Origin: Bacteroidales bacterium | GTDB taxonomy: Bacteria > Bacteroidota > Bacteroidia > Bacteroidales > UBA932 | Length of the DNA: 63,549 bases | Assembly: GCA_017550025.1 (NCBI GenBank) | Contig: JAFYLU010000096.1 | Coordinates: forward strand, 1 to 63,549 | Direction of reading: 5' to 3' | In this document: in pieces, positions 1-63,549 of the stretch | Layout of the letters: every line of letters starts with the position of its first letter | How positions within the stretch are numbered: the stretch's first letter is position 1 | Program-made: the position numbers and the translations under genes | The notes under the pieces: model-generated | The model's input: the letters and a program-made list of their open reading frames with translations, nothing else | The model's database searches: none | What the model was told of the DNA's origin: nothing

Positions 1-13
1 CGGGTTCTTTTTC

Positions 14-166
14 TTACCATCTGTCCTCAGATGATACAGTCAGTTTCTTGCGGCCGCGACGACGGCGAGCTGCCAATACACGACGTCCGTTTGGAGTCGA
101 CATGCGCTCGCGGAAGCCATGTTTGTTGCGACGCTTGCGCTGTGATGGTTGGAATGTTCTTTTCAT
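14..166 (-). CDS. rpmH: 50S ribosomal protein L34 (bL34)
   Basis: A 50-codon minus-strand frame that starts [18 protein letters not shown] and ends SSEDRW before a TAA. This is the whole bL34 protein, with its arginine/lysine-rich body ([10 protein letters not shown]) and the GFRERM segment typical of the family. bL34 is a small structural protein of the large ribosomal subunit. It is usual length and complete. A Bacteroides-type promoter lies about 40 bp upstream in the short gap after rsmG, so it is probably transcribed on its own. Usual neighbours such as rnpA would lie outside the window. Confidence 0.97.
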
Positions 167-205
167 ATCTAGATATTTTTATATATTCCTATAAAATTGG
201 GAGTG

Positions 206-236
206 CAAAGGTAGTCTTTTTCAGTTTAATTGCAAA
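206..236 (-). promoter_or_regulatory. Bacteroides-type promoter of rpmH
   Basis: On the minus strand TTTG (233-236) is separated by exactly 19 bp from TACCTTTG (206-213), matching the Bacteroides -33/-7 consensus. It lies between the rsmG stop and rpmH. Confidence 0.75.
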
Positions 237-244
237 ATATTTTA

Positions 245-931
245 TCATTTTTCTATGTAAATGACCTGTTTCGTCTCAAAAAACTCGTCAGAAGACCAGT
301 TTGAAATAGGCCAGATGTGCACAGAACCCTTTCGCATCTTGAATTTTGACATGGCAGTGCTGATCTCCTCGGCCAGATCTCCGCCTTTCAGATAGAGTAT
401 TCCTTCGCTATATTTGCCCTTTACCCAAGGCATGAAGTTCTCAAGCGAGGTCACGGCGCGCGACACGATATAGTCGAAGGTTTCCGGCAGGGACTCTGCA
501 CGGGCATTGACTGTCCTGACATTCTTCAGACCGAGACCTTTGCTGACCTCTGTGGCAACTATGATCTTCTTTCCGATTGAATCGCACAAGGTGAAATCGG
601 CATGCGGGAAGATTACGGCAAGAGGAATGCCCGGGAAACCTCCTCCGGTGCCCAGGTCCATGATCTTCAGCGGCTGGGCTATGCTGTATGCCCCTTCTCC
701 GCGCAGATGGTCATATACTTCAGGCATCATCTTCCTGATATATGCTGCGATGCCGAGCGAATGAAGGACATGGTGTCTGTACAGCTGGTCAATATCTTTG
801 CGGGATACTACATTTATCTTTGAGTTCCAGTCCCTGTATAATGCTTCCATCATACGGAACTGTTCGAGCTGTCCGGCAGAAATCTCCGGAAATCCTTCTT
901 CAATAATGCTTTTGAATTCGTCGAATGTCAT
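245..931 (-). CDS. rsmG: 16S rRNA (guanine-527-N7)-methyltransferase
   Basis: 228-residue protein of the RsmG/GidB family, which uses S-adenosylmethionine to methylate N7 of G527 in 16S rRNA. The SAM-binding glycine loop is seen as DLGTGGGFPGIPLAV near residues 92-106, and the downstream AESLPETFDYIVSRAV segment matches motif IV of the family. Length is normal. It starts six bases after the sigma factor gene ends and is probably the last gene of the polA-sigma-rsmG operon. Loss of this enzyme causes low-level streptomycin resistance in other bacteria (family knowledge). Confidence 0.94.
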   Translation of the reverse strand: MTFDEFKSIIEEGFPEISAGQLEQFRMMEALYRDWNSKINVVSRKDIDQLYRHHVLHSLGIAAYIRKMMPEVYDHLRGEGAYSIAQPLKIMDLGTGGGFPGIPLAVIFPHADFTLCDSIGKKIIVATEVSKGLGLKNVRTVNARAESLPETFDYIVSRAVTSLENFMPWVKGKYSEGILYLKGGDLAEEISTAMSKFKMRKGSVHIWPISNWSSDEFFETKQVIYIEK

Positions 932-936
932 AGTCG

Positions 937-1536
937 TTATAATAATTCATCTGAATAATCCATCATCTTGAGCAGCATAGCCTTTGCTCTGCGTATCTTT
1001 GTCTTGACAGTGTTTATCGGCATGTCGAGGGCATCTGCGATTTCCTTGTATCCGAAATTGTCAATAAGATTCATTTTCGCGACCACCTTGTAGTCGTCTT
1101 TCAGCTTCTCTATATTCGTAAGCCATTTGTCGTATTCCTGCTGGTTTATAATGTCCTCTTCAGGATTATGCATTGTGGCCGGAAGCTCCTTCAGCTCTGC
1201 GATGTCATCGTTGATAGAGGTGGTCGGCAGGTTGTTCTTTTCCCGGTCATGGCGGCTCAAATGGTCGAATGCCGTATTTCGTGCTATCCTGTAAAGCCAT
1301 GTAGAGAACTTGTATTCAGGATTGAAGGTGCTTATCTGGCTGAATGCCTTCTGGAAGCTTTCCAGACAGATGTCTTCGATATCCTCCTTCTGCACGACAT
1401 AGCGGGATATGTGGCTCTTTACACCTGTATGGTAGCGGGTGTAGAGCACGATGTACGCGGCCTGATTCTGTTCAAGCGCCAGCTTGACGAGTTCCGGATC
1501 TGTCAGATCAGTGAGCTTCGAGCCAGTTGTTTCCAT
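937..1536 (-). CDS. ECF-type RNA polymerase sigma factor
   Basis: 199-residue sigma-70 family protein. Region 2 is recognisable (YHTGVKSHISRYV... CLESFQKAFSQ, then TWLYRIARNTAFDHLSRHDREK). Region 4 ends the protein as a helix-turn-helix (GYKEIADALDMPINTVKTKIRRAKAML). Region 3 is absent, as in ECF sigma factors. The start overlaps the 3' end of polA by 29 bp, implying translational coupling. No anti-sigma factor is adjacent, so its control cannot be read from context. Co-transcription with DNA polymerase I and rsmG suggests a housekeeping or growth-linked role, which is inference. Confidence 0.88.
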   Translation of the reverse strand: METTGSKLTDLTDPELVKLALEQNQAAYIVLYTRYHTGVKSHISRYVVQKEDIEDICLESFQKAFSQISTFNPEYKFSTWLYRIARNTAFDHLSRHDREKNNLPTTSINDDIAELKELPATMHNPEEDIINQQEYDKWLTNIEKLKDDYKVVAKMNLIDNFGYKEIADALDMPINTVKTKIRRAKAMLLKMMDYSDELL

Positions 1537-4165
1537 GGTTACATTCTACAATTAACGGTATAGACAACTTTGTTACATTCTCCATCTCTTCGGTTACAAT
1601 CTTCTGAAGGGTTTCCACTTCATCTGCCACTGCATCGAAGACAAGTTCGTCATGAATCTGCAGGATCATGCGGCTTTTGAGGCCTTCGTCTGCAAGTCTC
1701 CTGTCTACATTGATCATGGCCATCTTGATGATATCTGCAGAAGTGCCCTGGATAGGGGCGTTCACTGCATTCCTTTCTGCAAGTGTCCTGACGGTGGCAT
1801 TCTTTGAGTTGATGTCAGGGAGATACCTTCTCCTTCCGAAAATGGTCTCGACATATCCTGTTTCCCTGGCTGCCGCTATGGTATCCTCTATGTATGATGA
1901 TATTGCCGGGAAGTTCAGGAAATAGTCCTCGATGATCTTCTTGGCCTCGGCTCTGCTGATATGGAGTCTCTGCGACAGGCCGAATGCGGATATTCCATAC
2001 ATGATGCCGAAGTTGGCAGTCTTGGCTATCCTTCGCTGGTCTGCTGTGACTTCGCTTATATCGACTCCGAATATCTTTGCGGCTGTCATTGCATGTACAT
2101 CCTGTCCGTTGCGGAATGCACTGATCAGATGCTGGTCGCAGCTCAGGTGCGCCATGATGCGGAGCTCTATCTGCGAGTAGTCTGCAGAAACTATCACCCC
2201 GTCCGGATGTCCGGATATGAATGCCTTGCGGATCTCCTTGCCTCTTTCCGTGCGGATCGGGATATTCTGGAGATTCGGTTTTGACGAGCTCAATCTTCCG
2301 GTAGCTGTCAGAGCCTGGTTGAACGTGGTATGTATCTTTCCGGTCGCAGGGGATATGAATCCCGGAAACGGTTCGATATAAGTGGACAGGAGTTTCTTGA
2401 CTCCTCTGAACTCAAGTATCTCGTTGATGATTGGATGCTTGTCGGCAAGGCCGTTGAGCGTGTCTTCGTCAGTAGGGTAGCTGTATCGCACTCCGTTCTT
2501 CGGCTTGATCTTGGGGTCGAGCTTCATCTTTTCAAAAAGTACTATGCCTACCTGCTTCGGAGAAAGGATGTTCAGGGTCGGTTCTTCCGCCATTTCCCTG
2601 ACCTTCTCCTGGATCCCGTTCATTTCTGTGGCAAGTCCGGATGCATATCTGCGAAGCTGCTGGACATCTATCTTTACTCCTTCGGTCTCCATGCGTGCAA
2701 GCACTCTGACCAGCGGTTCCTCCATGCTGTCATACAGGTCGTTCAGGCCGAGATCCTCAGTCTCTACACGTATCTTTTCTCCAAGCAGCAATGTGGCTGC
2801 CGCTTCTGCATTTCTCTCCGGCATGGTGCAGTCCTCCGGTACTTCATCGAAGAGAGACAGTGTGACCTCCTCTTTCTTCTCCGGAAGACAGTCCTCCATG
2901 TTCAGGTCGAGGTAGGCCTTTGCAAGGATATCGAGCTTATGGCTTTTTTCCGGATTGACGAGGTAATGCATGAGTTCGATGTCCATAAGCCTGCCGTTGA
3001 GGCTTATTCCGTTGTTGTGCAGGATGTTGAACTGCAGTTTCAGATCATATCCGTATTTGATGATCTCCGGGTCAGCTATTATGTCGCGGAAGTCGTCCGG
3101 ACTTCCTGAAGCTGTCATGCATTTCCCGTTCAGGCATGTTCCTATGGTGATTCTGCTGACCGGTGTGAAGATTCCGGCCTCCTTGCCTTCGGTTATGATG
3201 GAGCATTTTCCGGCCTCCTTTGCCTTCCTGCATATTTCTTCTGCTGTATCAACTGTGTAGTCAAGCTTCCGGCTTTCCTTCTGCGTGCCGGGGCGTACTT
3301 CGCCGAGATGCTTCATCAACGAGCCGAATTCATATTTCTCGAAAAGGTCTGCAACTTCACTTGTACATGTGAGACAAACCTCCATATCTTCGTTAGTGAC
3401 ATCCAGTCCGATGTCCGTCCTGATAGTGACAAGGTCATGACTCATGCTGATATGGCTTTCAGCATTGCGGAAGGCTTCCTGCTGTTTTGCCGTCAGCTCG
3501 TCAATATGGGTGTAGATGTTTGCCACATTGTCATATTTTGCTATCAGCTTACCGGCTCCCACTTCTCCGACTCCCTTGACTCCGGGTACATTGTCGGAAG
3601 AGTCACCGCATAGAGTAAGTATCTCGATGACCTGCTCCGGGCGTGCTATTCCGTATTTCGTGCAGATTTTTTCCTTGTCGATGATTTCGTCTTCTCCTCC
3701 CGACCTTCCGGGCTTATATTGGAAGATGCGGTCAGAGATGAGCTGTCCGTAGTCCTTGTCCGGAGTTACCATGAACACATCAAATCCGTCGCCTTCTGCG
3801 CGCTTTGCCATCGAGCCTATCACGTCGTCGGCCTCGAATCCCTTTACCATGAGGACAGGAAGGTCCAGGGCTTTGCAGAGTTCGCACAAAGGCTCAAGAG
3901 AGTCGATGATCAGCTGCGGGGTCTCCGACCTGGTCCCTTTGTATTCAGGGTATATCTCGTGTCTGAATGTTCCTCCCGGGGGGTCGAAGGCGATTGCCAT
4001 ATGGGTAGGCTTTTCCCTTTCGATGAGTTCGAGAATGTATTTGGTGAATCCGAAAAGTATGGACATGTCCGCACCCTTTGAATTGATCATCGGATGCCGC
4101 AGGAATGCGTAGTACATCTTGAAGATCAGGGCATGTCCGTCAATCAGAAAAAGTCTTTTGTTCAT
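1508..4165 (-). CDS. polA: DNA polymerase I
   Basis: 885-residue family A polymerase for Okazaki-fragment maturation and repair. The N-terminal 5' nuclease domain is intact (LFLIDGHALIFKMYYAF, EADDVIGSMA, TPDKDYGQL, GDSSDNVPGVKGVG). Polymerase motifs A (SADYSQIELRIMAHLS), B (RRIAKTANFGIMYG) and C (QIHDELVFD) are all present. The middle 3'-5' exonuclease-like domain looks inactive. The DxE of Exo I is replaced by ITEGKEAG, and the YxxxD of Exo III by RNAEAAATL. The protein is shorter than proofreading homologues such as E. coli PolA (928 aa). It heads an operon with the sigma factor and rsmG. Confidence 0.95.
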   Translation of the reverse strand: MNKRLFLIDGHALIFKMYYAFLRHPMINSKGADMSILFGFTKYILELIEREKPTHMAIAFDPPGGTFRHEIYPEYKGTRSETPQLIIDSLEPLCELCKALDLPVLMVKGFEADDVIGSMAKRAEGDGFDVFMVTPDKDYGQLISDRIFQYKPGRSGGEDEIIDKEKICTKYGIARPEQVIEILTLCGDSSDNVPGVKGVGEVGAGKLIAKYDNVANIYTHIDELTAKQQEAFRNAESHISMSHDLVTIRTDIGLDVTNEDMEVCLTCTSEVADLFEKYEFGSLMKHLGEVRPGTQKESRKLDYTVDTAEEICRKAKEAGKCSIITEGKEAGIFTPVSRITIGTCLNGKCMTASGSPDDFRDIIADPEIIKYGYDLKLQFNILHNNGISLNGRLMDIELMHYLVNPEKSHKLDILAKAYLDLNMEDCLPEKKEEVTLSLFDEVPEDCTMPERNAEAAATLLLGEKIRVETEDLGLNDLYDSMEEPLVRVLARMETEGVKIDVQQLRRYASGLATEMNGIQEKVREMAEEPTLNILSPKQVGIVLFEKMKLDPKIKPKNGVRYSYPTDEDTLNGLADKHPIINEILEFRGVKKLLSTYIEPFPGFISPATGKIHTTFNQALTATGRLSSSKPNLQNIPIRTERGKEIRKAFISGHPDGVIVSADYSQIELRIMAHLSCDQHLISAFRNGQDVHAMTAAKIFGVDISEVTADQRRIAKTANFGIMYGISAFGLSQRLHISRAEAKKIIEDYFLNFPAISSYIEDTIAAARETGYVETIFGRRRYLPDINSKNATVRTLAERNAVNAPIQGTSADIIKMAMINVDRRLADEGLKSRMILQIHDELVFDAVADEVETLQKIVTEEMENVTKLSIPLIVECNHGNNWLEAH

Positions 4166-4184
4166 ATAAACCCAAATTGAACCC

Positions 4185-4192
4185 CAAAGGTA
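4185..4192 (-). promoter_or_regulatory. -7 box upstream of polA
   Basis: TACCTTTG on the minus strand, 19 bp before the polA start codon, matches TAnnTTTG. A clear -33 box is not seen. Confidence 0.6.
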
Positions 4193-4267
4193 TAAAAAGT
4201 TTCGGTTTTTCGCCTTTATTGACGCAGGAAAAACGGTTCAGGATGGTCTGCGAATTCAGGAAATTAT

Positions 4268-4275
4268 TAAATTTG
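4268..4275 (+). promoter_or_regulatory. -7 box upstream of the two-component operon
   Basis: TAAATTTG on the plus strand, 23 bp before the response regulator start, matches the Bacteroides -7 consensus. Confidence 0.55.
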
Positions 4276-4298
4276 AAGGATTTTTGACCTGAACTGCG

Positions 4299-4976
4299 AT
4301 GAAGATACTTATAATAGAGGACGACGCTTCCCTGCAGGAGCTTATGACGAAGGCCCTGAAGCAGGATGGATATGTGGTGGAAAATGCATATGATTTCGAT
4401 TCCGCCATGGACAGATTCGGAGTTTATGCATACGACTGTGTGCTGCTGGATATCAATCTTCCCGGAGGCTCCGGCCTGGATCTTCTCGAACATATGAAGA
4501 AGACAGGATGCCGGAGCGATGTCATCATAATATCCGCCCGCGATTCCATCGATGACAAGGTGCGCGGACTTGAGCTTGGAGCGGACGACTACCTTGCAAA
4601 GCCCTTCCACCTTGCTGAACTTTCGGCGAGGATCAGAAGTGTCGCCCGCCGTAGCCGTAATGATGGGGAACTGTCGTATAAGGTGGGCAATGTGGTTCTG
4701 GAAGATGTGTCGCAGCGGCTTCTGATAGACGGAAAGGAGGTCTCTCTGCTCAAGAAGGAATTCTCGATCCTGAAATATTTCCTGATGCGTCCTGGACATA
4801 CCGTGGACAAGGCCGTTCTTGCAGAGGCAGTCTGGGGCGACCATATAGATCAGTCAGATGACTTTCAGTTCGTTTATGCACAGATGAAGAATCTCCGTCG
4901 CAAACTTTCTGAAGCCGGTGCTGACATCGAGATTAAATCTGTATATGGATTCGGTTATAAGCTTGTTGTGTCATGA
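4299..4976 (+). CDS. OmpR/PhoB-family response regulator
   Basis: 225 residues. The receiver domain (1-115) has the acidic pair EDD (7-9), phospho-acceptor Asp51 (VLLDINLPGGSG) and Lys101 (YLAKPF). The C-terminal winged helix ends GFGYKLVVS and carries the LKKEFSILKYF and HTVDKAVLAEAVW segments of the PhoB/OmpR DNA-binding domain. It acts in the cytoplasm as the transcriptional output of the sensor kinase encoded next, whose start overlaps it by 4 bp (ATGA). The exported PepSY-like genes just downstream are plausible targets or accessory sensors (inference). Confidence 0.95.
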   Translation: MKILIIEDDASLQELMTKALKQDGYVVENAYDFDSAMDRFGVYAYDCVLLDINLPGGSGLDLLEHMKKTGCRSDVIIISARDSIDDKVRGLELGADDYLAKPFHLAELSARIRSVARRSRNDGELSYKVGNVVLEDVSQRLLIDGKEVSLLKKEFSILKYFLMRPGHTVDKAVLAEAVWGDHIDQSDDFQFVYAQMKNLRRKLSEAGADIEIKSVYGFGYKLVVS

Positions 4977-6256
4977 GACTTGTATATAAGATGACCCTGA
5001 CATTCGTTCTTCCGCTTGTCCTGACTCTGGGGCTGTGGGGATGGCTGTCATATCATACCATGGAGAACAAGATCCATGCGGACACTGATCTCATCCTGAA
5101 GGATTATTCGGACAACATAATAATGCGCATGCTCTCCGGTAAGGAACTTCCTGAACGTTTCAACGGAGCATATAATACCTATTATATTAAGGAAGTTTCG
5201 GCAGAATATGCGCAGGAGAATATTGCCGCAAGGTACGAGGACGCTGAAACATATCTGCGTAATCAGGAGGATTTTGCCAGTTCCCGTGTCCGTAAGCAGT
5301 GCTTCATGGACAATGATGGGAGATATTACGAGATAGGGGTGTCCTTGCCGACTTTTGAGCAGGATATGTTTGTCGAGCACGTGCTGTGGTGGACCATCGT
5401 TCTTTTTGTTGTCCTGCTTGTTTCGCTTCTGGTCATCAGTGTGCTTGTACTCCGGTACAATATGCGTCCATTGGACGAGCTTCTCAGATGGATGGACGAT
5501 TACGTGCCTGGAATGCAGGGGAATCCGGTTCCGGCTGACACGGACATTCTGGAGTTCCGCAGGCTCGCATCGGCCGCGCAACGCGCTGTGGACAGATTCG
5601 AGCAGGAATATGAAGAAAGAAAGATATTCATAGGCAATGCATCTCATGAACTCCAGACCCCTCTTGCCGTATGCAGCAACAGGCTGGAGATGATTCTTGA
5701 CAGGCCCGGACTCGACGAGGAAATGGTCATGGAGCTTGTAAAGCTTAAGCGCAGTCTGCAGTCCATTGTGCGCCTGAACAAGACTCTGCTCCTGCTTTCA
5801 AAGATAGAGAACGGCCGCTTCCCTGAAGCGGAACAGATCGATTTTGCCGCCATGCTTGATGATGCGGTGGCTCTCTATGATGAGATGTATGCACATAAGG
5901 ATATCGTATCATCCGTCAGTAGTGAAGGACCTTGCGTTTACATGATGAATGACCAGATGGCATCCGTGCTTGTCAACAATCTGGTCAAGAATGCCTATGT
6001 GCATTCTGATTCAGGCGCCAGGATCGAAGTCTGCTATGGTCCCGAAGGATTTTCTGTCCGCAACCCCGGAGAACATCCGCTTGATCGATCCGCACTTTTC
6101 CGCAGATTCTATCAGGCCGGAGTCCGCAAGGAAGGTTCTACTGGTCTTGGCCTGGCTCTTGCCTTTTCTGTCTGCGAACGTAATTCTCTGACTCTTTCCT
6201 ATGATTTTACCGACGGTATCCATATTTTTTCGGTAAATTTGAAAAAATCCAAATAA
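4973..6256 (+). CDS. Membrane sensor histidine kinase
   Basis: 427 residues. Two membrane segments (about 8-27 and 137-161) bracket a periplasmic sensor of about 110 residues. The H box is at 221-230 (GNASHELQTP, His225). The N box (NNLVKNAYVHS), F-like box (LFRRFYQAG) and G2 box (STGLGLALA) follow. The G1 box (DxGxG) is replaced by VRNPGEHPL, a variation seen in some kinases of this type. It phosphorylates the upstream response regulator, with which it overlaps by ATGA. The periplasmic domain matches no sensor family I recognise. Confidence 0.93.
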   Translation: MRLVYKMTLTFVLPLVLTLGLWGWLSYHTMENKIHADTDLILKDYSDNIIMRMLSGKELPERFNGAYNTYYIKEVSAEYAQENIAARYEDAETYLRNQEDFASSRVRKQCFMDNDGRYYEIGVSLPTFEQDMFVEHVLWWTIVLFVVLLVSLLVISVLVLRYNMRPLDELLRWMDDYVPGMQGNPVPADTDILEFRRLASAAQRAVDRFEQEYEERKIFIGNASHELQTPLAVCSNRLEMILDRPGLDEEMVMELVKLKRSLQSIVRLNKTLLLLSKIENGRFPEAEQIDFAAMLDDAVALYDEMYAHKDIVSSVSSEGPCVYMMNDQMASVLVNNLVKNAYVHSDSGARIEVCYGPEGFSVRNPGEHPLDRSALFRRFYQAGVRKEGSTGLGLALAFSVCERNSLTLSYDFTDGIHIFSVNLKKSK

Positions 6257-6359
6257 GATTTCTTCCGTTTCAGTTTCTTTTCAGAATTGTGTCTGAATTT
6301 TGCATCAAACTTCTACCGGTAACCACCGGAGATGATGAAAGTGTAATTTTAAAAAAGAT

Positions 6360-6797
6360 ATGACTATGAAAAGGATTTTGACATTCGTATTGACAGTAGC
6401 TGCTTCAGTTGCAATTCTTAATGCAGACGACAGACCGGTGACAGTTGACAGACTTCCTGCAGCAGCAAGAACATTTATTACAGAAAACTATCCTGATGAC
6501 AAGATCTCATATGCGACAGTTGATGATGACTTCATTCTTCCGGACTACAGGGTTGTGCTTGCCAACGGTGTGAAGATCCAGTTCGACAACAGCGGTGCCC
6601 TTGAAAAGATTGAGTCTTTGAACGGAGTTCCTGAAGCTTTGATTCCTGTGCAGGTAAAGGATTATCTCTCTGCATATTATCCTGATGTCAAGGTTGTAGA
6701 ATATGAGGTGGGAAGAAGAACTTATGATGTGAAGCTTTCAAACCGTCTTGAGCTTAAGTTCAACAGCCGTTTTGCGCTCGTGGAAATTGATGATTAG
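6360..6797 (+). CDS. Exported PepSY-like protein (DUF2874-type)
   Basis: 145 residues with a signal peptide (KRILTFVLTVAASVAILNA). The body carries two repeats of the Bacteroidetes PepSY-like fold. Each has the pattern LP.AA..FI...YPD.KI.Y....DD...Y.V.L.NG..I.FD..G (residues about 30-85 and 95-145). Such proteins are periplasmic and of unproven function. It follows the kinase gene by 104 bp and precedes a second PepSY-like lipoprotein, so the pair may modulate the sensor kinase (inference). The true start may be the second ATG, two codons in. Confidence 0.8.
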   Translation: MTMKRILTFVLTVAASVAILNADDRPVTVDRLPAAARTFITENYPDDKISYATVDDDFILPDYRVVLANGVKIQFDNSGALEKIESLNGVPEALIPVQVKDYLSAYYPDVKVVEYEVGRRTYDVKLSNRLELKFNSRFALVEIDD

Positions 6798-6808
6798 GAG
6801 AGGATGCT

Positions 6809-7270
6809 ATGAGACGGACATTATTGATTATTGCAGCAGTGGCGCTTTTTGCAGCGTCGGCATGTGAAAAGTATGATGACGGACGCCCGTCGAAGGATGT
6901 AAGAAGTGAGTTCAACAGAATGTATCCCGATGCATGGGATGTGGAATGGGAGTATGAGGGGACATGCTGGGAAGTGTCGTTCGAGACTGGAAAAAGGCCA
7001 AACGGAATAGACCATACGGCATTATATGGTACAGACGGAACCTGGATCCGCACAAGTACGGATATCCTGCTGTCCGCAGTACCTGAAGATATAAGGAATT
7101 ATCTTGCAACCTCTGAATTCGGAAGTGCGCGTATCATAGATAATGATGCGGAATTCATTGAGACACCGTCCGGCAATTTCTACAGGTTCGACATGAGTGC
7201 AGGAGGAGAGAAAATAGAGGTTGATGTCAATGAAAATGGAGATGTATCCCGTGCAGGATACGGATTTTAA
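6809..7270 (+). CDS. PepSY-like lipoprotein
   Basis: 153 residues. The N-terminus MRRTLLIIAAVALFAASAC has a lipobox with Cys19, so it should be a lipid-anchored periplasmic protein. The body (EFNRMYPDAWDVEWEYEG, then DIRNYLATSEFGSARIID) matches the same PepSY-like repeat pattern as the preceding gene. It starts 11 bp after that gene and is probably in the same transcript. Function unknown; accessory sensing for the adjacent two-component system is a guess from position. Confidence 0.78.
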   Translation: MRRTLLIIAAVALFAASACEKYDDGRPSKDVRSEFNRMYPDAWDVEWEYEGTCWEVSFETGKRPNGIDHTALYGTDGTWIRTSTDILLSAVPEDIRNYLATSEFGSARIIDNDAEFIETPSGNFYRFDMSAGGEKIEVDVNENGDVSRAGYGF

Positions 7271-7281
7271 CAAAAGATTTG

Positions 7282-7334
7282 TAACTTTGTGCATCGCATG
7301 GTGCAGTTGGGGCTGGCCCGGCAGGCCAGCCCCT
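7282..7334 (+). promoter_or_regulatory. Promoter and strong leader hairpin before the C1 peptidase
   Basis: TAACTTTG (7282-7289) matches the -7 box. Twenty bases on, GGGGCTGGCC CGGCA GGCCAGCCCC (7310-7334) forms a 10-bp GC-rich hairpin followed only by TTAT. It could be a weak terminator of the PepSY operon or a stabilising 5' hairpin of the peptidase mRNA. Confidence 0.5.
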
Positions 7335-7364
7335 TATCATGTATAATGCATTTATATTATTGAT

Positions 7365-8834
7365 ATGAGGAAAATCGTTATTCTTGCGGCATTGGCCGCA
7401 TTCTGTGCAGGATTTTCAGCTTATGCACAGACTCCGGCAGATGTGAACGGAGGCGGTATTTCCGCTGAAATGTTGGAGAAGATAAGCAAGGGGTACCAGG
7501 GTACTCCTTCAGACAAGGCTATAAGGAATGCCCTTGCAGGTACATCCATCGGTACGTTGGCCGTGAATTCTGAAAATGCGGCTATGATAGACACTCATTT
7601 TTCGGACAGGGTGAAGACAAAGGGTATCACCGATCAGAAGTCGTCTGGAAGATGCTGGCTGTTTACCGGACTCAATGTCTTGAGAGCCAAGATGATAGAT
7701 AAGTACGAGCTTCCGGGTATGGAGTTCTCCCAGAACTATCTCTTCTTTTATGATCAGCTTGAAAAGTCAAATCTTTTCCTTCAGGGAGTCATTGATACAA
7801 AGGAACTGCCTTATGATGACAGGACCGTAGACTGGCTCTTCTCCAATCCTTTGAGCGACGGCGGCCAGTTTACAGGTGTCTCTGACCTTATCACGAAGTA
7901 TGGACTTGTTCCGGCAGAGGCAATGCCGGAGACATTCCAGTCTGACAACACATCCCAGATGTCTTCTTTGCTCAAGTTGAAGCTCCGCGAATATGGCCTT
8001 CAGCTTCGTGAAACATATGCGGCAGGAATCGCGGATATAGGAAAACGTCCGAGAAAGGATGTGGCAAAGGGAATGGATGCTCTTGCCGCAAAGCTTCAGG
8101 ACATGAAGGTCCAGCAGCTCTCGGAGATCTACCGTATGCTGGTGCTTTGTCTTGGTGAGCCAGTGAAGGAATTCGAATGGGCGAGATATGACAAGGACGG
8201 CAAGCTTGTAAGCCGCCGTACATATACTCCGGTGTCTTTCTATGAGGAATATATCGGCGAGGATCTTAAGGGAAATTATGTCATGATAATGAACGACCCG
8301 TGCCGCGAGTATGGAAAGGTCTATGAGATTGAATACGACAGACATGTTTATGACGGATGCAACTGGCTGTATGTCAATCTGCCTGTAGAAAGAATCAAGG
8401 AGATGGCAGTCGCTTCCATCAAGGATAATGTGGCTATGTATTTCTCCTGTGATGTCGGCAAGTTCTACAGCCGCAGCAAGGGTGTTCTCGATCTTGCGAA
8501 TTTTGATTACGAGTCTCTCATGGGTGTGAGCTTCGGAATGGACAAGAGGGAACGAGTGCAGACTCATGCCAGCGGATCTTCTCATGCCATGACATTGATC
8601 GCTGTGGATATCTGTCCGGAGAATAATGAGCCTGTGAAGTGGATGGTCGAGAACAGCTGGGGCCCGGCGTCCGGATATAAGGGATGCCTTATCATGACTG
8701 ACGAGTGGTTTGATGAATATATGTTCCGACTTGTGGTTGAAAAGAAATATGTGCCGGCTGACATTCTGGAGATGCTCAAGCAGACTCCTGTAAGACTCCC
8801 GGCGTGGGATCCTATGTTTGCACCGGAAATGTAA
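7365..8834 (+). CDS. Secreted bleomycin-hydrolase-type cysteine peptidase (C1B)
   Basis: 489 residues with a cleavable signal (VILAALAAFCAGFSAYAQ). Papain-fold catalytic residues of the PepC/bleomycin hydrolase family are visible: Gln91 and Cys97 in DQKSSGRCWLF, the His in SGSSHAMTLIAV, and the Asn in VENSWGP. The full-length aminopeptidase C layout is present, ending KQTPVRLPAWDPM. Unlike cytoplasmic PepC it is exported, so it should trim peptides in the periplasm or outside the cell. It is transcribed with the small lipoprotein that follows. Confidence 0.92.
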   Translation: MRKIVILAALAAFCAGFSAYAQTPADVNGGGISAEMLEKISKGYQGTPSDKAIRNALAGTSIGTLAVNSENAAMIDTHFSDRVKTKGITDQKSSGRCWLFTGLNVLRAKMIDKYELPGMEFSQNYLFFYDQLEKSNLFLQGVIDTKELPYDDRTVDWLFSNPLSDGGQFTGVSDLITKYGLVPAEAMPETFQSDNTSQMSSLLKLKLREYGLQLRETYAAGIADIGKRPRKDVAKGMDALAAKLQDMKVQQLSEIYRMLVLCLGEPVKEFEWARYDKDGKLVSRRTYTPVSFYEEYIGEDLKGNYVMIMNDPCREYGKVYEIEYDRHVYDGCNWLYVNLPVERIKEMAVASIKDNVAMYFSCDVGKFYSRSKGVLDLANFDYESLMGVSFGMDKRERVQTHASGSSHAMTLIAVDICPENNEPVKWMVENSWGPASGYKGCLIMTDEWFDEYMFRLVVEKKYVPADILEMLKQTPVRLPAWDPMFAPEM

Positions 8835-8844
8835 TGATAAAGAT

Positions 8845-9282
8845 ATGAGAAGGATATTGATGTTTTTTGCAGCTCTTGCGGTTCTGTCTTCGTGCAATAC
8901 CAAGGGCGAGCAGGACTGGAGTGGTATGGAGCATATCACTTTTGATGTGGGAGGCCGTGTGACTGATGATAATGGTGCGCCTCTGAAGAATATTGCAGTG
9001 GTGACTGCCTTTGGAGATACGGTAAGGACAAATTCTGCAGGAGTATATATGGTTGCAGGTTCATGCAAGCCGGTGACAAATGTCATTGTGAACTATTCCG
9101 ATACAGACGGAGAAGAGAATGGCGGCAGGTTCACCAAGATACGCAAGACTGTAGACCTCGAATATACCGGTGGAGCGCATGGTCCTTATGCCGGAAAATA
9201 TGAAGCGCGTGGCGTAGATGTGAAAATGCTCAAGGATCAGGGCATCAAGCCGGTCGATCCCAATGAGAGCTTGGATAAATAA
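8845..9282 (+). CDS. Small lipoprotein with carboxypeptidase-regulatory-like domain
   Basis: 145 residues. MRRILMFFAALAVLSSC is a lipoprotein signal with Cys17. The body is a beta-sandwich of the CarboxypepD regulatory type (VGGRVTDDNGAPLKNIAVV, then TNSAGVYMVAG). It resembles the Bacteroidales 'radical SAM-associated putative lipoprotein' family, although no radical SAM gene is adjacent. The start is set at 8845, ten bases after the peptidase stop, because the lipobox begins there. An upstream in-frame ATG lies inside the peptidase gene and is unlikely. Function unknown. Confidence 0.75.
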   Translation: MRRILMFFAALAVLSSCNTKGEQDWSGMEHITFDVGGRVTDDNGAPLKNIAVVTAFGDTVRTNSAGVYMVAGSCKPVTNVIVNYSDTDGEENGGRFTKIRKTVDLEYTGGAHGPYAGKYEARGVDVKMLKDQGIKPVDPNESLDK

Positions 9283-9289
9283 AATTTGC

Positions 9290-9297
9290 TAAATTTG
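9290..9297 (+). promoter_or_regulatory. -7 box upstream of hisS
   Basis: TAAATTTG, 28 bp before the hisS start, matches TAnnTTTG. A TTG lies 16 bp upstream of it. Confidence 0.55.
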
Positions 9298-9325
9298 CAG
9301 GTTCAAACGATTAAGAAATAAGGAA

Positions 9326-10735
9326 ATGGCACAGAAACCCTCAATCCCAAAGGGAACAAGAGATTTCGGACCGGCAGAAATGGCCGGCAGAAACTATATA
9401 TTTGACACTATCCGCTCGGTCTTCAAGACATATGGATATGCTCCGATCGAAACTCCTTCGATGGAAAACTTGAGCACTCTTCTCGGAAAGTATGGCGAGG
9501 AAGGCGACAAGCTCCTTTTCAGAATCCTGAATTCCGGAGACGCTTTCTCAAAGATAAACTATGACGATTATCGTGTTGAGGGAACCGAAAACGGTTACAA
9601 CAGCAAGGCCCTCTCTCTCAAGGTTTGCGAGAAGGGACTCCGTTACGACCTGACTGTGCCTTTCGCACGCTTTGTGGTGCAGCATCAGAATGAGATCACA
9701 TTCCCGTTCAAGAGGTTCCAGATACAGCCTGTATGGCGTGCTGACCGTCCGCAGAAGGGCCGTTACAGGGAGTTCTATCAGTGTGATGTCGATGTGATCG
9801 GTTCCACTTCCCAGCTGAATGAACTTGAACTTGTGCAGATCGTGGACCGTGTATTCACGCTTTTTGATGTCAATGTATGCATCAAGATCAACAACCGCAA
9901 GGTGCTTACCGGAATGGCGGAGATCTGCGGCTTCCCTGATCAGGTGGTTGACATTACGGTTGCGATTGACAAGATTGACAAGATCGGTCTTGAGGCTGTC
10001 GAGGCCGAGATGATGCAGAAGGGCCTGACTGCTGAAGCTGTTGAGGTGATCCGTCCGATCCTGACCCTTTCGGGAACGACAGCAGAAAAGATATCTGTAA
10101 TGAGGAACCTCATGAGCGGAAAGTCTGCTTCAGGTCTTGTTTCGGAGACAGGTCTGAAAGGTCTGGACGAGCTTGAGGAACTTTTCAGTCTGATTGATGC
10201 CGCCGGTATCCGTCATGATGTTGAGATAGATCTTTCGCTTGCACGTGGTCTTAATTATTATACCGGAGCTATCTTTGAGGTGAAGGCAAAGGATTTTGCT
10301 ATCGGAAGCATCTGCGGAGGTGGCCGATATGATAACCTTACCGGTATATTCGGTCTTCCGAACATGTCGGGCGTAGGTATCTCTTTCGGTGCGGACCGAA
10401 TCTATGATGTGCTGAAGGGGCTCGAGAAGTTCCCTTCAGAGGTGACCTCCACAACGAAACTCCTCTTCGCAAACATGGGATCTGCCGAACTTAAGTACCT
10501 TATACCTGTTGTGAAGTCTCTTCGTGAAGCCGGAGTCCCTTGTGAGATTTATCCGGAGCAGACCAAGCTCAAGAAGCAGTTCGACTATGCTGACAAGAAG
10601 GCTATTCCGTTCCTTTCGATTGTCGGTGGAAATGAAATTGAGGAAGGGGTAATCAATATCAAGAACCTTTCGACTGGCGAGCAGAAGTCCTTCGCGAAGG
10701 CTGATATTGATGCTATGATTGACTTCCTGGCATGA
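9326..10735 (+). CDS. hisS: Histidyl-tRNA synthetase
   Basis: 469-residue class II aminoacyl-tRNA synthetase that charges tRNA-His in the cytoplasm. Motif 2 is seen ([28 protein letters not shown]). The histidine-binding HisA loops are [14 protein letters not shown] and [12 protein letters not shown], and motif 3 is [15 protein letters not shown]. The C-terminal anticodon-binding domain ends [12 protein letters not shown]. Length is normal. It has its own -7 box and directly precedes the initiator tRNA gene. Confidence 0.97.
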
Positions 10736-10781
10736 TCTTTTGCAGATATTGGATAAATTTTGTGAAATTTTGCGATAAAAA

Positions 10782-10812
10782 TTTGCGGTTTCAAAAAATG
10801 TCCGTATATTTG
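10782..10812 (+). promoter_or_regulatory. Promoter of tRNA-fMet
   Basis: TTTG (10782-10785), 19-bp spacer, TATATTTG (10805-10812): a near-consensus Bacteroides promoter ending 11 bp before the tRNA. Confidence 0.8.
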
Positions 10813-10823
10813 CAGTCCAATAT

Positions 10824-10897
<74 letters not shown>

Positions 10898-10902
10898 CAA
10901 AG

Positions 10903-10939
10903 TTGCCGTAACTAATTGCAAGCCAATAAGTTACGGCAA
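10903..10939. repeat. 11-bp inverted repeat next to attL
   Basis: TTGCCGTAACT (10903-10913) and AGTTACGGCAA (10929-10939) are perfect inverted copies with a 15-bp spacer, immediately inside the prophage. They could be integrase arm sites. In RNA they form a hairpin that would replace the terminator the tRNA lost on integration. No long T-run follows. Confidence 0.65.
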
Positions 10940-10955
10940 ATTTCATAAAAAGGGC

Positions 10956-12200
10956 ATGACAGATTCGTGCCAAAAAAAGTCAAACTTGTTGGGAGGTCGG
11001 AAGGATCCCCCAACAAAAAAAATGCTTTCCAGTTCCAAAAAGAAAAATTCGCTTCGCGCGATAACCGGATATACACCGGCAAAGATTGCCACAGGCAAAA
11101 AGTGGTATATCGAATTTTACTGTTATCATCCCGAAAAAGAAAGATTGCATCGATGTCGTGTGGCCGTCCCTCCGATCAAGAAGGTCTCGGAGCGCAGGGC
11201 CTATGCCAAGGACATGGAGATAGAAATCAACGCAAAGTTGAAAAAAGGATGGAATCCGTTCATGGCACTGAACAATCCCAAGGAATACACTCTTTTCGAC
11301 GACGCATGCAGCTCATACTTCAAATATCTTTACAAGATGGTAGAAGACGGGCTATTGAGGATCAAGACCTACAATGGCTATGTATCCTATCTCAATGTCT
11401 TCCGCGCATGGAATCAGCAGCAACGCAAGCCTGTTACCTACATGTATCAGCTGAAGAAGGATCTTGTGAATTCCTTCCTTGATTACTTATGGATGGACAA
11501 GGGCAAGTCTGCCAGAACCAGGGACAACTATCTAGGATGGTTCCGAAGCTTTGCGACATATCTGAAGGAGAGGAATTTCGTCAGTGAGGACCCGACGGCC
11601 AACATATCGATGGTGCAGGGTAAAAAGAAATACCAGAAGAACCGAACGGTCCTGCCGCAAGAGGAGATGGTCCGTTTGAAAAATTATCTGGAAGAGAATG
11701 ACAGGCACTTCTTGTTAGGCTGCTATATACTCTACTATTGCTTCATAAGACCAAAGGAGATGACTTTTGTGCGGCTGATGGATATCTCCGTCAGGAACGG
11801 CACGATATACATCGCGCCGGAAGTGTCGAAGAACGGCAAGGGGTCGGTAGTCACGCTTCCGGACTGCGTACTCAAGCTGATGCTCGAGCTGGAGGTCTTT
11901 TCGAATCCGTCAGACTGGTACCTCTTCAGCGACAACTTTAAGCCTGGCAAGAAGTACAGGTCGGGCAAGCAGTTCACGGATGCCTGGACAAAGATAAGGA
12001 TACGCTTCAAATGGCCGGATGAGTACAAGTTCTATTCCCTGAAGGATACCGGCATTACTGACATGATCCGCGACCATACGGATCTGCTGGCCGTGAGAGA
12101 CCAGGCACGGCATCACTCGCTCGAGATGACGAATCTGTATACTCCTCTGGAGGCGAAGGAGGCGAATGAGAGCATCAGGAAGCGACAGTCATACTTTTAG
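10956..12200 (+). CDS. int: Tyrosine recombinase (prophage integrase)
   Basis: About 414 residues. Layout: arm-binding region, then a core-binding SAM-like domain (TLFDDACSSYFKYL... DNYLGWFRSFATYLKERNF), then the catalytic domain. Catalytic Arg is in FIRPKEM, Lys in VSKNGKG, the second-box His in ARHHSLEMTNLY, and the nucleophile Tyr in the same stretch. The usual HxxR box is YSLKDTG, with Lys in place of Arg. Start uncertain: ATG 10956 or ATG 11022. A hairpin (TTGTTGGG...CCCAACAA) lies between them, so the later start is possible. Same strand as the tRNA, directly beside attL. Confidence 0.9.
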   Translation: MTDSCQKKSNLLGGRKDPPTKKMLSSSKKKNSLRAITGYTPAKIATGKKWYIEFYCYHPEKERLHRCRVAVPPIKKVSERRAYAKDMEIEINAKLKKGWNPFMALNNPKEYTLFDDACSSYFKYLYKMVEDGLLRIKTYNGYVSYLNVFRAWNQQQRKPVTYMYQLKKDLVNSFLDYLWMDKGKSARTRDNYLGWFRSFATYLKERNFVSEDPTANISMVQGKKKYQKNRTVLPQEEMVRLKNYLEENDRHFLLGCYILYYCFIRPKEMTFVRLMDISVRNGTIYIAPEVSKNGKGSVVTLPDCVLKLMLELEVFSNPSDWYLFSDNFKPGKKYRSGKQFTDAWTKIRIRFKWPDEYKFYSLKDTGITDMIRDHTDLLAVRDQARHHSLEMTNLYTPLEAKEANESIRKRQSYF

Positions 12201-12202
12201 GA

Positions 12203-12240
12203 GAAAGGGGCCCGCATCACTGCGGACCCCTTTCGGGTTT
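12203..12240. terminator. Terminator between integrase and the leftward late genes
   Basis: GGGG-CCGCA-TCAC-TGCGG-CCCC hairpin with TTTC/TTTT on the plus side, just after the integrase stop. The A-rich left flank is short, so it serves the plus strand best. Confidence 0.75.
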
Positions 12241-12259
12241 TATGAAATCTTATGGAGGG

Positions 12260-12856
12260 TTACCATTCGAAAACGGTCTTGGCACATAGTTCCAATGATG
12301 GATGCCGGACGATTATATCATATCCGATTCTGCCGCCGATACAGAGCCATGGACTTGCCCTGTAATCATATTCCAAGGTTATCGGCATATTCATATTGGC
12401 AGACATTGCTATTCCAAGACCCAGAGCCAGGCTGTGTTTCTTCTCTTTCCTCACTATAGAAGGCATGACAGTGCGTATAGGATGATATAGCTCCACCGAG
12501 TCAATCCTTGAACCGATGCCTGAATGCATGATCTTTACGCCATCCATTTCCGTCATAAGATACTGCCTTTGCAACATCACATAGGGAATGCCGTTCATCG
12601 CAGTGTCCCGAATTGTTTCCCTTTCGATGAATACATATTCCGGGACCATATTGTTATATTTCTCGAGATCGAGTGTGTATGTGTTCATTTTCAGCTGGAG
12701 CCTGGAGTATGATACAGTCCTGTATATTGTAACCGTATCATGAACGGCTGGCTCCACCTTGGGATGGATCCGGTTTGCGAATCCTCCCAAGGCAAGGCCT
12801 GCTACAAAGGCAAAGATGAGAGACAGTCTGAATTCCCAATTCATCGCTTGCGTCAT
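12260..12856 (-). CDS. Membrane-anchored DUF6808-like protein (possible spanin-type)
   Basis: About 198 residues from the ATG at 12856, which overlaps the previous stop (TGATG). One N-terminal membrane helix (LSLIFAFVAGLALGGFA) is followed by a long region rich in the pattern DTV.IYRTV / RETIRDTA / DSVELYHPIRTV. This is characteristic of the Bacteroidales phage DUF6808 type. A C-terminal beta-barrel-like stretch follows (LALGLGIAMSANMNMPITLEYDYR... CIGGRIGYDIIV). It is the last gene of the late operon, beside a holin-like protein and near the tail genes, where a lysis or envelope-spanning role would fit. Function is inferred only. Confidence 0.6.
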   Translation of the reverse strand: MTQAMNWEFRLSLIFAFVAGLALGGFANRIHPKVEPAVHDTVTIYRTVSYSRLQLKMNTYTLDLEKYNNMVPEYVFIERETIRDTAMNGIPYVMLQRQYLMTEMDGVKIMHSGIGSRIDSVELYHPIRTVMPSIVRKEKKHSLALGLGIAMSANMNMPITLEYDYRASPWLCIGGRIGYDIIVRHPSLELCAKTVFEW

Positions 12857-13581
12857 CAGCGTTTGCGGACTTCGGCCAGCACGGCTATTTTCAAAGCTGT
12901 ATTCTCCATCGCCTTGCGGACTTCGCGGCATTCATGAGGTCTGTCTCCCGTGTAAGTGAGAACCAGCAGACCGACCGGTTTGTCAACACCTTCGACAACG
13001 GTCATGGCGCAGTGTGTCACATTGTTTGACATCATTCTGTACATAAGAGATTTGTCAATCGTCTGAAGGCCGTCGATGTCACCCGAATAGAATTTGTTCT
13101 CGAAGAGGTAGTTGCTGAACGGCAGTAGTGACAGTGACACATTCTCGTACTGGTCGGCAACCGGCATTACCCCTTCATTGAGTGCTTCGCAAGAAGAAGA
13201 CGCATACTGGAAAGGGAGTCCTCCTGTCGAGATCGTACCATTGTGCAGCTCCAGGAAGAGAACCCTGTCTGCACCGCTCTTTGCAAGAAGGGAGTTGCAA
13301 TGCATCTGGATTTTAGGGTTCGTGTCAAGACGGCGTTCAAGGAGTTCCTCATGCTCCTTCTCGCGATACTTGTCATAAAGTTCGAAGATCCTGCTCGGGT
13401 TGAATGCAAACCAGCAGACATAAGATACCAGGATGAGGATAGACAGCGCCTTCATGATCTTCCAGACACTGTACTTGTCGCAGATCTGGAGGACTTTCTC
13501 CACCAGAGTCAACGACTGGGTTTGGTTGTTGATTTGTTCCATTTTGTTAAGTTTGAAAAGTTTCAGATTGATTACACTCAT
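12856..13581 (-). CDS. Membrane protein with GAF-like soluble domain (holin-position)
   Basis: 241 residues from the ATG at 13581, which overlaps the previous stop by ATGA. An alternative start is Met14. There is one membrane segment near residues 43-60 (ALSILILVSYVCWFAF), a short charged helix, then about 160 residues resembling a GAF fold (RVLFLELHNGTISTGG... CAMTVVEGVDKPVGLLVLTY). The HNG.....GLPF and VDKP..LLVLTY motifs recur in phage and plasmid membrane proteins of unknown role. Position next to the DUF6808-like gene suggests the lysis/envelope module, but it is not a typical short holin. Confidence 0.6.
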   Translation of the reverse strand: MSVINLKLFKLNKMEQINNQTQSLTLVEKVLQICDKYSVWKIMKALSILILVSYVCWFAFNPSRIFELYDKYREKEHEELLERRLDTNPKIQMHCNSLLAKSGADRVLFLELHNGTISTGGLPFQYASSSCEALNEGVMPVADQYENVSLSLLPFSNYLFENKFYSGDIDGLQTIDKSLMYRMMSNNVTHCAMTVVEGVDKPVGLLVLTYTGDRPHECREVRKAMENTALKIAVLAEVRKR

Positions 13582-13889
13582 GCTTCATGCGAGCAATCCT
13601 CGTATTTAGCCACTACCGCATCCACCATTGCGTTGATAAGATCAAGAGCATCTCTATCGGTTTGCGAGATGTTGTTATAGCTTACTTTAAGCTTTTCTCC
13701 GACCCTGTTACCGGTGAAGTAAATACCTTCGATGGTATCGCTGGGCTCTACGTTATTAGTCAATGTTCCGCTGATTGATGTAATCTTATCATTCTCGATT
13801 ACTGCCGATGCCGTCATGTTGTAGTTACCTGACTCGGCTGCAAGCGTCTTTGTGATTCTCGATCTGGTTTCTGTAAGATTTAGTTCCAT
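13578..13889 (-). CDS. Small phage protein, unknown
   Basis: 103 residues, mostly beta-strand (TKTLAAESGNYNMTASAVI...KITSISGTL), then a C-terminal helix (DALDLINAMVDAVVAKYED). No signal peptide, membrane segment or cysteine cluster apart from one C-terminal Cys. It sits in the tightly packed end of the tail operon, six bases after the preceding gene and overlapping the next by 4 bp. I do not recognise a family. A minor structural role is likely from position only. Confidence 0.6.
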   Translation of the reverse strand: MELNLTETRSRITKTLAAESGNYNMTASAVIENDKITSISGTLTNNVEPSDTIEGIYFTGNRVGEKLKVSYNNISQTDRDALDLINAMVDAVVAKYEDCSHEA

Positions 13890-13895
13890 GGCGTA

Positions 13896-14396
13896 TTACT
13901 TCAAAAGTTCGTCAAGTTCCGAAAGGTCTGCATCGGGCTTGGCATCTCCGTCAAACATAGGGGCAAGGACATTGAATGCGACTTGTGGTGTTTTTGGCTG
14001 GGCTTTGAGAACAGCCTTGGTAAAGGCTTTCCTGTCAAGAATCTTCATCTCCACAGAGATTTCCTTCTCTTCAAGGTTGTTCATTACATTCATCTTTTTG
14101 ATGACAAGAGCCTTTATATCAGCATAGGTTGAATCCACTATTGCCATTGCATCTCTGTCGCCTTCCTTGATCAGCCTGTCATATTCCTCACACCTTGAAG
14201 CTTCCACTCCTTCAAAGAGTCTCCTATGCAGTTCTTCAGACAGTTTGCTGTACTGCTCTGCTACATTCTGTAATCCGGCCATGTTATCCATAGCCTTCTC
14301 GATGTCGGAATCATTGAGATGTCCGAGAGCCATCTGACCGAGTTGCTGAAACATCGCGATGGCATGTCTTCGTGTAAGTGTCTTTTCCATATTCAT
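13896..14396 (-). CDS. Helical phage protein, unknown
   Basis: About 166 residues, starting MNMEKTLTRRHAIAM one base after the previous stop (TAAcATG). The same junction recurs at 15691. Almost all alpha-helical, with a charged coiled-coil-like centre (IEKAMDNMAGLQNVAEQYSK, EKEISVEMKILDRKAF) and an acidic tail (ADLSELDELLK). No known domain seen. Longer starts would lie inside the upstream gene. Probably a structural or assembly accessory protein. Confidence 0.6.
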   Translation of the reverse strand: MNMEKTLTRRHAIAMFQQLGQMALGHLNDSDIEKAMDNMAGLQNVAEQYSKLSEELHRRLFEGVEASRCEEYDRLIKEGDRDAMAIVDSTYADIKALVIKKMNVMNNLEEKEISVEMKILDRKAFTKAVLKAQPKTPQVAFNVLAPMFDGDAKPDADLSELDELLK

Positions 14397-14397
14397 G

Positions 14398-15507
14398 TTA
14401 TAGTATTGATGTATCCTGCATTGGAATGGTCTCCATAATATATTCCCCACCATTCAGCCACACCCATATCTTCGGGCTCTCCAGCAAGGTGGCATCATTC
14501 ACACTGAATGAACCTGAACTCGTGTGTTCGGAGTTTCCTGCGACCGTGATTTCCCCAAGGCTTTCGCTGACCTCATTAGCTACAAGAGTGTCACCATAGG
14601 CCTTATTATCGTAGCGAAGCCTCACGACATTGTTCGTCAATGTGCATGGAGCAGAAAGATTATTGGTCACTGTGAATGTATAGGCAATCCTGCTTCTGAT
14701 GATATCCTTTGTGGCAACGGCCCTCACAGAAATTCCTGCAGACAGGATCTCGATTGCAGCACCGCTGTTATTTGGTAATGTGTATATCATTGCTGATGTA
14801 CCATTCGCTGTTATCATGGTCAGCTTCGTGTTTGAGATAAACGGGTAAGCCATGTAAGCGCCGGGAGACAGATAGCTTGCGTCAACCTGCACGCTCATTC
14901 CAGACTCTCCTATGGTCTTGTCGGACGTGCATCTCTTTGTACCACCACTTCCGACAAGGGCAATGCCGAGGTAATAATCCTGTAATGAAGGGAAATCCCT
15001 ATATGACAGACCGTCATCCGTTGGCTCGGCAAACACAACATTCATTTGAAAGTTACCGTCAGACTTTGCCCATTTGGCCGGGATAGTCATCTTTCCTACG
15101 AACGGGGTTGCCTTGTGGTTGTAACCATCAAAATCAAGTCTTCTGAATAGCTCTCCGAATGCACAGCCTCTTGGAGCTGCATGCCTCCATCCATTGTCGG
15201 ATCCATCGTATTTGGCTGCAATTCCAGATAAATCAGCATTAGATGCAACAAGTGCGTTCGAGACATCAAGTCCGCACCATCCGTCATCAGCCTTATAGGT
15301 ATTCTCGCCACGTTCAGTGTCTGCTGATCTTACAGGCTTATGTTTAGCCCACTTGTTTATGTTCGGACTTGTGCAGAGCAACCCGAGATCTGTTCCGAGT
15401 CTGGATTTACGGTAGTCGCGCAGACACCGGGCAATTTGCCATAATGTGATTCCCGGTTTTGCCGATGAGCCCACATATAATCTATTCCTGTCTTCTGATA
15501 TTGCCAT
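14398..15507 (-). CDS. Phage virion-associated protein (tail/baseplate accessory)
   Basis: 369 residues. The N-terminus (KPGITLWQIARCLRDYRKS, then LCTSPNINKWAKHKPVR) is a pattern I associate with Bacteroidales phage tail proteins. The middle and C-terminal parts are beta-rich (AYTFTVTNNLSAPCTLTNNV, GEITVAGNSEHTSSGSFSV) and look like immunoglobulin- or jelly-roll-type domains. It lies downstream of the fibre genes, so an adhesion or tip role is plausible. No catalytic motif is seen. Confidence 0.55.
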   Translation of the reverse strand: MAISEDRNRLYVGSSAKPGITLWQIARCLRDYRKSRLGTDLGLLCTSPNINKWAKHKPVRSADTERGENTYKADDGWCGLDVSNALVASNADLSGIAAKYDGSDNGWRHAAPRGCAFGELFRRLDFDGYNHKATPFVGKMTIPAKWAKSDGNFQMNVVFAEPTDDGLSYRDFPSLQDYYLGIALVGSGGTKRCTSDKTIGESGMSVQVDASYLSPGAYMAYPFISNTKLTMITANGTSAMIYTLPNNSGAAIEILSAGISVRAVATKDIIRSRIAYTFTVTNNLSAPCTLTNNVVRLRYDNKAYGDTLVANEVSESLGEITVAGNSEHTSSGSFSVNDATLLESPKIWVWLNGGEYIMETIPMQDTSIL

Positions 15508-15511
15508 GTCG

Positions 15512-15691
15512 CTATCTGTATATTTCTTCCCATCCTTCCACGGTCACTTCGAATCCGATGGGCTTGTTCGGCTTTTCTTTCTCCTTGGCTACCTTGGTAT
15601 AGGTCGTGTCCGTTTCTTGCTTGTAAGGCTCGTTTATGACCTCGCTGCGGCTACAGCATGAGAGGATTAGGAGCAGTAATATTCATATCAT
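15512..15691 (-). pseudogene. Hidden lipoprotein-like frame with an in-frame TGA at codon 3
   Basis: Reading from the ATG at 15691, one base after the previous stop, gives M-I-stop-ILLLLILSCC. The frame then runs open for 56 codons (SRSEVINEPYKQ ... TVEGWEEIYR) to a TAG at 15512. ILSC is a good lipobox, and the frame fills the gap exactly between two packed genes, so it looks like a real small lipoprotein. Either codon 3 was TGG (Trp) and has mutated, or initiation uses a non-ATG codon after the TGA, or TGA is read through. I cannot decide from sequence. Confidence 0.5.
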
Positions 15692-15692
15692 G

Positions 15693-16367
15693 TTATAATG
15701 TTAAGGTTGTAAAGGCGCGAGGAAGTGTACTGGTTGCTCCAGAAGGGTTTTTTGTCCTATGTTCTGTTCCAAAGAACCTCGTAAACTTCCACGCTTCGGT
15801 GGCACTGTATTGTGTACTTGACCAAGAATCTTTGATGGCGCTTCCATCAATAAGCGTTAGTGCGCTCTCTACCTCGCCCTTATATCTAGCAACTATCATC
15901 CATTCTCCAAGCGCAGGTAAATACCCAGTCTGTCCATTGGGGAACACATAATTAGCACATAGATATGCTGCGCCTGATGTAACACTGCTCATGGAGTTAA
16001 TCATTCTTGATGTATTCTCGAAACCAGCATAATCTGATTTAGCTGTTTCCAAATCAGATGTCAACATTACACCGTCAACCGATGAATTTGGTAGCCAAGT
16101 AATCCAAGTGCTTTCACTAGCATTGGTTTTAGATATTACAAATCTTGCTTCTGCCGAAATAACAGCTACACCATTTGCAAGTTCGCTTGCGAAACCAGCT
16201 TCCGTCCACTTATCAGTAGTATATAGCGAACCATCAACCTGCTGGATATATACTCCAGATGAATCAACATTATAAAGAATGTCACCCGTATCTCCGACCA
16301 TCACAACATTGGGCTTAATAGTCATAAAAACAGCACCCTCTGTTTCGAATTTTCTCAAGTTTCTCAT
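15693..16367 (-). CDS. Phage adhesin-like protein with C-type-lectin-like C-terminus
   Basis: 224 residues. The C-terminal half (GYLPALGEWMIVARYKGEVE, then DSWSSTQYSATEAWKF and TLPRAF) matches the DUF1566/FISUMP-like C-type lectin fold common in Bacteroidales phage and surface adhesins. The N-terminus (KPNVVMVGDTGDILYNVD) is a short phage-type adaptor. It overlaps the upstream gene by 4 bp and lies directly after the long fibre and its probable chaperone, so receptor binding is likely. The fold is used by diversity-generating retroelement targets, but no reverse transcriptase or template repeat is visible here. Confidence 0.6.
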   Translation of the reverse strand: MRNLRKFETEGAVFMTIKPNVVMVGDTGDILYNVDSSGVYIQQVDGSLYTTDKWTEAGFASELANGVAVISAEARFVISKTNASESTWITWLPNSSVDGVMLTSDLETAKSDYAGFENTSRMINSMSSVTSGAAYLCANYVFPNGQTGYLPALGEWMIVARYKGEVESALTLIDGSAIKDSWSSTQYSATEAWKFTRFFGTEHRTKNPSGATSTLPRAFTTLTL

Positions 16368-16876
16368 ATCGTCTGTTTTAAATAGTTTTCATAATCACTC
16401 CAGTCATAAGAGTCTTTCTCTTTCCATCCTGCAAGAAGCTGTGCATTGATATGCGTCATAGCCTTGATGTAAAAGTCCGTAAGTTCGTCAACAGTTGAGA
16501 ACTCATGATATACGGGATGCTCATTCGTGCCGAACTTGAAGACAATAGGAAGGTTCGCGCCCTCTGTCTGCACTGCAATGTCATATGCTGCCTTATAGTT
16601 GAATTGATTTTCAGAACTCAACCAAACTTGCATCCCATTCCATGTAAAGCCAGAGATGATACGCTCGTCTATCTGCTCATTCATCCATGACAGAATTATA
16701 TCTTTTATTTCCGCCATTGTAGGTCTATGGCCGAACTTCGCCTCCATAAAAGAAACTCCGTCATCCATTTCCTCATTAGAGTAAGGTTGCATATCCCATC
16801 TCACGCGGTATCTTTTATACTTTGGATTAATACACTCTATAAGTGGTATATTCTTCTCTCCGTATGTCCTTATCAT
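16364..16876 (-). CDS. Putative tail-fibre assembly protein (DUF4376-like)
   Basis: 170 residues. The C-terminal INAQLLAGWKEKDSYDWSDY recalls the DUF4376 region of tail-fibre assembly proteins, and the centre (FTWNGMQVWLSSENQFNYK) has the matching W-rich pattern. It is coupled by 4-bp overlaps to the long fibre upstream and the lectin-like protein downstream, the usual position for a fibre chaperone. No signal or membrane segment. Assignment is by pattern and position. Confidence 0.55.
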   Translation of the reverse strand: MIRTYGEKNIPLIECINPKYKRYRVRWDMQPYSNEEMDDGVSFMEAKFGHRPTMAEIKDIILSWMNEQIDERIISGFTWNGMQVWLSSENQFNYKAAYDIAVQTEGANLPIVFKFGTNEHPVYHEFSTVDELTDFYIKAMTHINAQLLAGWKEKDSYDWSDYENYLKQTI

Positions 16877-19800
16877 GCTATTGCCTCCATTAATTTAAAT
16901 CTATTTACATTGGTTTCCTCAATAATAGAACCTTTAAATGCAAGTCTCGAACCTCCGTTTGATGTGGCCGAGCTGGCGGTATTGAATGCAACAACTCCGC
17001 ATCCAGTTATCTCGCGGGGGTAAGACCTTCGCAGATAGTAAACAGTGCTTCCGCTATCTGTCGGAGAGCATGTATCACAATATCCCGTTGTTGCACTTCC
17101 GCCACCCAGTGTAGGCACACAATCAAGATATTCTCCTATCTTGAGTTTTTTCGGCCATATGCTGCCATTGGAAAGTCCAGAATATACATCTCTTATAACA
17201 CCGTCATCCTCTGTTATATAGTAGGTTTTCGATGCATAGGTTATATTATCGACTATCTCAAACTTATTTCCCCACCAATTCTCAAGCCCCCAAAAGTTGA
17301 TTGACTGCGAGTTTCCGTTTGTGTTAGCAGATGTGTCTTCCATGCCGAGCAAATCTGTCTGTCCTGTTGGCTTGCTGTCGACGGATGTTCCAGAACCTAC
17401 GATTGCTTGGCAGTTTGTGTTTCCATACATTGCATAGAACAAGAATGCCATCATATTGTGGTGATGCCATTTTACAAGCGAAAAGCCCTTTCCTCTTGAC
17501 GCACCATTGGCTATATAAGTTGATGGAGCTATATTGGCGGAGCTGCTTACGCCACTACGGCTATAAACCTTTGAAGACTCCACATAGGCTTCGTATGCTC
17601 CTATCAAGTCATTGCCATCCCATTCTTTCCATTCAGATGATGGAGCAATGTTTCCGCACATGAATCCTATACGCCAAACATCACTCTGAATCTCTTCTGC
17701 CTTATACCAGAATCGAGGTAGTTTCACAAATACATCACCCTCTGCTCCAGTAAGGTCAGCAGTAGAGCCATCGGCATACTTCGTGGAATCACTATCATCA
17801 AGCTGACATAGAGTCATCGTACCTTCTGCCGTATATTTACCGAGATAGCGGTGTGAGTTATTCCTTATCTTCTGAATTTCATAACCGTTGATATCTCCTG
17901 TTATCATAAGGGCAGGGTCTGTAATTGTCTGGTCTATGGAAATGTACGATGGCATCAATATTGAATAGACACCAGTCTTGTATATGGTGTCTGACCACCC
18001 CGTTGTAAACACAATATCTTGTGGCTTGTTGTATCCGTCTATGCTTGGGAATGTTATGGTCACCTCTGTGAATGTTGGCAAAATGACAGTCTCGTTACCC
18101 GCTACTACAGTTGTATCACCATAGGTTATTGTCGCTTTTACATCCTCGAATAGAGTGTTGTTAGGTTCTCCTTCTATTGTTAAATAAAGGAGCACCTTAT
18201 TGTCAGCTACTATGTTTTCAATGCCTTCTATCTTTTCCTTGATGTTATTAAATTCGGCAGTTACAACTCTGTTTGCGATAGCATTCTCCGAGGTTTCCGA
18301 GAGTTCGGTATCAATTTCCCCACCGCCACCAGAATTCTCAATCCTCTCATTCAGTTCGTTCAGTGCTGCTGCGGTCACTTCCTCGTTCTCAAGAATGGTG
18401 TTCGTCAAGGATTCTACCGCACTCTGCAACTCTACCTTTGTAGCGGTCTCTCCGCTTACATTCTCGCTGATTGCATTGACCCTCTCATTCAAGTCGTTAA
18501 GAGCTGCTGCGGTCACTTCCTCGTTCTCGACAATCGCCCTTGTAACAGCTGCATTGGATACTGCATTCTCCGAGGTCTCCGAAAGTTCGGTATCAATTAA
18601 TCCTCCGGTTCCATCTTCAGCTTCTCCTGCATTGCCTGCCGCATTCTCGCCAGTTGTATAGAAGTCTCCTATCACCTTGATTGCGCCTTTCTCTTCGTCA
18701 TATGCAATCTGACGCTTGATTCCGTTACTGTCAACGAATGAAATCGTCTGCCCTGCCGCTATCTCAATGCCTTTGGTAAATGAAGCCGTGCCTTTCGTAG
18801 TAGTCGCTCCACTGAAATTGAGTCCTCCCTTTGTGGAATCAAATGAAATGGTCGATGCTTCCGTATCTGAATCTTGGAATCGGATTGTCTTGCCCGGGGT
18901 AATCATAATACCCTCCTGCGCAGTAAGCAGCCCTTCCAGGTTAAGAATGCCGCTCACATATAGAGGACATGCAAAAGAGGCTTTTTTGCTAATGAATAAA
19001 ACTTCCTCGGCTTGCGTTCCGTACATGCCAGAAAAGATTATTTTTCCAGCTTGTGACATGCCATCATATGATGCTGCTTGGAAATAAAAACCTGATGACG
19101 CTGATAATGTTCTAAATCTCGGATACGACCCTCCTTCTGGTGTGATTCCGGCAAGACCTTCTCCTCCCACCCTTAATCCGTTTAAGCATGTGACTGCGTA
19201 TTGGAATGACGATTCGCCCGTTGTCACATTGAGACCTTGCTTAACTTCGAGACTACCAGTTGCAGTTACTTTCGCCTTGAAAGTTGAAGACCCTTCAACT
19301 GCAAGCGCGCCGCTTACAGAGCTTGTAGCAGCATTGAGTGAAATCTGGCCAGCAGGCGCACCATTATATCCCGACAGAACAATAGAACCGCCTCTATCTC
19401 CTTGTGTTGTGCCGCTTTGCAGGTAAAGAATGTCATTTGAATGGATGATACGCCATTCGTAGAATACATGTTCATGTACTGGGTCCTCTATCTTTTCGCC
19501 AAATACCTTACTTACATTCGACAATTCACCTGAAATGTCTTTAGTTCCATCAAAAGTCTGTCCCCATATTTTCCGTGCCGTTGCAAGCTGGTTCGCCTTT
19601 CCTGCGGTATGATTTGCGATGGTATTGGACGCTATTACCTCGGCGCCGTTAATTGTGAAATTTTCAGTACAAACAATGCCTACATTTTTTCCATACAGGA
19701 ACAGGCTGGCGCCATCATTGGCATAAGGCCCATAGTTAAGGAAGGTATCTCCCGCATCTTCATTTCTGTGCAGGACGATGTCACCTTTGCATGAAAATCT

Positions 19801-20238
19801 GCCTGATTCGATATTGTCGTTTCCTTCTGCGAAAAGAAAACGAAACCACTTTCCTGCCACACCGCCTGAATTTGACTGGAAGAACAAATAGGGAGTATCA
19901 GGACTATTCAGAGCCTGTATACGAGCATAGTATGTTCCATTAGCACCAAAGCCGAATGCAGGTCCGGCGCCATGCCAACCTCCTTCTCCATATCCGTATC
20001 CCACATGGCGGAAGTATGCCGTATTCGGATCGTTCATGGTGCCGACAAAGTAAACGGCATCGTTAATTCCGTATCCGCTTAATGTAGCAGGCTTTGCAGT
20101 CAGGTCGGAGAATGACAGACTGTCCTTGGATGCCAATGCACCAAGACTCTCCGACTTCGCATAATCGGCAAGCAGGCCGTCAACATAAGCCTTGCTGACG
20201 GCATCCTGGTCCTGCGTTATTGGAGCTAAAACCTTCAT
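16873..20238 (-). CDS. Long tail fibre with C-terminal lectin-like receptor domain
   Basis: 1121 residues. The N-terminus (PITQDQDAVSKAYVDGLLADYAKSE) is the collar-type repeat of phage fibres. A long beta-rich shaft follows (NGAEVIASNTIANHTAGKANQ...). Around 560-700 is a repeated coiled-coil module: (V/L)ENEEVTAAALN(D/E)LNER and IDTELSETSENA(V/I)(S/A)N each occur twice. The C-terminal ~400 residues resemble a C-type-lectin/FISUMP head (FWGLENWWGNKFEIV, YLRRSYPREITGCGV, GGSRLAFKG). It most likely determines host receptor binding. It shares a GENAAGNAGEAE block with the next upstream gene. Confidence 0.8.
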   Translation of the reverse strand: MKVLAPITQDQDAVSKAYVDGLLADYAKSESLGALASKDSLSFSDLTAKPATLSGYGINDAVYFVGTMNDPNTAYFRHVGYGYGEGGWHGAGPAFGFGANGTYYARIQALNSPDTPYLFFQSNSGGVAGKWFRFLFAEGNDNIESGRFSCKGDIVLHRNEDAGDTFLNYGPYANDGASLFLYGKNVGIVCTENFTINGAEVIASNTIANHTAGKANQLATARKIWGQTFDGTKDISGELSNVSKVFGEKIEDPVHEHVFYEWRIIHSNDILYLQSGTTQGDRGGSIVLSGYNGAPAGQISLNAATSSVSGALAVEGSSTFKAKVTATGSLEVKQGLNVTTGESSFQYAVTCLNGLRVGGEGLAGITPEGGSYPRFRTLSASSGFYFQAASYDGMSQAGKIIFSGMYGTQAEEVLFISKKASFACPLYVSGILNLEGLLTAQEGIMITPGKTIRFQDSDTEASTISFDSTKGGLNFSGATTTKGTASFTKGIEIAAGQTISFVDSNGIKRQIAYDEEKGAIKVIGDFYTTGENAAGNAGEAEDGTGGLIDTELSETSENAVSNAAVTRAIVENEEVTAAALNDLNERVNAISENVSGETATKVELQSAVESLTNTILENEEVTAAALNELNERIENSGGGGEIDTELSETSENAIANRVVTAEFNNIKEKIEGIENIVADNKVLLYLTIEGEPNNTLFEDVKATITYGDTTVVAGNETVILPTFTEVTITFPSIDGYNKPQDIVFTTGWSDTIYKTGVYSILMPSYISIDQTITDPALMITGDINGYEIQKIRNNSHRYLGKYTAEGTMTLCQLDDSDSTKYADGSTADLTGAEGDVFVKLPRFWYKAEEIQSDVWRIGFMCGNIAPSSEWKEWDGNDLIGAYEAYVESSKVYSRSGVSSSANIAPSTYIANGASRGKGFSLVKWHHHNMMAFLFYAMYGNTNCQAIVGSGTSVDSKPTGQTDLLGMEDTSANTNGNSQSINFWGLENWWGNKFEIVDNITYASKTYYITEDDGVIRDVYSGLSNGSIWPKKLKIGEYLDCVPTLGGGSATTGYCDTCSPTDSGSTVYYLRRSYPREITGCGVVAFNTASSATSNGGSRLAFKGSIIEETNVNRFKLMEAIA

Positions 20239-20241
20239 AAG

Positions 20242-21306
20242 CTATCCGATGATCACGACTTTATAGGCCATGGTTGGGGCTTCCGCAAAAGCGACAGTTA
20301 CTTGATTTGTAGAATTGACCCTTATATCCGCATGCACCTGCTCATATGGAGAAGTTGGCTCGAAGATCTGTACAACTACATCTCGGGTGTTGAAGTTGTG
20401 GGTAAATGTTTGTGATGTGGCACCATCAGCCGCAACGGTGCCCGTGAACTTCCTTGTCGGTGTGAATCCAAGCGCAGAAGTTACATTGACCGCCCGTAGC
20501 GTGACCTCTTTTACCGTATTGTCAATGGCGATTGTACCGATAACGGCAGAAGAAGCGGACGATGCCTCATAGCTTACGCTTGTAGACTTCGCTTCAAGAC
20601 TGTCGACTCTTGAGGCCATAGCATTGACCGTGCTGATGGTGGCATAGGTGGAATTCGCTGCATCAGCAGTGAGATATGAGGCCAGCGATGTAGGTCTGAC
20701 CGGGATATAACCGAGTGCATTTACGATGCTGTCATAGTCCACGATTCCATCTCCGGATCCACCTTCTGCTTCTCCTGCATTACCTGCGGCATTCTCTCCG
20801 GTTGTATAGAAATCACCGTCCAGATACCACGCAACCTTGTCGGAATCATACTTGAAGTGCTTGCCGACAGCCTCATACCAGTCAGTCATGGCCTTGACGG
20901 AATCTTTGGTCGCAAATGTCGCGAGGATCCCTTCGAGAGTACTGCCTTCCACTCCCGAAAGGAATGAAACCACCTCGTTCCACTTGTTGATGATGCCGTC
21001 ATTGTCTGTTTCGAAGATTTTCTCCACGCTTTGCAGGCGGGCGTCGATGCTGTTGACTGAACCTGCAAGCCCATTGAATGTTGTCAAGGGCACATAGTTG
21101 TCAAAATCCTTGGCAAATGCGAGTGCCAGCCATGAGGATCCAGAGCGGAGGATGGCTCTGCCTTTGGTGTTGCTCGTTTCAGAGTTGTCGTAATATATCA
21201 TACCGGCTGCAGCTCCCGTAGTCGGGGCGGCAGCGAGGTTCTGGAACCTTGCCCTTAACAACTCATGGTTGCAGAGGTCTATGCCAGTATAGAATTTAGA
21301 TGCCAT
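20242..21306 (-). CDS. Tail-fibre / adaptor protein
   Basis: 354 residues. The N-terminus (FYTGIDLCNHELLRARFQNL) and the AMIYYDN-type segment (GAAAGMIYYDNSETSNTKG) are typical of Bacteroidales phage fibre adaptors. The middle is coiled coil. The C-terminus (QTFTHNFNTRDVVVQIFEP) carries the HNF/HNL 'fibre tip' beta module. DFYTTGENAAGNAGEAE at about 165-182 is also present in the long fibre downstream, suggesting exchange or shared assembly. It starts three bases from its neighbour and belongs to the fibre operon. Confidence 0.72.
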   Translation of the reverse strand: MASKFYTGIDLCNHELLRARFQNLAAAPTTGAAAGMIYYDNSETSNTKGRAILRSGSSWLALAFAKDFDNYVPLTTFNGLAGSVNSIDARLQSVEKIFETDNDGIINKWNEVVSFLSGVEGSTLEGILATFATKDSVKAMTDWYEAVGKHFKYDSDKVAWYLDGDFYTTGENAAGNAGEAEGGSGDGIVDYDSIVNALGYIPVRPTSLASYLTADAANSTYATISTVNAMASRVDSLEAKSTSVSYEASSASSAVIGTIAIDNTVKEVTLRAVNVTSALGFTPTRKFTGTVAADGATSQTFTHNFNTRDVVVQIFEPTSPYEQVHADIRVNSTNQVTVAFAEAPTMAYKVVIIG

Positions 21307-21307
21307 A

Positions 21308-21700
21308 TTAGTTTAAGAAGGCGGCTCCGCTTATCGGCGTGCCGAAGTTTAACACCACAATGTCGGCGGAAAGGAATTTCTTGTCGCAGTATATCTCCTC
21401 TCCGGCTGATGATACTACTGTTACTGAAGGGTACTTGCCGAGGTTATGTTCTATCACCCATTCTTCTGCTGCAACGCCTTGGGAGTGGTAATAGTTTTTG
21501 TCACCTCCGATATTTCCGGTGATGGAACCAATCTGTCCGGTGCTGACATACCCGCGCATATCAAAGTCCCATACCCACCAGATTCCGTCAATAAGTTTCG
21601 GATGATTCCTGGCAGCCTCGACGGCCCTTATAATGAGTTCCCTGTCTTCATCGCTGATATTGAAGGATGGCACACAATGGCCCTCGCTGTCAAATATCAA
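21308..21700 (-). CDS. Small tail-fibre-tip-like protein
   Basis: 130 residues. The C-terminal half (VIEHNLGKYPSVTVVSSAG) is the HNLGKYPSV beta module found at the ends of phage fibre proteins. The N-terminal half (ISDEDRELIIRAVEAARNHP... GIWWVWDFDMRGYVST) is a short helix plus a tryptophan-rich stretch. It lies between baseplate and fibre genes and is probably a virion component. Function beyond that is unknown. Confidence 0.62.
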   Translation of the reverse strand: MIFDSEGHCVPSFNISDEDRELIIRAVEAARNHPKLIDGIWWVWDFDMRGYVSTGQIGSITGNIGGDKNYYHSQGVAAEEWVIEHNLGKYPSVTVVSSAGEEIYCDKKFLSADIVVLNFGTPISGAAFLN

Positions 21701-21709
21701 CTCTTGCCC

Positions 21710-22816
21710 TCAAGTGAACTCGTCGGAAAAATCTTCCAGTACAGGTTTTGTAAAGTCGTATCCGGATGTCTCTTTTGCGAATCTGCACTTGAAAGTCATG
21801 TTGCCAAGCTTGCCTGACTGCAGGTCCGAATCGCTTTCGTCTACAATTATTTTCCCCAGGCTGCCGTCAGGCGATATGGCATACCTTTCCTTGCTGCGGA
21901 GGAACTCATACCAAAGTTCGAGATCTCTCTTGTCTGCGATATATCCGGTGTCGATGTTCCATACTTCGTCAGAATAATTTTCAAGCTCCGTCGAGGTGCG
22001 TCCTGTCGAAAATACTTTTGTTTCGGAGTCAATGGATCTTGTTACTGCGCCATAGGAATAGACTGTATCGTACCCGCCGAGGCTATTTCTAAAACACCAT
22101 CCTCTGACGCGCGAGTCGTTAGGTGCTACAATGAAACGCTGACCTACCGGGTATCCGTCTGCGTCTGCCGTGCCAGTGATATCATAGGCGATGATCGCGT
22201 CGTTGACATAGCCGAGCGTATCAGCAAACTCTCTGACTTTGCGGAACGAGCAATCAACAAACATCAGCTTCGGATTTGACGAGGTTGAATTCAGATTGCT
22301 GTGCCATGTCCATGTGACTTTCCCGGCTTGTGCAAAATGGAATGTGACACTGATCGATACGCGAGATGAATTTTTGACCGCAGCCACCATAATCTCTTTC
22401 GAGAACTTGAAGGTAGGAGCACTCTGTTTGCGGAAACTCCACCAGTATCGACCGCCGAACAGTTCGCTCAATGATGTCTTTCCGAGGTCACTTCCTCCAT
22501 CCACAAACCATCCTTGCCATGTTGCGCTGTCGTCACCGGCAGATGCGTAGATATATATACGGTGCGGGCTCGATAGGGTGATGCCGTTTGTCTGGTCGAT
22601 ATCGAATACGCTGCCAGCATCCAACCCTCTCAAGATCTCACAGAGGCGGATTATTACCTTGCCTCCGAATTGAGTTGCCTTGAAGCTGCTCTCCATGTCG
22701 CCGGAGAACAGCTGAACCGAAACTTCTCGAGAAGTCTCCGGGATATTCATTATAGTGAGATCGGAACATGACCTGCTGAAAAGGATGCCATCTCCGTTAG
22801 GGTCCGAAATAATCAT
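21710..22816 (-). CDS. Phage tail/baseplate protein, unknown
   Basis: 368 residues, beta-rich and without signal peptide. Recognisable features are an N-terminal FSRSCSDLTIMNIPE segment, aromatic patches (GGRYWWSFRKQ) and a C-terminal acidic stretch (ILVDESDSDLQSGKLGNMTF-like). The layout fits distal tail or baseplate proteins of Bacteroidales phages, but I cannot name a family. It is the first gene after a -7 box at 22836-22843 and probably heads the fibre transcript. Its start, ATG 22816, follows that box by about 20 bp. Confidence 0.55.
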   Translation of the reverse strand: MIISDPNGDGILFSRSCSDLTIMNIPETSREVSVQLFSGDMESSFKATQFGGKVIIRLCEILRGLDAGSVFDIDQTNGITLSSPHRIYIYASAGDDSATWQGWFVDGGSDLGKTSLSELFGGRYWWSFRKQSAPTFKFSKEIMVAAVKNSSRVSISVTFHFAQAGKVTWTWHSNLNSTSSNPKLMFVDCSFRKVREFADTLGYVNDAIIAYDITGTADADGYPVGQRFIVAPNDSRVRGWCFRNSLGGYDTVYSYGAVTRSIDSETKVFSTGRTSTELENYSDEVWNIDTGYIADKRDLELWYEFLRSKERYAISPDGSLGKIIVDESDSDLQSGKLGNMTFKCRFAKETSGYDFTKPVLEDFSDEFT

Positions 22817-22835
22817 TTTGCCGATGTTTATACAG

Positions 22836-22843
22836 CAAATATA
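22836..22843 (-). promoter_or_regulatory. Internal late promoter of the fibre module
   Basis: TATATTTG on the minus strand in the 55-bp gap before the 22816 start matches the Bacteroides -7 box. It suggests that fibre genes can be transcribed separately. Confidence 0.55.
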
Positions 22844-22871
22844 CTGTCACCGGAGCCTTGCAGAAAGGACA

Positions 22872-24584
22872 TCATACAGAGACGAATTCCCCTGTAACAT
22901 CAAGGATGTCGGAGAGTGCTGACATTGTAACAGACAGTTTCTTTACGATCCACTCTCTTCCACGGAAATATACTTTCCGGTACATCTTGAACGCAGAAAG
23001 CTCAAAAGCTGTAAGCTTTACCTGCCCAGTCACGAAGATCTTATCCTTCATCAGCCATTCTGCAAACCCATGATGAAATTTGTCATACAGATATTGAGGT
23101 GCCAGGGATTTGGCGGAATTGAATTCGTCAGAATCGTCATCCTTGTCAAACACAATTCCCAGATCGGTCATCTGATTGTGGATGACGAGTCCTACATACA
23201 TTTCCCTTTCTCTTTCATTGCCGGCTTCCGGGAATGAAAGAACAGGGGCAACCTTATTGATATTGGCATAGATGTTTCTCGCTGTTGTATTGACATATTC
23301 CGGAATACATTTCACAAGCTTGAAATCAAGAGTCGCGTCAGATTCGGAATCATCCTCATGATTGTTCCGAATGCTTACTTTCTTGACAGGATGGAATATG
23401 GCATCAATAAGGGTCTGCTCTATCTCCAGGGTAGTAGTGGAACCGCCAGTGCGGTCTGTCGTGATTGAACAAGCCTTCTTGCGGCCGGAATAAATATAAC
23501 CGGACGGGCTATGGTATACGGTTGTGTATTCATCATGATCCAGGAGATTGCTTAAGGTTCCCAGATTCGCGTTGACCTTTATGTTGCCGGACTCTATGTC
23601 TCCATCCAGCTGCCCGTCAGAATACCTGTTGTCTTCGTCGTTGCTATAGCCGAAGGTGTATGCGGATATGGATTCGCGTTTGAAATCAACGATGTCTCCG
23701 ATTTGATCATCCCAATTTTCTGCATCATATGAGGCGATGACTGCAGAAAGAGGTTTCATCGCAAATGCCGATCCGTCGTAGAAAACAGCAGCGCAGAACA
23801 TTTTAAGGACATTTGTCAAGAAGTCTGCAGCAGACACATCAGGAAGAGTCTGTCCAAGCATGATGCCTGATGCATTATCATACCAGATACCTTCTCCTCC
23901 ATCTGTGACCTTCGGCTTGTATTGGCCTATGATATGGACATAGTCGAGCCATTCCGACACTTCTGCATCAACGGATATGGCCAGTGCGTTGCGACGGAAA
24001 ATATTGGATACGAACTGGCCGAAGGGAAACGCCGGGACAAACCTTGAAGGTTCCTCATCAGTATAGAGATTCACATATTTGCCCGAGGCACCGCATCCTT
24101 CCACATCGTCGTCTCGGCCGTCATAGATGGCATCCGCAACATGCTCCTCGTTTATCATAAGGGGTGCTTTCACAAAGAGATATTCGCCTCTTTTGACCGA
24201 CTGAACAGCCTCTTTCTGTATGCTGGGCTGCGGGGCGAAGTCAGCGATGTCCAAAGCTTCAAAACTTTCGGATGCAGAGGATCCGGAGAAGGAATACTTC
24301 AGACAACTTTCCTCGACACTGTCAAACACCAGTCTGCCTGACATTATCAGAATGCCGGAGCAGTATATGGAAGCCGGAAGTGACAGCCTTGAAGGAGGGC
24401 TTACGACTCCCGGCCAATACCCGAAAGCGGCATTGTTAGAGGGAGAGGTCGGGAAGGAGATTTCCGTAGAATATGGGACCGGCATTCTGTCATCAGAAAA
24501 GATAGGGTTCTCATATTCGATAGAGAAATCAGAATCCTTGCTGATATCCAAGCTTATCCCGCCATATGTGATGATTTCAATCAT
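22872..24584 (-). CDS. Tail-associated (baseplate hub-like) protein
   Basis: 570 residues, starting MIEIITYGGISLDISKDSDF and overlapping the tape-measure stop by 4 bp. Position directly after the tape measure is that of distal tail/hub proteins in siphoviruses. The N-terminal ~130 residues are beta-rich (PVPYSTEISFPTSPSNNAAFG). The middle carries ADFLTNVLKMFCAAVFYDG, similar to the 'phage tail protein' segments of Bacteroidales phages. The C-terminus (GREWIVKKLSVTMSALSDILDVTGEFV) is conserved-looking. No lysozyme or peptidase motif is visible. Confidence 0.65.
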   Translation of the reverse strand: MIEIITYGGISLDISKDSDFSIEYENPIFSDDRMPVPYSTEISFPTSPSNNAAFGYWPGVVSPPSRLSLPASIYCSGILIMSGRLVFDSVEESCLKYSFSGSSASESFEALDIADFAPQPSIQKEAVQSVKRGEYLFVKAPLMINEEHVADAIYDGRDDDVEGCGASGKYVNLYTDEEPSRFVPAFPFGQFVSNIFRRNALAISVDAEVSEWLDYVHIIGQYKPKVTDGGEGIWYDNASGIMLGQTLPDVSAADFLTNVLKMFCAAVFYDGSAFAMKPLSAVIASYDAENWDDQIGDIVDFKRESISAYTFGYSNDEDNRYSDGQLDGDIESGNIKVNANLGTLSNLLDHDEYTTVYHSPSGYIYSGRKKACSITTDRTGGSTTTLEIEQTLIDAIFHPVKKVSIRNNHEDDSESDATLDFKLVKCIPEYVNTTARNIYANINKVAPVLSFPEAGNEREREMYVGLVIHNQMTDLGIVFDKDDDSDEFNSAKSLAPQYLYDKFHHGFAEWLMKDKIFVTGQVKLTAFELSAFKMYRKVYFRGREWIVKKLSVTMSALSDILDVTGEFVSV

Positions 24585-27500
24585 AATTTTCCTCTCTTTT
24601 TCGATTTTTCATACTTCTTAAGCTGCTCGACGAAGCCGTGAGGGCCTAACATGGCCACTACCGCCGGTACGGGATCATCAAGCTTGTCAATGATTTCTTC
24701 AAGGAGTGCTATAATCTCTCTGTTCGATGGCATTGCAGCTGCCGCACTGGAGGCCTCCGGTTCCGATGAGGTGAATCCTCCGGCAGCTCTTCCAGCTACA
24801 GTCATCATAGGTGAATATATTGCCCCGAAATCGATATCGCGCAGCATGCCGTTGCGCCTTGCCGTCTCAAGGGTTCCAAGGAAGGGGAGTAGGGTAGGAT
24901 TGGCAAGTCCGTCGGATGGGATTACATATTCGTTGCCTTCCTCGCCGACCAAGGCCGTAGGACCGCTGATGAATCCTCTTTCAGGAGAAAGGCGTGCCTT
25001 GAACACCTTGCCGTCTTGTGCCCTTTTTATGTCGACAAGACCACCTTCCGCATATCCTGTAGTGACAGGTTGTGCTGCGATCATAGCTATTTCAGCTGCG
25101 CCCATTGCCGCGTTGAGTGCCGCGAGGATGAAGTTGGCCGGCGGAGGGCTTGAAGCAAGAGCCATGGTCACTGACAACGCAGTGTTTATTATGGCCTGAA
25201 TGAGGCTCATCTGCTTCTGACGTTTGGCCTGCTTGAGAGCCAGTTCCTCCTGGTATGCGTCGTATTCTGCATCGAGAGCCTCTACCTCGGCATTGTACTG
25301 GGCTTCAGACATGAGGCCGGCATTCAATCTCTTCTCAAGAGCAGCCTTCTTGTCGTTGTTTGACTTCTCATAGTCCTTCAGCTGCTTCTGTTCGAGCTTC
25401 GTCTGATTCTCGGCCCATTTGGATGCGATGCCCATGGCGTATTCTGCCATACCTCCTATCCCCTTGATGGCTGTCGCCCATTCATTTGCTCCCATGGCGC
25501 CGGCTTTCATCGACTGAATCAACCCTTCCCAGTCAGAAGAATGCACTCCGAACAGCGAGCTGCCAGGATATTCTTCTTTCTCTCCCGAATCAGAACTGCT
25601 GCCGCTTGATGATGACCCTCCCGAATAAGAGACATCTTCCTTGCCTTCCAGTTTGTTTTTCAGAGCAATCAGATCCTGAATCTTTTGATACAGGGCCACG
25701 AGGTCGGCATCAGCTTCGGACATATCCATGTCCAGATTTATCTGATGATCTTTCCCTGTAAGGTCCTCGAGGATGGCAGACAGATCGAGGATATACTTCA
25801 TGTCAACTTCCGCGAGCTCCTTCGCCTGTGTCTTTTTCAGCTCTTCCAGATCCTTGCCTTGCGCCTTGGCATCGGCAATCTGCTGATTATGCTCGTTCTG
25901 AAGCCTGGTGCGTCCCAATTCGTATGCAGCCTTGGCTCTGGTCTCCCTCTCCTTGATCTTCTCCAATTGCAGCTGCGTTTCCGTTTTCGTCTGCTCCCGC
26001 GATATACGGTTCTCTTCTGCCAGACGGTCATTCTTCTGCTTGATCAGCTTGTCCTGAAGCTGGCTGTCCACTTCGAGTATCTCATCTCCCTGTGCTATCT
26101 CAAGGCGTTTCTGCAGAGTGTCGATTTCAAGCTGGAGGATCTGCTCATTCAATTCCTTCTCCGTAAGTATGCTGCCCTCCGCATACTGCTTCTTGAGGGC
26201 AAGTAGCGCCTCCTGATGCTCCTTGTCTTTGCTCAATGACCACTTGCCGGAATCATCACCCCCGCCTCCAGATCCTCCGGAAGGGTCTGGGTCCGGATCC
26301 GGGTCAGGATTCAAGACCGTAGCGGACACGCTGCCGGCATCCTGATACAATTCGTCAATCATGTCTTTCAGCTTGCGACCGTTCTGGACAGCCTCATTCA
26401 GCTCTTTCCTTATCTTTCCGACCTTTTTCGGGCTTCCTCCGACATTCTCCAGAGCGCTGCTCAAGCCAGGCAACGCCTTGGTGAAATAATCCTGGCTTCC
26501 GCTGAACATCGTGTCATAATATTCGGCAGCCATCTTCGTGATATGCCTGGTCTCGGCTGCTGACAATCCTTTTTTCCGGTTCTGCTGCGATAGTACCTCC
26601 GCACTTTCAAGCACCGCCTTGACAGTATCACTTCTGTGCTGCTGAACTTTGACCAGCTCCTGCTCCTTGGCCTGAAGCAGGATCTTCCTTTCCAGCTCGT
26701 CATTGACTCCCTTGAGAGCAGTCTTGATTTCCTCGTTGGAGGATTTTTCAGTCAGAAGGTTAGGAAGGTAGTCTCCGTATCTGTCGTTGATTGTCTTGAT
26801 GGCGGCAGCACGCTCACGGCTGCCGGATGCTGCCTTCAGGGCTGCAGCCTCCAGCTCCGCGAGAGCATCTCTTTCGTTCTTGATTTTGCTTTCTGCGTCG
26901 GTATATACTGTAACGGTGTCAGCTGTGGCCTTATTCAGTTCTCTCAACGCCTTGGTAGACTCTCTGGAACGCACTACCATATAGGTGATACCTGCAGCAA
27001 GAGCTTCAATCGCAAGGAGTGCCCATCCCAGAGGACCTAATCCTGTCTTTAGAGAAGTAAAAAACGCCTTGGCCGCTTTGCCTGCAGCCCTGAAGTTTCC
27101 TGCCAACAGGTTCTTTGCCGCCGACATGGCTATCGTCTTACGGGTACTACCTTCAAGCATTGTCGCTTCCAATGCAAGGTCGTCTCGGTTCTGTTTTGAA
27201 TAGAAGTGTCTTGCCTTGTCCAAGGCGATATCGGCAAGCTTGGCTATCTTAAGAGCAGCATACGCCCCGACAAGTATGAAGACCACACCGCGCATTGAGA
27301 CAAGCAGCGTCACGAGTTTAGAGACAATGCCCATACCTGCCTCCGTAAGATCCATTGCACCTTCCAGCACAGGCATGAGGCGCTGGCCTATTTCCACCAC
27401 CTGATTGTGGATAGCGTTGCGAGTTTTTTCAAGGCGCGCAGTGGCAGATTCATTCTTTACAGCAAACTCGTCGAGAAGGGAAGTGCCTTCGGTGAAAGCC

Positions 27501-28825
27501 TGGTTGGCGAGCGTCTGTTGCGAACGCAACTCATCGGTATTCTTCGACAGGGTGCCGAGGACCTGCGCAGCGCGCTGACCGTTCAAGTGCATCTCATCCA
27601 TGGCCGCCACGACTGAATGCAGTGAACCGTCCGACCCTCTCATGCCCTCGAGGACCCGGATGAATGCCTCGTTCACATCATTCTTGAGCAGGTCGGAGAA
27701 CTCCTTAAGCTCCATTCCGGCTATACCTGCGAATGTTTCAGTACGCTTGAACATGGCCATGATGGTCTGGCCGATAGCGGTCGATGACATTTCTGATGTC
27801 TGGCCATACTTGTCAAGGGTAGCGGCCAGGCCGAGAATCTTGTCAATACTGATATCTGCATTTGGCGCGATGCCGGCAAGTCTTCTTGTGAAATCTACGA
27901 TATAGCCCTCGTTGGCTGTAGATGCCATACCGAGGCTGTTGACCGCAGAACCGACCTTGAGCATGGACTGCTCCAAGCCGAACGATTCTTTGAGCTGGAA
28001 GATATCCACCATCTTGCCGATTGCGGCGATGGCAGCTTCGGCATCACCTCCGAGGTCTTCTGACAATGCAACATTTATTTTGTCAGCAGCACTTACGAAA
28101 CCGAGGAGATCCTCCTGACCTGATATGCCCAGCTTGCCTCCTATCCGGACAAGGCTCATCAGTTCATTCTGTGCGGTCCTTGTATCAATCTTTTTCAGCA
28201 TCTCCCCGAGCTGGCCGACCTCTTCCTTCGTGAGGTTTGTGGTCTTCATGGCATCAGTCATCGCCTCATCGTATTCCTGATAGGCATCAGTTGCCTTGGA
28301 AATGATATTCCATAATGCTCGTCCTGCATCAATAGTTCCACGGGAAGAAATGTAATAGTCTCTCATGCGCCCGGCAAGGCTGCAAAGGCTCTTGTCAGTA
28401 GAGAGAGACTGTGCTTCGAGAATCTTGAACTGTGTCCTGGATTTTTGGAGTTCGGCATTAAGTCGGCTCCAGTTGCTGGTGCCTGGCACTGCATGGTCCA
28501 GAGCGTTTCGGGTCTGGTTTATGTGTTTGCGCAGTTCCTGCATCGTCATAGATGTGAGAGGCAGGCCCTTGCGCATGTTTTCCAGCCTTTTCTGTGCCTC
28601 AGAAATGGACTTGTCGTAATCTCTGATTGCAAGTTCGGTATCATGGAACTGCTTTGTTTCTGTCTTGCCTTGTCGCTCCAGCTTCTGGCGCATATCCAAC
28701 AGCTTTTGTTGACGATCCCGCAGTACTCCAATAGATTTCTCCTGTTCAAGGATTTGCTGGCGGGCTCTGTCGCCATTGACTATGATGTTGAGCCTCAAAG
28801 ACTCCTCTGTAATCTTTTTTGCCAT
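24581..28825 (-). CDS. Tail tape measure protein
   Basis: 1414 residues, the longest gene of the prophage. The N-terminus is coiled coil (to about 170). A TP901-type core follows (RLAGIAPNADISIDKILGLA, YGQTSEMSSTAIGQTI), then hydrophobic segments (LVSMRGVVFILVGAYAALKI; LGPLGWALLAIEALAAGITY) that may insert in the host membrane. Two Gly/Ser/Asp linkers (DPDPDPDPSGGSGGGGDD; SGGSSSSGSSSDSGEKEE) flank a long charged coiled coil. It sets tail length and is ejected with DNA. Length predicts a tail of roughly 200 nm by the usual ~0.15 nm per residue rule. The gene is preceded by its own terminator/palindrome pair. Confidence 0.93.
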   Translation of the reverse strand: MAKKITEESLRLNIIVNGDRARQQILEQEKSIGVLRDRQQKLLDMRQKLERQGKTETKQFHDTELAIRDYDKSISEAQKRLENMRKGLPLTSMTMQELRKHINQTRNALDHAVPGTSNWSRLNAELQKSRTQFKILEAQSLSTDKSLCSLAGRMRDYYISSRGTIDAGRALWNIISKATDAYQEYDEAMTDAMKTTNLTKEEVGQLGEMLKKIDTRTAQNELMSLVRIGGKLGISGQEDLLGFVSAADKINVALSEDLGGDAEAAIAAIGKMVDIFQLKESFGLEQSMLKVGSAVNSLGMASTANEGYIVDFTRRLAGIAPNADISIDKILGLAATLDKYGQTSEMSSTAIGQTIMAMFKRTETFAGIAGMELKEFSDLLKNDVNEAFIRVLEGMRGSDGSLHSVVAAMDEMHLNGQRAAQVLGTLSKNTDELRSQQTLANQAFTEGTSLLDEFAVKNESATARLEKTRNAIHNQVVEIGQRLMPVLEGAMDLTEAGMGIVSKLVTLLVSMRGVVFILVGAYAALKIAKLADIALDKARHFYSKQNRDDLALEATMLEGSTRKTIAMSAAKNLLAGNFRAAGKAAKAFFTSLKTGLGPLGWALLAIEALAAGITYMVVRSRESTKALRELNKATADTVTVYTDAESKIKNERDALAELEAAALKAASGSRERAAAIKTINDRYGDYLPNLLTEKSSNEEIKTALKGVNDELERKILLQAKEQELVKVQQHRSDTVKAVLESAEVLSQQNRKKGLSAAETRHITKMAAEYYDTMFSGSQDYFTKALPGLSSALENVGGSPKKVGKIRKELNEAVQNGRKLKDMIDELYQDAGSVSATVLNPDPDPDPDPSGGSGGGGDDSGKWSLSKDKEHQEALLALKKQYAEGSILTEKELNEQILQLEIDTLQKRLEIAQGDEILEVDSQLQDKLIKQKNDRLAEENRISREQTKTETQLQLEKIKERETRAKAAYELGRTRLQNEHNQQIADAKAQGKDLEELKKTQAKELAEVDMKYILDLSAILEDLTGKDHQINLDMDMSEADADLVALYQKIQDLIALKNKLEGKEDVSYSGGSSSSGSSSDSGEKEEYPGSSLFGVHSSDWEGLIQSMKAGAMGANEWATAIKGIGGMAEYAMGIASKWAENQTKLEQKQLKDYEKSNNDKKAALEKRLNAGLMSEAQYNAEVEALDAEYDAYQEELALKQAKRQKQMSLIQAIINTALSVTMALASSPPPANFILAALNAAMGAAEIAMIAAQPVTTGYAEGGLVDIKRAQDGKVFKARLSPERGFISGPTALVGEEGNEYVIPSDGLANPTLLPFLGTLETARRNGMLRDIDFGAIYSPMMTVAGRAAGGFTSSEPEASSAAAAMPSNREIIALLEEIIDKLDDPVPAVVAMLGPHGFVEQLKKYEKSKKRGKL

Positions 28826-28848
28826 TGTGTCATAACATTATGACACAA
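28825..28848. repeat. Perfect 11-bp inverted repeat at the tape-measure start codon
   Basis: TTGTGTCATAA-CA-TTATGACACAA. The left arm touches the A of the start codon. TATTTTTG (-7-like, minus strand) lies just upstream at about 28847-28854, so the palindrome would cover the transcription start. It could be an operator or an mRNA hairpin masking initiation. Confidence 0.7.
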
Positions 28849-28871
28849 AAATAGCCACCCGAAGGTGGCTG
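28849..28871 (-). terminator. Terminator between the 28.9-kb gene and the tape measure
   Basis: Minus-strand hairpin AGCCACC-TTCG-GGTGGCT followed by ATTTTTG. A stable UUCG loop and U-run are directly upstream of the tape-measure gene. Confidence 0.8.
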
Positions 28872-28887
28872 TTAAAGGACAAAAGGG

Positions 28888-29361
28888 TTATTTGAGATAA
28901 ATAGTGTCTCGTTGGAACAGTGGATTCATAATTATGATGCTATCTCTCAAATTAGCTACAGCATATTGGTCGTCATAGTTATTGTGTTTGGCAGTGAGGA
29001 AGAAAATGAGTTTCTCGTTGGGATAGTTATCCTCGATTTCTTTCACAACTTCTTTTATCTGTCTGGAAGGCAATCGTTCTGATGAGATAACGCGTGTTAC
29101 TTTTTCGTCTCTGCAAGAGATTCTGTATTCTCCTTTTCCCATCCATCTGTCAGTCAATCGGTATTCATATAATCCCAGAGAATCAGTCTTCTTCTTTTCA
29201 GCCGATGTGTCCCTTACAAACGCCACACCGAGCGCTATGATAATAGCCCATATCCACCACGGAGTATGTTCTGCTATCACCGTCCAAATAGTTTTGCAAA
29301 ATGCTGAAGAAAACACCAGTCCGCCGAGGGCAAGTATTACAAAGATTGCTATGATTACCAT
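28888..29361 (-). CDS. Membrane protein of unknown function
   Basis: 157 residues. Two hydrophobic helices at the N-terminus (VIIAIFVILALGGLVFSSAF; TPWWIWAIIIALGVAFV) are followed by a cytoplasmic or periplasmic domain of about 100 residues. That domain contains CRDEKVTRVISSERLPSRQI and LIFFLTAKHNNYDDQYAVANL. No family recognised. It lies between the small helical tail-assembly-like genes and the tape measure but ends in its own terminator. It may be a moron-type envelope protein rather than a virion part. Confidence 0.55.
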   Translation of the reverse strand: MVIIAIFVILALGGLVFSSAFCKTIWTVIAEHTPWWIWAIIIALGVAFVRDTSAEKKKTDSLGLYEYRLTDRWMGKGEYRISCRDEKVTRVISSERLPSRQIKEVVKEIEDNYPNEKLIFFLTAKHNNYDDQYAVANLRDSIIIMNPLFQRDTIYLK

Positions 29362-29392
29362 AATCCTTTACAATTTCTTCAAAATTAGACAA

Positions 29393-29620
29393 TTATTCCT
29401 TATTCCCCAAATAGTTCGGGATGTCATGCGCCATCAGGAAGGAAATGACGACATCTGCAAGAGAGGAAGATGCTTCGTGGATGTTGGTGAGAACATCATT
29501 CAGCGTGTTCGGATTGACCGGTGCTGCTTCCGGAAGTCTTTTCTTCCACGCGATGAGCCTGTTGTATTCCTGCTGAAGATTCACGATGATATCTGTCAGC
29601 ATGTCTGCCGAATTGTTCAT
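29393..29620 (-). CDS. Small helical phage protein
   Basis: 75 residues, all alpha-helical (ADMLTDIIVNLQQEYNRLIAWK, EASSSLADVVISFLM). It overlaps the next upstream gene by ATGA. Three such short helical genes precede the tape measure, the position of tail assembly chaperones in siphoviruses. No slippery frameshift signal of the lambda G/GT type is seen at the junction. Function inferred from position only. Confidence 0.55.
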   Translation of the reverse strand: MNNSADMLTDIIVNLQQEYNRLIAWKKRLPEAAPVNPNTLNDVLTNIHEASSSLADVVISFLMAHDIPNYLGNKE

Positions 29621-29874
29621 GCCTTGCCCTCCTCCTTTTGTGTGGCGATGTCATTGGCCACATTGACCACAAGATACGAGAACAGTGCCGACAGATCCGC
29701 GCTTGCGGTGGAAAGGTTGTTCTTGAAGCTGATGTAAAGGTTGGACAGCTTCTCCTTCTGCTGTCTTGGAAGCTTCTCGTACCATTCCTCCATCCTCTTC
29801 TCCACATGGTAAAGCACTGTCAGATCACATCTGAACTGATTGACATCATTGTGTCTGATCACTTTTGTTGCCAT
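29617..29874 (-). CDS. Small helical phage protein
   Basis: 85 residues, helical and charged (LTVLYHVEKRMEEWYEKLPR, QQKEKLSNLYISFKNNLS). Overlaps the downstream gene by 4 bp and starts 11 bp after the upstream one. Same size and helical character as both neighbours, suggesting a related set of chaperone-like or structural proteins. No known domain recognised. Confidence 0.55.
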   Translation of the reverse strand: MATKVIRHNDVNQFRCDLTVLYHVEKRMEEWYEKLPRQQKEKLSNLYISFKNNLSTASADLSALFSYLVVNVANDIATQKEEGKA

Positions 29875-29885
29875 GGCCGGTCCTC

Positions 29886-30215
29886 CTATGCTACGGCTAC
29901 AGCCTGATTCGAATTCTTGCTCTCCCTGCCGGCGCTGCTGATGATCTTCTCGGCCTTGGCCATGGATTTCTGCATCATGCCGATATGCTGCAGGTCAGCC
30001 TTCTGATGGAGCAGCATCCTGTTCATGGCGACGAACATCTGCGAGCATTCCTCGACCACCTGCGGGTCGGCAGGAAGTCCGCCGTTCTCGATCACGGCCT
30101 GATAGGTGTGGAAGATTGCCGCTACTTCAGCGGCTGCCTCGGTGAGATTGTCGATGCATTCGAGTGCATTCTTCAGCGACTTCGCGCTGATGTTTTTTGA
30201 ATTAGTGTAGAGCAT
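29886..30215 (-). CDS. Helical phage protein controlled by leader RNA A
   Basis: 109 residues starting MLYTNSKNISAKSL. Helical throughout (NALECIDNLTEAAAEVAAIF, RMLLHQKADLQHIGMMQKSM). The start is set at 30215 because the structured leader ends just before it and the longer frame would run into the leader. It is the first gene of the tape-measure-side cluster. The first codons contain the X2 strand that can pair with the leader. Function unknown. Confidence 0.6.
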   Translation of the reverse strand: MLYTNSKNISAKSLKNALECIDNLTEAAAEVAAIFHTYQAVIENGGLPADPQVVEECSQMFVAMNRMLLHQKADLQHIGMMQKSMAKAEKIISSAGRESKNSNQAVAVA

Positions 30216-30405
30216 AACTAATGGTATTAAAAAAATCCAGCCGTTACGGGGTGCTCTACAACTCATACCTTGCGGCGAAGAATCAGTCTCAGCTTTCGCA
30301 TTCGACCCCCTGGCTGGAAAAATATATTTCTATTGTAAGTATCCTCGGTTCGAGGTTGCCGCGAATAGAAAAGTATGTAAGAGTTATAGAGCGAGAGCAA
30401 AGGTA
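30216..30405 (-). ncRNA. Structured leader RNA A, with promoter
   Basis: TACCTTTG (30398-30405) is followed within a few bases by X1 (30381-30392). X1 pairs over 12 bp with X' (30253-30264). The core block is 30324-30378 and the 12-nt block accttgcggcga (plus strand) is 30267-30278. A second stem, 30312-30318 with 30236-30242, is followed by seven Us (30229-30235) and then the start codon. X' can instead pair with 30206-30214, which includes the start codon. Order X1, stem 5', X', stem 3' is a crossing (pseudoknot) arrangement. Confidence 0.75.
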
Positions 30406-30465
30406 GTGAAATTTCTATCATCTCCAACACTTTCGGCAAAAAAACTTTTACAAACATCAAAAATC

Positions 30466-30486
30466 CCCCGGCACATGCCGAGGGAT
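30466..30486 (-). terminator. Terminator after the Panacea operon
   Basis: Minus strand CCCTCGGC-ATGT-GCCGGGGG then ATTTTTG, 20 bp past the stop of the 30.5-kb membrane gene. It separates that operon from leader A's promoter. Confidence 0.8.
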
Positions 30487-30506
30487 AGATCTGATCTTTA
30501 TTGAAA

Positions 30507-30854
30507 TCATTCGTTTTTGCCGTCCTTTATGTTTCCTTCAGGGAACATACCTCTCAATACTATGAAAGCCAAACCGAGAACATTTGCACTGGTCGTAGCC
30601 AGAAGTGCGACGAGTACTCCTTCGCTATATATAGTTATCTCTAACCCTGTCAGAACGAGTACGGCCAGAGTGAGCACGAGCCAGACAGGGACGATTATCA
30701 TCACCCATATAGAAAAGTGCTTCCTAAACTCGGTGTCTTGTTTGAACCTTGCCTTCTTTTGCGTCGAGAGACTGTCCTCATCTGGATTGTACATTGTTTC
30801 CGGGATGTTGCTCTCGGGGTTGATGTCTTCTATCGTCCACTCAATTTTTCCCAT
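30507..30854 (-). CDS. Two-helix membrane protein, candidate Panacea-partner toxin
   Basis: 115 residues. An acidic soluble N-terminus of about 50 residues precedes two membrane helices (FSIWVMIIVPVWLVLTLAVL; VLVALLATTSANVLGLAFIV) and a short charged tail. It overlaps the 3' end of the Panacea-domain gene by 14 bp, so the two are co-translated. Small membrane proteins are among known Panacea-paired toxins (family knowledge), making a toxin role reasonable. The same two-helix type also occurs alone in prophages, so an accessory membrane function is possible. Confidence 0.55.
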   Translation of the reverse strand: MGKIEWTIEDINPESNIPETMYNPDEDSLSTQKKARFKQDTEFRKHFSIWVMIIVPVWLVLTLAVLVLTGLEITIYSEGVLVALLATTSANVLGLAFIVLRGMFPEGNIKDGKNE

Positions 30855-31341
30855 CTTCTCCTTCTGATTTAATGGTTATGAGGGTCTTGAAATAGTTGTA
30901 GATGGAAACATCAGGTATTTGGTCGCCCCAATCGAAATCCTGGGTCTGTGTGGCATAATACCAAGGTGATCCGTCTCTGTGTGACCACTCTGTCAGTTGC
31001 CCGGCTGTCCATGCTCCGAAATGAGCAAGGGTAAAGTCTACGACCTTATTCAGCCTTGCGTCGTCTTGCAACTCCTTTGGGCAGGATGCGGTGGTGATCG
31101 TCATAAGGTTTTCTTTGAGCAAGCGGTTACGGGTCGTTGGGAATACCGGACCATAAGGCCACGCTTGAGGGTGCTCGTCCGTTAGTCTTTCATTGTAGAC
31201 TCTCAAATATATGCCGTATGCAATGTAGAGTAGTTTTTGCACTTTCGTGATATTGACGACAATCCCGTTCTCAATCGCTTTCCCGACGATATATTTGGCA
31301 ACATCGACGCTTTTGAACCTGTATGTGTCTGGAAATGTCAT
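30841..31341 (-). CDS. panA: Panacea-domain (DUF4065, SocA-like) antitoxin
   Basis: 166 residues with the DUF4065 signature: VDVAKYIVGKAIENGIVVN, KVQKLLYIAYGIYLRVY and AWPYGPVFPTTRNRLL. The domain is the promiscuous antitoxin module of SocAB/PanAT toxin-antitoxin pairs. It has its own promoter (TAAATTTG, 31367-31374) and is followed by a small membrane protein, then a terminator, forming a self-contained two-gene operon inside the late region. Expression in the lysogen is likely given its isolation from the late genes. Confidence 0.8.
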   Translation of the reverse strand: MTFPDTYRFKSVDVAKYIVGKAIENGIVVNITKVQKLLYIAYGIYLRVYNERLTDEHPQAWPYGPVFPTTRNRLLKENLMTITTASCPKELQDDARLNKVVDFTLAHFGAWTAGQLTEWSHRDGSPWYYATQTQDFDWGDQIPDVSIYNYFKTLITIKSEGEDGKN

Positions 31342-31366
31342 AATAGTTATGATTGTTTGTGTTCTA

Positions 31367-31374
31367 CAAATTTA
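31367..31374 (-). promoter_or_regulatory. Promoter of the Panacea operon
   Basis: TAAATTTG, 25 bp before the start codon on the minus strand, matches TAnnTTTG. Confidence 0.6.
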
Positions 31375-31471
31375 CAAATTATTTCGATTTGGCAATGCGA
31401 AGCATTCTGTTGTAACAGGTGTTCCCCTGCAATTATACTACCAAACATCATACGACTTGTTACAATATATG

Positions 31472-31509
31472 CAAGAAGAAACCCCACGGAGCTTCACAGC
31501 TGCGTGGGG
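31472..31509 (-). terminator. Terminator of the portal-to-endolysin operon
   Basis: Minus strand CCCCACGC-AGCT-GTGA-AGCT-CCGTGGGG followed by TTTCTTCTT, 33 bp past the amidase stop. Long, stable stem. Confidence 0.85.
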
Positions 31510-31542
31510 ACACATAAAAACAATCATGAACTGTTATGGGAT

Positions 31543-32145
31543 CTACATGCAGCAGATCCTTTGTATTGCCTTGAGATGTATGTCGATGATAGACTGCAGT
31601 CCTTCGTCGCTCATCAGGAACCTGCAGTCCTTCTCGTTGTTCATGAAAAGATTCTCCGTCAGGATTGCCGGACAGACTGTCTCCCTCAAGATTGCGAAGT
31701 TGGAATCCCAGTCAGGATCTCCGTCGCTGTGGTCTCCTCTGATCGGGAACCTGTCTCCGATGACCTCCTTTGCACACTCCCAGAATACGGCTGCGTACTC
31801 GTCGGATCTTGAACGTCCGGTGTAGGTGTGCACCTCCCATCCGGAGGCGGTGTTGTTCTCTCTGGCTGCGTTCAGGTGAACTGATATCAGAAGAGTCTGC
31901 GAGGCGTCATTCCGCGATGCAATCCGGTTTGCCCTCCTGCACCTTTCGCTCAATGCGATGTCATTCTCTTCCGGAACCAATACGCAGTGGGGGAGTCCCA
32001 GCCTTGCAAGCCCTTGCGAAATACCCTGTACTACCATTCTTGCGTATCTCCATTCCTGAAGATATGCTCCGTCGCTCCATATCGGCGACCTCTTGCCCGG
32101 CGTGTTCGAGCCGTGGCCGTTGTCAAGTATGATCATTCGTATCAT
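31543..32145 (-). CDS. N-acetylmuramoyl-L-alanine amidase (endolysin)
   Basis: About 200 residues, Amidase_3 family. Zinc ligands are visible as DNGHG, EWRYA and SVHLNA. The catalytic Glu is in LTENLFM. It cleaves the lactyl-peptide bond of peptidoglycan at lysis. There is no signal peptide, so export depends on a holin or equivalent. Start set at 32145, which overlaps the upstream stop by ATGA; a further ATG lies at 32157. It is the last gene of the portal operon and sits away from the membrane cluster at 12-13.6 kb. Confidence 0.9.
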   Translation of the reverse strand: MIRMIILDNGHGSNTPGKRSPIWSDGAYLQEWRYARMVVQGISQGLARLGLPHCVLVPEENDIALSERCRRANRIASRNDASQTLLISVHLNAARENNTASGWEVHTYTGRSRSDEYAAVFWECAKEVIGDRFPIRGDHSDGDPDWDSNFAILRETVCPAILTENLFMNNEKDCRFLMSDEGLQSIIDIHLKAIQRICCM

Positions 32146-32504
32146 TTCTCGTCCCATTTTTCTCTTATATCCCTGGCCACCTCTTCAGTGAAGCCATACA
32201 TCAGCTGTTTTGCGATCGAAGAGTAAGCGCCGAAGACGAAACGGTTGTGTATCCGCTTTCCCTTGCGCTTCCTTCCGTTCTTTCCGAGCCGCTTCATGTC
32301 GAGGAAACGCTCATATACGGGGTGCTTGAAGTCAAGCTGACCGTCAAGCCCGTCGCCGCCGGAGACCGTAAGCCTTCTGCCACGCAGCAAGGTTCCGGAC
32401 CGTCTGTGAAGACGCGTGGAAATGGCTCTTTCCTGCCTTTCCAGCATGGTCTCACCCTCTTCCTGCAGGACCCTTCTGACAAATGCTCCTTTTATATCCA
32501 TCAC
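32142..32504 (-). CDS. Head-tail connector (HK97 gp10-like)
   Basis: 120 residues, basic, with the HK97 gp10-like pattern: an N-terminal helix ending RRVLQEEGETMLERQERA, then RRSGTLLRGRRLTVSGGD and a C-terminal GFTEEVARDIREKWDE helix. Its position is between portal/connector genes and endolysin, with 4-bp overlaps on both sides. Family assignment is by pattern. Confidence 0.55.
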   Translation of the reverse strand: MMDIKGAFVRRVLQEEGETMLERQERAISTRLHRRSGTLLRGRRLTVSGGDGLDGQLDFKHPVYERFLDMKRLGKNGRKRKGKRIHNRFVFGAYSSIAKQLMYGFTEEVARDIREKWDEK

Positions 32505-32938
32505 TCAAGGACTATCTCTATGCTATAGCCGCACCAGCCTCCGAATATCCCTGATTCCGGCACGATATCCACAGATGAGAGGTCAAACCCGCAGAGGGCA
32601 GGGCACTCTCCTCCTGTAATGTCATCCATGAATTTTGAGAGGATACAGCCGCACAGTTCGGCCAGCCGGGAGTATGTTTCTTCTTCAAGCTGCTCCGTAA
32701 GGGCAGGACCGTCAATCTTGGCCAAGGCAAAGAAGGCGAGAGTGATGTTCGAATCAAGACTGTCGACATCTCCTGATGACGACATCTCCGGCCTTGCGAC
32801 TACAATCTGATCGCCTGACTTTCTTGCGAGCTTCGTCACCGCATCGTTCTGGCGGGTAACAATCACGGCCTTGCGGCCAGAAGCAGCGAAGTCACGGAGA
32901 TAGTTATTTACCCTGATCAGTCTTTTTATTGCGCTCAT
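32501..32938 (-). CDS. Head-tail joining protein, unknown family
   Basis: 145 residues. Starts MSAIKRLIRVNNYLRDFAAS, with a central ITLAFFALAKIDGPALTEQL segment and an aromatic C-terminus (GIFGGWCGYSIEIVLE). The size, and order after portal and connector genes, fit a tail terminator or neck protein. It overlaps the upstream gene by 35 bp and the downstream by 4 bp. No specific family recognised. Confidence 0.55.
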   Translation of the reverse strand: MSAIKRLIRVNNYLRDFAASGRKAVIVTRQNDAVTKLARKSGDQIVVARPEMSSSGDVDSLDSNITLAFFALAKIDGPALTEQLEEETYSRLAELCGCILSKFMDDITGGECPALCGFDLSSVDIVPESGIFGGWCGYSIEIVLE

Positions 32939-33812
32939 ATCTTTGGTTTTCCTTATAATTTGTCCACATCAGGCTGAATATTGAGAACAAAGGCTCTTGA
33001 TCTACCCTGTCGATGGTGCCTATGGTCTGGTCCCTCGCTATCTGCACGAGAAGATCATTCCAGCTGAATGAGACATCTGAATGTCCGGCCTCTTCCGAAG
33101 CGAACAGCAGCGACATGTTCACTGCTTCTCCGTCAATAATGACAGTATCCGTCTGCAGGTATTTCAGGCAGGCCGCAAACCACATCATTATGAGATTCTT
33201 CTGCCAGGACAACAGGCGGGAAACGCGCTTCACATCCTTGTGGAAGGTCGCGTTGTCCACATCTGAAACAAATCTTCCGCATCGATTCGCCTTGTTGCTG
33301 CGCCTTCTGTAAAGATGCGCAATGCATTCGTCAAGATCCTGCACATCATGACTCTGGAAGAATGCATTGAGGGCTGTCGCGGCGTGCCGGAACTCTCCGA
33401 ACGAGAGGTCCTGCAGCAGGTCAGCCGGTCCGATCAGGGGGCGGCCGAATACCCCCCTGATCTCCGGCAAGGAATTAACGACGGAAGCGTACGCGAGTTT
33501 AGCCCCATCGCCAGTGTCCTCATCTTCTGTAAACAGATATCCGAGACAGCTGTCGCACAATCTGTAGACATTCTCGGCATGTCGTGCCCTTCTCGCGGGG
33601 TATCGCATCCTGCGTCTGAAAGCCCGTCCGGAAGGCCTTATGCCGAGGAAAAAGTAAAGTACTCTGACAGAGAAGTCCAGAGTGGACAGTCCTTGCCTGG
33701 TGCATTCGTCATATATGCGGAATACACCCTGTATCTGTTCAGCGCTCATCTCATCCCAGGATGATGGGATGAGACCTTTGCGCCCGGTTCCGTATATTTC
33801 TATTTCAGTCAT
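32904..33812 (-). CDS. Phage structural-module protein, unknown
   Basis: 302 residues. Helical N-terminal half (SSWDEMSAEQIQGVFRIYDE, DFSVRVLYFFLGIRPSGRAF), then a basic stretch (RRRMRYPARRARHAENVYR). The C-terminus contains LLVQIARDQTIGTIDRVDQE and IFSLMWTNYKENQRYER. Its start codon overlaps the previous stop by one base. It lies between the DUF6712-like connector and the neck protein. Possibly a tail or connector chaperone. I recognise no family. Confidence 0.5.
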   Translation of the reverse strand: MTEIEIYGTGRKGLIPSSWDEMSAEQIQGVFRIYDECTRQGLSTLDFSVRVLYFFLGIRPSGRAFRRRMRYPARRARHAENVYRLCDSCLGYLFTEDEDTGDGAKLAYASVVNSLPEIRGVFGRPLIGPADLLQDLSFGEFRHAATALNAFFQSHDVQDLDECIAHLYRRRSNKANRCGRFVSDVDNATFHKDVKRVSRLLSWQKNLIMMWFAACLKYLQTDTVIIDGEAVNMSLLFASEEAGHSDVSFSWNDLLVQIARDQTIGTIDRVDQEPLFSIFSLMWTNYKENQRYERNKKTDQGK

Positions 33813-34720
33813 CAGCAGCTGAAGAATTTATTGCGTGGATCATTGTCTGGGATCAGCTTGACTTTGCCCCAACCTCCCTCATTCTCGCCAAGGCATGACT
33901 GTATGTCCTCCTTGGCGACGGACGCGTCATCGGCAATGTTCTCAAGGTACCATTTTATTTCCTGGAGCGTGGCTTTGCTGAATTCGTTGTTACCCTGATA
34001 TGACGGTGCGAAGCGTCGGGCCACCATCATAGGGAACACAGACAGGGACCATCTGCGTACAGCGAGAGCCAGTGCTTCAAGAATGACATACCTTCTGGCG
34101 TTATATGCCAGAGCGCTGTCGGGGTTGGACCTTATTTCAGACAAGCTGACTGCTCGCAAGAATCTTTCCAGCTTTGTCCGCTGCACCTCTACGAACAGCG
34201 GCAGCAGGAGATGGAATGTATAGAGGCTTCCGTCTATCGGGAACACCTTCTCAAGTTCATCGACAGTCTGAATCAGAGATTCGTTTTCAGCAAGCGAAGT
34301 TCCCCATGTATCCTTGTCGGAGTCTATGTATCGCCATAATCCGTCAAGCGCCCGATAATATTTCTCCTGCAGCTCCCTGTCATCACGGTCAATCATCCAC
34401 TCGAACGGCATCTTCTCTCCTTCCTCCACCTTCATCTTACGGCCCGTATCCTCATGACTGATGAGGTTCTGCTTCGCCCAGTTGCGGATGGCAAGACAGG
34501 CTATCGGGAGGCGAACAGCGTCTACAAGCTTCATGTCCGGCGACGCACTGTCATAGGAGTCCTCGGCTGCAGTGATGATATCCCTGCCTACGATAGAGGC
34601 AACGGTGTCAGTTGCTGCAGAGATCTCTGCAGCTATCGTATTGAAGTTGTTGCTGGAGTAGAACAGCCCTGTGAGTTCATACAGCTCGTTGGAACCGTTA
34701 CCGAATTTGTCGAAAAGCAT
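33812..34720 (-). CDS. DUF6712-like phage head completion protein
   Basis: 302 residues. The pattern NTIAAEISAATDTVASIVGR, VDAVRLPIACLAIRNWAKQN and FPIDGSLYTFHLLLPLFVEV fits the DUF6712 family that follows the portal in Bacteroidales phages. Two homologous halves are suggested. It starts two bases after the portal stop, so it is co-transcribed. A connector or adaptor role at the portal vertex is inferred. Confidence 0.62.
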   Translation of the reverse strand: MLFDKFGNGSNELYELTGLFYSSNNFNTIAAEISAATDTVASIVGRDIITAAEDSYDSASPDMKLVDAVRLPIACLAIRNWAKQNLISHEDTGRKMKVEEGEKMPFEWMIDRDDRELQEKYYRALDGLWRYIDSDKDTWGTSLAENESLIQTVDELEKVFPIDGSLYTFHLLLPLFVEVQRTKLERFLRAVSLSEIRSNPDSALAYNARRYVILEALALAVRRWSLSVFPMMVARRFAPSYQGNNEFSKATLQEIKWYLENIADDASVAKEDIQSCLGENEGGWGKVKLIPDNDPRNKFFSC

Positions 34721-34722
34721 AA

Positions 34723-36078
34723 TTACTGGTTTTTAATCCTGTCGGAAGAACTCAAAGACTCTTCCGTCCTGACCGACTGGTGATAAAAGGCCAACTTGAG
34801 GTTTTTGCCGGGGAAATTGAAGGCAATAGCCTGATTGATTGACTGAAGTATTGTCTGCGATGCGATTTCCACATCCGAGTTGAGATACAGCTTGAAGGCA
34901 TACAGCATTTCGGATCCGGAAGCGAGCTTCCCGTTCACCATGATGTTCGACAGTGACGGATGCAGGCCCATTCCGCTTGTGATAGCCGAGACAGAAGCTT
35001 CGGATATCTTCAGCTGCGATTCCACAAAATCCTTGATCTTCTGGTCTATCGGCTCGATCTTCCACTCTGTCATGTGTCCCAGGTCGTCCGGAACATCGAT
35101 GGTGTGGATGAATTTTCCAGCGTTTTCCTTGCCGGTGAGTACCTGCGTCAGCGATTCCAGAAGTTTCATGGTGATTTCTGCAATCTCCGCTTCCACCTGG
35201 GCGTCTGTCCATTCAGGGTACTGCTTGTGCAGGATATCACGGCGGTAGTCCCAGTATGAGCTTGGCGAATGGACATGGTAGGCCAGATTCAGACCGTTGT
35301 CGGTAACATATTTGAAGATGAGCGGGATTTCCGAGCCTCTGATGATCCATCGCAGCGCTCCCCAATATTGAGGGACGGAATACATGTCGCGGGAGAACGA
35401 GTATGTCCTGTTGTAAGAGGCGGAGACGGCATATTTGCCAGGGTCTCTCGGGTCGAATACGGGATATGACCTGATTCCGGACAGGCATTGGTGCTCATAA
35501 TCTCCTACGATGATGTGCTTGACATCTTCGAGCTTGCGACTGTCTGCCCATTCAAGTCTTGCGTTCTTGGCCGGAATATGCTCAAGAAGAGCAATCTTGC
35601 GAGGCTGGCCGATACGATGGCCACGGGTGAGGTGCTTCGCGTCGAAGAAGCCCTTCAGATGCAGGTAATCAGTAATGCAGCCCTTGAGATATGAGATGTA
35701 GTCCCAGCTGTCGAGCCATTCCTGGATCTGCTTGTCTTCCATCCACTGCTGGGTGATCTGGCCGTTCGTGTAGTCGGTTCTGCAAAGATGTGCTCCCTGG
35801 CCATAGAGGAGGCCCATCTGCCTCTCGAGGATTCCTGGCACAAGGTTGTTCTTGCTGATGACATTGCGAAGGTTTGAAGGCAGAAGATTGTCCGGTCCGT
35901 ATGGGACTATCTTGTGGGTGCCGGCTGACTGCCATGAGTGTTCCCAACTGCGCCCTTCGATGTCCAGGAACACGGAATCGAGACCGCCTCCGATGTGGTT
36001 GGAAAGCAAGAATACCTTGCCCTCACCGGCATCGGCCACAAAGGTATTTCCTGTAATCTGGTGTATTTTCTTACTCAT
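34723..36078 (-). CDS. Portal protein
   Basis: 451 residues. The portal pattern of Bacteroidales phages is seen: KIVPYGPDNLLPSNLRNVIS near the N-terminus, a wing region, and the stem-like SQLKISEASVSAITSGMGLH followed by SNIMVNGKLASGSEMLYAFK. It would form the dodecameric DNA gate of the capsid. It begins an operon with its own -7 box. It is separated from terminase and capsid by HicAB-1 and several small genes, an unusual split of the packaging module. Confidence 0.82.
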   Translation of the reverse strand: MSKKIHQITGNTFVADAGEGKVFLLSNHIGGGLDSVFLDIEGRSWEHSWQSAGTHKIVPYGPDNLLPSNLRNVISKNNLVPGILERQMGLLYGQGAHLCRTDYTNGQITQQWMEDKQIQEWLDSWDYISYLKGCITDYLHLKGFFDAKHLTRGHRIGQPRKIALLEHIPAKNARLEWADSRKLEDVKHIIVGDYEHQCLSGIRSYPVFDPRDPGKYAVSASYNRTYSFSRDMYSVPQYWGALRWIIRGSEIPLIFKYVTDNGLNLAYHVHSPSSYWDYRRDILHKQYPEWTDAQVEAEIAEITMKLLESLTQVLTGKENAGKFIHTIDVPDDLGHMTEWKIEPIDQKIKDFVESQLKISEASVSAITSGMGLHPSLSNIMVNGKLASGSEMLYAFKLYLNSDVEIASQTILQSINQAIAFNFPGKNLKLAFYHQSVRTEESLSSSDRIKNQ

Positions 36079-36107
36079 CCTTGAGTGTACTTAATCATTG
36101 AACAGCA

Positions 36108-36115
36108 CAAAGATA
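36108..36115 (-). promoter_or_regulatory. Promoter of the portal operon
   Basis: TATCTTTG on the minus strand, 29 bp before the portal start codon. Confidence 0.6.
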
Positions 36116-36177
36116 AATTCGCTTATGCACCTGATAAAGGACAATGTTCAGGAAAGATTTTTTCCTTAACATAATAA

Positions 36178-36201
36178 AAGGGCAACCTCACGGCTGCCCT
36201 T
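36178..36201 (-). terminator. Terminator of HicAB-1
   Basis: Minus strand AAGGGCA-(GCCGTGAGG)-TGCCCTT followed by TTATT, just past the hicB stop. Confidence 0.75.
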
Positions 36202-36221
36202 CCTTTGTGTTAAAAGTTCTG

Positions 36222-36620
36222 TTATAGAGAAACCGAACTAAGTTCGGAACCTATGCAATGGATGGCGTCAAGAATCTTCCTGACAGTCTTCTCGCCTGGA
36301 TATGCAGTACCGCTCTTATACTGCCTCATCTTACTTTCGTTGATACCTGCATACTGGGCAAACTTGCTGGCATTGATGAAGTCGAAGTCATTGAAAAATG
36401 ACGGAAGATCATACTGGAAACTGATAGTGTACCCTTCTGCGACCTCGAACCCTTCCGCTCTTGCGTCAGCAAGGGCTTCCAGTACACTTTCGTTGAAATC
36501 TTCCTTGGCAATGGCTACAGATTCACCGAACCCTCCGAAATAATTCCCTCCGAAGTGTTGTTCTGAACGGATGGAATACATTCCGTCAGTCCCTTTTTCT
36601 ATGATTGCTGTTATCTTCAT
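36222..36620 (-). CDS. hicB: HicB-type antitoxin (pair 1)
   Basis: 132 residues. The N-terminal partial RNase-H-like HicB fold is seen (IIEKGTDGMYSIRSEQHFGG, ALADARAEGFEVAEGY). It is fused to a C-terminal helix-turn-helix (NASKFAQYAGINESKMRQYKSG) that should bind the operon operator. It lies 55 bp downstream of hicA. A copy of AAAAGTTCTATG sits in the gap and an inverted copy lies before hicA, consistent with autoregulation by this protein. Confidence 0.85.
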   Translation of the reverse strand: MKITAIIEKGTDGMYSIRSEQHFGGNYFGGFGESVAIAKEDFNESVLEALADARAEGFEVAEGYTISFQYDLPSFFNDFDFINASKFAQYAGINESKMRQYKSGTAYPGEKTVRKILDAIHCIGSELSSVSL

Positions 36621-36675
36621 AATCGAAATATAAAAGTTCTATGTCAATGATCCTGAGTTCAAGAAGGGGCAGGGA

Positions 36676-36858
36676 CTAAATCCCTGCCTGTTTCTTGATT
36701 GCCTGTAAGGTTCCGGTTGGAATCTCTTGGCCATCGTGCCGAGGAACTGCAAATTTGTTACCAGTGATAGGTGAATACCATTTTTCGTGGCGTCCTCCTT
36801 GAGTCAGCAGGTAGCATCCGTTCTTTCTCAGCAACTTCTTAAACTCTGAGGTTCTCAT
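36676..36858 (-). CDS. hicA: HicA-type mRNA interferase toxin (pair 1)
   Basis: 60 residues with the dsRBD-like HicA fold. Catalytic His24 is in GGRHEKWYSP. The core PRHDGQEIPTGTLQAIKKQAG is the family signature. It degrades mRNA when free of HicB. Start ATG 36858 follows a -7 box (TACTTTTG) and an operator-like half-site. The pair would stabilise the prophage or act in phage defence (inference). Confidence 0.88.
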   Translation of the reverse strand: MRTSEFKKLLRKNGCYLLTQGGRHEKWYSPITGNKFAVPRHDGQEIPTGTLQAIKKQAGI

Positions 36859-36862
36859 ATAT

Positions 36863-36889
36863 CATAGAACTTTTAACACTACAAAAGTA
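36863..36889 (-). promoter_or_regulatory. Promoter and operator of HicAB-1
   Basis: TACTTTTG (36882-36889) matches the -7 box. CATAGAACTTTT (36863-36874) just downstream is an exact inverted copy of AAAAGTTCTATG at 36632-36643 in the hicA-hicB gap. Confidence 0.65.
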
Positions 36890-36949
36890 GCGTTTTTGTT
36901 ACTATTTTCCAAATATTTCATGAAAAATATTGAAAAAATTGAAGAATCT

Positions 36950-37249
36950 TCAAGAATTTCTCAGATGATCCTGCAGGTCGGGCTGGGAGTCGAGACGGTT
37001 GAACAGGTTGCGGTAGAGGTTGTCGAAGCCGTAGGCGCGGATGAAGATCTGGAACTGCTGACCGGCTATGGTCGTCCGGATCTTGAGGGAGAGGCGGTTC
37101 TTGGTCCGGTCAAGGTACTTCACGCGGATGTAGGTTGCTCCAGGATAGAGCAGGTGGATGAATGAGGCTTCCTCATGCAATTGCGGATCGTACTGGTTAC
37201 TCATTCCTGCTACAGGAAGAGTCTGAAGGGTTGAATTAGCGATAGGCAT
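36950..37249 (-). CDS. Small protein of unknown function controlled by leader RNA B
   Basis: 99 residues starting MPIANSTLQTLPVAGMS. The body (ASFIHLLYPGATYIRVKYLD, then LSLKIRTTIAGQQFQIFIRA) aligns by eye with the protein at 51793-52128 (ACKVHALFPHAEWIRVKNLG, VIITLKTAGMKVAAKGYGHA). The two are paralogues of an unrecognised family. Both are preceded by a structured leader of the same architecture. Slightly basic, with alternating beta-strands. RNA binding and autoregulation through the leader would be one explanation (speculative). Confidence 0.65.
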   Translation of the reverse strand: MPIANSTLQTLPVAGMSNQYDPQLHEEASFIHLLYPGATYIRVKYLDRTKNRLSLKIRTTIAGQQFQIFIRAYGFDNLYRNLFNRLDSQPDLQDHLRNS

Positions 37250-37440
37250 AGCTAATATGTATTAAAAAACTCCGACCTTAGGCTGCCTATCAATCAACAC
37301 CTTGCGGCGAGATCTGTTGCACCTTTCGGAGCAACGCCATAGTCGGAGTAACTTGTTTATATTTCTATTGTAAGTATCCTCGGTTTGAGGCTGCCGCGAA
37401 TAGAAAAGTATGTGTTGATTAATAGGCAAGGGCAAAGGTA
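37250..37440 (-). ncRNA. Structured leader RNA B, with promoter
   Basis: TACCTTTG (37433-37440), with TTG 19 bp upstream. X1 (37412-37427) pairs over 16 bp with X' (37285-37300), with a single U:G at the same place as in leader A. Core block 37359-37413 differs from A at only two positions. accttgcggcga is at 37299-37310. A GAAA-capped hairpin follows the core. The second stem, 37342-37349 with 37269-37276, ends in six Us. X' can also pair with 37241-37248 over the start codon. Confidence 0.78.
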
Positions 37441-37508
37441 GGAATAATTTTCAAACTTGCAACTGCTTTGCGGAAAAAGAAAAGCCCTCCGATTTTGAGG
37501 GCTTGAGA

Positions 37509-38048
37509 TTATTTGTTGACATTGTATGTTGTCGCATCGGTAGGTGTTGCTGGTGTTGCCACTTGTTCGAGCTTTGCGGATCCTGAGCCTCCGAAGGTAA
37601 ATGAGTACTCATTATCGGATAATGAGGCGACGAAAACAAGGCCTGCTGCTATAATCATGAATATTGCAGCCCCTACAACACTCTGCCAGACACCATTCCA
37701 CCAACCTTTAGGTTTGAGTGGCTCGACTATTTCTGTAAGGATATCTGCCTGGTTCTTTTTCGCATCAGATTCAATCTGCTTGATTATTTCTCTCAATGCG
37801 TCATCCACAAAGTTCTGCAGGATTTCGGTTGCCTGGAGTCTATATCTCTGAATGTTTTCTTCGGTGCATGTTACTTCGTTAAAATGCTGCCAGTCTGCCT
37901 CAGAAAGATGCCTTTCAGCATCGCCATCTTTCTTCTTTTCTATGAATTTAATCTTCTGCTCCTTGTAAAGTGCATAGGCTATATGACCGATGACATCTGT
38001 GTCATCTTCGACAATTTGAGAATATATGTGGTTGTATTGTCTGGACAT
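37509..38048 (-). CDS. C-terminally anchored membrane protein
   Basis: 179 residues. The N-terminal soluble domain (HIYSQIVEDDTDVIGHIAYA, LYKEQKIKFIEKK, then ENIQRYRLQATEILQNFVDD) belongs to a widespread bacterial and prophage type of unknown role. One membrane helix follows (VVGAAIFMIIAAGLVFVASL), then a Ser/Thr/Pro tail. Probably the N-terminus is cytoplasmic. It starts one base after the upstream small gene and shares its promoter. A lysogen-expressed exclusion or signalling protein is possible but unproven. Confidence 0.65.
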   Translation of the reverse strand: MSRQYNHIYSQIVEDDTDVIGHIAYALYKEQKIKFIEKKKDGDAERHLSEADWQHFNEVTCTEENIQRYRLQATEILQNFVDDALREIIKQIESDAKKNQADILTEIVEPLKPKGWWNGVWQSVVGAAIFMIIAAGLVFVASLSDNEYSFTFGGSGSAKLEQVATPATPTDATTYNVNK

Positions 38049-38049
38049 G

Positions 38050-38247
38050 TTACTTTATGGCTTTCCCAAATGAAGTTTTAATCTGGGATGATGACATTGT
38101 TCTGCTATGTACCTTACCTGTTGTAGTGGATCTGTAAGAAATAACCAAAGATTCACGAGTGGTGACACGGCCACTTAATGCAGAGGCAGGCCTCTGTTTA
38201 GAGGCATTGTTCGCTCTGATGATGGTCTTTTTTGATACTGTACACAT
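38050..38247 (-). CDS. Small basic protein
   Basis: 65 residues, very basic and Ser/Thr-rich (KKTIIRANNASKQRPASALS, TTRESLVISYRSTTTGK). No family recognised. It heads a two-gene unit with the membrane protein at 37509-38048. A -7 box and a leader hairpin lie upstream. It could be a nucleic-acid-binding or structural peptide. Confidence 0.55.
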   Translation of the reverse strand: MCTVSKKTIIRANNASKQRPASALSGRVTTRESLVISYRSTTTGKVHSRTMSSSQIKTSFGKAIK

Positions 38248-38259
38248 AAGTAATCCTAT

Positions 38260-38325
38260 ATATGTTGTAAAACCGTAGCTATCTCATTCTGAGGTGGCTT
38301 TACAAGACTATTTCTTGCAAAGATA
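38260..38325 (-). promoter_or_regulatory. Promoter and leader hairpin of the 38.2-kb unit
   Basis: TATCTTTG (38318-38325). In the leader TGTAAAGCC pairs with GGTTTTACA, enclosing CCTCA-GAA-TGAG-like bases, just before the start codon. This differs from leaders A-C. Confidence 0.55.
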
Positions 38326-38427
38326 GCAATTGTTTTAGATGTTTATACATTTAGTTCACAATTTATACACAATTTGTTTACAATTGAGAACAGTGACAGA
38401 TAGAATTACAATAATAATGCAATAGCC

Positions 38428-38748
38428 TTACTGAAGAATTACTTTCTGGCCGTTAAAGGTCATCAGGAGCGGCTGGTAGAAGCGGCGGGGCTCCATGGTG
38501 TCGAGGTTGATGTAGGCTTCCACTATTTCGGCATCCTTATGGTTCTCGATGCGTTCTCTCTTGAGGAGCCTGGCATGATTGACAGCCACTATGCCCTCGC
38601 TGGTGCCGGCAGAGGCGTTATAAGACATGAAGGTAAAGCTGAAGTGCCCTCCTTCAGCCGATATCCTTCTCATTTCCTTGATAGCTTCGTATAGATCCAT
38701 GTCGCAAAAGTAGCTTTCTCCTGTTTCGGGCAAAAGGACCATTGTCAT
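38428..38748 (-). CDS. Phage protein, unknown
   Basis: 106 residues. VLLPETGESYFCDMDLYEAI, then GGHFSFTFMSYNASAGTSEG and RRFYQPLLMTFNGQKVIL. The pattern resembles small proteins near the terminase in Bacteroidales phages. I do not recognise a named family. Two direct copies of ATCGGCCGTT lie upstream, suggesting separate regulation. No membrane segment. Confidence 0.55.
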   Translation of the reverse strand: MTMVLLPETGESYFCDMDLYEAIKEMRRISAEGGHFSFTFMSYNASAGTSEGIVAVNHARLLKRERIENHKDAEIVEAYINLDTMEPRRFYQPLLMTFNGQKVILQ

Positions 38749-38776
38749 GTGCCGGATGACCGATATAAAATGGCAA

Positions 38777-38808
38777 AACGGCCGATTTTACCTGTCTGAA
38801 CGGCCGAT
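38777..38808. repeat. Direct repeat AACGGCCGAT upstream of the 38.4-kb gene
   Basis: Identical 10-bp copies at 38777-38786 and 38799-38808, 22 bp apart (two helical turns), between terminase and this gene. They are candidate operator half-sites. No clear TAnnTTTG is seen here. Confidence 0.55.
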
Positions 38809-38883
38809 ATTCTGCATTTTTCGGGAATAGATTGTGAATAATGCGGTATTCTGCAGCACTTTATGGGATTTTACGGGTTTCAA

Positions 38884-38944
38884 ACAAAAAATCTCTCACA
38901 AAAGAGGCCGGCCCGCCCTCTTTTCCGCTTGCAATCGCAAGCGG
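38884..38944 (-). terminator. Terminator of the capsid-terminase operon
   Basis: Minus strand AAAAGAGG...CCTCTTTT followed by a T-rich stretch. Next to it is a perfect palindrome, CCGCTTGCAATCGCAAGCGG (38925-38944). Both lie after the terminase stop. Confidence 0.7.
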
Positions 38945-38969
38945 TCCTGAAGGTGATATATGGCGTGAG

Positions 38970-40748
38970 CTACATCGGCTTCAGGATGTCGATGTTGCCC
39001 GGCAGCACAGTGGAAGCCCCTTTTGCGATCTTTCGGTACTCCGGAGTCATCAGCAGGTACTTCAGTGAATCGGAAGGGTTGGTAGACTTGGTGGGCAGGT
39101 CCGATACCGGAAGTTTCTCGGACGATTTATCCTTGTACACGACTCCCATCTGGATCTTGGTGCGGGCGTTCTCGATGGACAGCTTGAGAGGCTTCGCGGC
39201 ATATGCATCGATGAGAAGGAGGGGAAGTCGTGGGTTGGTTCCGGCCATGAACTTCTGCATGAAGTCATATTCCTCGGACTGCCTGATGTCTCCCTGCTTG
39301 AGGGACATCAGGTGGACCTGCCATCCGGTTCGCCTGCCGTTCTCATATTCGATTGCCTTCTTGAGCGCACTGACCTGGTCTTTGCCTACGGATTTGTAAC
39401 TGTTTCCCGCGCGGTCATAATGCAGATAAACCACCTTGTTGCGCATGGGCTCGAAGTACTGTCGGAACTTCGCCCCGAGCTCGTCGATGTATTCAGGTGC
39501 AAGGGTGTATATGAACTTCAGCACCCTCAATGTCTCGCGGCCATGATGCTTCTGCAGCTGCGAGCATGTCATGCTGCACATGTTGCCGAAGTCAACCCCG
39601 AGTTTGAGAGGCTGTTCGAGATTGATATAGCGCAGGACTCTACAGTCCTCCGCCTGTCTCAACGCGATGCGGTCATATTCCTTCTCGTCGATCCCGTCGA
39701 AATAGAAATGATCCTCACGCAGTCCGGCATAGAACCGGTCTCCGCTACCGAGCTTCGGCTTGAGGGAGAGGATGGCGGTGTTCGTGTCGGGCAGTCCGGA
39801 GGCAATGGCATCCGAGAACCATTCGGCTGTGAGGATGTCGACATTGATATAGCTCGACGCACGAAGGTAGAATGTTCCGGCCTTGGCCTGCTTGCGTGCC
39901 ACCTCCCAGCGGTGCTTCCATCTTGATGCGGTCTTCAGCTTCTGTCTGCAGTCGGTGAGATCTGAATGGCTCTTGCTCTTAAGCCATTTTTCCTTGGCTG
40001 CGACATATTCGTGCATGGCTTCGTTATACACAAGGCCGACCTTCATGACGAGGAGGATTGCGGGTATGTCCATGTTCTTGGCCTCCTTCTCCATCCAGTC
40101 GTACTCTCCTATATGGGAGGTGTCCGCGAGATCGGAGGTGAACATGACTCCGCGGTAGAAAACGCACTGGCCGTACTGGCCGAAGTAACCTCGGTTGGCC
40201 TTCAGGAGATTGGCGATCTTGGCCGGGTTGAAGTATTTGACCTCATCCCCGAATACGAAGACGAAGGATCCTCCGGCCAATGATGACGGACGGTCAAGCG
40301 AACCGAACCTGATGTTCAGGCCGGTGAAGAATATGATGGTGCGTTTGTATGTTCCCAGTTTGTTGTACGGCCTCCAGAAGTGAGGCTTCAGCCAGTCGGG
40401 AAGTCCTTCCTTTTCCTTGTCGGTGAATTCCGGAGGTTCCTGTTCCACCACATAGTGAGTCCCCTCCTTGAATCCTTTCCTTTCCAGACCTTCAAGCACT
40501 GCGGGGAGTATGTTCGCCTGCAGGTTCGTGAATGTATCCGCCACCCACACGACAGGGGCGCCCGGCATGTCATATATCAGGTCTATCAGCCTTTCGACCT
40601 GCACGTCCGTGGTCTTTGCGGAGCCTCGGCCGAAATGTACATATGTCTTGCGGGCACCGACAAGAGCCACAACCTGCGCCATCTTGTTCTGGTACTGAAC
40701 AGACGCAAGCGTGGTTTTGGCTGCGTTAACTTTCTTCCTGTGCGACAT
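38970..40748 (-). CDS. terL: Terminase large subunit
   Basis: 592 residues. ATPase motor with a Walker A variant (FGRGSAKTT, residues 39-47) and Walker B (GSFVFVFGDEVKYF). The C-terminal RNase-H-like nuclease is marked by KLGVDFGNMCSMTC and VYLHYDRAGNSYKSVG. It cuts and pumps phage DNA into the procapsid through the portal. It overlaps the small-subunit-like gene by 23 bp. Last gene of the head operon, followed by a terminator. Confidence 0.92.
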   Translation of the reverse strand: MSHRKKVNAAKTTLASVQYQNKMAQVVALVGARKTYVHFGRGSAKTTDVQVERLIDLIYDMPGAPVVWVADTFTNLQANILPAVLEGLERKGFKEGTHYVVEQEPPEFTDKEKEGLPDWLKPHFWRPYNKLGTYKRTIIFFTGLNIRFGSLDRPSSLAGGSFVFVFGDEVKYFNPAKIANLLKANRGYFGQYGQCVFYRGVMFTSDLADTSHIGEYDWMEKEAKNMDIPAILLVMKVGLVYNEAMHEYVAAKEKWLKSKSHSDLTDCRQKLKTASRWKHRWEVARKQAKAGTFYLRASSYINVDILTAEWFSDAIASGLPDTNTAILSLKPKLGSGDRFYAGLREDHFYFDGIDEKEYDRIALRQAEDCRVLRYINLEQPLKLGVDFGNMCSMTCSQLQKHHGRETLRVLKFIYTLAPEYIDELGAKFRQYFEPMRNKVVYLHYDRAGNSYKSVGKDQVSALKKAIEYENGRRTGWQVHLMSLKQGDIRQSEEYDFMQKFMAGTNPRLPLLLIDAYAAKPLKLSIENARTKIQMGVVYKDKSSEKLPVSDLPTKSTNPSDSLKYLLMTPEYRKIAKGASTVLPGNIDILKPM

Positions 40749-41670
40749 TTTCCAAAATTCCGATTATATCCGTGTCTATGATTCCTGCATCCATCTTCAG
40801 ACGATGCACCTCGGCATCGGTGAGATGCTCGAGCGCGTCGATCTGTGCTGCCAGCTCGTCACGGTTGGCTTTTGGCAGGCCGATGCTGCCGGGATCCAGG
40901 GAGAGGAGTCTGATGTTCCTCTTGTACTCTCCGTCGTCGAGCGGAGCTTCGTCGGGCTGGTCAAGCTGAAGTAGCTTCGCCTTCTTCTCAAGCACCTGGG
41001 CTGCGAGGGCAAAGTCTTTCGGTGTCTTCGCTTCCGCGACCATTGCGTGATACAATGTGTCATAGCTGTCGGCCAGATGATGCCTCATGGCCTCCTTGGT
41101 CACGCGGCGGCCTCCGTTGAACATCTCTATGGACTCGGCGATGATATCAGCAGCTCTTTCGTAAGAGAGACTGTAGGGAGGCTTGCACAGGATCTTGATG
41201 GCTTTTCTTTTGCCGTACTGGATGACAAACGAGTAAGTCATCTGCAGTATCTCGAGGTATGCCTGCTCCTTGGCAGACATGTCTCCGTTGCATCCCTCGT
41301 TGTAGTACCGCTGGATGTTCTCGAACAGACTTTCGTCCTCCGCCCCGCCGAACAGGTCCAGCTTCGTGAGCCTGAAGGCTCTGTCTCGGATTGCCTTGTT
41401 GAAGTCGATGACCGAATCGGGGTCTCCGGATTTCGCACCCTTGTAAAGCTGGTGCTCGATCTCGAACTGTGCGGTCAGTTCTCCTTGTCGCAGCAGACGG
41501 GAGACCTCGCTGCCGGGGTCAGCATACTCGCGGTGGAAAGCGTCGGGAGGGAAGCCGAGGAAGACGGCGATATCCTTTTCCTCCCATCGGAGCTTTCCGA
41601 CTTCAAAGAGCTGCACCCTCTGTGCGTCAGTCAAGACTATCCTCTCTGTGTCGTTGATGATGGCGTTCAT
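40726..41670 (-). CDS. Terminase small subunit-like protein
   Basis: 314 residues. The N-terminal DNA-binding region (RIVLTDAQRVQLFEVGKLRW, KDIAVFLGFPPDAFHREYAD) looks like the helix-turn-helix of small terminases, followed by QLYKGAKSGDPDSVIDFNKA. The C-terminal part (ALAAQVLEKKAKLLQLDQPD) is helical. It overlaps terL at one end and the upstream gene by ATGA at the other. Longer than average for the family. Assignment rests on position and the N-terminus. Confidence 0.75.
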   Translation of the reverse strand: MNAIINDTERIVLTDAQRVQLFEVGKLRWEEKDIAVFLGFPPDAFHREYADPGSEVSRLLRQGELTAQFEIEHQLYKGAKSGDPDSVIDFNKAIRDRAFRLTKLDLFGGAEDESLFENIQRYYNEGCNGDMSAKEQAYLEILQMTYSFVIQYGKRKAIKILCKPPYSLSYERAADIIAESIEMFNGGRRVTKEAMRHHLADSYDTLYHAMVAEAKTPKDFALAAQVLEKKAKLLQLDQPDEAPLDDGEYKRNIRLLSLDPGSIGLPKANRDELAAQIDALEHLTDAEVHRLKMDAGIIDTDIIGILENVAQEES

Positions 41671-42338
41671 TTTCTTTTCTCAAAATCTTCTATCATTCTG
41701 TTGACTTCATTCAACTCCCGCTGCTTTGAGCGAAGGCGTTCCTCGCGCGAAGCGAGAAGGTGGGGCTTCGTACCTTTGCTGATCTCATTGCGGATTCTCC
41801 AGATGGATCCTTCCAGGTTCTTCCTTTTTCTTATGAGGGCTACGATCGAGAGGGAACGAAGTTCGTCCATCCGTCGGGATTCGGCGAAAATCTCGTGTTT
41901 TCCAAGGCAGGTTCCGTGCTCTTTGAAATACGCGAATTCGGAATCGATTTTCCGATTCTGCTTATAATTTTCAATCACTTTTCTTGCAGTCTCGAAGCAG
42001 GATTCAAGGTCGGTGCAAGAGTGCAGCTGTTCGTGAGCGGTGACGAAATTGTGATATGCCGAGATCTTGTCAGCTGCCAATATCTTCAGCTCTGCCGGGC
42101 AGTGAGGGTCTGACAGGAAAGGCCATTTCTCGCGGAAGCTTCCGGTCCGTTTCCTTGCCGGAAGTGGTTCCGCGTTGTCCGCGAATTTCGAGAGCGCCTC
42201 GACAAGGAGACCTGCGAACATTGCCGGCTTCCTGCGAACCAGAGTGTCCAGATGTCTGTTCGGCGCATATATACTCAAAAGCCGAAGACCTTCCTGGACT
42301 TCGGCTCCTGATTTCAGCCATTGGCTTACCTCGTTCAT
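41667..42338 (-). CDS. Helical phage head-module protein, unknown
   Basis: 223 residues from ATG 42338, which overlaps the upstream stop by ATGA. All helical, strongly charged, with a basic C-terminal coiled coil (SREERLRSKQRELNEVNRMI). It contains YAPNRHLDTLVRRKPAMFAG and PHCPAELKILAADKISAYHN. It precedes the terminase genes. Possibly a packaging or scaffolding accessory. No family recognised. Confidence 0.58.
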   Translation of the reverse strand: MNEVSQWLKSGAEVQEGLRLLSIYAPNRHLDTLVRRKPAMFAGLLVEALSKFADNAEPLPARKRTGSFREKWPFLSDPHCPAELKILAADKISAYHNFVTAHEQLHSCTDLESCFETARKVIENYKQNRKIDSEFAYFKEHGTCLGKHEIFAESRRMDELRSLSIVALIRKRKNLEGSIWRIRNEISKGTKPHLLASREERLRSKQRELNEVNRMIEDFEKRK

Positions 42339-42958
42339 TCTGCAAGTAATGTTTTCTGAAGCAGCTGGGTGACAGCCGTGAGTCCTGCAGCTGAACAGAT
42401 GAGATACTTCTTTCTGACAAGTGCTTCCATCACGATGTGCTCGCAAGGGTTTCCTCTCAATACAGGTGTGAGCAGGTTGCCCTCCTTGTAGGATCCTTCA
42501 ATCGCTCTTCCGAGTTTCGGCTTGAGTATTGATTCAAGTTCGTTCTCCGGATCGTAGTTGTCGTCCAGGAACCTTGTGACGAGCTCATGCTTGTCAAATG
42601 CAGACGGGAGACGGTCGTAGTGTCGTCTGCCCTGTCCGTCTACATACACAAGAGGAGCGCAAAGCTCTTCAAAAGAGACTGGAGCGCAAGGGATGCAGCC
42701 GGCAGGAACGAGTATGAACTTGTCGGCGACTTCGTTGTCGGCAAGCAGTCGTGGGAGCACCTGTATGAGTGATGTCTCCGGAGTTGTCGGCATGACCTTC
42801 TTGACAACGCCCGGCAGCATCTTGTCCCAGATCTTCTGCATCAGTTCCTCTGTGCCTTCGTATGCGAGGATAACTACAGATACGACAGTACCAGTATCGG
42901 TACCGGTCTCCGTGCCGTTGTCAACGGCCGGAGACTCCTTTACCATGTTTTCTTCCAT
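42335..42958 (-). CDS. Phage head-module protein, unknown
   Basis: 207 residues. A short acidic/Thr-rich leader (NGTETGTDTGTV) precedes a compact domain (PETSLIQVLPRLLADNEVAD, KFILVPAGCIPCAPVSFEEL, YVDGQGRRHYDRLPSAFDKH). No known motif. It lies between the probable tail-tube/decoration protein and the terminase accessory gene, in a tightly spaced operon. Confidence 0.55.
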   Translation of the reverse strand: MEENMVKESPAVDNGTETGTDTGTVVSVVILAYEGTEELMQKIWDKMLPGVVKKVMPTTPETSLIQVLPRLLADNEVADKFILVPAGCIPCAPVSFEELCAPLVYVDGQGRRHYDRLPSAFDKHELVTRFLDDNYDPENELESILKPKLGRAIEGSYKEGNLLTPVLRGNPCEHIVMEALVRKKYLICSAAGLTAVTQLLQKTLLAE

Positions 42959-42969
42959 ATTAAGCCGGA

Positions 42970-43527
42970 TTATGCACCTTCAGCCTGACTTGCTGCAGCT
43001 GCAGCGACTTTTGGCATCTCACCGGAATATGTGCCAGGGAGGAACTTGTCGTTCAGCTCCTGCTTGAAGGTGAGTGTGCGTTTTCTCGCCTCGTTCGAGT
43101 CGGTGCGCTCGACAGAGAGGAACAGCGGGTTGCACTTGCTTCCGTAAGCTTCCACCTTTCCTTCTGCAGTACCGTCGCATTCCTTGACGAGGATAACGAC
43201 TCCCTTGTTCATGTATTTCTCGATGAAACCCTTGATTTCAGACGAGTTGCCCGGATGCGAGAATGCTACACCCTGCTTTACGCCTCGGGCGTCAGGATCA
43301 CCACCGTACTCTTCCGTCAGATTGATGGTCGAAGGTGTTCCATAGATGGTTACGGCTTCAGCTGATTCATTCAGCTCGAAGTTGCCTGTCATGTTCGGGT
43401 CTCCCAGGGTTCTGGTAGGCTCGGTTACGATATCTTCCACATCGATGATGACGATGTCAGAAGATTTAGGAGCGGGGCTGCCTGCCCCGTCTCCGTTCTT
43501 TGGAATACTGACTTTCTTGTATGCCAT
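42970..43527 (-). CDS. Virion structural protein (tail tube or decoration candidate)
   Basis: 185 residues with a low-complexity N-terminus (PKNGDGAGSPAPKSSD). A beta-rich core follows (GVKQGVAFSHPGNSSEIKGF, GVVILVKECDGTAEGKVEAY, SVERTDSNEARKRTLTFKQE), then an Ala-rich tail. Immediately follows the capsid gene, where abundant virion proteins are encoded. The central pattern fits a tail-tube fold better than a capsid cement protein, but the choice is uncertain. Confidence 0.6.
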   Translation of the reverse strand: MAYKKVSIPKNGDGAGSPAPKSSDIVIIDVEDIVTEPTRTLGDPNMTGNFELNESAEAVTIYGTPSTINLTEEYGGDPDARGVKQGVAFSHPGNSSEIKGFIEKYMNKGVVILVKECDGTAEGKVEAYGSKCNPLFLSVERTDSNEARKRTLTFKQELNDKFLPGTYSGEMPKVAAAAASQAEGA

Positions 43528-43546
43528 GATATTGTTCGGTTAATTG

Positions 43547-45082
43547 TTATGCACCTTCAGTCTCGTCTCCGGCTGCAGCCGCAGCGCCTCCGTTGACCCA
43601 TGCGTCACCAGCACCGTTGGCGTCAGTGATGACCATTTCCGACGGATTGTATCCTGCAGGTACTGATGCGTAGACCGCTTCTGCGATCTTGAATCCGACA
43701 GAAAGGGAGTACTCTCCGAAGATCTTCACGAGGTAGTCCTGCTTCTGGATGTCGTTGATGCATGAGCCTGCTCTGCTGTAGTCCACGAGGAGAGCGAAGT
43801 TCTCCTTCGGTGTGGCGAAGAGGATCGGAGATCCGTACATCGACTCCAGAGCGATGAGTGTGAACTTCGAGAATCTGATCTGGTTGCCGATCTCTGTGCC
43901 GGTATACTTGCCGTACACATCGAAGTCAGCCTTCTTGTATGCCTCGAGGACCTCGCGTGAGCAGTATACAGGAAGATTTCTTGCGAAGAGAGGTGAAATC
44001 GCCTTTGTGTACTTGTCCACATAGTCAAGAAGAGCCTGTCCGGAAAGCTCGAGAGCATTCTGCGCAGTCTTGTAGTAGTTGATTTTGCAGTCAGGATCTG
44101 ACATCCCGGCAACGAGAATAGTCTCATAACCGTCCATTGAATCTACTGCAGCAGATCCTTCGTCACCGGTCTTTACAGACTCCGCCTTCTTGAACTTACC
44201 CTTTGCGATCATCGAGAATGTGATGTCCTCGACAACCTTCGGAAGGATGTGCGTGTTGATGATGTAATGAACGAGTGGATGCTGTTCTGGTGACTTGCCC
44301 TGCTGGTACAGGAATACGAGCCAGCTGTCGATGATCTCCGTAGGATCGATCTCTACATTGATCTTGTGACGGCGGTAAGGGATGCGGATCGGAGTGAATT
44401 TTGTCGAGCCCTTCGGAGTCCACTTGTTGGTGAACTGCTGCGACACCTCTGACATGATGGATGCCGAAGCAATGTAATCGGTGCCCTTGGCCATGACCTG
44501 GGTCATATGCTTCGAGTCAGGGAAACCGTTATAAATGCGCTTGGTGAGGATGTCGAGCTTCACATCAGGCGGGACGGCCATGCTGAACTCTGCCTTGAGG
44601 TCGGTGATATCCACGCCTCCGGTGTTCATGAGGAACGCTTCCGGATTGCCGGAGCCCAAAGCTGCAGCAACTGCGGCGTTATGCTTCGCCGACATGTTGA
44701 TCTTGAATGCGGTCTTGCCGGTGTGCGGGTTGACCTTTACCTGAACCGGAGCAGGTTCTGCGGAGTCACAGAGTGTCTGGATGTCCTGACGGAGCTGTGC
44801 GATGATGGAGTCCTTCTCTGCCAGCTGGGCGTTCAGTTCGTGCGAGTGGTGGGCCACCGCGGCGTCGAAGAGCTCTCGGGCACTGGTGGCACCGCCTTCC
44901 TCATCTTCCAGCGAAACAGACTCGAGCTTGTTCAGGAAGCCTTCGCCGTAGTTTCTCTTGATGATATCCTTCTCTTCGTCTGTGAGGGATACCTTGCCAT
45001 CCTTGACAGTCAGTTCCGACTTGCCAAGAAGACGGGCCACAAGCTGGCCCATCTTGCTGTTTGTTAGAAATTTTGGATTCAT
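43547..45082 (-). CDS. Major capsid protein with N-terminal scaffold-like domain
   Basis: 511 residues. The first ~125 include a coiled coil (HSHELNAQLAEKDSIIAQLR) resembling an HK97 delta/scaffold domain. The capsid fold then follows (SMAVPPDVKLDILTKRIYNG, FTPIRIPYRRHKINVEIDPT, IISPLFARNLPVYCSREVLE-like strands) and ends in an Ala/Gly-rich tail. The upstream S49 protease would remove the scaffold part during maturation. HK97-like architecture is inferred from length and gene order. Confidence 0.85.
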   Translation of the reverse strand: MNPKFLTNSKMGQLVARLLGKSELTVKDGKVSLTDEEKDIIKRNYGEGFLNKLESVSLEDEEGGATSARELFDAAVAHHSHELNAQLAEKDSIIAQLRQDIQTLCDSAEPAPVQVKVNPHTGKTAFKINMSAKHNAAVAAALGSGNPEAFLMNTGGVDITDLKAEFSMAVPPDVKLDILTKRIYNGFPDSKHMTQVMAKGTDYIASASIMSEVSQQFTNKWTPKGSTKFTPIRIPYRRHKINVEIDPTEIIDSWLVFLYQQGKSPEQHPLVHYIINTHILPKVVEDITFSMIAKGKFKKAESVKTGDEGSAAVDSMDGYETILVAGMSDPDCKINYYKTAQNALELSGQALLDYVDKYTKAISPLFARNLPVYCSREVLEAYKKADFDVYGKYTGTEIGNQIRFSKFTLIALESMYGSPILFATPKENFALLVDYSRAGSCINDIQKQDYLVKIFGEYSLSVGFKIAEAVYASVPAGYNPSEMVITDANGAGDAWVNGGAAAAAGDETEGA

Positions 45083-45097
45083 AAAATAGGTATGATG

Positions 45098-45967
45098 TTA
45101 TTTGAATTCGGCCCTTATGAAAACATTCTCGATGCTGTCCTCGAGTGACATCTGCGCATCGGCCATGTTGAGATCCACGGCCTGCGGGGTGAAGAAGGTC
45201 GCACCTGTGAACACTCCTTCTGCCTCGGATTTGATGTTCGGTCTTGCAGTCTTGACCGCATTGTGGAACATCACGACAAGTTCCGACAGTTCTTCCTGGC
45301 AAAGCTTGTATTTCCCTTCGAGAGCTTCGCGATATGCCCTGTTCTTATCAGAGGATTGTGGAGCATATACGCTGATCACCTTGCGTCCGGTCTGCTTGTC
45401 TTCCCTGTCATCTATGAACGAAGCATATGCACCTATGCTTCCGACCTCTGACATGATATTGTCCATGAACACGGCGTCGCATTGGCTGGCAATCCAGTAT
45501 GCTGCAGATGCGCAGAAGTCACAGTGTGCCACGATTGGCTTGCCGAGTTTCTGCACATGACTGATTGCTGCTGTCATGCATGGGATGGCGTTGGATGCTC
45601 CTCCGGGGCTGTCGATGTCGAGGACAAAGCCGACGATGTCCTCACGGCCAGCAAGGGCCATTATTTCCTCGGCTACTTCCATGGTACCGACAGTGGAACA
45701 GCCCCAGTACTTGGTCAGCGGGCCATGCATGGGAATCACAGCCACCTTCTTTTTCTTGCCTGAAACGGCAGGATCCCCTGATGCCATGCTTCCGTCAGCC
45801 ATATAAAGGGCGGGGGAGTACTCGGTTGTCTGTACATCAGAAGTCATTCGTGAGAGGAAATCGAATGCGTGGGGCAGAAGAGATTCTGCATCAGCCAGCA
45901 GCCACCGTCCCCGGAGCAGGGACAGCGCCAGCTGGATATTGTTGTTGGTTCGTTCTCTGTTTGGCAT
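45098..45967 (-). CDS. S49 (SppA-type) prohead protease
   Basis: 289 residues. DIDSPGGASNAIP, the nucleophile Ser in HCDFCASAAYWIASQ, and the general-base Lys in PQSSDKNRAYREALEGK match the SppA/S49 family used as prohead protease. MSEVGSIGAYASF is also typical. It directly precedes the capsid gene, as in HK97-like phages, and should process the capsid N-terminus. It begins the head operon, with TACATTTG at 45984-45991. Confidence 0.9.
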   Translation of the reverse strand: MPNRERTNNNIQLALSLLRGRWLLADAESLLPHAFDFLSRMTSDVQTTEYSPALYMADGSMASGDPAVSGKKKKVAVIPMHGPLTKYWGCSTVGTMEVAEEIMALAGREDIVGFVLDIDSPGGASNAIPCMTAAISHVQKLGKPIVAHCDFCASAAYWIASQCDAVFMDNIMSEVGSIGAYASFIDDREDKQTGRKVISVYAPQSSDKNRAYREALEGKYKLCQEELSELVVMFHNAVKTARPNIKSEAEGVFTGATFFTPQAVDLNMADAQMSLEDSIENVFIRAEFK

Positions 45968-45983
45968 GTCGTCTTATTTATTA

Positions 45984-45991
45984 CAAATGTA
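45984..45991 (-). promoter_or_regulatory. Promoter of the head operon
   Basis: TACATTTG on the minus strand, 16 bp before the protease start. Confidence 0.6.
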
Positions 45992-46021
45992 CGGACGAGG
46001 GCACGCAGAGAAAAGGACAGC

Positions 46022-46342
46022 CTATCTGTCTGGCATCTGGTACTCACACGAGATACTTATGACATTGTTCTCTGTGAGCTTAAGCCTCACCGGGAGGTCT
46101 GCGGATCCGAAAGATCTGCGGTCTCCGTTGTCAAAGACGACCACAAGCGCAAGGTTGCGCTTCATGCCTGGCGTAGCATAAGGGGCATTGTATGACAGTT
46201 CGATTTTCTTGAGTCTCCCAGAATCCTCTGGTGTGGCCGTCTCCTTGTATCTGCCGGAGGCAGGAATCATGGGCGATTCGTAGTATTTGCCGGGATTATT
46301 GTCAAGGTCGCAATAGAATACCGTGCGGATGATCTTTATCAT
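46022..46342 (-). CDS. Phage protein, unknown
   Basis: 106 residues, beta-rich (KIIRTVFYCDLDNNPGKYYE, LKKIELSYNAPYATPGMKRN, LALVVVFDNGDRRSFGSADL). It overlaps the upstream gene by 4 bp, so it belongs to the unit driven from the TGTAGTT array rather than the head operon. No family recognised and no membrane or DNA-binding motif seen. Confidence 0.55.
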   Translation of the reverse strand: MIKIIRTVFYCDLDNNPGKYYESPMIPASGRYKETATPEDSGRLKKIELSYNAPYATPGMKRNLALVVVFDNGDRRSFGSADLPVRLKLTENNVISISCEYQMPDR

Positions 46343-46902
46343 ACCTGTATGTCGTTAAGTCCGGAAGTGTCGAGAGCTTCGTTGATGTAATATATCTTTC
46401 TCAACAGGATCCTCGAGATTTTCTCGCGCTTGCTCTGCTCCTTCCTGTAGATTCTCTTGTGAATGGCATCAGAAGGATCGCATTCGACCAGCCCCCTTGA
46501 CAGTATGAAGGCATCCACGATATCCTTCTTGGCGAACCCGAGTCCTTCTGCCTTGAGGTAATAGGAATTGAGGTCGATGTCGAAGCATGCCTTGAGGGCC
46601 ATGTTCAGACGCTGCATGTCTCCTGCAGAATACCATAGGAACTTGTCGGCCAGGGACTGTGTCGCATTGCTTCGTGGAAAGCGCAGCTGTATGACGTGCT
46701 CTCCCTCCGGAAGTGAGACAGGCAGACCTGACTCCCGGCAGTGACTGATCAGCAGCTGGCCGAACAGATGGGTGGATCTGACCATGCATGGGCCATCCTT
46801 TTCCTCCGGTGGAAACAGATATCTTATATAATCTGTAAGCAGCTCGTTTTCGACTTTGAAAAATACGGTCATTTTTACATTTTTTATATTTCTGATATGC
46901 AT
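46339..46902 (-). CDS. Protein encoded next to the TGTAGTT array (possible binder)
   Basis: 187 residues (start MHIRNIKNVK; Met11 is a possible alternative). Mixed helical and strand content, with a basic C-terminal helix region (DAIHKRIYRKEQSKREKISR, ILLRKIYYINEALD). It sits immediately downstream of a 209-bp array of 13 TGTAGTT sites. By position it could be the replication initiator or autorepressor that binds them. I recognise no Rep family, so this is inference. Confidence 0.58.
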   Translation of the reverse strand: MHIRNIKNVKMTVFFKVENELLTDYIRYLFPPEEKDGPCMVRSTHLFGQLLISHCRESGLPVSLPEGEHVIQLRFPRSNATQSLADKFLWYSAGDMQRLNMALKACFDIDLNSYYLKAEGLGFAKKDIVDAFILSRGLVECDPSDAIHKRIYRKEQSKREKISRILLRKIYYINEALDTSGLNDIQV

Positions 46903-46909
46903 TTTCCCG

Positions 46910-47118
46910 AACTACAAAACTACATTTTGTTATTTGGCTGATTATCAGACGAATCACTGAAACTACAGTGTAGTTTTGCATGTAGTTTTGTAGTTCACTC
47001 CCAGAATCATCCGGAAAAATGTAGTTCAATGTAGTTTTTATGAAGCACGAAACTACATCATAACTACACCTTAATTCATTGATTACTATTATTGTAGTTC
47101 ATTGTAGTTCGTGTAGTT
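46910..47118. repeat. 13-copy TGTAGTT iteron/operator array
   Basis: TGTAGTT or its complement AACTACA occurs at 46910, 46918, 46961, 46969, 46981, 46989, 47020, 47030, 47051, 47062, 47093, 47103 and 47112 (left ends). Neighbouring copies are mostly 8-12 bp or 20-31 bp apart, about one or a few helical turns. The array lies between a -7 box (TAACTTTG, 47153-47160) and the 46902 start codon, beside an AT-rich segment. Replication origin and operator are both possible. Confidence 0.85.
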
Positions 47119-47375
47119 GTGGTTTTTGCGTTTCCAGCGGAGAAAACACCCACAAAGTTAGTCATTTTATCTCAATAAACAATCAAAGTAAGCAATAATA
47201 ACACATTGAAATACAAATGAATAACCATAAGAAATACTTATATGATGCTTGTTTTGCTTACAATTTTTCCGAATTCACCGCGAGGACCCTCCTTCCTATA
47301 TCTCTAAACCCCTTATGATAGGGGGTTGCAGGGGGATTCCGATGATTCTTGCTTTCATTTTTATACATAAAAGGT
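47119..47375. other. AT-rich intergenic segment beside the array
   Basis: Contains the -7 box TAACTTTG (47153-47160, minus) and an A/T-rich stretch (47161-47270). Inverted octamers GTAAGCAA (47188-47195) and TTGCTTAC (47254-47261) are present, then a GGGGGTTGCAGGGGG-type patch. No coding frame is convincing. Consistent with an origin unwinding region. Confidence 0.5.
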
Positions 47376-47434
47376 GTCAGAGGCCCCATCCGGAGCCTCT
47401 GACCTATCAAAAAAAAGCAGCCCCGGAGGGCTGC
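47376..47434 (-). terminator. Tandem hairpins after HicAB-2
   Basis: GCAGCCC-...-GGGCTGC (47417-47434), followed on the minus strand by a run of nine Ts (47408-47416), is a good terminator. Beyond it GTCAGAGGC...GCCTCTGAC (47376-47403) forms a second 9-bp stem. Confidence 0.8.
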
Positions 47435-47470
47435 TCTGTCTGCCGCACGAAGTACTGCTGAATTGCGTTA

Positions 47471-47875
47471 TCAAGCAAATGTCACGGCAGATAATTCCTC
47501 GCTGAATTTGCGTATGCTTTCCTCGATCTTTTGTTTTGTCTTCGGAGATGGGTTGCGGTAGCCGCTGATGTAGTGGCCGAGCTGCTTCTGGTTGATGCCG
47601 GTGATCTTCTCAAGACCGGCAAGAGAGAACGCATAGGCGTAGTACTGCAGGAACGACGCCACATCGTACTGGAAAAGGAATTCAACTTCCTCGAATGCTT
47701 TCCCTTCAGCCGCGTAGTACTTTTTCATATCCTCATATCCGGCTTCGAACATCTTGCGCGCTTCTTCCACAGTCTTGCCGGTTCCTGTGACAAGATATGT
47801 GATATCCTCGGCATCCATGTAGATGCTGAAAGTGCCATCTGACGCTCTTTCTATTACTGCTTTGACCTGTCTCAT
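47471..47875 (-). CDS. hicB: HicB-type antitoxin (pair 2)
   Basis: 134 residues. HicB fold (AVIERASDGTFSIYMDAEDI, GTGKTVEEARKMFEAGYEDM), then a helix-turn-helix (LAGLEKITGINQKQLGHYIS). Lies 31 bp after hicA-2 and is followed by a strong terminator. It differs markedly in sequence from the antitoxin at 36222, so the prophage carries two independent HicAB pairs. Confidence 0.84.
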   Translation of the reverse strand: MRQVKAVIERASDGTFSIYMDAEDITYLVTGTGKTVEEARKMFEAGYEDMKKYYAAEGKAFEEVEFLFQYDVASFLQYYAYAFSLAGLEKITGINQKQLGHYISGYRNPSPKTKQKIEESIRKFSEELSAVTFA

Positions 47876-47906
47876 AATTATTCTATTTGGTTTTAAAGCA
47901 GGGGGA

Positions 47907-48092
47907 TTAAATCCCCGCTGCTCGTTTGATTGCTTTCAGTGTTCCTGTGGCAACTTCCTGCTTTCCGTGATTACTCATCTGGAATACCATTCCTGTTTTC
48001 GGACTGTACCATAGGGGATGGCCTTGCTGTTGTCGCCCGGTGTCGTAGCATCCTGCTTTCTTCACCAATCTTTCTAATTCGTTGTACTTCAT
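47907..48092 (-). CDS. hicA: HicA-type mRNA interferase toxin (pair 2)
   Basis: 61 residues. His25 in QQGHPLWYSP and the signature SNHGKQEVATGTLKAIKRAA match HicA. Only about half its residues match the first HicA. The promoter is TATCTTTG at 48118-48125. Both hicA promoters continue as TTTGTAGTG, which suggests a shared start-site or operator element. Confidence 0.86.
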   Translation of the reverse strand: MKYNELERLVKKAGCYDTGRQQQGHPLWYSPKTGMVFQMSNHGKQEVATGTLKAIKRAAGI

Positions 48093-48117
48093 AAGACATT
48101 TGTTTAATAACGCACTA

Positions 48118-48125
48118 CAAAGATA
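48118..48125 (-). promoter_or_regulatory. Promoter of HicAB-2
   Basis: TATCTTTG on the minus strand, 26 bp before hicA. It is followed by TAGTG as in HicAB-1. Confidence 0.6.
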
Positions 48126-48207
48126 GTAATTTTGCTAACAAATACAAAGGATTGAGAAGAAAAGTTAGAAAAATAACTATCAAAATATATACCGGTTGCC
48201 ATGCGGG

Positions 48208-48555
48208 TTATCTCTTGCCTCTCAAAGACCTCTCCCGTCTGCGTGGCGCCAGCGAGTCGCACCAGCGCTCCCATTCCTCGATATCCCGTGGATTGCGATG
48301 GAGCACCTGCGCTCGGTCATGGAATGTGACGCTTATGGCTCCCTCGCTGACGAGGATACAGAGGAGCCCTACTGCAAAAGGACGATGCTTTTCCGAGAAT
48401 CCGTCAAGATATCGTATCTTCTCCATGACAGGGAATCCCTCGATCCAGTCGATGAAGTTCTGGCGGTTCCTGTCGATATGGACGGCATATTTCTCTCTGA
48501 AAGCCTTCACATCGGCCTCCGACCTCAATAGATGTTGTCTGTAGTCCTCCATCAA
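48208..48555 (-). CDS. Small protein coupled to the primase gene
   Basis: 115 residues, helical, with many charged and aromatic residues (SEADVKAFREKYAVHIDRNR, DWIEGFPVMEKIRYLDGFSE) and a very basic end (PRRRERSLRGKR). Its start overlaps the primase-helicase stop by ATGA, so it is co-translated. Function unknown; a replication accessory role is suggested by coupling. Last gene of the replication unit. Confidence 0.58.
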   Translation of the reverse strand: MMEDYRQHLLRSEADVKAFREKYAVHIDRNRQNFIDWIEGFPVMEKIRYLDGFSEKHRPFAVGLLCILVSEGAISVTFHDRAQVLHRNPRDIEEWERWCDSLAPRRRERSLRGKR

Positions 48556-51500
48556 TCCGGAAGGTCATCATCAAATATTCCCGGTGCTGCAGGGGTTGCA
48601 GGGGATTCGGCCGACTGTTCCTCGTCCTTGAATCCTCGTGCCACATCGATGTCTATGCCGTAAGCCTCGCGCACTGCATCATAGTCGAAGACCATGGCCG
48701 TGGTCACCTTCGATTTGCCGCACTCGGAATCTTCCGCCATGTAACCCGACACATTCTCGATCATGCGGAAACGCATGGACTTGGCCGTGCCGAGGAATTC
48801 AGGTGAATGGGTGAGATAGTATTTCAGCGTGTCGCGCGGGATGGTCTTGCTGTCCGTAGCCTTTCCCTCTGCTGCATAGAGATGGGCCAGACGAGGGAAG
48901 TTGATGCATAGATATCGCTTGCCATGGATGAATTCCATCGGGTGCTTCGACTCCAGGATAGCCACCGGCTTGTCGAAGTATTTGATGTGGTAGTCCACCT
49001 TCATCCATGCCCTGTTCGATGACACCATCACCTCGACGGTTTCCCAGAATCCGGACAGCTCATTGCTCTGGCGGGTCTTCAGGTTCTGTTCCACGCACAT
49101 GGAAGCCATTATCTCAAGCACCTGGCCGTAGTCGAAAGGGAAGTCCACCTTGTCGGCCACAGCCTTGTATGCTCCCAGGACGCAAGCCCAGTTGCGAAGG
49201 GTTCTGTCCTCTACATCATACTGTCTTGTTCTCTCGTTAAGGTCGGAGACCGCATCGTCCCATGCCTCGCGGAAGTTCTTGCGGAAGATGGGTCGCAGGG
49301 CCAGAAGCTGCTCTGTCAGATGGGTCAGTCCACGGCCCTCGATGATGCGCAGGATATCGAAGTCCGCTTTCTCCTGCGTAGTGAATGTAGTCTTGTAGAA
49401 AGTGAGGAAGAGGACTCGGCTGAAAATGGCGATATCGGCCGTCGGCATCTCCTGTCCGGAGATCACGACTCCACAGTCCACGGCCGTAACCTCGCGCTTC
49501 TTGTCCTCGAGGTTCATCCTGGATCTTCCTGTACCGTCCCACAGGCCCTTGATGAACTCCCTTCTCTCACGGTCGAGGTCGTTCTTGTACTCGTCCAGAT
49601 GGACGATCGCGTTGGAAACCTCGGCCACGGCCTCCGCGAGTGCAGCCTTGGTCGAGTTGCTCAAGTTCGGAGCCTTGTTGTTGGTTATGAAGAAGGCCAT
49701 CAGCGACTGTCCGAGGGCTGACTTTCCCGTTCCTTTTGGTCCGAACAGATTCAGGATAGGGAATGACACGGTCACATTCGTGACGATATCCTTGAACAGG
49801 GAAGCCACGAGGAAACAGAGCCCCACCTTGGCATTGTCACCGAAGACCTTCACAAGTCTCTGCGCATGCTCGCGCATGGTGACATCGTTCGCATGGATCC
49901 TGACGAAGCGTCTCTGCAGCTGATACCCTCCCGGATTGTCCATGGTGTCAATGCCTCGTCCCGGGATGTAGAACTTCTGTCCTCTGATCTCCACAACTCC
50001 GTACTTGTTGGCCTCGACGAATGTGTCTCCGTCAAGACCTCCGTTGCCCCATGCGTAGAAGCCCCACTTCTTCTGCCAGCCCAGCTGCTTGATTTCGTCG
50101 GCCGAAGGGGTTCCGTCATACAGATATTTCTTCAGGACCTTCAGCTCTGCATTACTGGCGTCCCATACGAAGTTGCCGGCGCTCTCCACGCGTACATTAA
50201 AGTCGGTGAAGCTGACCAACTCCGACTGCTTGAACTTTATCACGGCCTCCTCTCCGGATTCGTTCACGATATGGTATATTCGTCTCGCCTCCTTCTCATC
50301 GCGGATATGCAGGATAGGCTTCATGATGAAATTGCTCCAACATTTATCCTTGCTGTTGCCGCCGGCTCCGTAATAGCAGTTGTTCTTGGTGTAGAAGCCG
50401 TATTTGCTGAGCATCTTGTCAGCAGCCTCATCCTTCGATGCCTCGCGGACCTTCGCGTTCTTGGCCTTGTGAAACTCGGAGTTCCAGATCTTTCTCGTTC
50501 CCTTGTACTTTCCGGCCAGCTGCTCTATGTATATCTGCGCGGTGTTGTCGTCATTCACACATGCTATCAGCTCGCAGATATCAGTGATTGCTGCTGAAAG
50601 ATCCTGTCCGGCCTTGCCTTCAAGCTTCCTTGCAGCCACCCAGGGAATGTAGTCGTAGGTGTATGATGCAAGGCATTCGTCGAATTCGTGAGAATGCATG
50701 AGGAAATATTCGTCCGGATCCTTCCCTTCCGGAAGTTCCATGACCCTGACGCTGAATCCTTCCTCGGTAAGGGCCTTGCCATGATCTACCGTTGCCTTGA
50801 CTCCGGAATCGTCACTGTCTCCGATGAGGATGACTCTCTTTATTCTCGCCGCCTTGAGCTTGCCTGTCTGCTCCGTGGTCAGCGCGGTACCCATAGGGGC
50901 CACGGCATTGGACTGGCCTATCTGATGAAGACGCAGCACATCAGGATTGCCCTCGCAAAGGATAACCGTCTCTGTAGCCCTGATCTTGCTCTGTGCCTGG
51001 TAATATCCGAAAAGAATTTCCTTCTTCTTGAATATTTCTGTCTCCGAGGTGTTCAGGTACTTGGCGACCTTTCTTTCTGGATCTCCTTCCCCGATGAATC
51101 TTCCTGTGAAGCCGAGGATCAGTCCCGTGCGGCTGAATATAGGGAATATCAGCCTCTGGCCGAATGCGTCATAGTACCTTCCTGTTTCTTCGTCACGCTT
51201 GATGACTCCCGCATCGAGCAGGAGCTTGTCATCCTTCCAGCCCAATTCGTGGAAATGTTTCAGCAGGGAACCCCTGCCTGGTGCATATCCGACGCGGAAG
51301 GTCTCCACCATCTCCTCGTTCCATCCTCTCTTCTTGATGTATTCCTGGGCTGCAGGAGCCTCAAGGTTCCTGATGAAGAACTCTGAAGCAATCTTGTTTA
51401 CCTGACAGAGACGGTCGTGCCTGAAGCGCGCTTCGCGTTCCTCGGCCGTAGGTTCCTCCTTCTCGAATTCGATGCCGTTCCTCGATGCAAGATATTCGAT

Positions 51501-51746
51501 TGCCTCGATGTAGGTCATGTTCCTGAACTCCATGATGAAGGTAATGACATTACCGCCTTTCTTGCAGCCGAAGCAGTGGTAAAGGCCATTTCCGGGATTT
51601 ATGGAAAAGCTCGGAGTCTTCTCGTTGTGGAATGGGCAGCAGCACTGGTATCTGCTGCCGGCCCTTTTGAGCTCCAGTCCCTCGGACTGGAGTACGGACA
51701 CAATGTCCAGCTCAAGGATTTGAGCTATTATTCGCTGTGGTATCAT
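48552..51746 (-). CDS. Phage primase-helicase
   Basis: 1064 residues. The N-terminal CHC2 zinc finger has Cys37, His40, Cys58 and Cys61 (CCPFHNEKTPSF, YHCFGCKKGG). A DnaG-type catalytic core follows (RLIFPIFSRTGLILGFTGRF) with TOPRIM (VILCEGNPDVLRLHQ, RVILIGDSDDSGVKA). The C-terminal AAA/helicase-like ATPase has Walker A GPKGTGKSALGQ and Walker B IVHLDEYKND. It primes and unwinds phage DNA. Promoter TATATTTG and leader C lie upstream of the small gene preceding it. A run of ten Gs lies 24 bp before its start. Confidence 0.88.
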   Translation of the reverse strand: MIPQRIIAQILELDIVSVLQSEGLELKRAGSRYQCCCPFHNEKTPSFSINPGNGLYHCFGCKKGGNVITFIMEFRNMTYIEAIEYLASRNGIEFEKEEPTAEEREARFRHDRLCQVNKIASEFFIRNLEAPAAQEYIKKRGWNEEMVETFRVGYAPGRGSLLKHFHELGWKDDKLLLDAGVIKRDEETGRYYDAFGQRLIFPIFSRTGLILGFTGRFIGEGDPERKVAKYLNTSETEIFKKKEILFGYYQAQSKIRATETVILCEGNPDVLRLHQIGQSNAVAPMGTALTTEQTGKLKAARIKRVILIGDSDDSGVKATVDHGKALTEEGFSVRVMELPEGKDPDEYFLMHSHEFDECLASYTYDYIPWVAARKLEGKAGQDLSAAITDICELIACVNDDNTAQIYIEQLAGKYKGTRKIWNSEFHKAKNAKVREASKDEAADKMLSKYGFYTKNNCYYGAGGNSKDKCWSNFIMKPILHIRDEKEARRIYHIVNESGEEAVIKFKQSELVSFTDFNVRVESAGNFVWDASNAELKVLKKYLYDGTPSADEIKQLGWQKKWGFYAWGNGGLDGDTFVEANKYGVVEIRGQKFYIPGRGIDTMDNPGGYQLQRRFVRIHANDVTMREHAQRLVKVFGDNAKVGLCFLVASLFKDIVTNVTVSFPILNLFGPKGTGKSALGQSLMAFFITNNKAPNLSNSTKAALAEAVAEVSNAIVHLDEYKNDLDRERREFIKGLWDGTGRSRMNLEDKKREVTAVDCGVVISGQEMPTADIAIFSRVLFLTFYKTTFTTQEKADFDILRIIEGRGLTHLTEQLLALRPIFRKNFREAWDDAVSDLNERTRQYDVEDRTLRNWACVLGAYKAVADKVDFPFDYGQVLEIMASMCVEQNLKTRQSNELSGFWETVEVMVSSNRAWMKVDYHIKYFDKPVAILESKHPMEFIHGKRYLCINFPRLAHLYAAEGKATDSKTIPRDTLKYYLTHSPEFLGTAKSMRFRMIENVSGYMAEDSECGKSKVTTAMVFDYDAVREAYGIDIDVARGFKDEEQSAESPATPAAPGIFDDDLPD

Positions 51747-51769
51747 AGGATATCGGATTGTGAGGGCTG

Positions 51770-51779
51770 CCCCCCCCCC
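51770..51779 (-). other. G10 homopolymer tract before the primase start
   Basis: Ten consecutive Cs on the plus strand (Gs in the mRNA), 24 bp upstream of the primase start codon in the 46-bp gap after the small gene. Such a tract is prone to slippage or sequencing error. Confidence 0.7.
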
Positions 51780-51792
51780 GATGGATAGTCGG

Positions 51793-52128
51793 TTAAAGGA
51801 TAGTTCCTAAAAGGCCTGGGATGCGGCCGATACGGATGATGATGTTACGGACTGCATTGGCATGCCCGTAGCCTTTGGCTGCTACCTTCATTCCGGCGGT
51901 TTTGAGGGTGATGATGACACGGCCGTTGCCGAGGTTCTTGACGCGGATCCACTCGGCATGAGGGAAGAGAGCGTGAACCTTGCATGCGGTTGCGATGTTG
52001 TCGGGGTTGCAAGACGGAGACATTCCCTTGAAAGGGAGTTCCGGATACGATGCAGACTGTCGCGTTGCTGACGCAAGATGGCCGATACTGTGCTTTTCGG
52101 CAATCCCGATACTTTGGACTCTTGGCAT
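51793..52128 (-). CDS. Small protein of unknown function controlled by leader RNA C
   Basis: 111 residues from ATG 52128 (a later Met at about residue 36 is possible). The C-terminal 70 residues align by eye with the 36950-37249 protein, including the LP..GMS....P stretch and HALFPHAEWIRVKNL. Basic and glycine-rich near the end (AKGYGHANAVRNIIIRIGRI). First gene of the replication transcript, before primase. Its start codon lies in a 13-nt strand that can pair with leader C. Confidence 0.62.
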   Translation of the reverse strand: MPRVQSIGIAEKHSIGHLASATRQSASYPELPFKGMSPSCNPDNIATACKVHALFPHAEWIRVKNLGNGRVIITLKTAGMKVAAKGYGHANAVRNIIIRIGRIPGLLGTIL

Positions 52129-52341
52129 AGTTCGTAAAGTATGGGTGATATATAGAAAAAGACTGCTGTCTTTCGCTCCGCCAAGAGTCCAACCAGATAC
52201 CGAAATACCGTGGTTACGATGAAAGACAACAGCCTATGCTGATGGGTATATATGCAGTATACACCTACGGTCTGGGCATAAAAAATGCCACAGTTTTCGA
52301 TATTATGATTGTGACTCTTGGCGTAAGTCACTGCAAATATA
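52129..52341 (-). ncRNA. Structured leader RNA C, with promoter
   Basis: TATATTTG (52334-52341). X1 (52313-52322) is a perfect 10-bp complement of X' (52180-52189). X' extended (52180-52192) is a perfect 13-bp complement of 52114-52126, which contains the G of the start codon. A second 12-bp stem, 52221-52232 with 52163-52174 (one U:G), is followed by a U-rich run. The order of strands is the same as in leaders A and B, but the conserved core of A/B is not recognisable here. Confidence 0.68.
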
Positions 52342-52622
52342 CGCTTATTTTTCATATTTCAATCTTTGTGCACGGAAAAACGGATTTCCGGGGGGAAGTG
52401 GTAACCGCCGGGGATGTCAGTCCCCGACGGCCGGTGTCCAGATTCAGTTTGATTACATTACACTTGCTTATTCACACCCTCAGTCTGGGCTTCATGGCGC
52501 CCGGAAGCAGGGTCAGCCACCTCCGGACATGTATCCCGCCCGTATCCGGACAGGCGGGACTAACTAACCAAAAACCTACATTGCGCGGTTCGCACCGGGC
52601 TGACTATGATACTTACAAACGG
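52342..52622. other. Intergenic segment with hairpins
   Basis: No convincing gene on either strand. Two hairpins are visible: CGGGGA-TGTCAG-TCCCCG (about 52411-52428) and CCCGCC...GGCGGG (about 52538-52558). Neither is followed by a T-run. Part of the region lies upstream of the leader C promoter. Confidence 0.4.
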
Positions 52623-52793
52623 TTATTCTTTCAGTATGAGACTGTCGATCTCATCGTACAGCGCCTGGTATTCCCAGAGTTCCGAAATGTGATCCTCAAT
52701 CGGGATCGGAGGATTCGTTTCGCACTGAAGCGACTCGATGTGGGCGTTCAATGCGAAGCGTATCATTTCAAGTTGTTTCCGAGTAAATTTCAT
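52623..52793 (-). CDS. Small protein coupled to the phage regulator
   Basis: 56 residues, from ATG 52793 overlapping the regulator stop (ATGA) to TAA 52623. Sequence begins MKFTRKQLEMIRFALNAHIE and ends YDEIDSLILKE. Amphipathic helices, no known motif. The 4-bp overlap and good length argue that it is real. It may be an early phage protein co-expressed with the Cro-like regulator. Confidence 0.68.
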   Translation of the reverse strand: MKFTRKQLEMIRFALNAHIESLQCETNPPIPIEDHISELWEYQALYDEIDSLILKE

Positions 52794-53059
52794 GACATCT
52801 GCTGTTTAGATGGTTCGCTTGTCGACATGGGATCGAACAGATCTTCAGGGGCGAAGCTGGTTCCCATGTACTTGTTGACCGCAGAAGCGATGAGCTTCTG
52901 ATACAGGTACATGGGAGTTCTTTCCCCTCGGAGCCATGAGTATACGGTCTGGACAGAGGCCCTTCCCTCTATCGTGATGTTATTGACGATATTGACGCGC
53001 TGAACTTTGGTTGCCTGCGCCATGATTTCTGTGACTTTCATAATATTTTTAGCTAACAA
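52790..53059 (-). CDS. Helix-turn-helix regulator (Cro-like side of the switch)
   Basis: 89 residues (Met7 at 53041 is an alternative start). The central helix-turn-helix is seen as RASVQTVYSWLRGERTPMYL, followed by a short helical tail. It is transcribed leftward from TACATTTG (53100-53107), divergent from the repressor, in the usual position of a Cro/early regulator. The -7 box overlaps the left half of an 18-bp inverted repeat, so it should be repressed by the divergent gene product. Confidence 0.72.
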   Translation of the reverse strand: MLAKNIMKVTEIMAQATKVQRVNIVNNITIEGRASVQTVYSWLRGERTPMYLYQKLIASAVNKYMGTSFAPEDLFDPMSTSEPSKQQMS

Positions 53060-53099
53060 TTTATCATATTTGTATACAGTTCGATATAAATTGTGTTTG

Positions 53100-53203
53100 C
53101 AAATGTAGAAAAATAATTTCGAATAAAGAAAGAAAATATTTCTAAATGAGAAATTAATTTTCTACATGAGGTATAATTCATTGATAATCAAAAGGTAATT
53201 TTG
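53100..53203. promoter_or_regulatory. Divergent switch promoters and inverted operator
   Basis: Leftward -7 TACATTTG (53100-53107); rightward -7 TAATTTTG (53196-53203). Inverted 18-mers at 53103-53120 and 53150-53167 differ at one base (ATGTAGAAAAATAATTTC and its complement). The left copy overlaps the leftward promoter. The rightward ATG (53206) is only two bases after its -7 box, so the repressor mRNA may be leaderless. Confidence 0.72.
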
Positions 53204-53205
53204 TT

Positions 53206-53568
53206 ATGAAAACAATCAAGGTTATGGAGCTGCAGACACTTATTGCTCAAAATGTTAGAAAGATGTTGAATGATAGGGGATTAGCCCAGGCATACATCGC
53301 GTACAACTCTGAATATGGAGAAGGAAAGGTAAGCAAGATCCTGAATGGTGAGCAGAAAATGACTATATCTGACCTTTCGCTATTCGCAAGAGTGCTTTCT
53401 GTTAAAGAGATAGACATTCTGACATATCCGGATGTATACGTGCCGGTGAATGCTGCGGATGCGGAGCCTGTAGAGGCCGTCCTGCAGATCAAGCTGAAGA
53501 GGGATAAGAAGGACCAGGTGCTAAAGCTGGTCTTCGGAGACAACAATATCGAGATTCTAAATAAATAA
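53206..53568 (+). CDS. Prophage repressor (XRE/CI-like)
   Basis: 120 residues. An N-terminal XRE-type helix-turn-helix region (LIAQNVRKMLNDRGLAQAYI, EGKVSKILNGEQKMTISDLS) is followed by a C-terminal part of about 45 residues (AVLQIKLKRDKKDQVLKLVF) that may mediate oligomerisation. No LexA-like peptidase motif is present, so induction by RecA self-cleavage is not expected. Only rightward gene besides the integrase, and beside attR: the likely maintenance repressor. Confidence 0.8.
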   Translation: MKTIKVMELQTLIAQNVRKMLNDRGLAQAYIAYNSEYGEGKVSKILNGEQKMTISDLSLFARVLSVKEIDILTYPDVYVPVNAADAEPVEAVLQIKLKRDKKDQVLKLVFGDNNIEILNK

Positions 53569-53683
53569 TTCAATGGGCGCGTCAATCGCCCGATTCGCGA
53601 CAGACATGAAAACCACCAATAAGAAACATGCGGTAGACGAGCGTGTGTTGGGTATCAGAATTTCTGAAAATCCTGAATATCAG

Positions 53684-53698
53684 TCCCACTCCCGCTAC
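53684..53698 (+). repeat. attR core
   Basis: TCCCACTCCCGCTAC, identical to attL (10884-10898). It is followed by CA, so the original tRNA gene read GCTACCA with CCA encoded. Confidence 0.9.
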
Positions 53699-53701
53699 CA
53701 C

Positions 53702-53736
53702 AGAGGAAAAATCGAAAGGTTTTTCCTCTTTTTTTG
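53702..53736 (+). terminator. Stranded terminator of tRNA-fMet
   Basis: AGAGGAAAAA-TCGAAAGG-TTTTTCCTCT followed by seven Ts, three bases after attR. It is the native terminator of the tRNA gene, now 43 kb away because of the prophage. Confidence 0.8.
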
Positions 53737-53781
53737 TTGTTTTTGTCCATAAATAGGTAAATTCGCGTCTATACTAACCTT

Positions 53782-54378
53782 ATGACCATGAAAAGACTAT
53801 ATCTATGGGCATTCCTGCTCTGTCTGTTATGCTGCCCGAATCTCAATGCCAGTGTACGTGAAGTGGATACAGCCCCGGCAGATTATCTCAATTCGCTGAA
53901 AATCACATTCCTCTCCTGGTTGAGCGGCAGTACGAAAATCTCCTATGAGAGAGCATTTCCGCAGTTGAGGCAGAGTGGTGAATTGTGCGGAAGCCTTATC
54001 TGTGCCGGATATGATAAATATGACAATAATCCTCTCGGTTTCACGGTCAGGTATGGTCATAAATTCTTTCTCCCAGATAGGGATGAGATAAGCCTCAAGG
54101 GTTTTTATCTTCGTCCTGAAGTGATGTATTCCCATTATTTTTATGATCATTCAAACGGTCAGCGTACTCTTGCCAATATGGGCGCACTGCTTGGCACTGT
54201 TGGTTATCAGTATGTATACCGTCGCTTTCTTGCTGATTTCTGGGTTGGTGGAGGCTATGCGTTTGGCAGCCCGGCCGAGACTCATTATCATCATGGCTTC
54301 GAATTGTGGCATTGGATGAATGCTGTGAATACCAATATTGCCATGAGCTTCAGCATAAGGCTTGGTATCTGTTTTTAG
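53782..54378 (+). CDS. Exported outer-membrane-like protein (DUF3575-like)
   Basis: 198 residues with a signal peptide (LYLWAFLLCLLCCPNLNAS). The body alternates short strands with aromatic ends (NPLGFTVRYGHKFFLPDRDE, ISLKGFYLRPEVMYSHYFYD, AMSFSIRLGICF). It ends in a beta-strand with a terminal aromatic, like small outer-membrane barrels of Bacteroidales. It belongs to the host and lies just outside attR. Specific function unknown. Confidence 0.7.
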   Translation: MTMKRLYLWAFLLCLLCCPNLNASVREVDTAPADYLNSLKITFLSWLSGSTKISYERAFPQLRQSGELCGSLICAGYDKYDNNPLGFTVRYGHKFFLPDRDEISLKGFYLRPEVMYSHYFYDHSNGQRTLANMGALLGTVGYQYVYRRFLADFWVGGGYAFGSPAETHYHHGFELWHWMNAVNTNIAMSFSIRLGICF

Positions 54379-54470
54379 GACATAACCGGCGAAGTGACTG
54401 ATATGTCGGAATAGTTGTGTCCCGGTATATGGCTGTCATTTGATGGAAACATTATATAAATGAAATAAGT

Positions 54471-54501
54471 TTTGAAAATAGGATAAAAAGTACTAAATTT
54501 G
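54471..54501 (+). promoter_or_regulatory. Promoter of tRNA-Leu
   Basis: TTTG (54471-54474), 19-bp spacer, TAAATTTG (54494-54501), 26 bp before the tRNA. Confidence 0.8.
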
Positions 54502-54527
54502 CAATCCTTTCTTAAGAAAGACTGTAA

Positions 54528-54609
54528 GCGGGCGTGTTGAAATTGGTAGACAAGCCAGACTTAGGATCTGGTGCCGAGAGGCGTATGGGTTCGATTCCCT
54601 TCGCCCGCA
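54528..54609 (+). tRNA. tRNA-Leu (UAG)
   Basis: Class II tRNA with a long variable arm (GTGCCGAGAGGCGT). The anticodon is TAG in CAGACTTAGGATCTG. The acceptor stem GCGGGCG pairs with CGCCCGC. CCA is not encoded (CAA follows A73 after one base). Confidence 0.95.
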
Positions 54610-54611
54610 CA

Positions 54612-54645
54612 AGGGGACATTTTCATCGGAAGATGTCCCTTTTTC
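54612..54645 (+). terminator. Terminator of tRNA-Leu
   Basis: AGGGGACAT...ATGTCCCT stem followed by TTTTTCTTT, two bases after the tRNA. Confidence 0.85.
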
Positions 54646-54812
54646 TTTACCATAACTGATTGAATATCTATCCAATATGTCAAAGAACTGGTTGCGGTTT
54701 TGGGCTCGATAACAGCGTTTTGTCTTGTCCCAATAAATGCCGTTTGGATATACCCGATCCTGAACTGGGGAAGAAAAAGACAGGAAATCTGATAAGTCTT
54801 AATAATATTCAG

Positions 54813-54846
54813 AAAATCCGGATTCCGTATAGGGAATCCGGATTTT
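54813..54846. terminator. Bidirectional terminator in the 54.6-54.9 kb gap
   Basis: AAAATCCGGATTCC-GTATA-GGGAATCCGGATTTT, a 14-bp stem with T-tracts on both sides. It ends the leftward hydrolase gene. The rest of the 300-bp gap shows no gene. Confidence 0.85.
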
Positions 54847-54910
54847 TCTTTAGTCGATTGTTTGTTCTTTATGTTGAATTGAATCCATACAGGATAGGAC
54901 CGTCTGATTT

Positions 54911-56212
54911 TCAGGACTGTGGTGAATGTATCCATGTTATCATGGTTTCCAATACTTCTGGTGCGATGGTCTGTTCTATCAGGCGGTATTCTGTTACAGC
55001 TCCGGTGTCGCAATGCTGGAAAAGGTGGTTTACTCCTTCGACTGATTCTATTCTGTTACTGTTGCTTGCTGCGAGGCCGTTGATCAGGGCGTTGAGGTTG
55101 TTTTCAGCATTCACCTGGACATCCCTGGTGCCGTTGAGTGCAAGGACCGGGCATGTGATCCTGTCGAGCAGCTTGCGCATGTCCAGTGATAGGAAATGAG
55201 CCAGATATGGCATCTGTATCTGGGCGAGGACTGCGAGATAGTTCTGCTTCAATGCGTCAGGAAGATCGTAGTTCTCGATCGCAGGCATCCTGCCTCCATG
55301 GACCTTTACGTCATATGCCTGTCCTATGACCTTACAGTATGTGTCTATCGTTTCCTGCGGGAACCCTTCCCGGGCAAGGGCAATCCTGCTTTGGTCCACC
55401 AGAGTCTCTGCTCCGGAAATGACCATTCCGGCAAGACTGATGATGAAATCAGCCTTCTGCTCTGCGGCAATCATCAGCGCGATTGTGCCTCCTTCGCTGT
55501 GTCCCAGGACTCCTGCCTTGTCAAATCTTTCCTTCAGAAACATCAGTCCTGCAAGAGCGTCATTCTTGAAATCTTCCGTCGTCCAGTCGTAGCAGCTTGC
55601 GGCATTCTCGCCGAAGCCTCGGTCGTCGTAGCGGAGTGTGGCAATACCTGCCCTGGCAAGTGCATCTGCTATGACAGCAAACGGCTTATGCTCGAAGAGC
55701 TCCTCATCACGGTTCTGCTGGCCGCTGCCTGTCACCATTACAAGAGCCGGTGTCGTGCGCGAATATCCGTCCGGAAGTGTCAGGGTGCCGTTCAGCACTA
55801 TGTCCCCGTTGCAGAATGCCACTTCTTCTGTCGCATATGGGAAGGGACCTGTGGGAGTCTGCGGGCGTTTTGGCTTGTCTTCCCCTGGTGTAAGGGTCAG
55901 CGGCAGGCTGATGTTCATCTGGCTGAAGGTTCCTGCTATCTGTCTTATGAGCCATGTGCCTTCATAGCTGGCACCGAGTGAAGGAATGCTGATGCTGATG
56001 ACACCTGCACCTTTCCTTTCCACCTGAATCGGTATGCCTTTCACTCCCTGGTCAGGTGAGTCCATTGTCGGTTTGTCGCCGTCAAGATGGAATACTAATG
56101 AAAGTTCAGTGCCCTGTATGTCGAGCTTGCCCGACCACACTCCCGTCTGTGCTGCTGCGAAAGATATGGCGGACAGGAACATTATGGCTGTAATCAGGAC
56201 TCTCTTGCTCAT
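54911..56212 (-). CDS. Exported alpha/beta hydrolase
   Basis: 433 residues with a signal peptide (VLITAIMFLSAISFAAAQ). An N-terminal beta domain of about 130 residues (GKLDIQGTELSLVFHLDGDK) precedes an alpha/beta hydrolase. The nucleophile is in LGHSEGGTIALMIA, an oxyanion-type VMVTGSGQQNRDE precedes it, and the acid/His are likely in LALNGTRDVQV and EGVNHLFQHCDTG. This layout is common in Bacteroidales periplasmic serine hydrolases. Substrate unknown; esterase or peptidase. Transcribed leftward to the bidirectional terminator. Confidence 0.85.
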   Translation of the reverse strand: MSKRVLITAIMFLSAISFAAAQTGVWSGKLDIQGTELSLVFHLDGDKPTMDSPDQGVKGIPIQVERKGAGVISISIPSLGASYEGTWLIRQIAGTFSQMNISLPLTLTPGEDKPKRPQTPTGPFPYATEEVAFCNGDIVLNGTLTLPDGYSRTTPALVMVTGSGQQNRDEELFEHKPFAVIADALARAGIATLRYDDRGFGENAASCYDWTTEDFKNDALAGLMFLKERFDKAGVLGHSEGGTIALMIAAEQKADFIISLAGMVISGAETLVDQSRIALAREGFPQETIDTYCKVIGQAYDVKVHGGRMPAIENYDLPDALKQNYLAVLAQIQMPYLAHFLSLDMRKLLDRITCPVLALNGTRDVQVNAENNLNALINGLAASNSNRIESVEGVNHLFQHCDTGAVTEYRLIEQTIAPEVLETMITWIHSPQS

Positions 56213-56227
56213 AAGCAGTATATGTTG

Positions 56228-56872
56228 TTAAAATGATACGAAGTGGTTGGTGTGGGTGTCGTACCAGAAATCGATGATCAGGCTGTCAGCATCATTCTTC
56301 GTGCCCTTGAAATTGCAGTATACGGTCTTTCCGGAATCATTTATATAGAAATATCCGTTACGGTCGGCCTCGATGGTGAATCCTTTGTATTCCGCAGGGA
56401 GAATGACTCCGTTCTTGTCCGGGGCTGATGGCGCTTCCGGTGTATCTTCCTCCGGAGTCTCCGATTCTGTTTCCTGGTCTGTCTCCGATCCTGTCTCCTG
56501 ATCTGTTTCCGGATCTGTTACCGGTGCTTCCGGATAGATCCTGTCCACGAAGTCCATTACCATTTCAGCCCCGGTCAATGTCTTTACAGACCAGAGGGTC
56601 GAGTCTATCTGAAGGTCTCCGCTTTCATTGTCATATATATAGGGGAATGCTCCGTTCATGCCTTCAATACAGCAGTATCCCTGCCTGTAGAATGAAATTG
56701 CGCTGAACACGCAGCTGTCAAGCTCTGCAACCATTTCTCCGTTGAATCTGTACTGACCTTTGATTCCTTCCCAGTTGCCGACCGGGGAGTCCAAAGGTCC
56801 GAGATATGGAGAAGGCTTGCATGAGATTGCTGCAATGCCGAGCAAGAGTATAAATAATATCTTCTTCATCAT
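56228..56872 (-). CDS. Lipoprotein with acidic Glu-Thr repeat linker
   Basis: 214 residues. The lipobox is in ILFILLLGIAAISC (Cys about 19). A first domain (NWEGIKGQYRFNGEMVAELD) is joined by a low-complexity linker of ETDQET/SET units (about 118-148) to a C-terminal beta domain (GFTIEADRNGYFYINDSGKT). The linker DNA is a short degenerate tandem repeat, so its length may vary between strains. Surface or periplasmic. Function unknown. Confidence 0.75.
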   Translation of the reverse strand: MMKKILFILLLGIAAISCKPSPYLGPLDSPVGNWEGIKGQYRFNGEMVAELDSCVFSAISFYRQGYCCIEGMNGAFPYIYDNESGDLQIDSTLWSVKTLTGAEMVMDFVDRIYPEAPVTDPETDQETGSETDQETESETPEEDTPEAPSAPDKNGVILPAEYKGFTIEADRNGYFYINDSGKTVYCNFKGTKNDADSLIIDFWYDTHTNHFVSF

Positions 56873-56878
56873 TTAAGT

Positions 56879-57736
56879 TTATCCGTTTTTTCTGAATCTT
56901 ATGCAGCACCAGTTGTCTATGCTGTCGTGTCCTGTATATTCAAGTCCTGTAGATGCGGCCATTCCGATAAGCATAGGCATGTCTTCAACATAGAATCCGC
57001 TGATGTAGAGCTGGCCGTCTCTGCGAAGGCACTGCGTGTATGTCGGTATGTCCTGCAGGAGGATGTTTCTGTTGATGTTCGCGAGGATAAGGTCGTAGGT
57101 GCTCCTTTGCAGGAGGGATGCGTCCCCGCAGTATGTCTCTATCTTTTTGCCAACGCGGTTGAGCTTGGCGTTATCATATGCGGAGATTGCAGCTACTGCA
57201 TCGATGTCTATGCCATATACCTGTGCAGCCTTCATCTTTGCTGCAAGAATAGCCAGCACGGCTGTACCGCAGCCCATGTCAAGCACGACCTTGTCTCTTA
57301 CTGCATCTTCGTTCTGAAGAAGCGCGCGGCACATCATGTAGGTTGTCTGATGATGACCCGTTCCGAAAGCCATCTTCGGGTCTATCGTGATGTTGTATCT
57401 TGTTCTTTTCAGTCCTTCGTGGAAAGATGCCTTGATCGTACACTTGCCGTCCACCACGATCGGTGTGAACTGGCTTTCCCAAACTGCGTTCCAGTTGACT
57501 GCAGGCATCAGGTTTGCGCTGAATTCTGTTTCGAATCCAAGTCCTTCAAGTCCTCCGAGGACAACCTTGAGAGCCTGTGCGTCATAAAGTTCCTTCTGGA
57601 TGTAACATTTGAGGACAGGGTCCTCCATTGTGAAGGATTCGAACGGGAGTTCGCTGATCTCTGCGGTTACTATTTCTGCATTCTCTTCGCTGAACGGTGC
57701 TATCCTGACCGCAACTTCAATGTATTCCTGGCTGTT
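56879..57736 (-). CDS. prmA: Ribosomal protein L11 methyltransferase
   Basis: About 285 residues from Met at 57736 (MNSQEYIEVAVRI). SAM-binding motif I VVLDMGCGTAVLAILAAKMK, then GIDIDAVAAISAYDNA and the catalytic-region ILANINRNILLQDI. KMAFGTGHHQTTYMM is the PrmA signature. It trimethylates Lys/N-terminal residues of L11. The start overlaps the 3' end of the AsmA-like gene by 20 bp. Confidence 0.92.
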   Translation of the reverse strand, partial: NSQEYIEVAVRIAPFSEENAEIVTAEISELPFESFTMEDPVLKCYIQKELYDAQALKVVLGGLEGLGFETEFSANLMPAVNWNAVWESQFTPIVVDGKCTIKASFHEGLKRTRYNITIDPKMAFGTGHHQTTYMMCRALLQNEDAVRDKVVLDMGCGTAVLAILAAKMKAAQVYGIDIDAVAAISAYDNAKLNRVGKKIETYCGDASLLQRSTYDLILANINRNILLQDIPTYTQCLRRDGQLYISGFYVEDMPMLIGMAASTGLEYTGHDSIDNWCCIRFRKNG

Positions 57737-60700
57737 CATATCTTGATGTGTCTTTTTGAGTTTCTGGTTCTTCAGCTTCGTCAAGCTTCTGGAGCTCTTC
57801 CTCTGAAAGTTCTTCCAGATGCTGGTCTGCTGCGTTTACATATCCTATTTTTGTCTTGTGGTCTGTTATGACCTCCTGTCTTTCGTTTTCCCTGATTGCC
57901 ATATCCACACCTTTTTCGAATATGTCCCTTATGGATTCGGCAAGGTTTATCCTGGTCTGGTCGATTTCGGCCGCAAAGACCGGGATAGAGGTGTTTCTGT
58001 ACTTCGGCTTTCCTATCTTGAACTTCATGTGGCCAAAGTCCGGGCCGTAGATGTCTACACCTACCTTGAACACGATAGGGGAGCGGATGATCGATGCATG
58101 GTATCTGTATGACATGTCCATGTACTGCAGGCCGCTTAATGCCAATGTGTATCTGTCAAGCTCCAGAATGAAAGGGAATATCTCCAGGACATTGTCTTTC
58201 ATCAGTCCCTCCACAGTCATCCTGTCTATTGCAGCTTCCTTGCTGTTCTTGAACTTGAGCTTCCGGGCCAGACTGCTGAACACCTCGCTGTCACTCATTG
58301 TCAGGTCCTCTCCGCTTATCCTGATGACACCGTTTATGCTCGGGGTGATGATGTTCATGTTTGTGTCAAGACTGGCCGTAGCTGCCATTTCGCAGTCGAT
58401 CAGTCCCTTGAATGACTTGAGGAGAGGCATTACGGTGTCGATTGCCGGCATCATTCCGATTACTTTTTCGGAAGTGATGTCTGTAAGACTTAAGTTGAAT
58501 CCTGTCCTGATGTCCTTCTTGGTCCTTGTCGCATAAAATGCGTCAAAAGCAGCCTGGCCCATGTTGGTCCTGGCTTTAGCTTCGAGAATCTGGAGACAGC
58601 GCTCCTTCATTGTCATTTCTGCCCGGAAGTCTTCCACAGTCAGATCCGTGAAGGATATGTTGCGTGCATTCAGGTGAAGCGCAGCCTCGATGTCTGATGG
58701 TACTACTATCAGAGAGGTTGCCTCGTCTCTTTCAAGAGTGTCTGCTACGACTATCTTCAGGAACTCTGAATCGCTTGCCCCGGCCATCCTGTCCATGTCC
58801 GCTTCCGGATTGAATGATGCTCCTGCGTTGTATGCGGCCAGCAGCTCTCCTGCATCCATCTTTTCTGTAGATAGATTCATGTCGAGCTTGTACCTGCCTC
58901 GTCCCAGAAGTGCTCTGCGAAGTCCGGTCAAGGCTCCGGATGCCGCTATTTCGGATTCCCCGGAGATGATCTTGAAGTCGTTTATCTTTATTTCATCATT
59001 GCTGAAGCTGATGCTCATGCCTTTGAGGATGTTCCTTAAAGGCAGATAAGGGGTCATGACGATACCGGTGCGCACATCTATCCCGCCGCTGATATCCCAT
59101 CTGCGGAAGTAGCTGGCAAGCATTCCGTCGAGGGAGAAGTTGAGGTCGGCGGCCTTGAAGTCTTCCTCTGTCATCCAGTCTTCGACGGCTTTCTGTCCTC
59201 TTTCCCTCCTCATCCGGTGCATGAGCGAATCCTTCGGGGTGTCAGGGTAGATCCTTGAAAGGGAATCGATCATTGCCTTGAACCTCTGTCTGCGTTCGAA
59301 GGTGTTCATGGCTGCACGCACCTTCAAGCCTGCATCAGTGAGGATGAGTCGGTTGGCCGCGTCTCTCACATATATTCTCTTGTTGGTGCTTGACAGGCTT
59401 AATACAGGGATCTCCTTGTGGTCTTTCTTCGGCACCATCTGGAAACTGTTGCCTGTCTGGTCGAGTGTCACCGACATTCCCGATGCATCCTTCACCTCGA
59501 GCTCCACTGCGTTCAGACGTCCTCCCAATGGGTATACCCTGGTGGTGTCCGAGAATGCATCAGCGGAATTCTTTGCAGAGATGCTTATCTCCTTGCCTTT
59601 CAGTGATATGGCCTCTTTGTAGCTGATGCCGGCATCTGAAATGCTGCCGGTGATTCCCAGCAGCCTGAAACTTTCATTCTTGCGGATCTTTGAAGTCACT
59701 GTCTCCGGAGACGCATTGATCTCGAGACCTTTTATTTCAATGTCTATGGTGTCCTTCGGTGACTTTACGATAAGGTTCCTGCTCGTGAGATGTCCGTTTA
59801 TGTCTGCCTCGGCGAAATTATATATGTTTATCTGTGATTTTCTGATGGTGCCGGACAGGGCTGCCGACATGTTTCCTTCTGCAGTGAGGCCGTAGTCTTT
59901 CGGGATGATTGCGGACAATGAGTCTGCTGACATGTCCAGTCTGCCCTCTATGCTGATTGCCGGGTCATCTCCTGTGAGGTCGGCAAGTCCGCCTTTGGCG
60001 TGAAGATGCAGGCCGTAGGTGTCAAGCTTGATTGTTTCAATGCCGATGTCAGCTTTGCCGCTTGTGTCTGTCTTCATCCCTGCATCAAGGGTGAATCTGA
60101 TATCATGCTCAAAATCCTTATGTCTGACGGAAGATTCAGGAATATTGAGATTCACCTCCATTACAGGCATCCTGCCGCCTCCGATATGCCCCTCGCAGTT
60201 TCCTTTGATATTTATGAGGGCATCTGTGCGGATATCTTTTGTTTCAGGTATTATGCGGCTGACAAAGTCGCTGATCAGGTCATCTGCCTTGCATCCTTCG
60301 ACTCCGAATCTGCCTTTTATCAATGTCTGTCCGTCTTTCCTGCAGATGTCTGCATCGAAGTCCACAGGAATGGACGCGACCTCTGCCTTGAACCCGTGGA
60401 ATGATGCTGTCAGCATGCTGTCCCTGCCGAAGGCTGCCGTTCCCTCTATGCTGACAGGTATGTTTGTCCTGCCAAAGGCAGAGGTGGCCAGCATGGCGTT
60501 CGCCCGGGCCTCTATGTCGAGATGTTTCCCGTGCTCGTGGATATAGAGCCTGTCAAGCTTCATTCCCAATGTGTCGGATGCGATCCTTCCGGCTACAAGC
60601 AGGCTGTCAAGTGTCAGTCCGACCTTGATCCTGCTCGTGCGTCGTGAATCAAGTCTTCCGCGGAAGATCATCTTCTTCATGTCCGCTATGGCGAAAAGGG

Positions 60701-61298
60701 TGTCCCTGCTGTCGGTGTAGACTATGTGAGGATGGTTCAGAAGCATTATCCTGCCTATGGAGATGTGAGGCAGAGCCTTGACTGTGGTGTCCTTCTCTGA
60801 CGGGGAGGTGCGGATTATGTTCCAGTTGGCGTTCTCTTCGTCGTATGAATGCGCAAAGATACGCGGCTTTGCCAGCATTACATGCGGTATGCGCACTTTT
60901 CCGGTCAGCAGTGCGGCGACATTTATGCTTACGGAAAGCCTGTCGAATGATGCAAGGGTGTCGGAGACTTCTCCTGTGCCATGGGTAAGCAGCATGCCTT
61001 GTGCTCCCTTCTGCTCGAGAGAGTCGAACCTTTCTGCCGGATATGTCACAGAGCAGTCTTCCATAAGCAGTCCGATATTCGGAAAATGCCTGAACATGGA
61101 TATGCGGACCTTGCCGAATGATACTTCTCCGTCTATATATTCTGCTGCAGTCCGGTTGATTGCAGGGGTCAGGACGGATGGTGAAAGAGCAATCTGGAGT
61201 ACAATGAGCAATGCCAGCCATATCCCTGCTGCCATCAGGAATATTCTGACGGATCTTTTGCCGATATTTACCTTCTTTTCCTCCATTGTTCCGGACAT
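57717..61298 (-). CDS. AsmA-family inner-membrane/periplasmic protein
   Basis: About 1193 residues. One N-terminal membrane helix (IFLMAAGIWLALLIVLQIAL) precedes a long periplasmic repeat region of beta-strands (EVSFGKVRISMFRHFPNIGL, then many ISIEGRLDMSADSL-type strands), typical of AsmA/TamB-like lipid-transport bridges. The C-terminal AsmA region is around SLARKLKFKNSKEAAIDRMT. A charged cytosol-like tail (LEELSEEELQKLDEAEEPET) ends it. The start is placed at 61298 because the -7 box TATCTTTG (61312-61319) lies just upstream; longer starts fall in the promoter. Confidence 0.85.
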   Translation of the reverse strand: MSGTMEEKKVNIGKRSVRIFLMAAGIWLALLIVLQIALSPSVLTPAINRTAAEYIDGEVSFGKVRISMFRHFPNIGLLMEDCSVTYPAERFDSLEQKGAQGMLLTHGTGEVSDTLASFDRLSVSINVAALLTGKVRIPHVMLAKPRIFAHSYDEENANWNIIRTSPSEKDTTVKALPHISIGRIMLLNHPHIVYTDSRDTLFAIADMKKMIFRGRLDSRRTSRIKVGLTLDSLLVAGRIASDTLGMKLDRLYIHEHGKHLDIEARANAMLATSAFGRTNIPVSIEGTAAFGRDSMLTASFHGFKAEVASIPVDFDADICRKDGQTLIKGRFGVEGCKADDLISDFVSRIIPETKDIRTDALINIKGNCEGHIGGGRMPVMEVNLNIPESSVRHKDFEHDIRFTLDAGMKTDTSGKADIGIETIKLDTYGLHLHAKGGLADLTGDDPAISIEGRLDMSADSLSAIIPKDYGLTAEGNMSAALSGTIRKSQINIYNFAEADINGHLTSRNLIVKSPKDTIDIEIKGLEINASPETVTSKIRKNESFRLLGITGSISDAGISYKEAISLKGKEISISAKNSADAFSDTTRVYPLGGRLNAVELEVKDASGMSVTLDQTGNSFQMVPKKDHKEIPVLSLSSTNKRIYVRDAANRLILTDAGLKVRAAMNTFERRQRFKAMIDSLSRIYPDTPKDSLMHRMRRERGQKAVEDWMTEEDFKAADLNFSLDGMLASYFRRWDISGGIDVRTGIVMTPYLPLRNILKGMSISFSNDEIKINDFKIISGESEIAASGALTGLRRALLGRGRYKLDMNLSTEKMDAGELLAAYNAGASFNPEADMDRMAGASDSEFLKIVVADTLERDEATSLIVVPSDIEAALHLNARNISFTDLTVEDFRAEMTMKERCLQILEAKARTNMGQAAFDAFYATRTKKDIRTGFNLSLTDITSEKVIGMMPAIDTVMPLLKSFKGLIDCEMAATASLDTNMNIITPSINGVIRISGEDLTMSDSEVFSSLARKLKFKNSKEAAIDRMTVEGLMKDNVLEIFPFILELDRYTLALSGLQYMDMSYRYHASIIRSPIVFKVGVDIYGPDFGHMKFKIGKPKYRNTSIPVFAAEIDQTRINLAESIRDIFEKGVDMAIRENERQEVITDHKTKIGYVNAADQHLEELSEEELQKLDEAEEPETQKDTSRYEQPGIH

Positions 61299-61311
61299 AT
61301 TGCGTAACTTA

Positions 61312-61319
61312 CAAAGATA
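61312..61319 (-). promoter_or_regulatory. Promoter of the AsmA-like/prmA unit
   Basis: TATCTTTG on the minus strand, 13 bp before the chosen start. Confidence 0.6.
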
Positions 61320-61377
61320 TGAAAAATAATTCATCATTTATTCACAACGAGGTGTTAATATCTGTAAAACATTTTTG

Positions 61378-61408
61378 TTGCAATGTAACGGTGATGTTAT
61401 TAATTTTG
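61378..61408 (+). promoter_or_regulatory. Promoter of the ATPase-like/sirtuin operon
   Basis: TTG (61378-61380), 20-bp spacer, TAATTTTG (61401-61408), 23 bp before the start codon. Confidence 0.65.
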
Positions 61409-61431
61409 TGCCGGTAAAATGAAAATTCAGG

Positions 61432-62580
61432 ATGGATACACCTTTTGTATATAATGATTATGTTACCGGCAGGTATTTCATCGGCCGTACGATGGAATGT
61501 ACCATCATGGGCAACCTGCTGAAGGCGGGGGAGCATGTTTCTGTATATGAGCCCCCGAAGACGGGAAAGATGTCAGTGATCAGGCAGACCTTGTACAATC
61601 TCCGCAACGGAGGAGTGCAGTTCATGGTCTCCTTTGTAGACATGATGAACGTGAGGACATTGGAAGAGTTCCTCATCAAGTATGGAACGGCTGTGATGAA
61701 GTCCGCGGCATCGACTCCGGAGGAGTATTCGGAAATTGTACGTAAGTATCTCGGCGGCACTCACTTTGTCTTTGATGTGGTCAGGTATACCACGTGCGGG
61801 GAAGTGGTGTCATTGAACTGGAATCCGGATGAAGCCGATGTCGACAGCATGCTTATGCTGCCCCAGAGGATCGCGCAGGACAGGCAGCTGCCTTTCATTG
61901 TCGTGTTCAAGGAGTTCCAGAATCTCATGAATGCGGCGGAATATGAAATGGTATTCAAGGTGATGGAACTGCAGATGCGCGCCCGTGACAGGTCAAACCT
62001 CTGCAATGCGGCATACGTCATGAGCGGAAGCATGGTGAACGCGATGAAATATATATTCGAGGAAAAACGCTGGTTCTACCGTCAGGTGAATCATGTGGCT
62101 CTCCAGCCTGTCGATACCAAGGAGATAATCGAGCATGTCGTGAAAGGATTCCTCAACGGCATGGGCAAGTCGTTCGACAGGAATCTGGCAATGGGCGCAT
62201 GTGAGCTTTTCAAGTCGAACCTGTGGTATATGAATCATCTTGCTGCCATATGTGACTCTCTCTCAAAGGGATTCGTTACGGAAAGCATGATGACGGATGC
62301 CTTGAATTCGATGATTTCCGTACATGAACCGCGATTTACATCCATAGTCAACGACCTGACTGACCATCAGCTGAGCCTCCTCAAGGCAGTGCTTGACGGT
62401 GTAGTCAAGTTCAGCGCTTCGGATGTGATAGAGAAATACAAGCTTAACTCTTCAGCAAATGTGCGTAGGGTCAAGGATGCCCTCAAGAAGAAGGAGGTCC
62501 TGACTTTCAATGAAAAGGATGAGCCGGTAATTCTCGATCCGTTGTTTGAATATTGGATAAGCAACATATATTTTGCATGA
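61432..62580 (+). CDS. Archaeal-type ATPase-fold protein with degenerate P-loop
   Basis: 382 residues of the Bacteroidota 'ATP-binding protein' (archaeal ATPase/STAND-like) family, with a C-terminal winged helix (VKFSASDVIEKYKLNSSANV). The Walker A region reads YEPPKTGKMSV (G-K-M instead of G-K-S/T). Walker B reads FIVVFKEFQNL (K where D is expected). Both key residues are changed, so ATP hydrolysis is doubtful. It is coupled by ATGA to the sirtuin that follows, suggesting that the pair act together. Confidence 0.78.
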   Translation: MDTPFVYNDYVTGRYFIGRTMECTIMGNLLKAGEHVSVYEPPKTGKMSVIRQTLYNLRNGGVQFMVSFVDMMNVRTLEEFLIKYGTAVMKSAASTPEEYSEIVRKYLGGTHFVFDVVRYTTCGEVVSLNWNPDEADVDSMLMLPQRIAQDRQLPFIVVFKEFQNLMNAAEYEMVFKVMELQMRARDRSNLCNAAYVMSGSMVNAMKYIFEEKRWFYRQVNHVALQPVDTKEIIEHVVKGFLNGMGKSFDRNLAMGACELFKSNLWYMNHLAAICDSLSKGFVTESMMTDALNSMISVHEPRFTSIVNDLTDHQLSLLKAVLDGVVKFSASDVIEKYKLNSSANVRRVKDALKKKEVLTFNEKDEPVILDPLFEYWISNIYFA

Positions 62581-63296
62581 TGAAGAAGACGAAGATCACG
62601 GTTCTTACAGGCGCAGGCGTGAGCGCCGAGAGCGGAATAAGCACATTCAGAGACAGTGACGGTCTCTGGGAAAACCATAATGTCGAGGATGTGGCTTCAA
62701 TAGAGGGATGGTACAGGAATCCTTCTCTTGTCCTTGATTTCTATAATGCCAGACGAGCCCAGCTCTTTACGGTAAAGCCTAATGCGGCCCATCTTGCTAT
62801 AGCGTCGCTCGAGCAGGAATATGATGTGACTGTGGTGACACAGAATGTGGACAACCTGCATGAGAGGGCAGGAAGTACCAGGGTCATCCATCTTCATGGA
62901 GAGCTTACGAAGGTGCGTCCTGAGAACTGCTGCAACGACAGGGACGGATATTCCGAAGCGACAGTCTTTGATATCGGTCCGGATGAGATACATGTCGGCG
63001 ATATGGCTCCGAACGGCGCGCAGCTCAGGCCGCATATAGTGTGGTTCGGTGAGGCCGTGCCGAAGATTGAGGCTGCGATAGATGCCGTGGAGGCTGCTGA
63101 CATCCTGCTCATCGTAGGAACTTCGCTTCAGGTCTATCCAGCTGCCGGACTCTACCGCTATGCGAAAATGTCTTCACCTATATATATAATTGATCCGAAG
63201 GATGTGCCTGTGCGCGACGGTCGTCTCACACACATCAGGGAAGTTGCCACCAAGGGCATGGAGACATTCAAAAAACTCATAAATTCAAAGGGTTAG
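62577..63296 (+). CDS. cobB: Sir2-family NAD-dependent deacylase
   Basis: About 239 residues from ATG 62577, which overlaps the previous stop. NAD-binding GAGVSAESGISTFRDSDGLW, catalytic His in VIHLHGELTKV, TQNVDNLHERAGS, and LRPHIVWFGEAVP are all present. The usual two CxxC zinc pairs are missing; only a CC remains in ENCCND. Sirtuins remove acyl groups from lysines. Loss of the zinc ligands is known in some Bacteroidota sirtuins. Translationally coupled to the degenerate ATPase-like protein. Confidence 0.9.
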   Translation: MMKKTKITVLTGAGVSAESGISTFRDSDGLWENHNVEDVASIEGWYRNPSLVLDFYNARRAQLFTVKPNAAHLAIASLEQEYDVTVVTQNVDNLHERAGSTRVIHLHGELTKVRPENCCNDRDGYSEATVFDIGPDEIHVGDMAPNGAQLRPHIVWFGEAVPKIEAAIDAVEAADILLIVGTSLQVYPAAGLYRYAKMSSPIYIIDPKDVPVRDGRLTHIREVATKGMETFKKLINSKG

Positions 63297-63298
63297 GC

Positions 63299-63353
63299 TT
63301 GGAATTTAAATTTTTATGCCTATCTTTGCAGCCCTATAATGAAAAGGAGGTGA
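63299..63353 (+). promoter_or_regulatory. rpsU promoter and perfect Shine-Dalgarno
   Basis: TTG (63299-63301), 19-bp spacer, TATCTTTG (63321-63328). AAGGAGGTGA (63344-63353) lies 7 bp before the ATG. It matches the 16S anti-SD over 10 bases, the only strong SD seen in the window. Confidence 0.85.
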
Positions 63354-63360
63354 TTTAGAT

Positions 63361-63549
63361 ATGATTATAGTTCCAGTAAAGGATGGTGAGAGCATCGAGA
63401 AGGCTCTTAAGAAGTTCAAGAGAAAGTTCGAGAAGACAGGTGCAATCCGTGAGCTTCGCGCAAGAAAGAACTTCGTTAAGCCGTCAGTGAAGAAGAGAAT
63501 ACAGATGCAGAAGGCTATCTATGTTCAGCAGCTTCAGCTCCAGGACGAG
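63361..63549 (+). CDS. rpsU: 30S ribosomal protein S21 (partial)
   Basis: 63 residues to the window end: MIIVPVKDGESIEKALKKFK, then the bS21 body KFEKTGAIRELRARKNF and VKPSVKKRIQMQKAIY. In Bacteroidota ribosomes bS21 helps sequester the anti-Shine-Dalgarno of 16S rRNA. The strong SD here fits autoregulation: ribosomes lacking bS21 translate rpsU best (established model for this phylum). Truncated only by the end of the window. Confidence 0.93.
   Translation, partial: MIIVPVKDGESIEKALKKFKRKFEKTGAIRELRARKNFVKPSVKKRIQMQKAIYVQQLQLQDE

What the first reader, a model, noticed from the sequence alone, without database searches (positions are those of the whole stretch)
30206..52341. A repeated phage leader system: possible put-like antitermination or start-codon switch
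Three leaders begin at the 5' end of transcripts for three different modules of one prophage. Two copies of a structured RNA right after phage promoters recall the HK022 put sites, which act in cis on RNA polymerase to pass terminators. In addition, each X' strand matches its own start codon, which put sites do not do. Together they could coordinate late-module timing. No Rfam family I know has this layout.
Basis: inference. Interest (0 to 1): 0.8.

Follow-up and report, generated by a model that had tools for sequence, protein, structure and literature searches.

The report
Self-targeting antisense leaders of Bacteroidales prophages
A bacterial virus starts three of its gene blocks with a folded RNA that carries an antisense copy of its own first gene's start, probably a private off-switch; it is a distant, multiplied cousin of known phage C4-type RNAs.

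Summary
Three minus-strand leaders (30405-30201, 37440-37235, 52341-52109) start at a Bacteroidetes-type promoter and contain X (RNA 5' end), X' (complement of X) and X'' (own start codon, also complementary to X'). Dinucleotide shuffles of the window gave no such triple (0 of 150). I found 29 further complete leaders, 22 of them in genomes of the window's genus; X, X' and X'' change together. X' is flanked by arms A5'/A3' plus a U-run, a likely terminator that X:X' pairing should exclude. The start codon sits in a conserved hairpin loop.

Best reading: a C4/P4-CI-type self-targeting antisense RNA with an attenuator. The start-codon switch is supported, put-like action is not. "No Rfam family" fails at a distance: c4-2 (RF02944, C4 clan) matches 6 of 20 leaders below threshold (not the window's own), and a model built from eight sister leaders finds window leader B and a true c4-2. 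Leaders of similar layout precede some antirepressor genes in other Bacteroidales.

New here: 2-4 copies per prophage-like region, before replication, head and tail modules, each with a private address. Function is untested.

The parts
30397..30405 (-). Leader A promoter -7 box TACCTTTGC
   Evidence: consensus TAnnTTTG recalled from Bacteroidetes literature
30377..30393 (-). Leader A segment X at the RNA 5' end (CGCTCTATAACTCTTAC)
30327..30371 (-). Leader A P2 domain (TTTCTATT...AATAGAAA with CCTC/GAGG and the P1a 5' strand GCGGC inside)
   Evidence: P1a strand read from the sequence
30312..30318 (-). Leader A terminator arm A5' (TCCAGCC)
30252..30268 (-). Leader A X' (GTATGAGTTGTAGAGCA), complement of X and of the start codon region
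30229..30242 (-). Leader A terminator arm A3' (GGCTGGA) and U-run
30201..30222 (-). Leader A start-codon hairpin ATTAGT-TATGCTCTAC-ACTAAT; X'' (30214-30206) mostly in the loop, ATG at 30215
29886..30215 (-). Leader gene A, 109 aa, upstream of the tail/tape-measure module
37432..37440 (-). Leader B promoter -7 box TACCTTTGC
37412..37428 (-). Leader B X (TGCCTATTAATCAACAC)
37342..37349 (-). Leader B terminator arm A5' (ACTCCGAC)
37284..37300 (-). Leader B X' (GTGTTGATTGATAGGCA)
37264..37276 (-). Leader B terminator arm A3' (GTCGGAGT) and U-run
37266..37350 (-). Leader B c4-2-like domain, matched by model R3 (34.6 bits)
37235..37256 (-). Leader B start-codon hairpin ATTAGC-TATGCCTATC-GCTAAT, ATG at 37249
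36950..37249 (-). Leader gene B, 99 aa, upstream of the head/portal module
52333..52341 (-). Leader C promoter -7 box TATATTTGC
52313..52323 (-). Leader C X (CGCCAAGAGTC)
52221..52235 (-). Leader C terminator arm A5' (AGGCTGTTGTCTTTC)
52178..52198 (-). Leader C X'
52156..52174 (-). Leader C terminator arm A3' (GAAAGACAGCAGTCT) and U-run
52109..52142 (-). Leader C start-codon hairpin ATACTTT...AAAGTAT; X'' GCCAAGAGTCCAA, ATG at 52128
51793..52128 (-). Leader gene C, 111 aa, distant homologue of gene B, upstream of the primase
48552..51746 (-). DnaG-type primase, module behind leader C

Best explanation
Each leader is a self-targeting antisense RNA, of the kind known for phage C4 and P4 CI RNAs, joined to an attenuator. 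SHOWN by sequence and covariation: X follows the promoter box at a fixed distance; X' is complementary both to X and to the leader's own start codon region (X''); X' lies between two arms that can form a terminator with the U-run; the start codon is displayed in a hairpin loop; each copy has a private address. INFERRED: when X holds X', the terminator cannot form, polymerase reads on, and the start codon is free (ON). When X is not available, the arms pair, transcription stops, and a short RNA with exposed X' is released. That RNA pairs with X of new transcripts, renewing termination, and with the start-codon loop of read-through mRNA, blocking translation (OFF, self-sustaining). In the prophage this would keep the replication, head and tail modules silent, each under its own address. 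Whether X' acts mainly in trans is the least certain step.
For: Own versus cross pairing in 15 members (L003 and L067 dropped as near-duplicates): leader interior to own start mean 10.1 nt (range 7-18) vs cross mean 5.1 (max 8); X:X' mean 14.8 vs 7.9 (cross max 17, between two leaders with similar X); 0 of 100000 permutations each. With anchors independent of pairing, X'':X' is 98% Watson-Crick over 7 positions and X:X' 94% paired in 14 members. P1 changes on both sides in 15 of 16 pairs, on an alignment fitted to the model. Terminator arms (15 members) and start-codon hairpin (26 members) are own-matched, 0 of 100000 permutations each. Folding 26 members with X masked raises mean terminator pairing from 0.16 to 0.88. 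In six multi-leader contigs 18 own matches are 8-18 nt and 40 cross matches at most 7, which a purely cis switch would not need. Three G140 cassettes are 91-94% alike in core and gene body but 32-75% in X, X' and X''. c4-2 link. Leaders of similar layout stand before some antirepressor genes, the class C4 controls in P1.
Against: No transcript, termination or translation data. X' could act only in cis. In several type II leaders the terminator already wins without masking (G309_43k, G050_111k, G140_72k at 0.96-0.98; L041 at 0.88) and their U-run is only 3-4 T, so one attenuation rule may not hold for all. The loop of arm A is long for an intrinsic terminator (46-69 nt in the window). The A of X' opposite the U of AUG is invariant in the first 14 members, but 6 of the 12 leaders have C there. 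Window leaders do not reach c4-2 or C4 in Rfam even at E 10; 14 of 20 leaders show no c4-2 match, and R3 missed window A, window C and the other type I leaders given to it. Five of eight antirepressor loci show no such leader. Leader genes in the window encode proteins of unknown function, not antirepressors.
Confidence: 0.6

Rival explanations
1. Purely cis-acting two-state leader: X and X'' compete for X' in the same molecule, set by a ligand, protein or polymerase speed, with no trans RNA.
For: All three segments lie on one transcript. Duplex energies are balanced on average (X:X' -22.7, X'':X' -21.1 kcal/mol; X:X' stronger in 14 of 28 rows, near-duplicates included and two rows mis-anchored). 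The P1/terminator exclusion is a cis property.
Against: Cis pairing does not need a different address in each copy of one phage, yet addresses diverge selectively. Leader C lacks the conserved core of A and B, so a shared aptamer is unlikely. C4 and CI RNAs act in trans (C4 recalled; CI: PMC4825925 section 21).
Confidence: 0.25
2. IsrK-like activation: the short leader RNA binds the silent read-through mRNA and turns translation on.
For: IsrK is an isoform pair made by partial termination, with the short RNA acting on its own mRNA (PMC4825925, abstract and sections 12 and 21 read). X in a short RNA could capture X' of the long RNA.
Against: X' is complementary to the start codon region itself, which favours blocking. 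Rfam isrK (RF01394) has only an E 2 match on the other strand outside a leader and none.
Confidence: 0.08
3. Type I toxin-antitoxin-like or selfish cassette: promoter, antisense leader and small protein spread as a unit.
For: Up to four leaders per prophage, three of the four G140 cassettes near-identical, and HicA toxin genes lie behind leader gene B and in the module behind leader C.
Against: Leader proteins are about 100 aa, and those scanned had no toxin family match. Cassettes stand at module heads with phage genes behind them.
Confidence: 0.05
4. HK022 put-like RNA that modifies polymerase to pass distant terminators.
For: Position just after promoters of phage modules.
Against: Conservation is spent on antisense addresses and a terminator. 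Put features are only recalled and no put model was available; that put does not match its own start codon is also recalled.
Confidence: 0.02

Closest known systems
Rfam c4-2 RNA (RF02944, clan CL00128)
   Same: Outer terminator stem with U-run, inner GG...CC next to UAA, GNAA hairpin, variable segment at the place of X' (alignments). 6 of 20 leaders match below threshold (25.2-38.8 bits, GA 41). Model R3 from eight sister leaders finds window B (34.6 bits) and a true c4-2 at G052:C17 (19.7 bits). Read by eye, that true c4-2 follows TATCTTTGC and has X, X' and X'' at a start codon (8 nt and 11 nt matches); my automatic finder did not report it.
   Different: Window leaders miss the family threshold and are not matched even at E 10. 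They add a 5' domain (P2, P1a) and a start-codon hairpin, and occur 2-4 times per prophage-like region before replication, head and tail modules.
C4 antisense RNA of P1/P7 (RF01695)
   Same: Antisense RNA in one operon with its target, repressing it; C4 controls the operon of icd and the antirepressor genes (PMC8198154, passages). Leaders of similar layout precede antirepressors in G568, G416, G329 and, with one small ORF in front of it, G161.
   Different: No sequence match. Taxa listed for C4 are Proteobacteria and phages (PMC2864571, passages). Targets here are unknown small genes heading structural or replication modules.
Phage P4 CI RNA (seqA/seqB/seqC)
   Same: One antisense segment complementary to one sequence upstream and one downstream, linked to premature termination (PMC4825925 section 21; the name seqB is recalled).
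   Different: P4 termination is Rho-type (recalled) and CI is processed from a longer RNA; here a U-run terminator follows X'. P4 has one unit (recalled), here several with private addresses.
IsrK of Gifsy-1
   Same: Short terminated form and long read-through form from one promoter, with the short form acting on the long one.
   Different: IsrK activates translation, through pairing with orf45 sequence; no RF01394 match of weight.

Membership tests
Rfam c4-2 (RF02944) | covariance-model score at or above gathering threshold (41 bits) | tested here: not met
   Window leaders: no match at gathering nor up to E 10 (A, B, C; A, B). Best sister leader 38.8 bits.
Rfam c4-2 (RF02944) | homology shown by a reciprocal model | tested here: inconclusive
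   R3, built from 8 sister leaders, finds window B at E 3.2e-8 and the true c4-2 L138 at E 0.0023 in 192,761 bases, plus L098 and L052. At E up to 5 it found neither window A nor C, nor the leaders in L004, L013, L045, L068, L069, L074, L075. So met for B by this chain, open for A, not shown for C.
Rfam c4-2 (RF02944) | terminator stem, inner GG/CC with UAA, GNAA hairpin | tested here: inconclusive
   A loose pattern hit 25 of 36 sequences including A and B, not C; two of the 25 (L071, L138) run past the U-run and should not count, leaving 23 of 36. No chance control was run.
C4 antisense RNA (RF01695) | covariance-model match | tested here: not met
   no match to E 10
C4 antisense RNA (RF01695) | controls an antirepressor gene | tested here: inconclusive
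   Not for the window leaders. Leaders of similar layout at 3 of 8 antirepressor loci over the Pfam cut-off, plus G568, found by R2.
P4 CI system | one antisense segment with an upstream and a downstream complement | tested here: met
P4 CI system | stable processed trans RNA that causes termination | not testable with these tools
   needs RNA-seq or northern blots
HK022 put | RNA that makes polymerase pass unrelated terminators | not testable with these tools
   no assay; no put model in hand
IsrK (RF01394) | covariance-model match | tested here: not met
   Only E 2 on the other strand of L004, outside the leader; none.

The most novel reading that the evidence does not exclude
Some temperate phages of Bacteroidales hold their lytic modules silent with a set of mutually orthogonal, self-renewing antisense RNAs, one per module, copied as a cassette and re-addressed at X, X' and the start codon together; the addresses would also define superinfection-immunity groups.
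Probability: 0.35. Interest if true: 0.85.

Novelty: new variant of a known kind. Interest (0 to 1): 0.66.

Why it matters
It gives a concrete, testable role to c4-2-like RNAs: the variable segment would be an antisense guide to the leader's own start codon. It extends C4/P4-type control from one immunity operon to several operons of one phage, including head and tail genes. It also offers natural sets of orthogonal riboregulators (own match 8-18 nt, cross at most 7) in Bacteroidales. If the addresses set immunity groups, superinfection specificity could be read from sequence.

Tried and rejected
No relative of leader A in INPHARED phages by distant BLAST. Protein B and one type II form (G140_83k) have no match in INPHARED. 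Protein C alone found nothing in IMG/VR. Bacteroides phage BT-TP2, top of the portal search, shows no convincing leader: R1 gives E 4.2 at 5150-5251, R2 and R3 nothing at E up to 1 and 5, Rfam only RT-3, and the triple finder two weak minus-strand hits. I did not look for leaders in the Flavobacterium, Cellulophaga or Porphyromonas phages of that list. Of R2's weak order-level matches, G545 was rejected by eye and G568 kept. L132 matched the DNA pattern but is not a leader, by eye. The class-level antirepressor scan added no leader. A dsRNA-binding fold for protein B was a guess from its sequence: Pfam at E up to 10 gives no dsRBD for 14 members, PDB sequences only S15 at E 0.43, and no structure could be predicted. 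DNA-level readings (invertible repeat, recombination between X and X'') were set aside because covariation, terminator and start-codon hairpin point to RNA. The loose finders also return repeat arrays and low-complexity hits (shuffled backgrounds 16 in 3.26 Mb, 4 in 1.96 Mb, 18 in 2.27 Mb), so single weak hits were not counted. Rows with errors: two mis-anchored (L052, G309_61k); the script took another helix as A in three rows (L041, G140_90k, G052_24k); the best P1a helix for A and B was ATACTTT with AAGGTAT/AAGGTGT, not GCGGC/GCCGC; one search stopped after 22 rows and was redone; one search failed and was redone. Literature searches showed no paper on such leaders in Bacteroidales among the rows listed (8-15 per search); most subscription papers are not held. 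The main c4-2 paper as I recall it was not held, so what it says of c4-2 hosts and function is unknown to me here.
Full report
WHAT IS THERE. The window is contig C103 of a 2.62-Mb genome in 121 contigs. Its genus is taken to be Candidatus Cryptobacteroides (Bacteroidales), by inference: G277, same genus in the tool, has a contig of the same length (24926) as a record titled Candidatus Cryptobacteroides intestinigallinarum. The minus strand holds a prophage-like region with primase, head-protease, portal-like, amidase and tape-measure genes; no integrase turned up among the proteins scanned. Three leaders (A 30405-30201, B 37440-37235, C 52341-52109) start just after a TAnnTTTG box (the Bacteroidetes -7 box; consensus recalled). 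The order is promoter, X, a hairpin domain P2, arm A5', hairpin H3, X', arm A3', U-run, start codon inside X''. A and B share 88% identity over 84 nt of core; C shares the order of X, A5', X', A3', U-run and X'' but not the core.

CHANCE. A scan for promoter + X:X' stem of at least 9 + U-run + at least 7 nt of X'' at an ATG returns exactly these three in the window and none in 150 dinucleotide shuffles. Sites in the window that match a complement of X' over 10 nt or more are the leaders' own and two plus-strand 10-mers not at a start.

RELATIVES. IMG/VR gave L003, L004 and L013 (noticed in a locus fetched with the primase). Model R1, built from A, B, L003 and L004, matched 7 of 250 genomes of the genus at E up to 0.1, the window's own included. 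Model R2, built from 11 matches, matched 12 of 250 at E up to 0.05, own included, and 4 of 344 in the order: G000 and G309 are the genus itself, G545 is rejected, G568 is kept. These scans use stricter filters that lose weak matches. A DNA pattern in genome contigs gave 14 stretches: ten repeat contigs already seen, L127, L135 and L136 are further leaders, L132 is not. Besides the window's three I count 29 complete leaders: 22 in genomes of the genus, L003, L004 and L013 from IMG/VR, L127, L135, L136, and G568; L076 is a partial one. The family looks rare but repeats within a contig: G140 four, G309 four, G052 three, the window three, G050 and G289 two each.

COVARIATION. In 15 members (near-duplicates L003 and L067 dropped) the longest match of leader interior to own start region is 10.1 nt on average (7-18) against 5.1 (at most 8) to other members, and X:X' scores 14.8 against 7.9; 0 of 100000 permutations reach either. 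With X anchored by the promoter, X' by the MAFFT alignment and X'' by the ATG (14 members; C not in that alignment), X'':X' is Watson-Crick in 98% of cells over the first seven positions (slid 24-48%, permuted partners mean 66%, at most 85%) and X:X' pairs in 94% (slid 26-48%, permuted mean 59%). X' carries A opposite the U of AUG in all 14, even in the 5 where X has C; but of the 12 leaders, 6 have A and 6 have C there, so this is not general. Where X and X'' differ at positions 1-7 (11 cells), X' is Watson-Crick to X'' in 7 (G.U to X in 6, unpaired in 1), to X only in 3, and in 1 it is G.U to X and unpaired to X''. In type II leaders (G140, G309, G052, G050) the own exact match is 17-18 nt in 9 of 13, while X:X' there has G.U pairs and mismatches (where X' was anchored by its match to X'', so that table is not independent). 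On the CM alignment A6, fitted to the model, 94.5% of cells pair against 66.2% in shuffles, and 15 of 16 P1 pairs change on both sides. Terminator arms (8.7 vs 6.0) and a helix next to X' (P1a; 7.9 vs 6.1) are own-matched in 15 members, though for A and B that test picked another helix than GCGGC/GCCGC. The start codon lies in the loop of a hairpin whose stems differ among members: ATTAGT/ACTAAT, ATTAGC/GCTAAT, ATACTTT/AAAGTAT, TTCAGT/ACTGAA, TGTTGT/ACAACA, AGTATT/AATACT (26 members, own 6.17 vs cross 4.68, 0 of 100000; L003, L067 and G309_45k dropped; L052 has only 4 bp).

PRIVATE ADDRESSES. On six contigs with several leaders, 18 own matches are 8-18 nt and 40 cross matches at most 7. Three G140 cassettes are 91-94% identical in core and 93-94% in gene body, but 32-56% in X, 50-75% in X' and 57-67% in X''. 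The cassette seems to be copied and then re-addressed at three places at once. A purely intramolecular switch would not need this; it suggests RNAs that can meet each other in trans. This step is inference.

FOLDING. P1 (X:X') and P1a cross P2 and A, so in a knot-free model only one set can form. Folding leaders up to the U-run, terminator pairing is below 0.1 in 19 of 26 members when X is free and above 0.6 in 25 of 26 when X is masked; the gain exceeds 0.3 in 21 of 26 (in three rows the script scored another helix). G309_43k, G050_111k and G140_72k (0.96-0.98) and L041 (0.88) favour the terminator without a mask. Duplex energies of X:X' and X'':X' are balanced on average (-22.7 and -21.1, 28 rows, two mis-anchored).

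LINK TO KNOWN RNAs. Rfam at gathering thresholds sees only tRNAs in the window. With permissive search, c4-2 (RF02944, clan CL00128) matches 6 of 20 leaders: L098 38.8 bits and L072 37.3 bits (threshold 41), four more at 25-30; window A and B are among the 14 without a match. In 16 genomes c4-2 gave 8 matches at E up to 10: six are our leaders, one is a true c4-2 at G052:C17:37805-37883 (69.6 bits), one is weak; the window's genome has none. Read by eye, that true c4-2 follows TATCTTTGC and has an 8-nt X and an 11-nt X'' match to X' at a start codon; my finder did not report it and no chance estimate was made. Model R3, made from eight type II leaders, finds window B (34.6 bits, E 3.2e-8), L098, L052 and the true c4-2 (19.7 bits, E 0.0023), but not window A or C, not the other type I leaders given to it (L004, L013, L045, L068, L069, L074, L075), and not the antirepressor leaders. 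So B, and A through its 88% identity to B, are distant relatives of c4-2 by a chain of matches; C is joined by layout only.

ANTIREPRESSORS. The leader in G568 precedes a Bro-N + KilAC antirepressor. Among antirepressor loci over the Pfam cut-off in 198 order-level and 395 class-level genomes (5 and 3 loci), leaders of the same layout stand at 3 of 8: directly before the gene in G416, over the region just before the ATG in G329, and before a small ORF in front of it in G161. The finder was loose there and gave other chance hits, so these rest on position, promoter-like box and terminator together. C4 RNA controls the operon of icd and the antirepressor genes of P1 (PMC8198154, passages). P4 CI RNA pairs with seqA and seqC (PMC4825925, section 21).

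MECHANISM. Shown: three complementary segments, terminator arms, start-codon hairpin, private addresses, a c4-2 link for A/B-type leaders. Inferred: attenuation by P1 versus A, release of a short RNA, repression in trans, silent prophage modules. Unknown: what turns the switch, what the leader proteins do, whether addresses define immunity.

VERDICT. Its start-codon idea is well supported; the put idea is not. The thing is a new, multiplied variant of C4-type self-targeting antisense leaders.

Noticed in passing
window 36676-36858 and 47907-48092 (-): Two HicA toxin genes (Pfam E 2.7e-17 and 2.4e-9), each followed by a small gene with a weak HTH match (36222-36620, 47471-47875), one behind leader gene B and one in the module behind leader C.
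   Followed up: partly
window about 46900-47210: Array of TGTAGTT/AACTACA words in both orientations; similar arrays in related loci L013-L016 and L042. Could be an origin or iteron region.
   Followed up: no
window 53206-53568 (+), 54528-54610 (+): Cro/CI-type HTH gene (HTH_26, E 6.4e-5) divergent from the primase operon, near a tRNA-Leu that may be the attachment site.
   Followed up: no
window 30841-31341 (-): SocA/Panacea-domain antitoxin-like gene (E 4.9e-13) between the amidase gene and leader A.
   Followed up: no
L005 2500-3100: The C-terminal end of leader gene B lies right behind what looks like an upstream gene's terminator, while leader and gene start are missing; looks like a deletion of the cassette.
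   Followed up: no
L061:40783-40932 (Bacteroides phage BT-TP2): RT-3 RNA (125 bits) just before an annotated reverse transcriptase.
   Followed up: no
L041, L068/L078, L075/L082, L071/L084, L052, L044, L105, L050: Leader gene A family (about 110 aa) recurs a few small ORFs before a large gene of 889-1481 aa, which was identified as tape measure only in the window; function of the small protein unknown.
   Followed up: partly
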